Source: Betaproteobacteria bacterium (lineage in GTDB: Bacteria; Pseudomonadota; Gammaproteobacteria; Burkholderiales; SG8-41). Taken from it: DNA of 41,536 nt. This document shows, piece by piece, positions 1-41,536 of this stretch. A model generated the notes under the pieces. It was not told the DNA's origin. It made no database searches and saw nothing but the letters and a program-made list of their open reading frames with translations. Each line of letters opens with the position of its first letter. The stretch's first letter is position 1. The DNA lies in contig JANYDY010000116.1 in assembly GCA_025363435.1 (NCBI GenBank), forward strand, positions 1 through 41,536, in the 5' to 3' direction. The translations under genes were made by a program, and so were the position numbers.

Positions 1-796
1 TTTCCCATTCGGTGCCAAGTCCGGCGGTCAGCGCGGCGAGATCACGTTTGTCGGTCAACGCGCTGAAAAAACCGCCAAACGGCGCCTCCAGCACGTTCGT
101 GATGCCGGTGAAGCCGCGTCGCGCCAGCAACGCCGCGGTAACCCCGTTTTTCGCCGCCTGTCCGGCGTGCAGACGCTTCACCATCGCGCCTTCCTGCGCC
201 GCCATCAAACCAGCAGCCATCGAGCCGGCGATGCCGAAGGCGTGTTGGGTGCGCTCTTCGTCGAGATCGAGCAGAGAGGCCGCCGTCGCCGCTGCGACAA
301 AAACACCGCACACCGCGGCGGAATGAAAGCCGCGTTTGAAAATATTGCCGGCACCGGCATTGCCGACGCGCAGGCCGGCTTCGTAACCGGCGGCGATGCC
401 GGCAATCAGGCGGCGTCCGGAAATATCGCCGCGCGATTCAGCGATAGCAAGCGCGGTGGCAATCGCGATAGCGCCCGCATGCACCGAAGCGCGCGTATGC
501 GCATCGTCGAGTTCGAAGGCGTGGCCGGCAGTGCTGTTGACAAACACCGCTTGCGACACCGAGGTGCGCATGCTGCTGCCGAACACCGAAGCGCGCGGAT
601 TGCCGCCTTCCTCGCGCACGACGTCAGCAACGATGCGCGTCCACGGCAAGGTCGCACCGAACAGCATGCAGCCAAGCGCATCGAGCATGCACTCTTTGAC
701 TTTATCGACCACTGCCGGCGGCAACGCCGTGTACTCGAGATGCGCGATGTAAGCAGCGAGTTCACGTGTCGCGCCCGCAGATATCGTCCCGTTCAT
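1..796 (-). CDS. MmgE/PrpD family protein, C-terminus cut by window edge
   Basis: About 265 residues are visible, starting at an ATG at 796 and running open past base 1. The family includes 2-methylcitrate dehydratase (PrpD), MmgE and relatives that dehydrate or isomerise carboxylic acids in the cytoplasm. Seen: the N-terminal helical domain with LDALGCMLFG, then the family signature STAGHAFELDDAH near residue 90, then the AGYEAGLRVG and KRGFHSAAVCG segments and the KRLHAGQAAKNGV segment. The start is 26 bp downstream of a Bug receptor stop, so it is probably the last visible gene of a minus-strand operon that starts at the cupin gene at 5109. The substrate is unknown; calling it prpD would be over-reach because no prpB or prpC lies nearby. 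Confidence 0.9.
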   Translation of the reverse strand, partial: MNGTISAGATRELAAYIAHLEYTALPPAVVDKVKECMLDALGCMLFGATLPWTRIVADVVREEGGNPRASVFGSSMRTSVSQAVFVNSTAGHAFELDDAHTRASVHAGAIAIATALAIAESRGDISGRRLIAGIAAGYEAGLRVGNAGAGNIFKRGFHSAAVCGVFVAAATAASLLDLDEERTQHAFGIAGSMAAGLMAAQEGAMVKRLHAGQAAKNGVTAALLARRGFTGITNVLEAPFGGFFSALTDKRDLAALTAGLGTEWE

Positions 797-822
797 GCTT
801 TGAGCCTCTGCATTTCGCACCG

Positions 823-1806
823 TCAATCGGTCGTGATACCCGTGCTTTTCACCACCGGCAGCCATTTTTTGTGCTCATCGGCGAGAAAATGCGCAAACGA
901 CTGCGAAGTTTCGGGCGCAGCCAGCGCGCCGTCGCGCGCCAGCATTTCGCCCACCGGCGGCGCTTTCAGCGCCTCCATAAGTTCGCGATGTAAACGCTCG
1001 ACAACCGCTTGCGGCGTGCCCGCGCGCAGCGAAAGCCCGTTCCAGATGATGTGTTCGTAACCACGCACGCCTGACTCGGCAATCGTCGGCGTCTGCGGCA
1101 GCAGCGGCCAGCGTTTCGCCGTGGTTACCGCAATCAGGCGCAGCCGACCCGCCTTGATATGGCTCAGTGACGACGTCGGGTTATTGAACGCGACCGAGGT
1201 CTCGCCGCTCAGCACCGAGATGGTCGCCATCGCACTGCCTTTGTAAGGAATATGCGTGAGCTTGACATCGGCGATCAGATTGAAAAGTTCGCCACCAAGA
1301 TGCGAGCCGCCGCCTAGCCCCGACGAACCGAAAGTGATTGCACCGGGGCGCGCCTTCGCCATCGCCACCAGATCCTTGACCTTGTAGACCGGCAGCGACG
1401 GGTGCACGATCAGCGCGCCCGGCGAAATGCCGACCCGGCTCAACGGCGTAAAATCGCGAAACGAATCGAAAGGCAGTCTGGTTTGCAGGATCTGCGCGAG
1501 ACTGAAATTGGTGCTGACAAGATAGAGCGTGTAACCATCGGCCGGCGCGCCGAGCACGATGTTGGAGGCGATGACCGAGCCGCCGCCGGGACGGTTGTCG
1601 ACGATGACCTGCTGCCCCAGCCGTTTGCCCAGTTCACTGGCGATGACGCGCGCCGCCGCGTCATTGCCGCCACCGGGCGCCAGCGGCACGATCAACCTGA
1701 TTGTGCGCTCCGGATAGGTTTGCGCAAAAGCGCCTGCTGCTGCGAGGGCCGCGACAAAAAACACCTTAGCAAACGCGCCTGCTCTACCGTATTTTCTAAA
1801 TGCCAC
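823..1806 (-). CDS. Bug/TctC family tripartite tricarboxylate transporter substrate-binding protein
   Basis: A periplasmic solute receptor of 327 aa, the usual length for the family, probably binding a carboxylated compound. Seen: a signal peptide ending AGAFAQ near residue 29, the mature start TYPERTIRLIVP, the ligand-loop motif PGGGNDAAAR, VDNRPGGGS, PADGYTL, and the HIPYKGSAMA segment. The start is a GTG at 1806; no ATG exists before the signal peptide. It overlaps the end of the SDR gene by 11 bp, which suggests translational coupling. The MmgE/PrpD gene follows after 26 bp. No TctA or TctB partner is nearby, so the membrane part must be elsewhere or absent. Confidence 0.93.
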   Translation of the reverse strand: MAFRKYGRAGAFAKVFFVAALAAAGAFAQTYPERTIRLIVPLAPGGGNDAAARVIASELGKRLGQQVIVDNRPGGGSVIASNIVLGAPADGYTLYLVSTNFSLAQILQTRLPFDSFRDFTPLSRVGISPGALIVHPSLPVYKVKDLVAMAKARPGAITFGSSGLGGGSHLGGELFNLIADVKLTHIPYKGSAMATISVLSGETSVAFNNPTSSLSHIKAGRLRLIAVTTAKRWPLLPQTPTIAESGVRGYEHIIWNGLSLRAGTPQAVVERLHRELMEALKAPPVGEMLARDGALAAPETSQSFAHFLADEHKKWLPVVKSTGITTD

Positions 1807-2590
1807 GCGTTCTGCCGCCGTCGACGTTGATTGCCGTACCGGTGATCATGCCGGCGCGCGCCGAAGCGAGAAACACCGCGAGGTCGGCAACGTCTTCCGG
1901 TTTGACGACGCGCCCCATCGGCACATCGGCGACGAGTTGCTTCTCCGCCTCCTGTTCTGAAATGCCGCGGTCGCGCGCAGCGACTTTGACGAGTTCGGTC
2001 CAGCGCCCGGTGTCGGTCGAACCGGGCGCAATGGCGTTAACGGTAATGCCGGCAGGCCCGAACTCATTGGCCATTGCCTTGGTGATGCTGAGCGTGCCGA
2101 GGTTGATCGGACCCGACATGACCTGCACGCCGTGCGGCTCGCGGCCGCGCGTGCCTGAAATATGGATAACGCGCCCCTGCGTCGATTTTTTGAGATAAGG
2201 CATAGTCTCGCGCGTCATGCGAATCAGCCCCAGCGGTTTGACCGCGAAATAGCTTTCCCACAACTCATCTGGAATATCGGCCAGCCTGCCGCGATACGCG
2301 CCGCCCGCGCAATTAACCAGTATGTCGACGCTGCCCAGCGCCTTGACGGCGGCGGCAACCGCGGGCTTGATCGCCACCGTGCCCTTCTCGAGATCGAGCG
2401 GAATCACCGCGATACGCAGCGCCGCATATTGTGCGCGTAAATCCGCCGCGACTTTTTCGCAGCGCTCGACATCGCGCCCGAACAGGCCGAGATTGACGCC
2501 GTGTGCTGCAAACGCCACCGCAATCGACCTGCCAATGCCGCGGCTCGCGCCCGTAATAAATGCAGTGCGTCCCTTGAGATCAAATTCCAT
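1796..2590 (-). CDS. SDR family protein with altered active site
   Basis: A Rossmann-fold short-chain dehydrogenase/reductase of 264 aa, starting at the ATG at 2590 (MEFDLKGRTAF). Seen: the cofactor motif TGASRGIG (13-20), NCAG (93-96), the catalytic-type Ser145 in HISG, and VNAIAPG (184-190). Two of the four classical catalytic residues appear changed. The place expected for Tyr in YxxxK reads LSITK (Leu167, Lys171), and the Asn of the helix-4 motif reads Lys118 (FAVKPLG). The spacing between Ser145 and Lys171 is also longer than usual. It may therefore be a divergent SDR with a different chemistry or a non-redox role. It lies between the hydroxyacid dehydrogenase (97 bp gap) and the Bug gene (11 bp overlap). 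A longer in-frame start would overlap the upstream gene and is not needed. Confidence 0.9.
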   Translation of the reverse strand: MEFDLKGRTAFITGASRGIGRSIAVAFAAHGVNLGLFGRDVERCEKVAADLRAQYAALRIAVIPLDLEKGTVAIKPAVAAAVKALGSVDILVNCAGGAYRGRLADIPDELWESYFAVKPLGLIRMTRETMPYLKKSTQGRVIHISGTRGREPHGVQVMSGPINLGTLSITKAMANEFGPAGITVNAIAPGSTDTGRWTELVKVAARDRGISEQEAEKQLVADVPMGRVVKPEDVADLAVFLASARAGMITGTAINVDGGRTRGI

Positions 2591-2687
2591 GGTGTGTTTT
2601 CCGAATTGATGAATCGGTTGAAAGTATTCTGCCGTCTGCGTGTATTTCTTCTGCCGACTGCGCGCGCCGGAAAACAATAAGCGCAGC

Positions 2688-3626
2688 CTAGGGCAGCGGA
2701 TTCGGCAGCGCTGCGCCTGAAAAATGCGCGCGCAGATTGGCCAGCACTTTGCGCTTGCGCTCTTCGCGTATCTCCAGCGTATGCGAACCGACATGCGGCG
2801 TCATCACCACATTGTCCAGCGCCAGCAATGCGGCCGGCACCTGCGGCTCGTCGCTAAACACGTCGAGCCCGGCGCCGGCAATGCGTTTTTCCGCCAGTGC
2901 GGCGATCAGCGCGTCCTGGTCGATGATGGGACCGCGCGCGACGTTGACCAGAAAGCCGTCGGTGCCGAGTGCATCGAGAACTTTGGCATCGATCAGATTG
3001 CGCGTTGCCGGCATCAACGGACAGGTCACCACTAGGCATTCGCTTTCACGCGCAAGACTCAGGACATCTTCGTGATACGGGTAGGCGACTGCCGGTTTAC
3101 GCCGCGGCCCCTGGTAACGAATCGTCATGCCGCAGGCGGCGGCGCGCTGCGCAACCGCAATGCCGATGTTGCCGAGACCGACAATGCCGCAGACCTTGCC
3201 GCGCACTTCGCGCCCAACCGGCGCCACCGTCGTCGGCCATTTGCCCGCGCGCACAAAACGATCGCACTCGCCAATGCGCCGCATCGAAGCAATCATCAAA
3301 CCGAGCGCCAGATCAGCAACGCCTTCGGAAATCGAATCCGGCGTATTTGTAACGGGAATACCGCGTTCGCGTGCCGGCGAGCGATCAAGCGTGGTGTTGC
3401 TGCCGAACAGCGCGATAATTTCGAGCTTCGGCAGCGCATCGAGCTGTGCTCGCGTAAAACCGGTAATGCCCGGCGTCACCAGCGCACGGATGCGCGGCCC
3501 GACTTCGGCAAGCATTTGCGCCGGGTCCGGCGCCTGCCACAATTTATGTACGACAAATTCGCGTTCGAGTTCGGCCACCGCAGGCGCATAAATTGCACGC
3601 GACAACAATAGTTCGGGTTTCGACAT
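2688..3626 (-). CDS. D-2-hydroxyacid dehydrogenase (NAD-binding)
   Basis: A cytoplasmic oxidoreductase of the D-isomer-specific 2-hydroxyacid dehydrogenase family, expected to interconvert a 2-hydroxy acid and a 2-keto acid with NAD(P). It has 312 aa, the usual length. Seen: the dinucleotide motif GLGNIG (150-155), Arg231 in NVARGPIID, Glu260 in DVFSDEP and His278 in TPHVGSHT, which together form the expected Arg-Glu-His active site. The start ATG is at 3626 and the upstream Bug stop lies 2 bp away, with an AAGGCG-type ribosome site inside that gene. The substrate is not predictable; glyoxylate/hydroxypyruvate reductase-like enzymes are the closest general type. The preceding receptor may import its substrate. 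Confidence 0.93.
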   Translation of the reverse strand: MSKPELLLSRAIYAPAVAELEREFVVHKLWQAPDPAQMLAEVGPRIRALVTPGITGFTRAQLDALPKLEIIALFGSNTTLDRSPARERGIPVTNTPDSISEGVADLALGLMIASMRRIGECDRFVRAGKWPTTVAPVGREVRGKVCGIVGLGNIGIAVAQRAAACGMTIRYQGPRRKPAVAYPYHEDVLSLARESECLVVTCPLMPATRNLIDAKVLDALGTDGFLVNVARGPIIDQDALIAALAEKRIAGAGLDVFSDEPQVPAALLALDNVVMTPHVGSHTLEIREERKRKVLANLRAHFSGAALPNPLP

Positions 3627-3628
3627 GT

Positions 3629-4597
3629 TTAATCGCCTTTGATGCCGGCTTCCTTGATGACTTTACCGAAACGCGTGGCCTCGCTCTGAATGAAGCGGCC
3701 GAACTCTTCGGGCGTGCTGGTCAGCGGTTCAACGCCGGCCTGCGCAAACCGCGGTTTCATATCGGGCGCCTGCACCGCCTTGATCAGCTCCGCATTCAAG
3801 CGAGTGATGATGTCGCGCGGCGTTCCGGTCGGCGCGAGTATGCCGTACCAAACGCTGATTTCGAAATTGGCGAAGCCCTGCTCCTTGGTCGTCGCAATGC
3901 CCGGATAATCAGCGAGCCGCTCGGGCGACAGCACTGCAATCGCACGCACGCGTTTGGATAGCACCTGACCGAGTGCAACCGGCGCCGCCACCACTTCCAT
4001 ATCGACCTGCCCGCTGGCAAGCCCGATCAACGCCAGCCCCGAGCCCTTGTAAGGCACATGCAGGATATCGATCTTCTCAAGGCTCTTCAGCAATTCAGGC
4101 GCCAGATGGGTGGTGGTGCCAATGCCACCGGAACCATAACTCAACCTGCCCGGTTGTTTGCGCGCGATCGCAATCAGTTCCTTGAGATCTTTCGCCGGCA
4201 CCGAAGGATGGACCACCAGCACGTTGCGCACCGCGCCGACCAGCGCAATCGGCGCCAGGTCCTTCCACGGATCGTAGTTGAGTTTGTTGTAGAGCAGCGG
4301 ACTCAAGGCGATCACCGGCGAACTCAGCACGATGGTGTAACCGTCCGCCGGCGACTTCGAGGCGATTTCAAGGCCGACGTTGCCGCTGGCCCCCGGGCGG
4401 CTGTCGGCCACCACCGACTGCCCGATCTGTTCCGACAATTTCTGCGCCACCAGACGGCCGACGATGTCGGTCGGCCCGCCTGGCGGAAACGGCATCACCA
4501 TACGTATCGCCTTCGACGGATACGTTTGCGCCATCGCAATACCGGCACCGAATATGAATGCCATTGCACCCGTTGCCGCGCGCTTACAAAATCTCAT
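3629..4597 (-). CDS. Bug/TctC family substrate-binding protein
   Basis: A periplasmic receptor of 322 aa. The signal peptide begins MRFCKRAATG and ends near IAMAQ, followed by TYPSKAIRMVMP. The family loop PPGGPTDIVGR, the variant ADSRPGASGN, PADGYTI, a GSGGIGTTTH stretch and HVPYKGSGLA are present. The start is uncertain: ATGs at 4603 and 4597 both follow the purine-rich AGAGGGG; the second gives better spacing (about 8 nt) and is used here. A TTG further upstream is not needed. It follows the cupin gene by some 40 bp and precedes the hydroxyacid dehydrogenase, so it is operonic with both. Ligand unknown. Confidence 0.92.
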   Translation of the reverse strand: MRFCKRAATGAMAFIFGAGIAMAQTYPSKAIRMVMPFPPGGPTDIVGRLVAQKLSEQIGQSVVADSRPGASGNVGLEIASKSPADGYTIVLSSPVIALSPLLYNKLNYDPWKDLAPIALVGAVRNVLVVHPSVPAKDLKELIAIARKQPGRLSYGSGGIGTTTHLAPELLKSLEKIDILHVPYKGSGLALIGLASGQVDMEVVAAPVALGQVLSKRVRAIAVLSPERLADYPGIATTKEQGFANFEISVWYGILAPTGTPRDIITRLNAELIKAVQAPDMKPRFAQAGVEPLTSTPEEFGRFIQSEATRFGKVIKEAGIKGD

Positions 4598-4644
4598 TGC
4601 CATATCCCCTCTCAATCCCGCATCCTGAATCCTGAATCCTGTTT

Positions 4645-5109
4645 CTAATAATGCGATTTGAAGCTGATCGCATCGCGGTAATGCAGGTCCTCAAGATCGA
4701 TGTAGGAGCGCTTGGTCTTTTTGTCGACGGTGTACTGGATCTTGCGGTTGGTTTCATTGGTGGCGCGAATATCCAGCAACTCAAGGTATTCCTTGACCTC
4801 CCACTCGTGCGCGCCGGCGATACCGGGCGGCGCATAGATCATCGAACCGGGGCCGACCTCGGTTTCCTTGCCGTTGAAATCGCGCACCGTCGCGTGACCG
4901 GCGATGACGTAGTAACAGGCCTCGATCGGATGCCAGTGCAGTTGTTCATAGGTGCCGGGCTTGTAAGTCGCGCGACCGAGACGCACGCGATCGGTCTGAT
5001 TGACTTCGGGCCAGCCGACCAGGCGCTGATAAGTCTGGCCGTCGGTAACGCCGCGCCGCCCCGGGCAGTCCGCCTGATTGAGAACTTGCAAGGTCGATTT
5101 GACTTCCAT
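4645..5109 (-). CDS. Cupin domain-containing protein
   Basis: A small single-domain beta-barrel protein of 154 aa. Seen: the first cupin motif around LHWHPIEACYYVIAG, giving His58, His60 and Glu63 as likely metal ligands, and the second motif around PPGIAGAHEWEV with His101. Cupins of this type are metal-dependent dioxygenases, isomerases or ligand sensors; which of these applies cannot be told. The start at 5109 is decided by a strong AGGAGGAG ribosome site 5 nt upstream; the longer in-frame extension has none. It is the first gene of the minus-strand operon that continues with a Bug receptor, and it is divergent from the Bug gene at 5263. No signal peptide is seen, so it is cytoplasmic. Confidence 0.9.
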   Translation of the reverse strand: MEVKSTLQVLNQADCPGRRGVTDGQTYQRLVGWPEVNQTDRVRLGRATYKPGTYEQLHWHPIEACYYVIAGHATVRDFNGKETEVGPGSMIYAPPGIAGAHEWEVKEYLELLDIRATNETNRKIQYTVDKKTKRSYIDLEDLHYRDAISFKSHY

Positions 5110-5111
5110 GT

Positions 5112-5119
5112 TTGCTCCT
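5112..5119 (-). promoter_or_regulatory. Strong ribosome binding site of the cupin gene
   Basis: The minus strand reads CAGGAGGAGCAAACATG, an almost complete anti-16S match about 5 nt before the ATG. It fixes the cupin start over the longer open frame. Confidence 0.8.
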
Positions 5120-5262
5120 CCTGATTTGAAATTAATGCACAAAACGAAGTGTAAACAAATCGTGCGCAGCGCGTGCAACTTGCCGCCGGCACAGCGAAAA
5201 TGATTTGACGTACGGGGCAAAGGTGACGGATTCTAACGCCCGGCAATACTGGGCGGACCCGC

Positions 5263-6303
5263 ATGAGCATCAGCATAAATCTGCACAACAACGTGAAGCA
5301 ATCCCGCGCGGGCGGCGACGCCGGCGCGCTGCTTGCGCGCAAAATGGCGACGATTTTGTTGTTTGCAGCCGTCACTCCGGCAACCGCAGCTGATAACGCG
5401 CCGGCATTTCCGGTGAAGCCGATCCGGTTGATTCTCGGTTATCCGCCGGGTGGTTCAAGCGACGCGGTAGCGCGCGTGCTGGCGCAGGCACTGTCTGCGC
5501 GCATGGGGCAGAACATCCTCATCGACAACCGGCCCGGCGCCGGCGGCAACATCGCTGCCGAAATCGTCGCGCGTGCCGCGCCCGATGGTTATACCTGGCT
5601 ACTCGGCAACAACGGCATCCTCGCCACCAATCAGGCGCTCTACCAGCGCCTGCCGTTCGATTCGCTGAAGGATTTCGCCACCGTCGCGCTGGTCGCCGCG
5701 CAACCGAGCGTGCTGATTGTCCATCCATCGCTGCCGGTGAAATCGGTACGCGAACTGATTGCACTGGCGAAAGCACGGCCGGGCCAGCTCAACTACGCCT
5801 CGTCGGGCACCGGCACCGCGGGCCACCTCGCCGGTGAATTGCTGAAGGGGCTGGCGAAAATAGATTTCGTACACATTCCCTACCGCGGCGGCGGACCGGC
5901 GCTGATCGATCTTCTCAGCGGTCAGATGCAATTCATGTTTGCGACAGCCGGCTCGGTCATGCCGCAAGTGCACAACGGGCGCCTGCGCGCACTCGCGGTG
6001 ACCTCGGAGAAACGTTCACCGACCCTGCCCGAATTGCCGACGGTGGCCGAAGCCGGGGTACCGACATTCGAAGCGATGACCTGGCACGGCATTGTTGCAC
6101 CGGCGGCAACGCCCCCGGCCATTGTTGAAAAATCGAATACCGAAATCAATGCAGCACTTGCCTCGCCGGAAGTACGCGAACGACTGGCAGCCCAGGGCGC
6201 CGAGCCGCAGCACGGCACGCCAGCGGAATTCGCCGCCTACCTCAGGCGTGAGATTCCGAAATGGACGAAAGTCGTGCGTGATTCCGGCGCGAAGCCTGAA
6301 TGA
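5263..6303 (+). CDS. Bug/TctC family substrate-binding protein
   Basis: A periplasmic receptor, 346 aa from the ATG at 5263. The N-terminus is longer than in its neighbours: about 25 residues precede the hydrophobic stretch MATILLFAAVTPATAA. An alternative ATG at 5344 would leave the signal peptide without its positive residues (ARK), so the upstream start is preferred, with doubt. Seen: PPGGSSDAVAR, IDNRPGAGGN, APDGYTW, SSGTGTAGHLAGE and HIPYRGGGPA. It is a single plus-strand gene, divergent from the cupin operon, with the 153 bp between them available for both promoters. The next gene, a secreted protein, follows after 84 bp. Confidence 0.92.
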   Translation: MSISINLHNNVKQSRAGGDAGALLARKMATILLFAAVTPATAADNAPAFPVKPIRLILGYPPGGSSDAVARVLAQALSARMGQNILIDNRPGAGGNIAAEIVARAAPDGYTWLLGNNGILATNQALYQRLPFDSLKDFATVALVAAQPSVLIVHPSLPVKSVRELIALAKARPGQLNYASSGTGTAGHLAGELLKGLAKIDFVHIPYRGGGPALIDLLSGQMQFMFATAGSVMPQVHNGRLRALAVTSEKRSPTLPELPTVAEAGVPTFEAMTWHGIVAPAATPPAIVEKSNTEINAALASPEVRERLAAQGAEPQHGTPAEFAAYLRREIPKWTKVVRDSGAKPE

Positions 6304-6308
6304 AGGCA

Positions 6309-6338
6309 TTGGGTTTCGCACTGAAGTTGCGGCATAAT
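6309..6338 (+). promoter_or_regulatory. Possible sigma70 promoter
   Basis: TTGGGT and CATAAT are separated by 18 bp, just upstream of the secreted protein gene at 6388. The -10 matches five of six bases; the -35 is weak. Pattern match only. Confidence 0.3.
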
Positions 6339-6387
6339 CCGTTAGTCCGTATTAACGTATTCCCAATAACACAGTACCGGAGGATCC

Positions 6388-7080
6388 ATGAACAAGAATT
6401 CCAATCGCCTGCCAGCTCTGCAGACCACAGGCGCTTTGCTTTGCGCCCTTGCCTCTTCGTTCGCGTTTGCGCAAATGGGCGAATATCAGCCGCCGGGCCC
6501 GAACGACGGCACTGCTTTCACCAATCAGATCAATGTAAAGCCCAGCGCCAATAATGAGGTATATCTCAGCCTCAAAACGCGCTGCGAAACCGAAGTCGGC
6601 AGCGGCAAATCAAACGGCGATGTTTGCGCCGAAGCTGCGGCCATACTGCTCGGTAACGACGTGCCCGATCACCTGCGCGACATCTCCTCGGTGACCAAGA
6701 CGAAAATTGCCCTGCGCCTGCTCGAACGCGGCGTCGACAGCAGCAATCTCGCCGCGGCGCGCGCCTACGACATGTACAACAAAACCGATATTGGCGGCTT
6801 TCTCACCGGCGGTGTTGCCGACTCCTACCGCGCGGCGGAACTGATGGACGTCATGCTCAAGCGCAATTACGTCGGTGCCTCGCTGCGCAAATCGCGTTCA
6901 GCAGTTTCGCTTTTCTCGTTCAGCACGCCTGAATCGGAAAAACGCCAGCACTGCGATGTGGCCAAGCAGGCGATTGCCGGCGGCAAGCTCGACGCCGACA
7001 GTAAAATAGTTGCCGCAGACATCCTCGATAGCACGATCTGCAAAAACCTCGCCGCGCAAGCGCTGCAACAGCCGAACTGA
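6388..7080 (+). CDS. Secreted protein of unknown function, four cysteines
   Basis: I do not recognise a family. The product has 230 aa with a clear signal peptide (cleavage near SFAFA, residue 28). The mature part contains four cysteines (66, 80, 189, 218), which could form two disulfides in the periplasm. The middle (about 95-165) is Ala/Leu-rich and looks helical, with LLERGVDSSNLAAARAYDMY and YRAAELMDVMLKR segments that vaguely recall helical-repeat (TPR/Sel1-like) proteins; this is a weak resemblance. The start is set by GGAGG at 6379-6383, 4 nt before the ATG. It lies between a Bug gene and an aldo/keto reductase gene on the same strand. Base composition and codon use look like the neighbours. 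Confidence 0.85.
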   Translation: MNKNSNRLPALQTTGALLCALASSFAFAQMGEYQPPGPNDGTAFTNQINVKPSANNEVYLSLKTRCETEVGSGKSNGDVCAEAAAILLGNDVPDHLRDISSVTKTKIALRLLERGVDSSNLAAARAYDMYNKTDIGGFLTGGVADSYRAAELMDVMLKRNYVGASLRKSRSAVSLFSFSTPESEKRQHCDVAKQAIAGGKLDADSKIVAADILDSTICKNLAAQALQQPN

Positions 7081-7135
7081 TTTTGCCCCCCTGCTCCGCG
7101 CCGGCGCGCGGAGCATCCGCCTCAGGAGCACGCGC

Positions 7136-7960
7136 ATGATCCCCATGCTCACGGCGCATGGCGCCAGCATTCCGACTGTCGGTTTCGGCACCTCGCAACT
7201 CGGCGATTGCACGGACGTGGTCGCTGCCGCGCTGAAGCTCGGCTATCGTCACATCGACACCGCCTGGAAATACGGCTCCGAACAGGGCGTCGGCAACGGC
7301 ATCAAAAAATCCGGCGTACCGCGCAAAGACATTTTTTTAACGACCAAGGTTTCGCACGAATACCTGGGTGCCGCCGATTTTGCGCGTTCAGTCGAAGAGA
7401 GCCTGAGCCGCCTGCAAACTGATTACGTGGATCTGCTGCTGGTGCACTGGCCGACCATCGACAACATACCGCTTGCAGAAACCATGGGCGCACTGGCCAA
7501 AGCCAGGCGCGACGGTAAAACGCGTTTCATCGGTGTGGCGAACTTCAACATTGCTCTGCTCGACGAAGCGATGCGCCTGTGCCCCGAGCAATTTTCGGTG
7601 CTGCAGGCCGAGTACCATCCGTACCTTGATCAAACGAAAATGCTCGCGCATTGCCGCAGCAAAGGGTTGACCTTCATGGCCTATTGCCCGCTCGCGCGCG
7701 GCGGCATTTTCAAAGACCCGGTGCTCGCCGACATCGCGCGCGCCAAAGGCCGCAGCATCGCGCAGATTGCGTTGCGCTGGCTGATACAGCAGGATATTGT
7801 GGCGCCGATACCGCGTTCGGCCGATCCGAAGCATATGGCAGAGAGTCTGGCCGTATTCGATTTTGCGTTGAGCATTGAAGAAATGCAGCGCATATACGCG
7901 CTTAAACGCGCCGACGGGCGCATTGCCAATCCGGCCGGTCGCGCACCGGCGTGGGATTGA
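7136..7960 (+). CDS. Aldo/keto reductase
   Basis: A cytoplasmic NADPH-type oxidoreductase of 274 aa, the size of the 2,5-diketo-D-gluconate reductase-like group. Seen: the GFGTSQLG start of the barrel and the complete catalytic tetrad Asp41 (HIDTAWKYG), Tyr46, Lys71 (TTKV) and His104 (LVHWP). IPRSADPKH near the C-terminus is the usual cofactor-binding strand. The ATG at 7136 follows CAGGAG by about 7 nt; the longer frame overlaps nothing but has no ribosome site. It is followed after 40 bp by a Bug gene, so receptor and reductase are probably co-expressed. It would reduce a carbonyl compound; which one is unknown. Confidence 0.93.
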   Translation: MIPMLTAHGASIPTVGFGTSQLGDCTDVVAAALKLGYRHIDTAWKYGSEQGVGNGIKKSGVPRKDIFLTTKVSHEYLGAADFARSVEESLSRLQTDYVDLLLVHWPTIDNIPLAETMGALAKARRDGKTRFIGVANFNIALLDEAMRLCPEQFSVLQAEYHPYLDQTKMLAHCRSKGLTFMAYCPLARGGIFKDPVLADIARAKGRSIAQIALRWLIQQDIVAPIPRSADPKHMAESLAVFDFALSIEEMQRIYALKRADGRIANPAGRAPAWD

Positions 7961-8000
7961 AACACACATTCAGCGCGCCTTACCGCTCAAGGAGGCCGGC

Positions 8001-8987
8001 ATGAAAACACCGTTGCAGGCAAACTGCTGCGCAATTGCAGGTTTGGCCGCACTCTGCGCAGTCGCTGGCAATGCCGCATTTGCGCAGAGCGCGTTTCCGA
8101 CGCGCAACGTCCAGGTCATCGTGCCTTATCCGCCCGGCGGTTCTATCGACGTCATTACGCGCGCGGTGACAGTGCGGCTGGCCGAAATCTGGGGCCGCAA
8201 CGTGGTGGTCGACAACCGGCCCGGCGCCAGCGGCATGATCGGCACTGAAATCGCGATCCGCGCGGAGCCGGACGGGCACACGCTGCTCGGCCATACCTCG
8301 TCGTATCCGGCTACCGCCGCGGTGCGCGAAAAACTGCCGTTCGATCCGGCCCGCGCCATCGTGCCGGTCGGCATGTTTGCGCGCGCACCGATGATCCTCG
8401 CGGTCCATCCGTCGGTGCCGGCAAAAACCGTCAGGGAGCTAGTCGCACTGGCGAAAAAAAATCCCGGCACGCTCAACTATTCTTCGTCGGGCACCGGCGG
8501 CAACAACCATTTTTCCGGCGCCCTCTTCGCGGCGGCAGCCGGCGTCAAGATGACGCATATTCCATACAAGGGCATCGCACCCGCCGTCACCGCGCTGGCG
8601 GCCGGCGAAGTCGAACTCGTCATCGCCAGCGCTGCCGCAGTCAATCCGCAATTGCGCGCCAACCGCATTCGCGCGCTGGCGGTCACCAGTGCCGAACCGA
8701 CGTCGCTGCTGCCGGGCCTGCCGGCGATCGCGCAATCCGGCGTGCCCGGTTATACCTATGAATTGTGGTGGGGCATGTTTGCACCCGCCGGCATCAGCAG
8801 CGAGCGCGTCGGCGTCATCAACGCGGCGATCAACAAGGCTTTGGCAAGTCCGGAGATGAAAAAATTTCTCGACGGCGAAAGCGCCGAGGCCTGGGTGGTG
8901 CCGATGTCGCAGTTCGCCGAACTGCTGCCGAAGGAAATCGAGCGCTACAAAAAAGCTGCGGCGCTGGCCGGCGTCACGGCGCAATAA
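8001..8987 (+). CDS. Bug/TctC family substrate-binding protein
   Basis: A periplasmic receptor of 328 aa. The start at 8001 follows AAGGAGG (7989-7995). The signal peptide runs to about GNAAFAQ, then SAFPTRNVQVIVP. Seen: PPGGSIDVITR, VDNRPGASGM, EPDGHTL, SSSGTGGNNHFSG and HIPYKGIAPA. It lies 40 bp behind the aldo/keto reductase gene and is the last gene before the convergent terminator at 9001. Ligand unknown; no transporter membrane subunits are adjacent. Confidence 0.93.
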   Translation: MKTPLQANCCAIAGLAALCAVAGNAAFAQSAFPTRNVQVIVPYPPGGSIDVITRAVTVRLAEIWGRNVVVDNRPGASGMIGTEIAIRAEPDGHTLLGHTSSYPATAAVREKLPFDPARAIVPVGMFARAPMILAVHPSVPAKTVRELVALAKKNPGTLNYSSSGTGGNNHFSGALFAAAAGVKMTHIPYKGIAPAVTALAAGEVELVIASAAAVNPQLRANRIRALAVTSAEPTSLLPGLPAIAQSGVPGYTYELWWGMFAPAGISSERVGVINAAINKALASPEMKKFLDGESAEAWVVPMSQFAELLPKEIERYKKAAALAGVTAQ

Positions 8988-9000
8988 ATTTCACACACCA

Positions 9001-9032
9001 AAAAATAACCGCCCCGAGGGGCGGTTATTTTT
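9001..9032. terminator. Bidirectional intrinsic terminator
   Basis: A perfect 15 bp inverted repeat, AAAAATAACCGCCCC against GGGGCGGTTATTTTT, separated by 2 nt (practical loop of four). It has a T-run on either strand and lies between a plus-strand Bug gene (stop 8987) and the minus-strand molybdenum enzyme gene (stop 9052). It should stop transcription from both sides. Confidence 0.9.
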
Positions 9033-9051
9033 GACGGCGGGTGGCGTTCGA

Positions 9052-11256
9052 TCAAACCTGCTTCGCCGCCTTCAACGGTTCTGCACGCACCGGTTTGCCG
9101 GTCGCCGCGAAGATCGCGTTCATCACCGACGGCCGCACCACGCAAATAGTTGGTTCGCCGACGCCGCCCCAGAAATCGAAGGTCGGCACGACCACCGTTT
9201 CAATCTTCGGCATTTGCGCCAATTTCAGGACCGGATAGGTGTTGAAATTGTCCTGCACGATGCGACCGTTTTCGACGGTCAATTCCTCGAACAACAGTGC
9301 GCTCAACCCCATGACTGCCCCGCCCTCGACCTGCGCCGCGATCTGGTGCGGATTGACCGCATGGCCGCAGTTGACGCCGAGCACCATGCGGTGGACCGTC
9401 ACTTCACCTGCTGCATTTACAGAAACTTCCGCGGTCGCCGCCGAATAGCTGCCGTAGCCCATGAACTGCGCAATGCCGCGGAACACGCCGGCGGGTAATG
9501 GCTTACCCCAATCGCCCTTCTCGGCCACCGCGTTCAACACGCCGAGATGTTTCGGGAACTTGGCCATCATGCCACGCCGGAATTCGAGCGAATCGACGCC
9601 CGCCGCACGCGCGACCTCCTCGATGAAGCACTCCATGTAGAGGCCGTTCTGGTTGGTATTCACGCCACGCCACGCGCCGACCGGCACATGGGTATTGCGC
9701 ATCGCGTATTCAACCAGCAGGTTGGGCACGGCGTAACCGAGCTGGGCGTCACCGGGTTTGGAGTCATAACCCTGCAACTGGCGCGCGTCCTTGTAACCGT
9801 CGGGAATCGCCGCCGGGTTGACCCAGGCGTTGATCGACTGCCCCGAAACGCGCACATGCAGACCGACCAGCTTGTTGTTGGCATCGAGCCCCGCAGTCAG
9901 TTTGCACTGCGAAATCGGCCGGTAGAAGTCATGCGTCATGTCCTCTTCACGGCTCCAGATCATTTTCACCGGTGTGCCGGGGAACTGCTTGGCGATTTCG
10001 GCCGCCTGCCGGATGAAGTCCTGATTGCCGCCGCGGCGCCCGAAACCACCGCCCAGCACGTGTCTGTAGACTTCGCACTTCGCGAGCGGCAGGCCGGACT
10101 GTTCGGACAACGCCGCGAGTGACGCCTCGGCGTTCTGCGTGGCCGCCCACACCTCCGCCCTGTCCGCGGTGATGCGCGCCGTGCAGTTCATCGGCTCCAT
10201 CGTGATATGCGGAACGAACGGCGTGCGGTAGACAGCCTCGACCTTCTTGGCCGCCCCCTCAATCGCCTTTAACGCGTCGCCTTCGTTGCGGAACGCATAG
10301 ACGTTGGTCTGTGTGGTCAGGCCGTCCTTGAGACGCTCGGCGATGGTCGCGCTCGATTGCGCGGCATTGGGGCCTTCTTCCCAAACGATCGGCATTGCAT
10401 CAAGCGCTTTTTTCGCATGCCACCAGGTGTCGGCGACAACGGCGACGGTGAAGCCGTTGACCCTGACCGCGCGCTTGACGCCGGGCATGCCCGCGATTTT
10501 GTCGTTGTCGAAACTCACCAGCTTGCCGCCAAACACCGGGCAGGCCTTGATCGCAGCATTCAGCATGCCGGGCAGCTTGAGATCGATGGCGTAGACCAGC
10601 GAGCCGTCCAGACGGGTCTCGGTACCAATGCGCTTGAGCGGCTGGCCGGCGACTTTCCAGGTGCGCGGGTCCTTCAGCGTGATGCTCTTCGCATCCGGCG
10701 GCGTCAGTTTGGCCGCCGCGGTGGCGACCTTGCCATAGGTGGTCGAACGCTTCGAAGCGGCGTGGGTAATCACGCCATCGGCGACCGTCAGCTCTTCAAC
10801 CGGCACCTTCCATTGATCGGCCGCCGCCTGCAGAAGCATGAGCCGCGCGACCGCGCCGCCGCGCCGCACATAGTCTTCGGAAGTGCGGATACCGCGGCTG
10901 CCGCCGGTGCCCATTTCGCCCCACACGCGCTTGCGCGCGAGGTTTTCGCCAGGCGTGACAAACTCGGTGCGGATATTCTTCCAGCCACACTCGAGTTCTT
11001 CCGCCACCAGCTGGGCGAGACCGGTTTCAGTGCCCTGGCCCATTTCCGAACGCGCGATGCGGATAACACAGGTGTTGTTTGGCTTTACCACCACCCAGGC
11101 GTTGACCTCGGCGCCCGCGGCAGCCTTGGTCTCTGCAGCGCTGGCCGCAAACGGCATATTGAATCCGATGGCGAGGCCGCCACCCGCTGCTGCCGTGCCG
11201 ATAATGAATTTGCGGCGCGCGCTGTTCGCGACTGTCGATTTTTTGCGTGTCGTCAT
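9052..11256 (-). CDS. Xanthine dehydrogenase family, molybdopterin-binding large subunit (IorB-like)
   Basis: A molybdenum hydroxylase large subunit of 734 aa, of the type found in isoquinoline 1-oxidoreductase and related aldehyde or N-heterocycle oxidising enzymes. It is expected to hydroxylate a substrate with water and pass electrons to the [2Fe-2S] partner. Seen: a twin-arginine signal (ARRKFIIG, residues 13-20) followed by a hydrophobic stretch, so the complex is probably periplasmic. Also present are EMGQGTETG near 71, HVLGGGFGRRGG for cofactor binding, VGAWRGVN, and GVGEP near 698-702 with the probable catalytic Glu701. The start has a GGGGAG site. The small subunit gene ends 17 bp upstream. 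No third subunit (cytochrome c) is nearby. Substrate unknown. Confidence 0.93.
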   Translation of the reverse strand: MTTRKKSTVANSARRKFIIGTAAAGGGLAIGFNMPFAASAAETKAAAGAEVNAWVVVKPNNTCVIRIARSEMGQGTETGLAQLVAEELECGWKNIRTEFVTPGENLARKRVWGEMGTGGSRGIRTSEDYVRRGGAVARLMLLQAAADQWKVPVEELTVADGVITHAASKRSTTYGKVATAAAKLTPPDAKSITLKDPRTWKVAGQPLKRIGTETRLDGSLVYAIDLKLPGMLNAAIKACPVFGGKLVSFDNDKIAGMPGVKRAVRVNGFTVAVVADTWWHAKKALDAMPIVWEEGPNAAQSSATIAERLKDGLTTQTNVYAFRNEGDALKAIEGAAKKVEAVYRTPFVPHITMEPMNCTARITADRAEVWAATQNAEASLAALSEQSGLPLAKCEVYRHVLGGGFGRRGGNQDFIRQAAEIAKQFPGTPVKMIWSREEDMTHDFYRPISQCKLTAGLDANNKLVGLHVRVSGQSINAWVNPAAIPDGYKDARQLQGYDSKPGDAQLGYAVPNLLVEYAMRNTHVPVGAWRGVNTNQNGLYMECFIEEVARAAGVDSLEFRRGMMAKFPKHLGVLNAVAEKGDWGKPLPAGVFRGIAQFMGYGSYSAATAEVSVNAAGEVTVHRMVLGVNCGHAVNPHQIAAQVEGGAVMGLSALLFEELTVENGRIVQDNFNTYPVLKLAQMPKIETVVVPTFDFWGGVGEPTICVVRPSVMNAIFAATGKPVRAEPLKAAKQV

Positions 11257-11273
11257 GATTATTCTCCCCGCGC

Positions 11274-11756
11274 CTAGGCTTTGGCTTTGGCGCTGTTACC
11301 GCCAGCGGCCATTTTGGCGGCGACATGCACGGCCGCACGGATTCTTTGGTAGGTGCCGCAGCGGCAGATATTGGTCATCGCGTCATCGATGTCCTTGTCG
11401 CTCGGATTGGGATTTTTTTTCAGCAGCGCCGCCGCCGCCATCAACTGGCCCGACTGGCAGTAGCCGCATTGCGGCACGTCGACTTCGAGCCACGCTTTCT
11501 GCACCGGATGGGAGCTGTTGCGCGAGAGCCCTTCGATGGTGACAATTTTGTCGGTCGCTTTAACCGTTGACACCGGCATCGAGCAGGAGCGCCGCAATTC
11601 ACCATTGATATGCACCGAGCAGGCGCCGCACTGCGCAACACCGCAACCGTATTTTGTGCCGGTCAGACCGACCTGTTCGCGTATCGCCCACAACAGCGGC
11701 GTATCCGCCTCGACCTTGACGTCATGCGTTCTGCCGTTGATATTGAGTTTTGCCAT
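11274..11756 (-). CDS. [2Fe-2S]-binding small subunit of molybdenum hydroxylase (IorA-like)
   Basis: The electron-transfer subunit of 160 aa paired with the large subunit that follows 17 bp later. It carries both clusters seen in the family: a plant-ferredoxin type site with Cys38, Cys43, Cys46 and Cys58 ([11 protein letters not shown]), and the second site with Cys97, Cys100, Cys131 and Cys133 (CGYC and CRC). It has no signal peptide and would be exported by hitch-hiking on the Tat signal of the large subunit, as known for such enzymes. The ATG at 11756 follows GGAGGGG by about 4 nt; the longer frame upstream lacks this. The C-terminus ends in an Ala/Lys-rich tail. Confidence 0.95.
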
Positions 11757-11896
11757 GAACCCCTCCGTTGACTCGCCTTGATGGCAAGCATTATTGATTT
11801 GGACTGCCGGCGGCGCCGGGCGGCGTTGAAAACGCCCGCTGCCGGAGGCCATCATAGCGCATCCGCCGGCGGGTGTGCGCCCGTGAGAAGTCTCCG

Positions 11897-13273
11897 CTAG
11901 GCGGCGAGCAGGCCTGCCAGTTCAGCCGTATCCGCCAGGGCGCCGAGGTTGTCTATCATGCCCAGCACGCGTTCGACACGCGTCGCGTCCAGCACCATGC
12001 CGGCGGTCTCGCGGAACTTGGTGACGACCTCATCATGGCTCAGCGGTCGTTCGCCGGCGCCGCGAAATTGCTCGACCCGCGTGCTGACTGTGCGGCCATC
12101 ACGCAGGCGGATCTCCATCACGGCCGGCGCAGCGATTGCGTTGACGAGTCCGCGCAGCGCCTCACGCGAGAGTTCTGCCGGCACCACGGTCTTCACGCGC
12201 GGCATCAGCGCGCGCACCGCAGGGTCCAGCACTTTTTCGTCGCTGAACTGCGCCAGCCCCATGCGGCGATCGATAATCGCGCGAGCGACACAATACGGAA
12301 TGCTGGTGCGCCCCTGCAAACCGGTTTGCGGATTGACGTGGAATACCGTTTCCGGAATCAGGTAATGCACGCCGCAGCTGATTTCCTCGATGTCGTCAGG
12401 CTTCAAATCGTGCGCGTTGGCCAGTTCAATCGCGCAATCGATCGGCCGCTGCAAGGGAAACCCGCAGGGATACAGCTTGAGATAAAGATTGGGCCCGAGT
12501 AGCGCGAATTCGCGCCCGAGCCCAGCCATTGCCGCGTCAAGTTTAGCGGTGCCGATACCGTAGAGATTGCAAAAACCCATGCGGCTTTCAAGGATTGCCG
12601 GGTCAGCGGTGAAGCCGCGCTGCGCCAGCAACGCTGCGGTGACGCCGTTACGCGCCGCCACACCCGAGTGAAACGCCTGCATCATCGCGCCGAAATTCTG
12701 CCGCGAGCCGGCCGCCAGCGAGGTTGCAATGCCAAGCGCCATGCGCACGCGTTCGGCATCGAGCCCGAGCAAACGGCAGGCAGCCGCAGTGGCGCCCATG
12801 GTGCCGACGGTTGCCGTTGCGTGCCAGCCGCGTTCGTAATGATCGGGCGCAATCGCCGGACCCAGTGAGGCTTCGAGTTCGAAGCCGACGATGTAGGCTT
12901 CGAGCAACGCCTGCCCTGACAGGTGGCGCGTTTCACCGAGCGCCAGCAGCACCGGCAGCAGCGTCGCCGTGGCATGCCCCGGCATGATCAAACAGGTGTC
13001 TTCGTAGAGCAAGGCCGACGACAGCATGCCGTTGGCAAGCGCGGCGTCCGGCACCGACGTGCGCAGCGTCGTGCCCATGACGGTGGCCTGCGGCGCACCG
13101 CCGCAATCGCGTATGAAATCGAGCAGCAGATGGCTCGATGAATAGGTTGCACCGGCAATCGCACAACCGACGCAATCAAGCAAGGCGGTGCGCGCGCGCC
13201 GCAACGCCTCTTGCGGAATATCCGCGCCTTTGATTGTGGTTACAAACTGCGCGACTACATCTGTTGCACCCAT
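11897..13273 (-). CDS. MmgE/PrpD family protein
   Basis: A full-length family member of 458 aa, starting at the ATG at 13273 ([10 protein letters not shown]) with a GGAG nearby. Seen: [11 protein letters not shown] near 32-42, the large helical domain, [22 protein letters not shown], and [21 protein letters not shown]. The region that in most members reads like GHxxDxDD reads SSALLYEDT here, so the N-terminal His of the signature is missing, unlike the copy at 1-796. The reaction is unknown, and this change makes a classic dehydratase assignment less safe. It precedes the small molybdenum-enzyme subunit by 140 bp on the same strand and could share its transcript. Confidence 0.92.
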
Positions 13274-13406
13274 CGCCTGCTCCGCTTTGCATGAAGGCCG
13301 AAGCATAGCGTATCCGGGCAAATCACGGCACCAGTCAACGCCGGCAGAGCAGGAATTTCGCCGTCAAAAAACCGGGGGAATTACAAACGTTCACGCAGAT
13401 ATTGCG

Positions 13407-13619
13407 TTATTTGTTCTGCGGCTTCGGCTCACCTTCCTTTTTGCGGCTTTGCTTCCAGACAAGAAAAACAAAGCCGAAAGAAAGACCGAAAAAAATAAGC
13501 GCAAACAGGCCGATGCCGACCCAGTTCATCTGCTCCGGTATCGGCGCATCCTTCACGTCTGCCGCATGACTGCAACAAAACGCCAATGCCGTCACCAAAC
13601 CTGCAACGATTCTTTTCAT
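13407..13619 (-). CDS. Small membrane protein with signal peptide, unknown function
   Basis: The product has 70 aa. I do not recognise a family. It starts with a signal peptide (MKRIVAGLVTALAFCCSHA), then a short polar stretch, one membrane segment at about 33-54 (VGIGLFALIFFGLSFGFVFLVW) and a basic tail (KQSRKKEGEPKPQNK). The predicted topology is short N-terminus outside, tail in the cytoplasm. A clear AGGAG ribosome site lies 7 nt before the ATG, which argues for a real gene despite its size. It is monocistronic, between a Bug gene and a PrpD gene. Confidence 0.75.
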   Translation of the reverse strand: MKRIVAGLVTALAFCCSHAADVKDAPIPEQMNWVGIGLFALIFFGLSFGFVFLVWKQSRKKEGEPKPQNK

Positions 13620-13796
13620 GATGCTCTCCTCGCGATCCGCGATTGACTACAGGAATATTGATTGGCCAGCCGGCAAAGTGTCCAGCCTGCCAGTTATACG
13701 GACAGGCGCATCATCACGCCTCAGCCTTACAACGGGCTTACAGCAGATAGGAAATGCACGCGAATAGGATGCAGATAGTGCAGCCGCGCAGCGGCG
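13620..13796. other. Intergenic region, nothing recognised
   Basis: 177 bp between two minus-strand genes. It includes the ribosome site of the small membrane protein. I see no clear promoter, terminator or repeat. Confidence 0.5.
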
Positions 13797-14804
13797 TCAC
13801 TCCGCTTTCAGGCCAAGCGTCTTGATTACCTGCGAGTACTTCGCCACGTTGGCGCGGATAATGCCGGCGAACTCTTCGGGGGTCGCGTTTGCCGGCGCAA
13901 TGCCCTGGCTGTAAAAACGCTCCTGCACCTCAGACTGGGCAACAATCGCCTTGACCTCGGCATGCAGTTTGGCAACGATCGCCGGCGCTGTGGCGGCCGG
14001 CGCCACCACACCGTACCACTGCTCGGCCTCATAACCCGTAACGCCGCTTTCGGCCACAGTCGGCACCTGCGGCAACCGCGTATACCGCTGGCGTGAACCG
14101 ATTGCGAGCATGCGCAGGCGGCCGGATTCGACGTGCGGCTGGGCAAGACCGATAGTCGAGAACGCAAACTGCATCTGCCCCGACAGCAGATCGGTGACGC
14201 CCTGCGCACCGCCTTTGTACGGCACGTGCGTCGTGCGAACGCCGGTCATCTGATCGAATATCGCCGCCGCCAGATGCGTGCCGCTGCCGGTGCCCGAGGA
14301 AAAATAATTGAGCTCACCCGGATGCGCTTTCGCCAGCGCAATGAATTCGCGCACCGATTTTGCCGGCAGCGCCGCATGCACCACCAGCGCAAGCGGCGCC
14401 GAGGCCACCAACGAAACCGGCGCGTAATCGCGCACAAAATCGTACGGCGGTTTTGCCAGCAGGCTCATGCTGATCGCCTGTGTCGTCACCGACGACATCA
14501 GCAGGGTATAACCGTCGGGCGCCGCCTTCGCCACGAATTCGGCGCCGATGTTACCGGCGGCGCCGAGCCGGTTGTCGATGATAATCTGTTTGCCCCAGCG
14601 CTCGGTCAGCTTCTGGCCGACGATGCGGCCGACCACGTCAAGTGCACCGCCGGCGGCAAACGGCACCACCAGACGAATCGCTTTGTCCGGATAGCCGGCC
14701 GCATTCATCTGCGCGACCGCAAACGTTGAAAAGATCATTGATGCGACAGCGGTAATGCCGATGACGGCAGTCGGTGTACGCGCAGGCGTGAACGGTAAAA
14801 TCAT
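13797..14804 (-). CDS. Bug/TctC family substrate-binding protein
   Basis: A periplasmic receptor of 335 aa. The N-terminus is slightly long before the hydrophobic core (ITAVASMIFSTFAVAQ), then GYPDKAIRLVVP. Seen: AAGGALDVVGR, a variant IDNRLGAAGN (Leu where most paralogs have Pro), APDGYTL, SSGTGSGTHLAA and HVPYKGGAQG. The ATG at 14804 lies only 8 nt downstream of a perfect TATAAT on the same strand (14813-14818), so its mRNA may be nearly leaderless. It is divergent from the HCCA-isomerase-like gene at 14907. It stands alone, with no enzyme gene within its transcript. Confidence 0.92.
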   Translation of the reverse strand: MILPFTPARTPTAVIGITAVASMIFSTFAVAQMNAAGYPDKAIRLVVPFAAGGALDVVGRIVGQKLTERWGKQIIIDNRLGAAGNIGAEFVAKAAPDGYTLLMSSVTTQAISMSLLAKPPYDFVRDYAPVSLVASAPLALVVHAALPAKSVREFIALAKAHPGELNYFSSGTGSGTHLAAAIFDQMTGVRTTHVPYKGGAQGVTDLLSGQMQFAFSTIGLAQPHVESGRLRMLAIGSRQRYTRLPQVPTVAESGVTGYEAEQWYGVVAPAATAPAIVAKLHAEVKAIVAQSEVQERFYSQGIAPANATPEEFAGIIRANVAKYSQVIKTLGLKAE

Positions 14805-14812
14805 GGCGCTTG

Positions 14813-14818
14813 ATTATA
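14813..14818 (-). promoter_or_regulatory. Possible -10 element (TATAAT) close to a start codon
   Basis: A consensus TATAAT ends 8 nt before the Bug gene ATG. No good -35 is seen at 16-18 bp (sequences near AGCACG). If used, transcription would start 1-3 nt before the ATG. Confidence 0.35.
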
Positions 14819-14906
14819 ACCAGCGCACGGCGCAGCGTGCTTGCGCATGGACTACAATACAACGCTGCGCTCTTCGTCTTGTCACCCATTCTGAATTTCT
14901 CCTGCC

Positions 14907-15494
14907 ATGAAAAAAACCGTCATCTATTTTCATTCGCTGTCATCGCCGTGGGCCTATCTCGGCGGCCCGCGCTTTCACGCCCTGATCCGCAAACACGATC
15001 TCGACGTGGTGGTGCGGCCGACCCGCATCGTGCCGCCTAACGGCGGCATACCGCTGCTCAGCCGCCCCGATGCACGACGGCGTTATCACGAAGTCGAACT
15101 CGATCGCTGGCGCAAACGATTGAACATGCCGCTGGTGCTGCGACCGCGCCATTACCCGACCGACAACCAGTTCTCCGCGCGCATGGTGATCGCCGCCGAC
15201 CGCCTCGGCTGGGACGCGCTCGCACTGAGCCATGCACTGCTGCACGCACTGTGGAGCGAGGAAAAAGACGTGCGTGATGCGGCGGTGCGCAGCACCGTTG
15301 CCGACAAGCTGGGCATGGACGGCGCGCGCCTGCTCGCCATGCAGGACTCGCCTGAAATGATGGCAGCGTGGCAGGCCAGCGAAAAAGAAGCGGCAGAACA
15401 CGGCGTATTCGGCACGCCGACCTACGTCTACAACAAAACGCTTTACTGGGGCCAGGACCGGCTGGATTTTCTCGACGAAGCGCTGTCAGCCTAG
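14907..15494 (+). CDS. 2-hydroxychromene-2-carboxylate isomerase-like, DsbA family protein
   Basis: A thioredoxin-fold protein of 195 aa of the HCCA isomerase / kappa-class GST-like group. These enzymes use glutathione to isomerise 2-hydroxychromene-2-carboxylate in naphthalene-type degradation, and many relatives have other roles. Seen: an N-terminal strand VIYFHSLSSPWAYLGG with the Ser13-Pro14 that replaces the CxxC of DsbA, the helical insertion with RWRKRLNMPL, and the cis-Pro loop GVFGTPTYVYN near 165 followed by WGQDRLDFL. It has no signal peptide, so it is cytoplasmic. It is a single gene between divergent and convergent neighbours. The specific substrate is uncertain because no other naphthalene genes are present. 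Confidence 0.9.
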   Translation: MKKTVIYFHSLSSPWAYLGGPRFHALIRKHDLDVVVRPTRIVPPNGGIPLLSRPDARRRYHEVELDRWRKRLNMPLVLRPRHYPTDNQFSARMVIAADRLGWDALALSHALLHALWSEEKDVRDAAVRSTVADKLGMDGARLLAMQDSPEMMAAWQASEKEAAEHGVFGTPTYVYNKTLYWGQDRLDFLDEALSA

Positions 15495-15496
15495 CA

Positions 15497-15514
15497 GCGG
15501 CGCGTAGCCGCCGC
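15497..15514. terminator. Weak hairpin between convergent genes
   Basis: GCGGCG and CGCCGC form a 6 bp stem with a 6 nt loop in the 22 bp between the stop codons of the HCCA-isomerase-like gene and the fumarylacetoacetase gene. It has no T-run, so termination is only possible, not shown. Confidence 0.3.
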
Positions 15515-15516
15515 GC

Positions 15517-16830
15517 TCACGCCCCGATGCGGCCGCGGCATTCACCAAAACCAATCGCGATGCAACCATCGCGCCGCGCATGCGCGCGCAGGATGAGTTC
15601 GTCACCGTCCTCCAGAAAAGCACGCGTCTCGCCGGAGGCCAGCGTAATCGGCTGCTTGCCGTCGAAACTCAATTCGGCAAAACTGCCGTAACCTGACGCG
15701 TCGGGCGCCGAGATGGTGCCGCTGCCGAACAGATCCCCGGCTTCGAGATTGCAGCCGCTGCTGGTGTGATGCGCAACCATCTGCGCGACCGTCCAGTACA
15801 GATGTTTGGTATTGCTCAGCGCGATGCGTTGCGGCGGCAATTTCTTTTCGCGGAATGCGCCGGTCGACAGCCATGCTTCAAGTTCAATATCAAAGGCGCC
15901 ATCGTTCTGATCTGCATCGTCCCATAAATACGGCAGCGGACGCGGATCGCCGTCGGGCCGCGCCGGTTGCGCGATGCGAAACGGCGCCAGCGCCTCGGCG
16001 GTCACTATCCACGGCGACACCGTAGTGCAGAAATTCTTCGCCAGAAACGGCCCCAGCGGCGCCGATTCCCAGCGCTGAATGTCGCGCGCCGACCAGTCGT
16101 TTAGCAAACACAGCCCGATCATCTGTTCGCCGGCGCGCACAATCGGCACCGGCTCACCCAATGCGTTACCGGGCCCGATCCAGGCGCCGAGCTCAAGCTC
16201 GAAATCCATTTTGAGGCAAGGCCCGAACTCCGGTTGATTGGCGGTCAGCTCACGCTGGCCGTGCGGACGCCGCACCGGAAAACCGGAGGCGCGCACACTC
16301 GACGCTCGGCTGTGATACGCCACCGGCACATATTTATAGTTCGACGTCAGCGGCGGATTGGCATTGCGGCGCAATCCGGCGTTGGTCGCATGGTGTATGC
16401 CGGCAAAAAAATCGGTAAAGGCACCGATTCTTGCCGGCACGTGCACGCTGCAGCCCGCCGCATCATGCAACAGCGTTTTCGCCAGCGCCTCGACGCCGGA
16501 AAGTTCCGCGCCGTTCGCGTCGAGCAGGGCAAAAACGCGCCGGCGCAATGCACGACGCGCGGCCGCGCCCAGCGCCATCAGCGGATTAAGCGTCGCACCG
16601 CTTGCCGCCGCCGCAGCCTGTGCAGCCTCGCCGCTGAACAGGCCCGCGGCAAGCGCCGCCTTCAGATCGAATATCGAATCGCCAATCGCAATACCGCCGC
16701 GCGGCGCATCGCCGTCACGGCTGAAAATGCCGAGCGGCAGATTCTGCAGCGGAAATTCGCCGTGCCCCTGCGCAGACGCCACCCAGCTCACACGTTTTGG
16801 ATCGTGCGTTTCGTCGAGTGCATGGTTCAT
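15517..16830 (-). CDS. Fumarylacetoacetase
   Basis: Hydrolyses 4-fumarylacetoacetate to fumarate and acetoacetate, the last step of the homogentisate branch of tyrosine and phenylalanine breakdown. The 437 aa length is usual. Seen: the small N-terminal SH3-like domain (FPLQNLPLGIF near 26-36), then the catalytic domain with Asp140 (AFTDFF), His147 (HHATNAG), metal ligands Glu211 and Glu213 (FELEL), Asp245 (LNDWSARDIQ) and Lys265 (FLAKNF). These match the known active-site set in order and spacing. The gene follows the MBL hydrolase gene by 24 bp. No homogentisate dioxygenase or maleylacetoacetate isomerase gene is in the window, so the pathway partner genes are elsewhere or the substrate differs. 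Start ATG 16830 with AGGAT upstream. Confidence 0.95.
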   Translation of the reverse strand: MNHALDETHDPKRVSWVASAQGHGEFPLQNLPLGIFSRDGDAPRGGIAIGDSIFDLKAALAAGLFSGEAAQAAAAASGATLNPLMALGAAARRALRRRVFALLDANGAELSGVEALAKTLLHDAAGCSVHVPARIGAFTDFFAGIHHATNAGLRRNANPPLTSNYKYVPVAYHSRASSVRASGFPVRRPHGQRELTANQPEFGPCLKMDFELELGAWIGPGNALGEPVPIVRAGEQMIGLCLLNDWSARDIQRWESAPLGPFLAKNFCTTVSPWIVTAEALAPFRIAQPARPDGDPRPLPYLWDDADQNDGAFDIELEAWLSTGAFREKKLPPQRIALSNTKHLYWTVAQMVAHHTSSGCNLEAGDLFGSGTISAPDASGYGSFAELSFDGKQPITLASGETRAFLEDGDELILRAHARRDGCIAIGFGECRGRIGA

Positions 16831-16854
16831 CTCAAATCCTTTTTACGACCGCAA

Positions 16855-17853
16855 TTAACCGTGTTTTGCGCGTGGCTTGCGCAGGCGCGCCATGCGCGCA
16901 TGAAACTCCAGCACATTGGGCTTGCGCGTATCGCCGCTGAACTCGCGGTAAAGCGTGGCCACGTTGACTATGACGCGTTCGCCGTCTATCCAGTCGCGAA
17001 ATTCGGTCATCGAAATATCCAGACCGGCCTCCGCCTCGCTCATGCCGGCGTCGTAACGCTTGCGCGCCTCGACCGTCAGATATTCGAAATAATGTTTCAT
17101 TGCCTGCACACCGGCCTTGTCGGTAATCGGCCCGTGTCCCGGCACGATAGTCTCGACATCCCAGTCGAGTATCAAATCGCAAGCAACAATCCAGTTCGAA
17201 ATCGGACCGTCCCACGATACCGGGTGCCCGCCGATGAACAGTATGTCGCCGGTAAACACCGTGCGATCGCGCGGCACGTGCACCAGCACGTCGCCGCGCG
17301 TGTGTGCCGGACCGACCATGGTCAGCTCCACCTCTTTCGCACCGACGTGCACTTTGAGCGCGTGCTCGAAGGTTTCCGTCGGCGGCGTGTAAACTAGGCC
17401 CTCAAAATCGAATATGCCGTCATAAAGGTCATGCCAGGCAGCGCCCGCCTCACCGTAATCGCGCCATTTGCGCATCATTTCGGCGCGTTCTTCGGGGCGG
17501 CGCTGCTCCATTTCCTCGGCACAGGCACGGCTGGCGATCATGCGCGCCCCCGCCAGCAATTGGTTGCCATAGGTGTGGTCGCCGTTTGAATGCGTGTTGA
17601 CCAGTGTGCCGATCTGCGCCGCCGCCGGCACTGCGGCACGGTAACCGGCGAGCATTTCGCGCGTATGCGCCAGATCCATCAAGGTATCGACCAGCAGCGT
17701 CTCGCCGCCATCGACGATCAGGCCGGAATTGCTATAGCCCCAGCCGCCGTCCGGCTGCAACCACGCAAAGCAGCCATTGCCGATGTCCTGCAGCCCCTTC
17801 CGGTATTGCCATTGCATGGCGCCCGCCCCCGCTGCTTGAAAGTTTCGCAGCAT
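16855..17853 (-). CDS. MBL fold metallo-hydrolase
   Basis: A metallo-beta-lactamase fold hydrolase of 332 aa. Seen: the first metal motif THSNGDHTYGN (His88, Asp92, His93), where Asn90 stands in the place of the usual middle His; then His184 (GPAHTRGD), Asp203 (TGDILF) and His240 (VPGHGPI). The mid-part insert (EEMEQRRPEERAEM) is helical. The HxNGDH variant is known from many uncharacterised hydrolases, so the chemistry is probably ester or thioester hydrolysis with unknown substrate. The start is uncertain: ATGs at 17853 and 17817 are both possible, and the longer GTG-type extension is unlikely. It is the first gene of a two-gene unit with fumarylacetoacetase, which suggests a linked aromatic or ring-cleavage route. 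Confidence 0.88.
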   Translation of the reverse strand: MLRNFQAAGAGAMQWQYRKGLQDIGNGCFAWLQPDGGWGYSNSGLIVDGGETLLVDTLMDLAHTREMLAGYRAAVPAAAQIGTLVNTHSNGDHTYGNQLLAGARMIASRACAEEMEQRRPEERAEMMRKWRDYGEAGAAWHDLYDGIFDFEGLVYTPPTETFEHALKVHVGAKEVELTMVGPAHTRGDVLVHVPRDRTVFTGDILFIGGHPVSWDGPISNWIVACDLILDWDVETIVPGHGPITDKAGVQAMKHYFEYLTVEARKRYDAGMSEAEAGLDISMTEFRDWIDGERVIVNVATLYREFSGDTRKPNVLEFHARMARLRKPRAKHG

Positions 17854-17948
17854 AACTGATCCCGCGCCGCCGCGTTGTGCGACCGCCCTCAAAAAGGGCG
17901 CGGCACGATCCGCGTGCGGCGTTCCGGCTGCGCCCGCCGCCGGACGTA

Positions 17949-17978
17949 TTGCCTAATGCCGAATTTGTCGCTGATAAT
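17949..17978 (+). promoter_or_regulatory. Probable sigma70 promoter of the coiled-coil protein gene
   Basis: TTGCCT (17949-17954) and GATAAT (17973-17978) have an 18 bp spacer. It lies in the 215 bp between the divergent MBL gene and the gene at 18069, which would give a leader of about 85 nt. Confidence 0.45.
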
Positions 17979-18068
17979 AAACGCTGCGCACGGAATAGTG
18001 CTAACTTTCATGACGATGCAATACCTTACAACCCGCCTTCGGGCCGGAAAAAACAGCGGCAATCATTT

Positions 18069-18665
18069 ATGACATCAAAAAACGCAATTGTTCTGTTGCT
18101 GCTGTGCTGCGTTGCCTACGGCGGTTACTGGAAATTCCGCTCCAACCAGGCTGCCGCCGAAGCGCGTGTGCTCGAAGAACGCGCGCGCGCGACAAAAATG
18201 GAAGCGGAAATCGAACGGCTGAAGACGGAAATGGATGGGCGCGATGACAGCGCACGCATGCGCATGATCGAGCGTCAACAAAATGCCGCGGGCAACCAGA
18301 CGGCGTCCGAGCTTGAGCGCAATCGCGATCTGGCCGAACAGGTCACGCGCCGCAACGAAGCCGAGCGCGCGCGCTTTGAGCGCTTGCAGGAAACAGACCG
18401 GCAAAGACTTGAAGTGCAGCGCCGTGCCGAAGATATGCAGGCGCGCCGCCAGGCGATGGAGAGCGAAACCGATGCACGCAACCGCGCCGCGCGCGACTCA
18501 CAAACCGTCCAGACGCTGGAGAACGAACGGCTCAACGCGCGGCGCCAGCAGGAACTTGATTCATTGCGCCAGCAGCAACAGTCGCAACAGGACGCGGCGC
18601 GGCGCCAGCAGCAAATCGACGCAGAGATACAACAACGCCGGCGCAATCAGCAGGGTTTTCAGTAA
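18069..18665 (+). CDS. Membrane-anchored coiled-coil protein, unknown function
   Basis: The product has 198 aa. One N-terminal membrane segment (AIVLLLLCCVAYGGYW, about 6-21) is followed by a long, highly charged Glu/Arg/Gln-rich helix from residue 28 to near the end, with the heptad look of a coiled coil (VLEERARATKMEAEIERLK). The last 40 residues are Gln/Arg-rich. Any hydrophobic-anchor protein with a periplasmic or cytoplasmic rod could look like this, so no function is claimed. The start at 18069 gives the anchor at the N-terminus; longer frames add a region without a ribosome site. It ends 7 bp before the convergent alpha/beta hydrolase gene. Confidence 0.8.
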   Translation: MTSKNAIVLLLLCCVAYGGYWKFRSNQAAAEARVLEERARATKMEAEIERLKTEMDGRDDSARMRMIERQQNAAGNQTASELERNRDLAEQVTRRNEAERARFERLQETDRQRLEVQRRAEDMQARRQAMESETDARNRAARDSQTVQTLENERLNARRQQELDSLRQQQQSQQDAARRQQQIDAEIQQRRRNQQGFQ

Positions 18666-18672
18666 GCGGCGA

Positions 18673-19575
18673 TTATGGTGCGCCGCGCCGCGCGCCCTGC
18701 AAAAACCGCCGCACAATCACCGCCATTTCGTCGGGCTTTTCGTCGCTCGGATAGTGTCCGAGTCCGGGCATGGTCACGATCTCTACGCGCGGCAAGGTAC
18801 TTTTCAACTGCGCCTGCGTTTCGGGCGGCACGATGTCGCTGGCGCCGCCGAGCAGATAGAGTATCGGCGCCTTGATACGGCTGATGGTGGCCCATAACTC
18901 GGTCGGCACAAAACCGTCGAGTATTTTCGGATCGCGTTTGTAGAAGAGGCGGCCGTCAGCGCGCACCTTTGCGCCATGTTCGACAAAATGGCGCAGCAGC
19001 GGATCGGGCATCTGCGGGGTGTCTTTTTTCATGTAGGCGAGCAGCTCTTCACGCGTCGCCCAGCCCTCGGCCTCGCGCGCCATGCGCGCCGCGCGGCGGT
19101 TCGAAATCGCTGCCGGCCGCTCCGGCCCAACGTCTTCGGAAATAACCGCGGCGACCCATTCCGGATGGCGGCCGGCTATCATCTGCGCGACGCGCCCGCC
19201 GGTCGAGTTGCCCCACAACACGATATTGTTCAATTTGAGCGCAACGATCAGCGCCTCGACGTCGGCAACATAATCTTCAACCATGTAGGCGCCGCCCGCA
19301 TCCCAGGCCGAATCGCCGTGGCCGCGCATGTCGACGGCGATGACGCGATATTCGTCAAGAAAACGCGGCGCGATGTGATCGAAATTGTGCGCAACACGGG
19401 CAATGCCATGCAGCAGGATCAGCGGCTGTCTGTCCGCCGCCCCCGACTCGAGATAATGCAGGCGTATGCCGTTCACCGTGGCGTAGCGATCAGCCGGCTG
19501 CGCGCCGGCCGGTAAAACCGTGGCCATCATCAAAACTCCCGTGAGTAAACCCAGTATGGAATGGAAAGGCTTCAA
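18673..19575 (-). CDS. Secreted alpha/beta hydrolase
   Basis: An alpha/beta hydrolase-fold enzyme of 300 aa with an N-terminal signal peptide (MKPFHSILGL to about PAGAQ, residue 26), so probably periplasmic. Seen: the oxyanion HG motif (LLHGIAR, 55-61), DMRGHGDS (82-89), nucleophile Ser124 in GNSTGG, acid Asp247 (GGASDIVPP) and His274 (GLGHYPSDEK), a full catalytic triad. It resembles ester or ring-cleavage-product hydrolases of the family, but the substrate cannot be told. It is transcribed away from the VOC gene, with 155 bp between their starts. Confidence 0.92.
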   Translation of the reverse strand: MKPFHSILGLLTGVLMMATVLPAGAQPADRYATVNGIRLHYLESGAADRQPLILLHGIARVAHNFDHIAPRFLDEYRVIAVDMRGHGDSAWDAGGAYMVEDYVADVEALIVALKLNNIVLWGNSTGGRVAQMIAGRHPEWVAAVISEDVGPERPAAISNRRAARMAREAEGWATREELLAYMKKDTPQMPDPLLRHFVEHGAKVRADGRLFYKRDPKILDGFVPTELWATISRIKAPILYLLGGASDIVPPETQAQLKSTLPRVEIVTMPGLGHYPSDEKPDEMAVIVRRFLQGARRGAP

Positions 19576-19651
19576 GCGAACCCCGCGATCAGGGAATCAG
19601 GTGCGACGATTCTAGCAGCCCGTCAATAAAATTTATGTGCCACGTGTTCAG

Positions 19652-19681
19652 TTGTCGCATGCGACCCCCTGCGCCTACAAT
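19652..19681 (+). promoter_or_regulatory. Probable sigma70 promoter of the VOC-Bug pair
   Basis: TTGTCG (19652-19657) and TACAAT (19676-19681) are spaced 18 bp. The -10 matches five of six bases and the -35 four of six. The start codon of the VOC gene lies 49 bp downstream with a good ribosome site at 19716-19723. Confidence 0.5.
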
Positions 19682-19730
19682 GCATCACTACGCCCGCATC
19701 GACGGACGCTCATCCCGGAGGAGTATCACC

Positions 19731-20771
19731 ATGAATAGCTATCGTTCACTGGATCGTTCAATCCACGCGCCTGCTGCCGTCGACCGGCAGCGCCGGCGCC
19801 TGCTCACCGCCATCGGCAGCGCGGGTGCGACTGCCATGCTCGGCGGCTGCGCCACGCCCTGGCCCGCTGAGGAGTATCGCGGGCTGGCGCGCGCCACCGC
19901 CGTCAACCATCTGTCTTACGCAGTAACCGATTACAAACGCACGCGCGACTTTTACGTCGAACTGCTCGGCATGAAGGTGGCGTGGGATAACGGACGCATG
20001 TGCGCCGTCGAGTTCGGCGACCCGGCCAAACCCGAAGGCATCTATATCGTGCCGGTCAAACCGGGCGAAAAGGCTGCGGTCAGCCACATCGGCTGGTCGA
20101 TCGACAACTTCGTCGGCAACAAGGAAAAAATCGCTGCCGAATTAAAGCGCCAGAACATCAATTTCAAAGCTGATACGGAATGGGGCTGGACGCTGGATGA
20201 CCGCTCGGGCTACATGATTCATTTCATTTCCGAGACCGGCATCTTCCCCGGCGCTAGCGATCCCTGCGCCATCATTAACTCCGATAAATGCAAGGGCGCC
20301 GAAGCGGTCGGCCTGAAAAATCTCGCCAGCATGCCGAAACCCAGCGGCAACGGTTTCAAAGCCACTGCCTACAGCCACATTGTGCTGTGCGTCGATGACA
20401 TCGTAAAAACGCGCGACTGGTACCAGCAGATGTTCAGCATGAAACCGATCTACTACAAAGCCAACGAGCCGAATGCACAGGCCATGCTGCGTTTCGGCAA
20501 CAACACGCTGTATCTGCGCAACAGTAAACGGCCGGGCGGCAAACCTTATGTCGATCATTTCGCCTTTGAAATTGAAAACTACGATCAAAATCGCGTCGAA
20601 GCGGAATTGAAGCGCCGCGGCTACAACCCGCTGCCGGATTCAAAACTCGGCTGGACCATACAGGATCCCGAAGGCATGCGCATCGAGATCGCCGGCCGCG
20701 GCCTGCCTGAATATGTCGGGGAAAAATGCAACGGGCGCGCCACTGATTGCCCGGGCGGCCCTCGCGGCTGA
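19731..20771 (+). CDS. Tat-type lipoprotein with two VOC (glyoxalase-like) domains
   Basis: A 346 aa protein of the vicinal oxygen chelate superfamily, which includes glyoxalases and extradiol dioxygenases. Two similar modules are seen: first at about 57-155 (NHLSYAVTDYKRTRDFYVELLGM) and second from about 230 (YSHIVLCVDDIVKTRDWYQQMFSM). The N-terminus is unusual: RQRRRLLTAIG (19-29), a hydrophobic stretch, then LGGC with Cys40, together a twin-arginine signal with a lipobox. That would place a folded, perhaps metal-loaded VOC protein in the periplasm on a lipid anchor. The start at 19731 follows CGGAGGAG. A Bug receptor gene starts 8 bp after the stop, so the two are co-expressed. Confidence 0.88.
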   Translation: MNSYRSLDRSIHAPAAVDRQRRRLLTAIGSAGATAMLGGCATPWPAEEYRGLARATAVNHLSYAVTDYKRTRDFYVELLGMKVAWDNGRMCAVEFGDPAKPEGIYIVPVKPGEKAAVSHIGWSIDNFVGNKEKIAAELKRQNINFKADTEWGWTLDDRSGYMIHFISETGIFPGASDPCAIINSDKCKGAEAVGLKNLASMPKPSGNGFKATAYSHIVLCVDDIVKTRDWYQQMFSMKPIYYKANEPNAQAMLRFGNNTLYLRNSKRPGGKPYVDHFAFEIENYDQNRVEAELKRRGYNPLPDSKLGWTIQDPEGMRIEIAGRGLPEYVGEKCNGRATDCPGGPRG

Positions 20772-20778
20772 TCGACTG

Positions 20779-21744
20779 ATGGCGCGCAAAAACCTGCTCG
20801 CGGCGGCCGCCGCGCTTGCCATGGCCGCGGCGGCCAATGCGCAAACCTATCCGGCGAAACCGGTGCGCGTGATCCTGCCGTTTGCCGCCGGCGGCGGCCT
20901 CGATATCGTGCTGCGGCCGCTGCTGCAAAAAATGAGCGAAAGCGTGCAGCAGCAGTTTGTGATCGACATCCGCGCCGGCGCCAACGGCATCATCGGCACT
21001 GAAATCGGCGCCAAAGCGCCGGCCGACGGTTACACGCTGATCGGCGCCACCACCGGCACCATTACGATCAATCCGCATGTCTACGCCAAACTGCCGTTCG
21101 ACCCGGTGCGCGATCTGGTCCCGGTCAGCAATGTCGGCGCGACATCCTTCGTCATGGTGGTGCATCCGTCGCTCGCCGCGCGCAACGTACGCGAATTCAT
21201 CGCGCTGGCGAAAAAACATCCCGGCGAGCTCACCTACGGCTCACCCGGCATCGGCGGCACCAATCACCTTGCAGCGGAATATTTTCTGCAGCAGACCGGC
21301 ACGCGCCTGATCCACGTGCCGTACAAAGGCAGTCAGCCGCTGATCGCCGATCTGGTTGGCGGCCACGTCATCATGGGCTTCGACTCGATGATGGCAACCA
21401 TGCCGCAGGTGCGCGCCGGGCGCTTGCGCGCGATGGGTGTGGCCGCAGCAAAGCGTTCACCGGTAGCGCCGGAAGTGCCAACGCTGGCGGAAGCCGGCGG
21501 CCCCGAACTTGTCATCGGTTCCTGGTACGGGCTGCTCGCACCAGCGGGAACGCCACGCGAAATTCTGTTGAAGCTGCACACCGAAGTAACCAAAGCGCTG
21601 GCGATCCCCGAGTTGCGCGAACGCTATCGCACCACCGGACTCGAGCCGATCGGCAGCAGCTCCGAGCAATTCGCAATGGAAATCCGCGACGACACCGCGC
21701 GCTGGGGCAAGGTGGCGCGCACCGCCAACGTGCGTGCCGAATAA
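20779..21744 (+). CDS. Bug/TctC family substrate-binding protein
   Basis: A periplasmic receptor of 321 aa, starting at the ATG at 20779 (MARKNLLAAAAALAM), 8 bp after the VOC stop. An ATG at 20713 in the same frame would overlap the VOC gene and add a non-signal sequence. Seen: AAGGGLDIVLR, a strongly changed loop IDIRAGANGI where paralogs have NRPGA, PADGYTL, SPGIGGTNHLAAE and HVPYKGSQPL. The loop change suggests a different ligand or binding mode. It is coupled to the VOC lipoprotein, so receptor and enzyme may meet in the periplasm. Confidence 0.93.
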   Translation: MARKNLLAAAAALAMAAAANAQTYPAKPVRVILPFAAGGGLDIVLRPLLQKMSESVQQQFVIDIRAGANGIIGTEIGAKAPADGYTLIGATTGTITINPHVYAKLPFDPVRDLVPVSNVGATSFVMVVHPSLAARNVREFIALAKKHPGELTYGSPGIGGTNHLAAEYFLQQTGTRLIHVPYKGSQPLIADLVGGHVIMGFDSMMATMPQVRAGRLRAMGVAAAKRSPVAPEVPTLAEAGGPELVIGSWYGLLAPAGTPREILLKLHTEVTKALAIPELRERYRTTGLEPIGSSSEQFAMEIRDDTARWGKVARTANVRAE

Positions 21745-21754
21745 CTGTCGCCGG

Positions 21755-21952
21755 TTATTTTTCGCCGTCTTTTTCGGCGCGCTGCTGCATCTGTTGAACT
21801 GCGTCTTCGACCCTGGCCTGTGAACGCTCCATTGTCTTTTTGCCCTCTTCCATCTCCTGCTTCTTGATGATGGCGCCGGTGGCTGCCGTACTGGCGGTTT
21901 CGACGCCGCAAGCGGCAAGCAGGAGGATGGCGGCGGCGATGATCGATCTCAT
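21755..21952 (-). CDS. Small lipoprotein, unknown function
   Basis: The product has 65 aa. A signal peptide with lipobox (LLAACG, Cys15) is followed by a short Ala/Thr-rich linker and a charged helical tail (KKQEMEEGKKTMERSQARVED). A GGGAG ribosome site lies about 9 nt before the ATG. No family is recognised; small lipoproteins with helical tails are common and diverse. It is convergent with the Bug gene ending at 21744 (10 bp between stops) and lies 54 bp behind the Bug gene at 22007 on the same strand, so it may be on that transcript. Confidence 0.7.
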   Translation of the reverse strand: MRSIIAAAILLLAACGVETASTAATGAIIKKQEMEEGKKTMERSQARVEDAVQQMQQRAEKDGEK

Positions 21953-22006
21953 AATCTGACTCCCGGGCTGGTTTGCGGTTTACGACAGCGCTCGCGCACC
22001 GCGCAA

Positions 22007-22981
22007 TCATTCAACCTTCAGTTTCAGTGCACGCACGATACGGCCGTTCTTCTGCATCTCGGTGCGGATGAAAGCGTCGAATTCGGCGGGCGTCATCGCA
22101 CCTGCGGTGAGCCCGACGCGTGCCAGCGCATCGTTCACCTCAGGCAGCTGCAACGCGCGGCCGATTTCGGCGCTGAGGCGTTCAATGCTCGCCTTCGGCG
22201 TGCCGGCGCGCACCATCGCGCCGAACCAGTTGGTCGCGTCGAAACCGGGATAACCCGACTCGGCGACGGTCGGCACCTGCGGTACTGCGGTCGAGCGCGC
22301 AATTGAAGTGACGGCTATCGCACGCGCGCGGCCCGACGGCAGATAAGGCGAACACTCGAGCACGTTGCCGACCAGCAGGCTGGTGTGGCCGCCGAGCAAG
22401 GCAACCGTCGCCGGCCCGCCGCCGCCGTATGGCACGTTGATCAACTCGATATTCGTTGCTTCGCGAAACAACTCGCCGGCAATACGGCCGCCGCCCAGTA
22501 TGCTCGCCACACCCCAGGTCAGCTCGCGCGGCCGCGCCCGCGCCAGTGCAACGAGCTCCTTCACCGTGCGCGCCGGCAGCGATGGATGCGCGCAGATGAT
22601 CAGCGGGTTGTAGGCAACGCGGCTGACGCCGTTGAGATCATTGAGCGAATCGTACGGCAGCCCGGCATGCGCTGACGGATTGACGGTAAAACTCGTCGCC
22701 ATCAAGAGCAGCGTGTTGCCGTCCGGCGCGGCGCGCACCACTGCCTCTGTGCCGATTACGGTGTTGGCGCCCGGCCGGTTGTCGATGACGATGCTCTGTG
22801 CGAGCGCGCGGTTGAGCGGCGCCGACAGCGCGCGCGCCAGCGTGTCGACTGCGCCGCCGGGCGGAAACGGTACTACCACGCGCAGCGGCCTGCTGTCCTG
22901 CGCAAACACGGTCAGCGGCGTCGACGCCGCCAACGCCCACAACAAAACCAAAACAAATCTGATAGGGCTAAAGTTATTCAT
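22007..22981 (-). CDS. Bug/TctC family substrate-binding protein (second of tandem pair)
   Basis: A periplasmic receptor of 324 aa, with a signal peptide ending near TVFAQDSR and then PLRVVVPFPPGG. Seen: PGGAVDTLAR, IDNRPGANTV, APDGNTL and NVPYGGGGPA (Gly in place of the usual Lys after NVPY). It starts 6 bp behind the stop of another Bug gene and they form the only directly adjacent receptor pair here. The two sequences are clearly different, so this is not a fresh duplication. Confidence 0.92.
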   Translation of the reverse strand: MNNFSPIRFVLVLLWALAASTPLTVFAQDSRPLRVVVPFPPGGAVDTLARALSAPLNRALAQSIVIDNRPGANTVIGTEAVVRAAPDGNTLLLMATSFTVNPSAHAGLPYDSLNDLNGVSRVAYNPLIICAHPSLPARTVKELVALARARPRELTWGVASILGGGRIAGELFREATNIELINVPYGGGGPATVALLGGHTSLLVGNVLECSPYLPSGRARAIAVTSIARSTAVPQVPTVAESGYPGFDATNWFGAMVRAGTPKASIERLSAEIGRALQLPEVNDALARVGLTAGAMTPAEFDAFIRTEMQKNGRIVRALKLKVE

Positions 22982-22987
22982 CTGTAA

Positions 22988-23956
22988 CTACTCTGCTTTC
23001 GCACCCGTGGCCTTCAACACCTTGCCACGTATGGCGATCTCGTTGCGCACCATTTGATCGAATTCCTCCGGCGTAGACGGCCGTGCAGTCGCACCCTGGC
23101 TGGCGAGTTTTTCGCTGATCTCCGGCAGGCGCAGAATACGGCCGACTTCCTGCGCCAGTTTGTTGATGACCACGCGCGGCGTGCGTGCCGGGGCGATCAA
23201 TCCGTACCAGCCGTCGTAGTGAAACCCCGGCAGCGCCGCCTCCGCCACCGTTGGCACTTCGGAAAGCGCCGCCAGACGGTCACGCGTGGTGATCGCTAGC
23301 GCCTGCAGGCGGCTGCTCCTGACCAGCGGAATCGCCGGCACCACCGAGGTGACGACAAACTGGATGCGTCCGGCAATCGCGTCGTTGAGCGCTTCGGGCG
23401 TGCCTTTGTACGGAACGTGCACGACATTAATGCCGGCCGCCAGTTTGAAAAACTCGCCGCCGACATGCGTGCCGCTGCCGATGCCCGACGAACCGAAGTT
23501 GATTTGTCCGGGCTTCTGCTGCGCCAGCGCGATCAGATCACGCAGGGATTTCATCCCGAGCGACGGTGCGGTCGCTATCAGCATCGGCGTGCTGCCGACC
23601 TGTGTAACGCCGGCAAAGTCTCTCAGGGTGTCGTACGGCAGATCGGGATAAAGTGCGGCGCTGCCGGCGAATACGGAGGATGCCAGCAATAGCGTGTGGC
23701 CATCGGCGGGGGCGGCGGCAACAATGCCGCCGGCCACCGTGCCGCCCGCACTCGGCCGGTTATCAATGACTACCGGCTGCCCCCAGCTCTCGACCAGTCG
23801 CGGCCCGATCAGCCGCGCCACCACGTCGGTCGCGCTGCCGGGCGTGAACGGCACCACCATGCGGATCGGCTTGTTTGGATAGGCCTGCGCAAAAGCGCCG
23901 CTGCCGGCCAGCGCAAACACCATGGCCAGCGCAATCCCAGCTACCGTCTGCCGCAT
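22988..23956 (-). CDS. Bug/TctC family substrate-binding protein (first of tandem pair)
   Basis: A periplasmic receptor of 322 aa. The ATG at 23956 follows GGGAGGAG closely; the longer frame to 24115 would run into the enolase-superfamily gene and adds an Arg-rich non-signal stretch. The signal peptide is MRQTVAGIALAM to about GAFAQ, then AYPNKPIRMVVP. Seen: TPGSATDVVAR (Ser in place of Gly), IDNRPSAGGT, PADGHTL, SSGIGSGTHVGGE and HVPYKGTPEA. It lies 55 bp behind the MR/MLE enzyme gene and 6 bp before the next receptor, forming an enzyme-receptor-receptor unit. Confidence 0.93.
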   Translation of the reverse strand: MRQTVAGIALAMVFALAGSGAFAQAYPNKPIRMVVPFTPGSATDVVARLIGPRLVESWGQPVVIDNRPSAGGTVAGGIVAAAPADGHTLLLASSVFAGSAALYPDLPYDTLRDFAGVTQVGSTPMLIATAPSLGMKSLRDLIALAQQKPGQINFGSSGIGSGTHVGGEFFKLAAGINVVHVPYKGTPEALNDAIAGRIQFVVTSVVPAIPLVRSSRLQALAITTRDRLAALSEVPTVAEAALPGFHYDGWYGLIAPARTPRVVINKLAQEVGRILRLPEISEKLASQGATARPSTPEEFDQMVRNEIAIRGKVLKATGAKAE

Positions 23957-24011
23957 GCTCCTCCCGCATCGACCGCGATGAATGTCAGCAAAGCATACAG
24001 GATGTTCGATG

Positions 24012-25109
24012 CTATTTGACACGCAGCCGGGCAAGCATCGCGGGATCCGGATCGAGCCCCAGCCCCGGCCCCTGCGGCACCGCGATGCGGCCGTTCGCGC
24101 CAGGCGTAATTGCATCGTGTAACGGGTTCTCGGCGAAGTCGGCGTCGTAGCGCTCGACCAGCGTTTCTTTGGGCATGGCGGCGATACAGTGGATCGACGC
24201 CAGCAATCCCGGCCCGAAATAAGCGGAATGCGGCACCACGTTGACGCCGAAGGCCTCCGCCAGTGCCATGACCTTGCGCATCTGCGTCACGCCACCGACC
24301 TTGGTAACGCTCGGTTGTGCGTAGGTGATTGCGGCGTGTTCGAACATGCTCTTGAATTCGGGCAGCATCGCGTTTTCGCCAGCAGCGGTCGGAATACCGC
24401 CATCCGCCTGCACACGCGCCAGACCTCGATGATCCTCCGGTGGCCACACCGGCTCTTCCAGCCATTTCAGCCTCAGCGGTGCGAGTTTGCGCGCCATCGT
24501 AATCGCCTCATCGATGGTCCACGGGCAATTGCAATCGACCATGATGGGAAGATCGGCGCCGGCGACGTCGCGTGCGGCCTTGATCGGCGCTTCGGTAATT
24601 TCGTGCAGCTTGATATGGCGGTAACCGCGTTTCAACGCGCGTTCGGTATAGTGCGTGACCGCGCGCGCTTCGCCGTAACGCAGCAGACTCGCATAGGCCG
24701 GCAGGTCGCGGCGCGGCGAACCACCGAGCAGTTTGTACAAGGGCAGCCCGGCCAGTTTGCCGGCGATATCCCACAGCGCGATATCGATGGCCGACAACGC
24801 GTACATCGCCGGCCCGTTGCGGCCGACACCGCCGAGGTTGCGCTGCAGCTGGTCGACCAGCGTGCTGATTTCGGTCGGGTCGCGGCCGATACACATCGGG
24901 CCGATAAAGCTATCCAGCGCCGCTTTGGTCGCCGTATAAATGCGGTGACCGAAACCTTCGCCCCAGCCCGACACGCCTTCATCGGTATCGATGCGCACGA
25001 GCAAGGTCTGCATGCTGGTGCGGGCGGCGCCGCTCGCTTTCGGCAAAACATCGCCTTCGATCAGCATCGGCATGCTGACGACGATGGTTTCAACAGCGGT
25101 TATTTTCAT
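24012..25109 (-). CDS. Mandelate racemase/muconate lactonizing enzyme family protein
   Basis: An enolase-superfamily enzyme of 365 aa. It would abstract a proton next to a carboxylate with Mg bound. Seen: the N-terminal capping domain, barrel metal ligands Asp192 (MVDCNCPW), Glu218 (LEEP) and Glu245 (AGEN), and His294 (VPHSAYFGPG) as a possible acid/base. Two usual catalytic places differ: the second-strand KxK motif reads Lys167-Leu-His169, and the Asp that normally pairs with the His reads Ser267 (QPSVTKVGG). It may be a dehydratase, a racemase or a cycloisomerase; none can be chosen. The start ATG has GGAG 7 nt upstream. It is followed by two Bug genes. Confidence 0.92.
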   Translation of the reverse strand: MKITAVETIVVSMPMLIEGDVLPKASGAARTSMQTLLVRIDTDEGVSGWGEGFGHRIYTATKAALDSFIGPMCIGRDPTEISTLVDQLQRNLGGVGRNGPAMYALSAIDIALWDIAGKLAGLPLYKLLGGSPRRDLPAYASLLRYGEARAVTHYTERALKRGYRHIKLHEITEAPIKAARDVAGADLPIMVDCNCPWTIDEAITMARKLAPLRLKWLEEPVWPPEDHRGLARVQADGGIPTAAGENAMLPEFKSMFEHAAITYAQPSVTKVGGVTQMRKVMALAEAFGVNVVPHSAYFGPGLLASIHCIAAMPKETLVERYDADFAENPLHDAITPGANGRIAVPQGPGLGLDPDPAMLARLRVK

Positions 25110-25153
25110 TGTCTCACTCCATGGCGGCGCATTTGCGCCTGTTTAAAGGGAGT

Positions 25154-25721
25154 CTACAACGTCAATCCAAGCTGTACGCCGCCGTCGTAAATAATTTCAT
25201 TGCCCGCCAGCGTCCGCGCTTCGGGCCGAAAAACGTGCTGGCGCACGTCGCCGGCATCATGCAGATGCCAGACGCGCATGCCATGCAACAGCAATGCGTC
25301 GGCAATAAACGAGCGGTGGCAATGCAGTGGCTCTCTTTCCGCGCACATAAAGGCGACGTTGTGCTGGCGGGACAGCGTCAACAGGCGCGCAATGCCGTCC
25401 TTGAATTCCGCGCTTGCCATATGATCGGCAAAGCCGCGCAGCGTTGGATCGCTGAGCGCGGCGTGCGGCGACCCGGCGCGCACGCCGCGCATACCGCCGA
25501 GTGCCTTGCCCTCCCCAGACATAACGGATGCCGGCGCCGCGCAGCGCGGGTTCCAGTGCGAGGCGGGTGAACTGCGGATGGCGTTTCGATGACGGATATG
25601 CGCGCACGTCAATCAGGCAAACGGCTTCTACCGCGTTCAACAACGCGACAAATTCGCTGCTGCCGCGGCTGCCATGGCCGATCGAATAAACGGTGCTCGA
25701 AACCGGTTTGCCTTCAGTCAT
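25154..25721 (-). pseudogene. DUF488 family gene broken by a one-base frameshift
   Basis: Two overlapping frames together make one DUF488 protein. The first frame from the ATG at 25721 gives VYSIGHGSRGSSEFVALL, LIDVRAYPSSKRHPQF and GIRYVW. The second frame then continues GEGKALGGMRG, and later FMCAEREPLHCHRSFIADALL, the family's conserved CAE...CHR motif. The switch is at about 25509-25517, where the minus strand reads TGGGGAGGG; the total of 568 bases is one more than a whole number of codons, so one extra G fits. This is either a real inactivation or a sequencing error in the G-run. It lies just past the ribosomal operon terminator. Such proteins are uncharacterised. Confidence 0.75.
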
Positions 25722-25732
25722 ATTGCACCAAC

Positions 25733-25759
25733 AAAAAAGCCGGCGCAAAGCCGGCTTTT
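25733..25759 (-). terminator. Intrinsic terminator of the alpha (rplQ) operon
   Basis: AAAAGCCGGC (25735-25744) and GCCGGCTTTT (25750-25759) form a 10 bp stem with a 5 nt loop; on the minus strand it is followed by a run of six T. It starts 20 bp after the rplQ stop codon. Confidence 0.9.
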
Positions 25760-25778
25760 AATTACATCTCTGTTGTTA

Positions 25779-26183
25779 TCACGCAGCCTTTGCAGGCGCT
25801 TCCTTTTTATTGTCCTCAGCCTGCTCCGGACGGTCGAGCAACTCGACCAGCGCCATAGGAGCATTGTCCCCCTTGCGAAAACCGAATTTCAAAATACGCA
25901 GATAGCCGCCGTTGCGCTTGGCATAACGCGGACCGAACTCTCCGAACAGCTTGGTGACCATTTCGCGGTCACGCAGGCGGTTAAACGCGATTCGGCGGTT
26001 TGCCAGCGACGGCTTCTTGCCGAGCGTGAGTATCGGCTCCACAACCCGGCGCAATTCCTTCGCCTTCGGCAGAGTGGTCTTGATGACTTCGTGCCGCAGC
26101 AGCGAAACAGTCATATTGCGCAGCATCGCGAGGCGATGGCTGCTGGTACGGTTAAGTTTCCGTAGTCCGAGACGATGACGCAT
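25779..26183 (-). CDS. rplQ: 50S ribosomal protein L17
   Basis: A large-subunit protein of 134 aa near the peptide exit tunnel. Seen: [20 protein letters not shown] at the start, [22 protein letters not shown] and the end of the conserved part [14 protein letters not shown]. The last 15 residues (EQAEDNKK and EAPAKAA) are an extra acidic-basic tail. The gene has an AGAGGAC site and lies 9 bp after rpoA; it is the last gene of the ribosomal cluster. Confidence 0.97.
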
Positions 26184-26192
26184 GATGTCCTC

Positions 26193-27191
26193 TTAAGTTT
26201 TCTCGAGACCGGCGGGCGGCCAGTTCTCCAGGCGCATGCCGAGCGTCAAACCACGCGACGCCAGCACTTCCTTGATTTCGTTAAGCGATTTGCGGCCGAG
26301 ATTCGGCGTTTTCAGCAACTCGGTCTCGGTGCGTTGAATCAGGTCGCCGATGTAATAAATGTTCTCCGCCTTCAGGCAGTTGGCAGAACGCACGGTCAGT
26401 TCGAGATCGTCGACCGGACGCAGCAGGATCGGATCGATCTGCTGTGCTTTCGGCACTTCAGCCAGCGCCGGTGTGCCTTTGAGATCGGCGAACACCACCA
26501 GTTGATCGACCAGAATGCGCGCAGCGTAACGGATAGCCTCTTCCGGTTCGATGGCGCCATTGGTTTCGATGTCGACAATCAGTTTGTCGAGGTCGGTGCG
26601 CTGTTCGACGCGCGCGGAATCAACCTGGTAGCTGACGCGGCGCACCGGGCTGAATGATGCATCCAGCACGATGTTACCGACCGAGCGCGAAGTTGTTGCC
26701 TCAAGCAGCGGATCGCCGCGATTGGTACGCACGGTGCCCGGCACATAGCCGCGGCCGTGTTCGACCTTGATCTGCATGTCCAGTTTGCCGCCGGCGCTCA
26801 AATGCGCGATGACGTGATCCGGATTGACGATTTCTACGTCATGCATCTCTTCAATGTCTTTCGCCGTGACGATACCTTCACCGTCTTTCTTCAGCGAGAG
26901 GGTGACTTCTTCGCGGTTGTGCAGTTTGAGCACGATGCCCTTGAGATTGAGCAGCAGGTCGACAACGTCTTCCTGCACACCGTCAATCGTCGAGTACTCG
27001 TGCAGCACACCGCTGATCTTGACCTCGGTCGGCGCATAGCCGGGCATCGAGGACAACAGAACGCGGCGCAATGCATTGCCGAGCGTGTGGCCGTAGCCGC
27101 GCTCGAAAGGCTCCATCGTCACCTTGGCGTGAAACGGTGAAATGTTTTGCACGTCGATAATGCGGGGCTTGAGAAATGTGCTGCTTTGCAT
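26193..27191 (-). CDS. rpoA: DNA-directed RNA polymerase alpha subunit
   Basis: The RNA polymerase assembly subunit of 332 aa. The N-terminal domain ([20 protein letters not shown] near 30) dimerises and binds beta and beta-prime; the C-terminal domain ([16 protein letters not shown], then [13 protein letters not shown]) contacts UP elements and activators. The ATG at 27191 ([15 protein letters not shown]) fits the family and follows AGAGGA; an upstream TTG in frame is not used. It lies in the alpha operon between rpsD (107 bp gap) and rplQ. Confidence 0.97.
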
Positions 27192-27298
27192 GGCCTGATC
27201 CTCTGACAATTAGGCGGTGATCGACACAATCGTCGAACGACACTGCCGCCGATGCTGGCACGGGGAAACTGCCCCGCGCATCCCATCGCTATTTCGCG
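27192..27298 (-). other. rpsD-rpoA spacer with a GC hairpin
   Basis: A 107 bp gap inside the alpha operon. CGGGG (27261-27265) and CCCCG (27272-27276) form a small stem with a 6 nt loop and no T-run. It could tune rpoA expression or mRNA processing; nothing else is recognised. Confidence 0.35.
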
Positions 27299-27925
27299 CT
27301 ATTTCGAATACAGTTCGATCACCAGCGATTCGTTGATTGTGGAAGGCAGATCACTGCGCGCCGGCATGCTCTTGAACTTGCCCTTCAGTGCAGTGCTGTC
27401 CACTTCCAGCCATTCGGGGAAACCGCGACCGGCGCCGGCTTCCGACGCCGCCTTGATACGCAGATGCTCCTTCGCCTTGGGCGCGACTTCGACTTCATCG
27501 CCCGGGCGCAACTGATACGAAGGAATGTTTACACGCTTGCCGTTCACCAGAATGCCGTTGTGGCGCACGATCTGGCGCGCTTCGGAGCGCGAGGCGCCAA
27601 AACCCATCTTGTAGGTAATATTGTCGAGCCGCGACTCCAGCGAGAACAACAGGTTTTCGCCGGTGATGCCTTTTTGCTGGTCGGCTTTTTTGTAGACCGT
27701 GCGGAACTGGCGCTCAAGCAGGCCATAGATGCGGCGCAGCTTCTGCTTCTCGCGTAGCTGCACGCCATAGCCCGACAGGCGGCTGTTTTTCTGCCCGTGC
27801 TGACCCGGCGGATAGTTACGGCGCTCGATCGCGCATTTGTCTGTAAAGCACTTGTCGCCCTTGAGGAACAATTTCTCGCCCTCACGGCGGCATTGACGGC
27901 ACTTTGCGTCTAGATTTCTGGCCAC
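27299..27925 (-). CDS. rpsD: 30S ribosomal protein S4
   Basis: A primary 16S rRNA binder of 208 aa, and in many bacteria the translational repressor of the alpha operon. It starts with GTG at 27925. Seen: a zinc-type motif with Cys9, Cys12, Cys26 and Cys31 (CRQC and CFTDKC), and the S4 RNA-binding domain (ESRLDNITYKMGFGASRSEAR, in parts). The four-cysteine form differs from the two-cysteine form of E. coli. It is followed by rpoA after 107 bp. Confidence 0.97.
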   Translation of the reverse strand: MARNLDAKCRQCRREGEKLFLKGDKCFTDKCAIERRNYPPGQHGQKNSRLSGYGVQLREKQKLRRIYGLLERQFRTVYKKADQQKGITGENLLFSLESRLDNITYKMGFGASRSEARQIVRHNGILVNGKRVNIPSYQLRPGDEVEVAPKAKEHLRIKAASEAGAGRGFPEWLEVDSTALKGKFKSMPARSDLPSTINESLVIELYSK

Positions 27926-27937
27926 AGCCGATTCTCC

Positions 27938-28327
27938 TTAGATGCGGCGCCGCTTCGGCGGGCGGCAACCGTTATGCGGCACCGGCGTTACGTCGGCGAT
28001 GCTGGTAATTTTGAACCCGAGCGCATTCAACGCGCGCATCGCGGATTCGCGACCGGGTCCCGGCCCTTTGATACGAACTTCGAGATTTTTCACGCCACAT
28101 TCCTGCGCGACCTTGCCGGCGTGCTCGCCCGCAACCTGCGCAGCGAAAGGCGTCGATTTGCGCGAGCCTTTGAAACCGGCCGAACCCGTCGTCGCCCACG
28201 ACAGGGTGTTGCCCTGACGATCGGTGATCGTGATAATGGTGTTGTTGAAGGACGCGTGAATGTGGGCGATACCTTCGGCCACATTCTTCTTGACCTTCTT
28301 GCGAACCCGCGTATTTGCTTTTGCCAT
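27938..28327 (-). CDS. rpsK: 30S ribosomal protein S11
   Basis: A platform protein of the small subunit, 129 aa. Seen: [15 protein letters not shown], the [13 protein letters not shown] stretch and the typical end [17 protein letters not shown]. It lies 12 bp before rpsD and 28 bp after rpsM in the alpha operon. Confidence 0.98.
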
Positions 28328-28355
28328 GTTTTCTGCTTTCCGCTCTAGCGCCGAC

Positions 28356-28733
28356 TTACGCCGTAACTGCCTTCATGAGTTTCACCGCTGCCTTGCGCGG
28401 CCCCTTACGTGTGCGCGCGTTGGTGCGCGTGCGCTGACCGCGCACTGGCAGGCCGCGGCGATGCCGCAGACCGCGCCAGGTGCCCAGATCCATCAGGCGC
28501 TTGATGTTCATCGACACTTCGCGCCGCAGATCGCCTTCGGTCGCGAACTTGCCAACCTGCTCACGCAGCTTGTCCATTTCCGAGTCGGAAAGGTCCTTGA
28601 TCTTGGTGATCGTGTTGATGCCTGCAGCAGCACAGATCAGGCGCGCACGACTGCGGCCGATGCCGAAAATTGCCGTCAAGGCAACCTCAGCGTGCTGATG
28701 ATTTGGAATGTTTACCCCACCGATACGGGCCAT
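28356..28733 (-). CDS. rpsM: 30S ribosomal protein S13
   Basis: A head protein of the small subunit, 125 aa, contacting the P-site tRNA and the B1 bridges. Seen: [23 protein letters not shown] and the basic end [20 protein letters not shown]. It is the first gene of the alpha operon and sits 49 bp downstream of a perfect TATAAT. Confidence 0.98.
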
Positions 28734-28782
28734 ATTCGTCTACCTTCTTGCGTGCTATGCGCTAAAAAAACGAAAGCTTGCG

Positions 28783-28788
28783 ATTATA
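28783..28788 (-). promoter_or_regulatory. Probable -10 element of the alpha operon promoter
   Basis: A perfect TATAAT on the minus strand between rpmJ and rpsM. The -35 at 17 bp (TATGCC) is poor, so the promoter may need help or be weak. Transcription would start at about 28776. Confidence 0.5.
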
Positions 28789-28802
28789 ACGTGTTCATTT
28801 GA

Positions 28803-28829
28803 TTCGGCATATACAGAATCTCTGCCGAA
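28803..28829 (-). terminator. Hairpin after rpmJ, possible partial terminator of spc
   Basis: TTCGGCA and TGCCGAA form a 7 bp stem with a 13 nt loop, 6 bp after the rpmJ stop. There is no T-run behind it, so it may only pause or protect the mRNA end. Confidence 0.35.
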
Positions 28830-28835
28830 ATCCAT

Positions 28836-28949
28836 TTACCCCTGGCGTTGCTTGTGACGCGGATCCTTGCAAATAACCCGCACCACACGCTTGCGGCGGA
28901 TGATTTTGCAATTGCGGCATACTTTCTTTACCGAGGTGCGTACTTTCAT
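28836..28949 (-). CDS. rpmJ: 50S ribosomal protein L36
   Basis: The smallest ribosomal protein, 37 aa. Translated from the ATG at 28949 it begins [15 protein letters not shown] and ends in [10 protein letters not shown]. It carries Cys11, Cys14, Cys27 and a His, the zinc-binding form. It follows infA by 27 bp, the usual order in betaproteobacteria. Confidence 0.97.
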
Positions 28950-28976
28950 GTTCTGCTCCTTGCTATCCCGTCAATC

Positions 28977-29195
28977 TCATTTCGCGCGGAACGTTATACG
29001 GCAGCGCGTCAAATCGTACGGTGACACTTCAACCGTCACCTTGTCGCCGGGCAGAATGCGGATGTAATGCATGCGCATCTTGCCGGAAATGTGGCCGAGA
29101 ACCGTATGGCCGTTTTCCAGCTTGACCCGGAATGTTGCGTTAGGCAGGGTTTCTTCGATCACACCTGCCATTTCTATCGTTTCCTCTTTTGCCAT
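28977..29195 (-). CDS. infA: Translation initiation factor IF-1
   Basis: An OB-fold factor of 72 aa that binds the A-site of the 30S subunit during initiation. Seen: [19 protein letters not shown], the family [13 protein letters not shown] and the end [13 protein letters not shown]. The ATG directly follows the secY stop codon with no spacer, so its ribosome site lies inside secY and translation is probably coupled. Confidence 0.98.
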
Positions 29196-30524
<1,329 letters not shown>

Positions 30525-30529
30525 CTGGA

Positions 30530-31225
30530 TCAGCCCTTCTTGTTTTTCTTGCCTGCGGCGCCGTCTTTAGCACCCTTGGCCGGCTTGGCGGCCGGTTGCG
30601 CATCAGCAGCCGGTTTGGCTTTTTTGACTTTCGGTTTGGCTTCAGCAGTTGCTTCAGCGGCCGCCGCAGTCTTGGCGTTTTCTTCGGCGATTGAAGCCGA
30701 ATTGGTCGCTGCGCGTTGTTCCGCTTTGGCAATGGCGGCTACCTTAGCGGCGGCTTTTTTGCCCTTGCCCTTCGGCGCTTCTGCAGTGGCGGCCATTTCA
30801 ACCTTGCCACCGGCTGCTTCAACCGCGGCCTTGGCGCCCTTTGAGGTCAACAGACCCGAAAGCGTGATTTTGCGTTTGATTTCGCCGGCCACGATGACTT
30901 TTGCCGTCAACGCGTGGATCGGCACAATGCCCGATTCCTTGAGCACCGAAATATCGATCACATCAGCCTTCAGCCGGTTCAGATCGCCGAGGCGAACTTC
31001 AGCCGTATCGTTGCGCATTTGCGAAACGAAGCCGCGTTTCGGCAGACGACGTTGCAGCGGCATCTGACCGCCTTCGAAACCGACCTTGTGATAACCGCCA
31101 GCGCGTGCGCTCTGGCCTTTATGTCCGCGGCCAGCCGTTTTGCCGAAACCACTGCCGATGCCGCGGCCGACCCGCTTTTTCGCGTGTTTGGCGCCGGCGG
31201 CAGGTTTAATCGTGTTCAGGAACAT
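30530..31225 (-). CDS. rplO: 50S ribosomal protein L15 with long C-terminal extension
   Basis: A late assembly protein of the large subunit. Residues 1 to about 143 are a normal L15: [24 protein letters not shown] near 15, [18 protein letters not shown] and [16 protein letters not shown] at the usual end. The gene then continues for about 88 residues of Ala/Lys-rich low-complexity sequence (for example [25 protein letters not shown]), giving 231 aa in place of the usual 140-150. The tail is in frame, with no break, and ends 5 bp before secY. It might bind RNA or be disordered; its role is unknown. Confidence 0.96.
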
Positions 31226-31423
31226 TTATCCCTCACATTTCACGAGGTAATTGACGCGCTTGATCATGCCGCGCGTGGACGGCGTGTCGATCACTTCGAC
31301 CGTGTGATTGATACGGCGCAAGCCGAGCCCGAGCATCGTGGCGCGGTGCGAACCGATGGTGCCGATGATGCTTTTGATCTGGGTGACTTTGATGGTCTTG
31401 CCCGTAGCTTTTGTTTTTGCCAT
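31226..31423 (-). CDS. rpmD: 50S ribosomal protein L30
   Basis: A small large-subunit protein of 65 aa. Seen: [26 protein letters not shown] and the end [15 protein letters not shown]. The stop directly abuts the rplO start, and rpsE ends 2 bp upstream; this is the usual place in the spc operon. Confidence 0.97.
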
Positions 31424-31425
31424 GA

Positions 31426-31953
31426 TTACCCCGTAACTTCTTCAACCGTCTTGCCGCGCTTCGCCGCGATATCGGCCGGTGAATTCATCGCCTGCAGCCC
31501 GTTGAGGGTCGCGCGCACGACGTTGTACGGGTTGGTCGTGCCGACGATTTTGGCCAGCACATTGGTAACACCCAGGACTTCAAACACCGCGCGCATCGGA
31601 CCGCCGGCGATAATGCCCGTGCCGTCAGAGGCAGGTTGCATGTAAACGCGCGCCGAACCGTGACGACCAACCACTGCATGATGCAGCGTGCCGTTCTTCA
31701 AATTGATCTTTACAAGCTTGCGCCGCGCCTCATCCATTGCCTTTTGCACGGAAACCGGTACTTCGCGCGCTTTGCCCTTGCCCATACCAACGCGACCGTC
31801 GCCGTCACCGACCACGACCAGCGCGGCAAAGCCCATCACGCGGCCGCCCTTGACGACTTTGGTGACGCGGTTGATCGCAACCATTTTTTCGCGCAGACCG
31901 TCGGTGCGCTGATCGCCACCGGTCGACATCTTGTTTGCCTGGAGTTTTCCCAT
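31426..31953 (-). CDS. rpsE: 30S ribosomal protein S5
   Basis: A small-subunit protein of 175 aa involved in decoding accuracy and mRNA unwinding. Seen: [21 protein letters not shown], the family [18 protein letters not shown] and [18 protein letters not shown]. The start ATG lies 12 bp after rplR with GGAG inside the spacer. It is about as long as other betaproteobacterial S5. Confidence 0.98.
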
Positions 31954-31965
31954 ATCCTGTCCTGA

Positions 31966-32322
31966 CTAGAACTTGAGTCCGTTTTCACGTGCCGCGTCGG
32001 CCAATGCCTTGACGCGACCGTGATAACGATAGCCGCTGCGGTCGAATGCAACCGCCTCGACGCCTGCTGCCTTGGCCTTTTCGGCGATGCGTTTGCCGAT
32101 CAGGGCAGCCGCGTCGACGTTGCCGCCGTTTTTGATATCCTTGCGCACGTCCGGCTCGACCGTCGAAGCGCTCGCCAGTACTTTCGAACCGGTCGCATCG
32201 ATGACCTGCGCGTAGATGTGGCCGTTCGAGCGATGCACCGTCAAGCGCACCGCCTGCACTTTTTTGATCTGGTGGCGGGTACGACGTGATCGCCGCAAAC
32301 GCTCTATATTCTTGTCTTTCAT
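31966..32322 (-). CDS. rplR: 50S ribosomal protein L18
   Basis: A 5S rRNA-binding protein of 118 aa in the central protuberance. Seen: the [12 protein letters not shown] start, [17 protein letters not shown], and the end [20 protein letters not shown]. It lies 8 bp after rplF and 12 bp before rpsE. Confidence 0.98.
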
Positions 32323-32330
32323 GACAACCT

Positions 32331-32864
32331 CTATTTCTTCTTGGTCTCTTTGAGCACCACGGTCTCGTCGGAGTAACGCACGCCCTTGCCTTTGTAAGGC
32401 TCGGGGCTGCGATAGGCGCGCACTTCTGCGGCGACCTGACCGACGACTTGTTTATCGATACCCTTGATCAGAATTTCCGTTTGCGTCGGCGTCTCGACCT
32501 TAATGCCCGCGGGCATCGCGTGCACCACCGGATGCGAAAAACCAAGCGTCAAATTCAGCTTGTCGCCCTGTGCCTGAGCACGATAACCGACGCCGACCAG
32601 CATGAGCTTCTTTTCGTAACCTTTGGTGACGCCCTGCACCATGTTGGCGAGCAGAGCGCGCGTCGTGCCGGACATCGCATCGGCGGCGTGGGATGAGCCG
32701 ACCATCGAAACGCGCAATTCCTTGTCGACTTTCTCCACCGTTACATGCGCGGACAAAGTACGTTTCAAAGTACCCAGCGGGCCTTTGATCGAGATTTCAC
32801 TGTTGGCCAGTTGAACTTCAACATTACCCGGAAGTTCAACCGGCGCTTTACCTATTCTGGACAT
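32331..32864 (-). CDS. rplF: 50S ribosomal protein L6
   Basis: A large-subunit protein of 177 aa near the factor-binding site. Seen: [31 protein letters not shown], and the end [19 protein letters not shown], which is typical. It lies 25 bp behind rpsH. Confidence 0.98.
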
Positions 32865-32889
32865 CGCAATTCCTCGTTTGCCGATTCAA

Positions 32890-33285
32890 CTACGCAACGA
32901 TGCAGAGAACTTCGCCGCCGATGCCGAGACCGCGTGCTTTGCGGTCCGTCATCACACCCTTCGAGGTCGACACGATGGCGACACCAAGCCCGTTCATGAC
33001 CTTGGGAATGCTGTCGCAGGGCTTGTAAATGCGCAGACCGGGACGGCTCACGCGCTCAAGCTTCTCGATCACCGGGCGCCCGGCGTAATACTTGAGCCCG
33101 ACTTCAAGCGTCGGGTGGCCATCGGCCGCGCGTAGCGCAAAGTCGTCTATATAGCCCTCTTCTTTGAGGACTTTGGCAATCGCCGCTTTTACCTTGCTGG
33201 CGGGGATTGATACTGAAATTTTTTCCGACATCTGCGCATTGCGTATGCGCGTCAACATGTCGGCAATCGGATCACTCATGCTCAT
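32890..33285 (-). CDS. rpsH: 30S ribosomal protein S8
   Basis: A small-subunit assembly protein of 131 aa; in E. coli it is the repressor of the spc operon. Seen: [34 protein letters not shown], and the end [17 protein letters not shown]. Two ATGs lie two codons apart; the first is used because relatives start with MSMSD. It follows rpsN by 21 bp. Confidence 0.98.
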
Positions 33286-33306
33286 CGTCTTGGCCTCTCG
33301 TCCGAC

Positions 33307-33612
33307 TTACCAGCTCGCCTTGATCACGCCGGGAACTTCACCGCGCATTATGGTCTCGCGCAGCTTGCTGCGGCCGAGACCAAATTTGCTGTAAACGCCG
33401 CGCGGCCGCCCGGTGATGGCGCAACGGTTGCGCAGGCGTACCGGGCTTGCATTGCGCGGCAGCTTTTGCAACTTGAGCCGCGCCTCATAGCGGTCTTCCT
33501 GGCTCAATTTCTGATCGTTGATAAGGGCTGTCAATTCCGCACGCTTGGCGGCGAATTTCTTGACCGTCTTGCGGCGATTCTGATCGCGCAGTTTCAATGC
33601 GAGTTTGGACAT
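33307..33612 (-). CDS. rpsN: 30S ribosomal protein S14 (zinc-free type)
   Basis: A small-subunit head protein of 101 aa. It is the long form without the CxxC zinc motif. Seen: [39 protein letters not shown] (in parts) and the end [11 protein letters not shown]. It starts 3 bp after rplE. Confidence 0.98.
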
Positions 33613-33615
33613 GGT

Positions 33616-34191
33616 TCAGTTCCTGAACGGAAATTTGAATGCCGCCAGCAGCGCCTTGCCTTCGTCGTCGCTTCCGGCGCTGGTGGTGATGGTGATGTTC
33701 ATGCCACGCAGGGCATCGATCTTGTCGTACTCGATTTCCGGGAAAATAATCTGTTCCTTGATCCCGAAATTGAAGTTGCCGCGACCGTCAAACGACTTGG
33801 AGGAAATGCCGCGGAAATCGCGAATACGCGGAATCGCCACCGTCACCAGACGGTCGAGGAATTCATACATGCGCGTGCCGCGCAGCGTGACCTTGCAGCC
33901 GATCGGATAGTTGTCGCGTATCTTGAAATTCGCAATCGATTTGCGCGACTTCGTCACCAGCGGTTTCTGGCCGGCGATCTTGTTCATGTCGGCAACCGCG
34001 TTATCGAGGATTTTCTTGTCTGCAACCGCCTCGCCGACGCCCATATTGAGCGTGATTTTTTCGATACGCGGAACCTGCATGACCGATTTGTAACCGAACT
34101 GCTTGGTCAGTTGTGCGACCACGTTATCGCGGTAATGCACGTGGAGCCGGGCGCCGCCAGCCGGCTTTGCTGCTTTTGCCGTGGTAGTCAT
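33616..34191 (-). CDS. rplE: 50S ribosomal protein L5
   Basis: A 5S rRNA-binding protein of 191 aa that forms an inter-subunit bridge. Seen: [34 protein letters not shown], and [17 protein letters not shown]. The first 12 or so residues ([13 protein letters not shown]) are an extra Ala/Lys-rich N-terminal piece not in the usual 178-180 aa protein. The start overlaps the rplX stop by 4 bp (ATGA), so the two are coupled. Confidence 0.98.
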
Positions 34192-34508
34192 GATGCGTCG
34201 ATCACTTCGCCGTTGGATTTGAAAAAGCGCACGCGACGGCCATCTTCGAGCACCTTGATGCCGACCCGGTCGGCCTTCTTCGTGGCCGGGTTGAAAATGG
34301 CAATGTTCGAAACGTGCATCGGCATGTCTTTTTCGACGATACCGCCCTGAAGGTTTTTCTGCGGATTCGGCCGCTGGTGCTTTTTGACGCGGTTAACGCC
34401 GTCAACCAGTACGTGATCCGCATCGACGACGCGTGAAACCGCGCCGCGTTTGCCCTTGTCCCTGCCAGTGATGACGATGACGTCGTCACCTTTTTTAATC
34501 TTGCGCAT
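34188..34508 (-). CDS. rplX: 50S ribosomal protein L24
   Basis: An early-assembly protein of 106 aa with a KOW motif. Seen: [35 protein letters not shown], and the end [14 protein letters not shown]. It overlaps rplE by 4 bp and lies 27 bp after rplN. Confidence 0.98.
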
Positions 34509-34535
34509 GCGAATAGTCCCGTTTGTTCTTCGCGC

Positions 34536-34904
34536 TTACAGCACTTCCGGCGCGAGCGACACGATCTTCATGAAACGCTCGTTCCGCAATTCACGCGTGA
34601 CCGGCCCGAAAATACGCGTGCCGATCGGTTCGAGTTTTGCGGTCAGCAGCACGGCGGCATTGCCGTCGAACTTGATGACGGAGCCGTCGGCGCGGCGTAT
34701 TCCTTTTGCCGTGCGCACGACAACAGCGTTGTAAACCTCACCCTTTTTGACGCGGCCGCGCGGCGCCGCATCTTTGATGCTGACCTTGATGACGTCGCCA
34801 ATGCCCGCATAGCGCCGCTTGGAGCCGCCAAGGACCTTGATGCACATCACGGCGCGCGCGCCGGTGTTGTCAGCAACATCCAGAATGGATTGCATCTGTA
34901 TCAT
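34536..34904 (-). CDS. rplN: 50S ribosomal protein L14
   Basis: A large-subunit protein of 122 aa contacting the small subunit. Seen: [40 protein letters not shown]-like strand ([13 protein letters not shown]) and [15 protein letters not shown]. It is the first gene of the spc operon, with a 140 nt leader behind the promoter at 35044-35072. Confidence 0.98.
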
Positions 34905-35005
34905 TTTGCTCTCGCTTTAAAGCTGCACCTGCTTCCAACTTGATCCGCGGACTACAACTACATAAGACACTTGCGGTCAGTCTTGGAACCCGTTCGGGTT
35001 TGATT

Positions 35006-35039
35006 GGTTTTTCCGAAGCCTTAAGGCACCGGAAAAGCC
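35006..35039 (-). promoter_or_regulatory. Hairpin at the 5-prime end of the spc leader
   Basis: GGTTTTTCCG (35006-35015) pairs with CGGAAAAGCC (35030-35039), and the inner GCC/GGC closes a TTAA loop. On the minus strand one pair of the outer stem is a mismatch. It begins about where transcription from the promoter should start, so it could protect the mRNA end or be a protein-binding site. Confidence 0.5.
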
Positions 35040-35043
35040 GACG

Positions 35044-35072
35044 ATTTTACGTGAAATCGCCAGCCTGTTCAA
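35044..35072 (-). promoter_or_regulatory. Sigma70 promoter of the spc operon
   Basis: On the minus strand TTGAAC (35067-35072), a 17 bp spacer, and TAAAAT (35044-35049). The -10 matches five of six bases, the -35 four of six. It sits in the only large gap of the S10-spc run, where the spc promoter is known in E. coli. Confidence 0.7.
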
Positions 35073-35106
35073 TACTTTTCGCAACGTATTTCACCTGCCT
35101 TTATCG

Positions 35107-35132
35107 CCGGGGAGGACACCAGACATCCCCGG
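35107..35132 (-). other. GC-rich hairpin after rpsQ
   Basis: CCGGGGA and TCCCCGG form a 7 bp stem with a 12 nt loop, 14 bp after the rpsQ stop. It has no T-run; it may be a partial terminator or an mRNA stabiliser at the end of the S10 operon. Confidence 0.4.
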
Positions 35133-35145
35133 GAGCCCGCAAAAG

Positions 35146-35412
35146 CTAAATTACGCGGGCTTTTTCAACCAGCTTGGCCACCCGCCATGCCTTGGTTTTC
35201 GAAATCGGCCGGCATTCTTCAATGATGACGACGTCACCCATCTTGAACTCGCCTTTTTCGTCATGCGCGTGGTACTTTTGCGAACGCGTCATGATTTTGC
35301 CGTAGAGCGGATGCTTGACGCGGCGCTCGATCAGCACGGTAACGGTTTTGTTCATCTTGTCGCTGACAACGCGCCCCGTCAGCGTACGCTTGTTTGCAGT
35401 GGTTTCGGTCAT
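35146..35412 (-). CDS. rpsQ: 30S ribosomal protein S17
   Basis: A primary 16S rRNA-binding protein of 88 aa. Seen: [41 protein letters not shown] and the end [12 protein letters not shown]. It overlaps rpmC by 4 bp and is the last gene of the S10 part. Confidence 0.98.
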
Positions 35413-35603
35413 GACTGGCGCACCTTTTCATTGAGCAGGGTGCGCACGCGCGCGATATCCCGGCGCACTTTCCTGATCTGGCTGGTATTGGTCAGCTGTT
35501 GAGTTGCAACCTGCATACGCAGACTGAACTGGGCCTTCAGCAATTCATTGAGTTCCTGCTGCAGATCAGCCGGATTCTTTTCTCTGAGTTCGCTCGCTTT
35601 CAC
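35409..35603 (-). CDS. rpmC: 50S ribosomal protein L29
   Basis: A small helical protein of 64 aa at the tunnel exit, a docking place for trigger factor and SRP. Seen: [38 protein letters not shown] (in parts). The start codon is GTG. It lies 3 bp after rplP and overlaps rpsQ by 4 bp. Confidence 0.97.
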
Positions 35604-35606
35604 GAT

Positions 35607-36023
35607 TTAGCCTCCCACCATGCGGTGAACAAACGTCGTCCGCAGCGGCAACTTGGCCGACGCCAGGCGAAACGCCTCGCGTGCATCCGCTTCGGCAACA
35701 CCGTCCATCTCGTACAAAACCTTGCCCGGTACGATTTCCGCAACCCAGTATTCCGGGTTTCCCTTGCCGTTACCCATACGGACTTCGGCAGGTTTTTGCG
35801 AAATCGGCTTATCCGGAAAAATTCGGATCCATATCCGCCCGCCGCGCTTGATATGACGCGTCATCGCGCGGCGCGCCGCCTCGATCTGACGCGCCGTCAG
35901 ACGGCCGCGGGTAAGCGCTTTCAGGCCGAATTCGCCGAAACTCACTTTATTGCCGCGGGTCGCAACGCCTTTGTTGCGGCCCTTCTGTTCCTTGCGGTAT
36001 TTCCTTCTAGCTGGTTGCAGCAT
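35607..36023 (-). CDS. rplP: 50S ribosomal protein L16
   Basis: A large-subunit protein of 138 aa near the A-site tRNA. It starts [19 protein letters not shown] at the ATG at 36023; the longer Arg-rich frame upstream lies within rpsC and is not used. Seen: [40 protein letters not shown]. It overlaps the end of rpsC by 17 bp, longer than other overlaps here, so coupled translation is likely. Confidence 0.98.
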
Positions 36024-36765
36024 TTTTCGCTCCTGACGTCCTTCTCTTGCGCGGCGCTGCCTTCGGCGCTTTCGGCGCTTCCGGTGCCGGCGTGGCGTCG
36101 ACAACTGCCGACGGCGCTGCAATCGCTTGTTCGTGTTTGGTCATGATTTCACCCTTGAACACCCAGACCTTGACGCCGATAATGCCGTAGGTGGTCTTTG
36201 CTTCCGAGGTGCCGTAATCAATGTCGGCACGCAGGGTATGAAGCGGCACGCGACCTTCGCGATACCATTCAGTGCGGGCGATTTCAATGCCGTTCAGCCG
36301 CCCGGCGCTCATGATCTTGATGCCTTGCGCCCCCAAACGCATGGCGTTGGTAATGGCGCGTTTCATCGCGCGACGGAACATGATGCGCTTCTGCAATTGC
36401 TGCGTAATCGAATCAGCAATCAATTGCGCATCGAGCTCGGGTTTACGCACTTCTTCGATGTTGATGTGTACCGGCACCTTCAACAGTTTTTGCAACTGCG
36501 CCTTCAACGACTCGATATCTTCGCCCTTTTTTCCGATAACGACGCCGGGACGCGCGCTGTAAATCGTAATTTTGGCGTTTTTCGCCGGACGTTCGATGAT
36601 GATGCGGCTGACTGCCGCGTGCGCAAGTTTCTGTTTCAGGAACTCGCGAACCTTGATGTCTTCCTGCAGCATGCCCGGGAATGCCTTGCTGTTGGCATAC
36701 CATTTGGACGTCCAGTTGCGCAGCACCGAAAGCCGGAACCCGATCGGATGTATTTTCTGACCCAT
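36007..36765 (-). CDS. rpsC: 30S ribosomal protein S3
   Basis: A small-subunit protein of 252 aa at the mRNA entry. It starts [18 protein letters not shown] at the ATG at 36765. Seen: the KH domain with [19 protein letters not shown], and [18 protein letters not shown]-like stretch ([16 protein letters not shown]). The C-terminal 40 or so residues ([16 protein letters not shown]) are an Ala/Pro/Lys-rich tail longer than that of E. coli. It lies 2 bp behind rplV. Confidence 0.98.
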
Positions 36766-36767
36766 AT

Positions 36768-37106
36768 TTATTTCCTTCCGTCGCCGACGCTGAGGTGAAT
36801 GTGGCAACTGTGTTTAAGCACACGTACACCACGGCCCTTGGCGCGCGCGTGGAAACGTTTCAGCACAGGGCCTTTTTCCACGTAAATCCTGGTGACTTTG
36901 AGTTCGTCGATATCCGCACCGTCGTTGTGCTCGGCATTTGCAATCGCCGACTCAAGAACTTTGCGAATAATTGCTGCACCCTTTTTCGGGCTGAACGCCA
37001 GCAGGTTCAGCGCCTGGTCGACGCGCAAACCGCGGATCTGGTCGGCGACAAGACGGCCTTTTTGCGACGACAGCCGCACACCGCTCAATTTTGCAGAAGT
37101 TTCCAT
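36768..37106 (-). CDS. rplV: 50S ribosomal protein L22
   Basis: A large-subunit protein of 112 aa with a loop lining the exit tunnel. Seen: [34 protein letters not shown] and the end [19 protein letters not shown]. It lies 12 bp after rpsS. Confidence 0.98.
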
Positions 37107-37118
37107 ATTGGGCTTCCG

Positions 37119-37439
37119 TTATTTCTTGGGACCGGCTGCAGCCGGTGCCACGGTGGACTTCTTGTCGGAAGACACGCTGCCTGCTTTCGAATGCCCCTTG
37201 AATGTGCGGGTATGCGAAAACTCGCCAAGCTTGTGACCGACCATGTTTTCCGAAACGTAAACCGGAATGTGCTGCTTGCCGTTATGCACCGCGATGGTCA
37301 AGCCCACAAAATCGGGCAGAACCGTGGAACGGCGCGACCAGGTCTTGATCGGACGTTTGTCGTTGGACGCGCGCGCCGCTTCAACCTTCGCAATCAGGTG
37401 ATAGTCAACGAACGGGCCTTTTTTAATTGAACGTGCCAT
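37119..37439 (-). CDS. rpsS: 30S ribosomal protein S19
   Basis: A small-subunit head protein of 106 aa. Seen: [52 protein letters not shown]. About 14 residues ([17 protein letters not shown]) lie beyond the usual end, forming another Ala/Lys-rich tail. It lies 14 bp after rplB. Confidence 0.98.
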
Positions 37440-37453
37440 ATATTTTTACCTCG

Positions 37454-38293
37454 TTATGCCGCGCTGGACTTGGCGTGACGGCGGCGCACGATCATGCCGT
37501 TGGTGCGCTTGTTGTTGCGCGTGCGATAGCCCTTGGTCAACGTGCCCCACGGGCTCACCGGATGCCGGCCTGCGGCGGTCTTGCCTTCACCGCCGCCATG
37601 CGGATGGTCAATCGGGTTCATGGCAACACCACGCACCGTCGGACGGATACCGCGCCAGCGTTGCGCGCCGGCCTTGCCGATTGAACGCAGGCTGTTTTCT
37701 TCGTTGCCGACCTCACCGATGGTCGCACGGCAATTGACGTGAACCTTGCGGATCTCGCCCGAACGCAAACGCAGCTGCGCGTAATCACCTTCGCGCGCCA
37801 GCAACTGCGCCGAGCCGCCCGCCGCACGCACCAGCTGCGCACCTTTGCCGGGCATCATCTCGATGCAATGGATGGTTGTGCCGACCGGGATATTTCTGAG
37901 CGGCAGCGCGTTGCCGGCTTTGATCGGCGCTTCCGCGCCGCTCTGTAACTGCATGCCGACAACAAGACCCTTCGGCGAAATGATGTAGCGTCGTTCGCCA
38001 TCGGCGTAGCATAACAATGCGATGTTGGCGCTGCGATTCGGATCATGCTCGATCGTTTCAACTTTGGCGACAATACCGTCCTTGTTGCGACGAAAATCGA
38101 TGACGCGGTAATTCTTCTTGTGACCGCCGCCCTGGTGCCGGGTCGTGATGCGACCGAGGTTGTTGCGACCGGCCTTGCGGTTCTTGCTTTCAACCAATGC
38201 GGCATGCGGACGCCCCTTGTGGAGATCCGGGTTGACCACCTTGACCACGGCGCGACGACCGGGTGAGGTCGGTTTGACTTTAATCAGAGCCAT
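37454..38293 (-). CDS. rplB: 50S ribosomal protein L2
   Basis: A large-subunit core protein of 279 aa, needed for the peptidyl transferase centre. Seen: [39 protein letters not shown], and [18 protein letters not shown] with the conserved His. The start overlaps the rplW stop by 1 bp. Confidence 0.99.
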
Positions 38294-38631
38294 TATTTAG
38301 CCTCCCCTGCCACAAAGTTGATTTCCTGGCCGGACTTGAGCCGGACATAGGCCTTTTTCCAATCCTTGCGGCGACCCATGAAACGGCCGAAGCGCTTTTC
38401 CTTGCCCAGCACATTTGAAACCTGCACGGACACCACTTCGATCTTTTTGTCCTTGGTGCTGAACATCAGTTCGACGGCGGCCTTGATTTCCGGCTTGGTC
38501 GCATCGGTGACGACGCGAAACAGGTACTGGTTGTTTTTCTCGCCGACAAAAGTGCCTTTTTCAGACACCACCGGTGCCAGCAGCACCTTCATCAACCGCT
38601 CGGTATTGCGGATAACGATCGCGGCGGTCAT
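38293..38631 (-). CDS. rplW: 50S ribosomal protein L23
   Basis: A protein of 112 aa at the tunnel exit, docking site for trigger factor and SRP. Seen: [40 protein letters not shown]. The start ATG at 38631 overlaps the rplD stop by 3 bp; an internal Met at 14 would cut the usual betaproteobacterial N-terminus. Confidence 0.97.
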
Positions 38632-39248
38632 TTCAGCAACTCCTCGAATTTCGCCACAGCGTTCTTAGTCAGCAGAACATTGGCATAACGGATCAGGCTG
38701 ACCGGATCGGCGTGCGATGCCGAGACAACATCAACGTTCGGCAGGTTGCGCGACGACAGCTGCAGATTTTCATCAACGGTATCGGTCACGATCAGCACGT
38801 TTTCGAATCCCATGCTCTTGATCTTCTGCGCCAACAACTTGGTCTTCGGCGCATCGACCGTAAACTGGTCAACCACCGAAAGCCGGCCTTCGCGTGCCAG
38901 CTGCGAAAGAATCGAACAAACGCCGGCGCGATACATTTTCTTGTTGAGCTTGTGGCTGAAATTTTCGTCCGGACGGTTCGGGAAGACCTTGCCGCCGCCG
39001 CGCCACAAGGGGCTCGACGTCATACCGGCGCGTGCGCGACCGGTGCCCTTTTGCTTGAACGGCTTCTTGGTCGAGTGCCTGACTTCGCCGCGGTCCTTCT
39101 GCGCGCGTGTGCCGCGACGGCCATTCGCCATATAGGCGGTCACTACCTGGTGTATCAGCGATTCGTTATATTCGCGGCCGAATACTTCATCGGTCGCCGA
39201 CACCTTGGCGCTCGACTGGCCTGCCTGGTCTATCAGTTTGAGCTCCAT
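38628..39248 (-). CDS. rplD: 50S ribosomal protein L4
   Basis: A large-subunit protein of 206 aa; in E. coli it represses the S10 operon. Seen: [32 protein letters not shown] with the tunnel loop, and [20 protein letters not shown]. Two ATGs are adjacent (39251 and 39248); the second fits relatives that start MELKL. It overlaps the rplC stop (TGATG), so it is coupled to rplC. Confidence 0.97.
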
Positions 39249-39937
39249 CATTTACCTGCCTTGGCTGGGGCCGCTTTCGCAGCCGGTTTGGCCACTTTTT
39301 GGGCTTTCACGGCCGGATAAACCGTCACATCGCCGTTTTTCGCACCCGGAATCGCACCGCGCACGAGCAGCAGTTGGCGCGCCGCGTCGATACGGACGAT
39401 GACGAGATTCTGCGTCGTGCGTTTGACGTCGCCGAGATGGCCGGACATTTTCTTGCCCGGAAACACGCGGCCCGGGTCCTGCGCCATACCGATCGAGCCC
39501 GGCTTGTTGGTCGACACCGAATTGCCATGGGTCGCGCGGTTCGACGAAAAGTGGTGGCGCTTGATAACACCGGCGTGACCCTTACCGATAGTGGTACCGG
39601 CAACGTCCACTTTTTGTCCGACCTGAAATACATCAACACCGATTACCGCCCCGACCTTCAGGCTTACGGTTTGTTCAGCGGTAACGCGAAATTCCTTGAG
39701 CACCGAGCCAGCTTCAACCGCAGCCTTGGCAAAGTGTCCGGCAGCCGCCTTGTTAACGCGTTTCGCGCGGCGCTTACCGTATGCAACCTGCACCGCGCAA
39801 TAACCGTCCGATTCGGCGGTCTTGATTTGCGTAACGCGGTTGTTCGACACGTCCAGCACTGTTACCGGAATGGAATCACCATCGTCGGTAAACACGCGGG
39901 TCATGCCGATCTTGCGACCGACCAAGCCTAAACTCAT
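39248..39937 (-). CDS. rplC: 50S ribosomal protein L3
   Basis: A large-subunit core protein of 229 aa reaching the peptidyl transferase centre. It starts [16 protein letters not shown] at the ATG at 39937 with AAAGGTGATGAC upstream. Seen: [20 protein letters not shown] and [20 protein letters not shown]. The last 20 residues ([20 protein letters not shown]) are a low-complexity Ala/Lys tail. It is separated from rpsJ by 145 bp. Confidence 0.98.
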
Positions 39938-40082
39938 GTCATCACCTTTTATTGAGCCCGTTCGCGACATCAAGGCGCATACGGGTGCCGGCTACAATTG
40001 GCCGGCCAATCACTTTATGTTACGCGGGCCATTTATCCGATTTCGGGTCCAACTTTCCGAATCCGGATGCCCAGACTTGATT
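39938..40082 (-). promoter_or_regulatory. rpsJ-rplC spacer with a perfect 14 bp palindrome
   Basis: A 145 bp gap between rpsJ and rplC. ATTGGCCGGCCAAT (39997-40010) is fully symmetric. I see no clear -35/-10 pair. The gap may carry the S10 control region or an operator; this is only position-based reasoning. Confidence 0.35.
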
Positions 40083-40400
40083 TTACAACTTAATTTCTAC
40101 GTCCACACCTGCCGGCAAATCGAGCTTCATCAACGCGTCAACCGTTTTATCGGTCGGGTCGATAATGTCCATCAGACGCAAATGCGTGCGAATTTCAAAC
40201 TGGTCGCGCGAAGTCTTGTTCGCGTGCGGCGAGCGCAGCACGTCAAAACGCTCTTTACGCGTCGGCAACGGCACCGGCCCCTTGACCACTGCGCCGGTAC
40301 GTTTCGCGGTTTCCACGATTTCGAGCGCCGACTGATCGATCAAACGATAGTCGAACGCCTTCAGACGGATACGTATTTTCTGACTTTTCACGGCAGCCAT
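40083..40400 (-). CDS. rpsJ: 30S ribosomal protein S10 (NusE)
   Basis: A small-subunit protein of 105 aa that also acts as NusE in transcription antitermination. Seen: [39 protein letters not shown], and the end [19 protein letters not shown]. It starts 2 bp behind tuf, so it is tied to the str operon in this organism. Confidence 0.98.
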
Positions 40401-40402
40401 GG

Positions 40403-41536
<1,134 letters not shown>

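Follow-up and report, generated by a model that had tools for sequence, protein, structure and literature searches.

Eight orphan TctC receptors beside the ribosomal genes of a Burkholderiales genome as part of a genome-wide receptor expansion

The excess of Bug receptors over permeases has been a puzzle since the Bordetella genomes. These proteins, the TctC component of TTT transporters (TC 2.A.80), have been described from Bordetella, Cupriavidus, Achromobacter and others, and the beta-proteobacteria of Table 3 in PMC5812351 carry 52–214 TctC against 1–8 TctA. The highest published count that we found is that of Rhodoplanes sp. Z2-YC6860, with 434 TTT receptors in 8.2 Mb (53 per Mb, 6.2% of genes), 294 of them single and some in arrays, 9 in complete TTT operons and 355 with export signals (PMC5994714). 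In the terephthalate uptake system TphC-TpiBA of Comamonas, a receptor with a demonstrated ligand is encoded in a catabolic operon and its permease in another (PMC8556258).

The receptors described here belong to the same family and share the orphan status of the Bug sets and the pocket frame of TphC. As in the Rhodoplanes strain, their genes are found genome-wide, mostly single, and most encode export signals. The neighbours noted differ, being transcription factors and ABC genes in Rhodoplanes (PMC5994714) and MmgE/PrpD and other enzymes here. Orphan Bug expansion is already known; neither this scale nor the co-expansion of PrpD was found in any paper.

Eight receptors on one contig

The window, that is the whole stretch of 41,536 nucleotides that was analysed, is an entire contig with a gene cut at each end (tuf on the right, MmgE/PrpD on the left). 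Its main features are as follows.

1..796, minus strand: MmgE/PrpD family gene, truncated at the contig border (PrpD profile; NCBIfam PrpD matches below cut-off)
823..1806, minus: TctC/Bug receptor T1 (PF03401, 204.7 bits; pocket string VSGANI)
1796..2590, minus: short-chain dehydrogenase (PF13561/PF00106), on the strand of T1 and T2
2688..3626, minus: D-2-hydroxyacid dehydrogenase (PF02826/PF00389), separated from T2 by 2 bp between ORF ends, or by 50 bp if the start given by the gene caller is used
3629..4615, minus: TctC/Bug receptor T2 (PF03401, 235.5 bits), flanked by the cupin and 2-hydroxyacid dehydrogenase genes
4645..5220, minus: cupin protein (PF07883), upstream of T2
5263..6303, plus: TctC/Bug receptor T3 (PF03401, 258.3 bits)
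7010..7960, plus: aldo/keto reductase (PF00248), upstream of T4
7875..8987, plus: TctC/Bug receptor T4 (PF03401, 203.4 bits; start nearer 8043 by the gene caller)
9052..11256, minus: molybdenum hydroxylase large subunit (PF20256/PF02738)
11274..11855, minus: 2Fe-2S subunit adjoining the large subunit (PF01799/PF00111)
11897..13321, minus: full-length MmgE/PrpD protein (PF03972, 210.9 bits; PF19305, 122.8 bits), downstream of T5
13797..14804, minus: TctC/Bug receptor T5 (PF03401, 235.7 bits)
19635..20771, plus: glyoxalase/dioxygenase superfamily protein (PF00903), upstream of T6
20713..21744, plus: TctC/Bug receptor T6 (PF03401, 245.7 bits; likely start 20779)
22007..22981, minus: TctC/Bug receptor T7 (PF03401, 202.2 bits), with 6 bp between its ORF and that of T8 upstream
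22988..24115, minus: TctC/Bug receptor T8 (PF03401, 208 bits; likely start 23956, as in the first-pass annotation)
24012..25109, minus: mandelate racemase/muconate lactonizing enzyme (MLE) family protein (PF13378/PF02746), upstream of T8
26193..41536, minus: ribosomal-region core genes from rpoA and rpsD to the cut tuf (rpoA, rpsD and EF-Tu by Pfam, most of those between from the gene-caller list only)

In a profile search all eight receptor ORFs matched PF03401 at 202–258 bits (cut-off 27) over 267–273 of its 274 positions, which bears out the first-pass annotation of eight full-length receptors on both strands. Its further statement that TctA and TctB are lacking also held, with neither detected among the 30 window ORFs scanned, and a complete TTT transporter, in which TctA and TctB are coded with TctC, was not found on this contig. 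Using a home-made signal test (the gene caller was likewise home-made), a hydrophobic stretch was detected before the mature start in all eight receptors (best 10-residue mean 2.11–2.91). In a wider TctC set the same was seen in 190 of 198 ORFs, compared with 54 of 198 pieces taken from the interior, a further 35 ORFs with an upstream part too short to judge having been set aside.

Six of the eight receptors have a same-strand gene other than TctC within 100 bp. The truncated MmgE/PrpD gene lies 26 bp downstream of T1. The PrpD profile detected one further gene in the window, which lies on the same strand 475–523 bp downstream of T5, depending on the start chosen. The glyoxalase-family gene ends 7 bp before T6 if the start at 20779 is taken. 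Orthologues were found in contigs of relatives for T2 (83% identical, with an adjoining cupin gene there too; L043), T4 (68%; L056), T6 (86–89%; L073), T7 (84%; L038) and T8 (70–71%; L038), the last two being syntenic, with the gene order rpoA-MLE-T8-T7 repeated on L038. The closest solved relative of T3 is the terephthalate-binding protein 8hka (E 3.6e-77). That of T8 is Bug27 (2qpq, E 8.1e-68), which, of the Bordetella pertussis pair Bug27/Bug69, is too distant from T8 for its quinolinate ligand to be carried over (PMC11452294).

A genome-wide and diverged receptor set

The first-pass annotation had suggested seeking tctAB elsewhere, and a six-frame search of the whole genome (G000, 2.97 Mb) located three TctA and three TctB, which form three pairs and lie outside the window contig, on C85, C43 and C46. 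Against these three TctA stand no fewer than 150 TctC, with two estimates near 270, an excess of the Bordetella and Rhodoplanes kind; 150 of 266 first-look candidates were scored in this genome and 28 per genome in the family survey. The density in G000 is 93 full TctC per Mb (19 sampled stretches; bootstrap 50–140). Three relatives of 5.7–6.4 Mb would hold about 890, 940 and 1,250 TctC, or 18–25% of called genes, as extrapolated from sampled stretches; for one of them (G077) two draws were pooled, the first with 53 full TctC in 283 kb and the second lower, with 39 in 312 kb. Such numbers exceed those of the Bordetella-type sets, the smaller of them in a genome of only 2.97 Mb, and the density (93–195 per Mb) and share of called genes (10.7% in G000 to 24.9% in relatives) set the lineage apart from the Rhodoplanes strain. 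The earlier remark that the family is expanded in Burkholderiales was correct, as Table 3 of PMC5812351 attests, but understated the scale here.

Across 74 genomes of the same family, 64 to at least 996 first-look TctC candidates were counted per genome, and all 41 genomes with completeness of at least 90% and contamination of at most 5% have TctC matches (67 to at least 995 candidates). TctC number followed genome size (rho 0.85, 74 genomes) with a log-log slope of 2.0 in the 74 and 2.3 in the 41 genomes, roughly a square. TctA number does not increase with genome size. No rise of TctC accompanied TctA (rho −0.24 in the 74 and −0.51 in the 41 genomes), and the relatives with the largest TctC sets have 3–11 TctA permeases, with about 330 first-look candidates per TctA in G004. 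MmgE/PrpD reached 285 first-look candidates in one genome of the family. The density beside the ribosomal superoperon had been thought unusual, but other contigs are equally dense, for example C98 of G000 with nine TctC listed in 22.4 kb. The eight-receptor cluster is no local oddity but one sampled piece of a hyper-expansion that extends through the genome.

Among 72 sampled TctC copies of G000, with matches below 220 model positions and identical copies dropped, identity to the nearest sampled paralogue had a median of 49.8% and a maximum of 62.1%. No two receptors of the window are more than 49.5% identical, and 22 of 25 TctC runs in the sampled G000 stretches consist of a single gene, so that the copies are dispersed and diverged with no recent tandem array. 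A tree built from 75 G000 TctC showed the eight window receptors scattered, with 8 changes needed against a shuffled mean of 7.7. An AU test did not reject one clade for the eight (p 0.234) in a tree that is poorly resolved at depth, which counts against this scatter; a recent tandem array, also argued against by the first-pass annotation, is ruled out by the best window pair and the scatter. The window receptors are under purifying selection: dN/dS was 0.08–0.22 for the five with orthologues, values that are rough at a dS of 1.0–1.65, and 0.10–0.11 at a dS of 0.22–0.26 when T7/T8 orthologues of relatives were compared with each other (two pairs).

The motif and the ligand pocket

The first-pass annotation had reported differing five-letter motifs and taken them for ligand loops. 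The motifs are present as it described (SRPGA in T2; NRPGA in T3, T4 and T7; NRLGA in T5; IRAGA in T6; NRPSA in T8), except that T1 has NRPGG. The reading as a ligand loop is ruled out, since N59 and R60 are among the least variable positions (3rd and 2nd percentile of variability among 233 aligned paralogues) and the ligand motif described in PMC5812351 lies elsewhere; judged from the alignment, NRPGA is a conserved frame motif. The described ligand motif consists of PFxAGGxxD, with P, G, G and D very conserved, and the b7-a7 turn (PMC5812351). All four conserved letters of P-F-x-A-G-G-x-x-D were found in six of the eight receptors, with T3 lacking the P and T8 the second G, and every letter was matched only in T5 and T6.

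In the alignment, 285 columns were ranked by orthologue identity minus nearest-paralogue identity. The columns aligned to TphC ligand contacts 242, 155, 86, 150, 197 and 194 ranked 1, 3, 6, 12, 22 and 24 (Mann-Whitney p 3.9e-5), and 1, 3, 6, 14, 17 and 24 with a slightly different choice of paralogues. A set of 16 low-identity orthologue pairs (mean 67%) and 102 closest paralogues (mean 59%) gave ranks of 1, 3, 17, 7, 34 and 56 (p 1.0e-4). The orthologue groups were few, 25 in all, and in 11 of them none of the four sampled genomes is represented. Orthologues shared 133 of 150 pocket letters at an overall identity of 75%, whereas nearest paralogues shared 26% at an overall identity of 50%. At contact position 30, where TphC is described as having a conserved aromatic, the receptors vary (72nd percentile), which counts against the pattern. 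Positions predicted from TphC to contact the ligand are thus shared by orthologues but differ between paralogues, and for this reason the receptors probably have different ligands, as the first-pass annotation had supposed.

Neighbouring genes and the possible route of uptake

Genes within 500 bp of TctC rarely encode proteins with four or more predicted membrane segments (7 of 253, against 51 of 473 far genes), which rules out a private permease beside each receptor as a rule. Pfam assignment of 110 of 131 same-strand neighbours, 120 of 122 others (two very long proteins left out) and 110 of the 473 far genes showed that TctC neighbours are mainly enzymes, MmgE/PrpD foremost (18 of 110 same-strand, 19 of 120 others). 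Adjacency to MmgE/PrpD exceeded chance only moderately, at 29 of 62 where permutation gave a mean of 20.7 (8 of 2000 permutations as high), and 48 of these 62 come from one genome. The MmgE/PrpD-linked receptors (46 of 232 labelled) cannot be taken as one ligand clade, as they needed 38 changes against 42.1 when shuffled (17 of 500 as low). Linkage in operons is not universal for TctC and no commoner than for other genes: a same-strand gene lay within 100 bp of 20 of 29 TctC in G000, 62 of 111 in G004, 33 of 60 in G018 and 36 of 55 in G077, against 171 of 242, 270 of 427, 113 of 181 and 136 of 202 other genes, respectively. Known MmgE/PrpD substrates share a C4-dicarboxylate core (PMC12290011), and acids with this core are probably one kind of ligand that TctC binds; such acids are the predicted ligands of T1 and T5, the two receptors linked to MmgE/PrpD genes.

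It is suggested, with a probability of about 0.62, that the receptors are ligand-specific collectors for many carboxylates which feed a few shared TctAB permeases. Each would keep a common carboxylate-gripping frame and have its own side-chain pocket held by selection, and because of this pocket each would most likely capture a different small carboxylate. The adjoining catabolic enzymes (MmgE/PrpD, dehydrogenases, the molybdenum hydroxylase and others) presumably process the captured acids. Since no private permease adjoins the receptors, they would most likely hand their ligands, once loaded, to the few shared TctAB; such sharing is argued from a lack of alternatives. The calculations show which family the receptors belong to, their export signals, the purifying selection on them, the divergence of their pockets, the kinds of gene beside them and how scarce TctAB is; their ligands, their expression and their joint use of a single TctAB as docking partner are inferred. 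With one TctA as query, no relative of solved structure was retrieved in a sequence search.

A partnership of the receptors with regulators or sensors is unlikely. Square-like scaling with genome size, as found here, is typical of regulators. In Rhodoplanes 70 of 434 receptor genes have a transcription factor nearby, and in Ralstonia eutropha regulators lie near 64.1% of 154 (PMC5994714). Against this, the listed neighbours here are mainly enzymes, and the 25 families listed for the 110 and 120 neighbours (each with at least 2 members) include no kinase, response regulator or transcription-factor family. Those same families include no TRAP or ABC permease, which together with the depletion of membrane proteins beside TctC makes it rather improbable that other permease classes (ABC, TRAP or MFS) serve the receptors from nearby or in trans, even though in Rhodoplanes ABC genes are found close to 41 TctC and TRAP genes close to 8 (PMC5994714) and the outer neighbours here include MFS_1 (3 of 120), MFS_1_like (2 of 120) and the binding-protein family SBP_bac_11 (2 of 120).

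Periplasmic stores, chaperones or buffers of loose, redundant specificity, multiplied by near-neutral gene growth, would agree with the extreme copy numbers and with the many copies that have no closely linked gene; purifying selection and a pocket kept in orthologues and changed in nearest paralogues make this very improbable. An assembly or binning artefact, with receptors of many organisms gathered in one bin, is hardly credible. The genomes, probably bins from metagenomes, are in many pieces (G000 in 118 contigs), with estimated contamination of 0.87% in G000, 2% in G004, 3% in G077 and 7% in G018, but rpoA and other genes of the ribosomal region lie on the same contig as the eight TctC, the order rpoA-MLE-T8-T7 recurs in a relative, and each of the 41 good genomes carries TctC matches. 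The reading as collectors feeding shared TctAB permeases is preferred.

If the counts hold in a closed genome, the published mark would be passed about twofold, and in a smaller genome. The ratio of candidates to TctA in G004 would allow the idea of a shared permease to be tested at its sharpest, a short residue code drawn from the pocket positions could serve to sort hundreds of receptors, and the linkage with MmgE/PrpD suggests substituted succinates as one ligand class. As a tentative extension, this uncultivated family of Burkholderiales may carry the largest known prokaryotic expansion of one non-mobile gene family, with TctC numbering some 900 or more in certain members, close to a fifth of their genes, alongside 3–11 TctA and co-expanded MmgE/PrpD. 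A private pocket and a private isomerase or dehydratase might then form a plug-in unit for the uptake and entry of the many branched and substituted succinates found in dissolved organic matter, with a nearly universal TctAB as the common hub for docking.

Receptors and surrounding genes of the contig

The contig, C114 of the 118 contigs of the 2.97 Mb genome G000 (completeness 91.7%), is covered in full by the 41,536 bases studied. The eight receptors proposed in the first-pass annotation were all confirmed as full-length TctC/Bug ORFs (PF03401; T1–T8), and its remark that TctA and TctB are missing beside them held for the entire contig. Catabolic genes surround the receptors, in the following arrangement.

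Left end: MmgE/PrpD gene, cut by the contig end
823–1806 (−): T1, receptor
3629–4615 (−): T2, receptor; minus-strand order cupin, T2, 2-hydroxyacid dehydrogenase, SDR, T1, MmgE/PrpD
5263–6303 (+): T3, receptor
7875–8987 (+): T4, receptor, after an aldo/keto reductase gene
13797–14804 (−): T5, receptor, ahead of an MmgE/PrpD gene and a molybdenum hydroxylase pair
20713–21744 (+): T6, receptor, after a glyoxalase-family gene
22007–22981 (−): T7, receptor, with T8 after a mandelate-racemase-family (MLE) gene
22988–24115 (−): T8, receptor
Right part: rpoA, rpsD and further genes, ending in a cut tuf gene

At 15517–17892, a fumarylacetoacetase (NCBIfam, 533 bits against a cut-off of 375) adjoins a protein with the metallo-beta-lactamase fold. 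The top NCBIfam match of that protein, a SoxH-related zinc metallohydrolase of a quinoprotein relay system, falls short of the cut-off.

Extent of the TctC expansion

The PF03401 search of G000 gave 266 first-look candidates, of which 150 were scored, all far above the cut-off. The genome thus holds at least 150 TctC, and the true number exceeds those listed because only four of the eight window receptors were among them. Nineteen systematic stretches of G000 held 93 full TctC per Mb (50–140). Three TctA and three TctB, paired, were located on other contigs. The receptor density beside the ribosomal genes, previously thought unusual, proved not to be so, with nine listed TctC within 22.4 kb of contig C98.

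First-look candidates were detected in all 74 genomes examined of the family, which is probably SG8-41 of GTDB (64 to 996 each, median 272), with more than 434 in 24 of them, and sampled stretches support these high counts.

Table. Full TctC in sampled stretches, extrapolated totals and TctC share of called genes (partial copies included; own gene caller)
Genome; full TctC in sample; extrapolated total; share of called genes
G000; 27 in 290 kb; about 277; 29/271 (10.7%)
G004; 102 in 656 kb; 886 (631–1,154); 111/538 (20.6%)
G077; 92 in 595 kb; 943 (697–1,198), second draw alone 762 (438–1,107); 96/547 (17.6%)
G018; 54 in 278 kb; 1,245 (869–1,636); 60/241 (24.9%)

Over the 74 genomes, larger genomes held more candidates (log-log slope 2.0, rho 0.85). 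TctA numbered 1–18 per genome and correlated weakly negatively with TctC; the p values of these correlations are only indicative since the species are related. A TctC match was present in 133 of 300 genomes drawn from the order, the highest candidate counts outside the family being 576, 454 and 447. Two further families of the order (f13, G338 and G309; f6, G127 and G210) reached 426–576 candidates. Very large expansions therefore occur in more than a single family. Orphan TctC expansion is of a known kind, with 52–214 per genome reported for listed beta-proteobacteria (PMC5812351) and 434 for Rhodoplanes (PMC5994714). A limited search of openly licensed papers found no published account of the expansion in this lineage. 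One relative's contig (JAQGMI010000125.1) carries twelve TctC ORFs in 21 kb, the T2 orthologue and its cupin among them.

Divergence and age of the receptors

Among 72 sampled G000 TctC, identity to the nearest sampled paralogue had a median of 49.8% and a maximum of 62.1%. In a tree of 75 G000 copies the window receptors were scattered (8 changes; shuffled mean 7.7), and the AU test did not reject a single clade for them (p 0.234). Genomes were intermixed in a 232-receptor tree of four genomes, which required 88 changes against a shuffled mean of 113.2 and a possible minimum of 3. Most of the growth need not be recent: a large part of it seems to predate their split, with additional growth in G004 (42 changes vs 74.9).

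Among the relatives fetched, five of the eight window receptors had orthologues 68–86% identical, with dN/dS of 0.08–0.22 for receptors with orthologues, and the best relatives of the other three were 41–48% identical. Contig L038 keeps the window's order of rpsD, rpoA, DUF488, MLE, T8, T7, MBL, FAH, PrpD, CoxS and CoxL, with T6, the glyoxalase, hydrolase, DsbA and a true T5 missing from the matching stretch; contig L039 keeps rpoA and MLE, with zero TctC in its 21 kb. It should also be noted that close relatives of window genes occur in public MAGs that bear the species names Chitinophaga pinensis and Bordetella parapertussis (L037, L038, L051 and L063; MLE 92% identical in L037, rpoA 97% in L038), labels which look doubtful.

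Pocket residues, catabolic neighbours and permease use

The NRPGA stretch, earlier taken as the ligand loop, turned out to be a conserved frame motif. The published TphC–terephthalate contacts (PMC8556258) were mapped onto the receptors through a solved terephthalate-binding protein, which has the same residues as TphC at positions 86, 150, 155, 177, 178, 179, 194, 197 and 242. Over 233 rows, variability was low at G33, G34, D37, K177 and G178 (1st to 11th percentile), which belong to the better-conserved columns, and position 30 was variable. The six side-chain contacts (86, 150, 155, 194, 197 and 242) ranged from the 64th to the 98th percentile (from the 52nd to the 99th within G000) and gave 287 distinct pocket strings among 289 receptors; random six-column sets averaged 236, with 1 of 500 as high. 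Such variability by itself could reflect drift.

A stronger test ranked 285 columns by orthologue minus nearest-paralogue identity. The top three were 242, 156 and 155, and the six contacts ranked 1, 3, 6, 12, 22 and 24. In the least similar pair of each of 25 orthologue groups, 133 of 150 pocket letters were kept where overall identity was 75%, a figure reached by 21 of 2000 random column sets, against 26% kept at 50% identity in nearest paralogues. The contact ranking held, slightly weaker, both for low-identity orthologues against closest paralogues only (p 1.0e-4) and for only the 14 groups with a member in the four sampled genomes (p 1.3e-4). Since the pocket is kept in orthologues and changed in paralogues, the ligands of the receptors most probably differ, as the first-pass annotation had suggested. 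T7 reads NVPYGG where the turn is usually HVPYKG; lacking that H and K, it may hold carboxylates in another way.

The listed neighbour families of TctC were for the most part enzymes, MmgE/PrpD being the commonest (18 of 110 close same-strand and 19 of 120 other neighbours; at most one among 110 genes far from TctC, families being listed to single members). No regulator family was present among the neighbour families listed, down to two members, and PGA_cap (capsule synthesis) proteins made up 5 of the 120 outer neighbours. MmgE/PrpD (PF03972) is itself expanded alongside TctC (rho 0.86 over 74 genomes; 0.60 with size ranks removed). G000 had 32 candidates and 27 matches; first-look candidates, of which at most 31 per genome were scored, numbered 285 in G004, 140 in G043, 133 in G009, 114 in G017, 108 in G018 and 105 in G077. 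MmgE and the tripartite tricarboxylate system are named together in openly licensed published work. Known MmgE/PrpD substrates are described as sharing a four-carbon dicarboxylate core, methylsuccinate isomerase acting on the free acid and not the CoA ester (PMC12290011), and a TctC receptor could supply acids of this free form.

Polytopic membrane proteins were few beside TctC (7 of 253 genes vs 51 of 473 far from it), so a private permease adjoining each receptor is not the rule. TphC, a receptor encoded in a catabolic operon and working with a permease coded elsewhere (TpiBA), is a working case of such an arrangement, and permease sharing has already been published as a hypothesis (PMC5994714; PMC5812351). 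The economical reading, likewise put as a hypothesis, is that many specific TctC collectors would serve few TctAB permeases.
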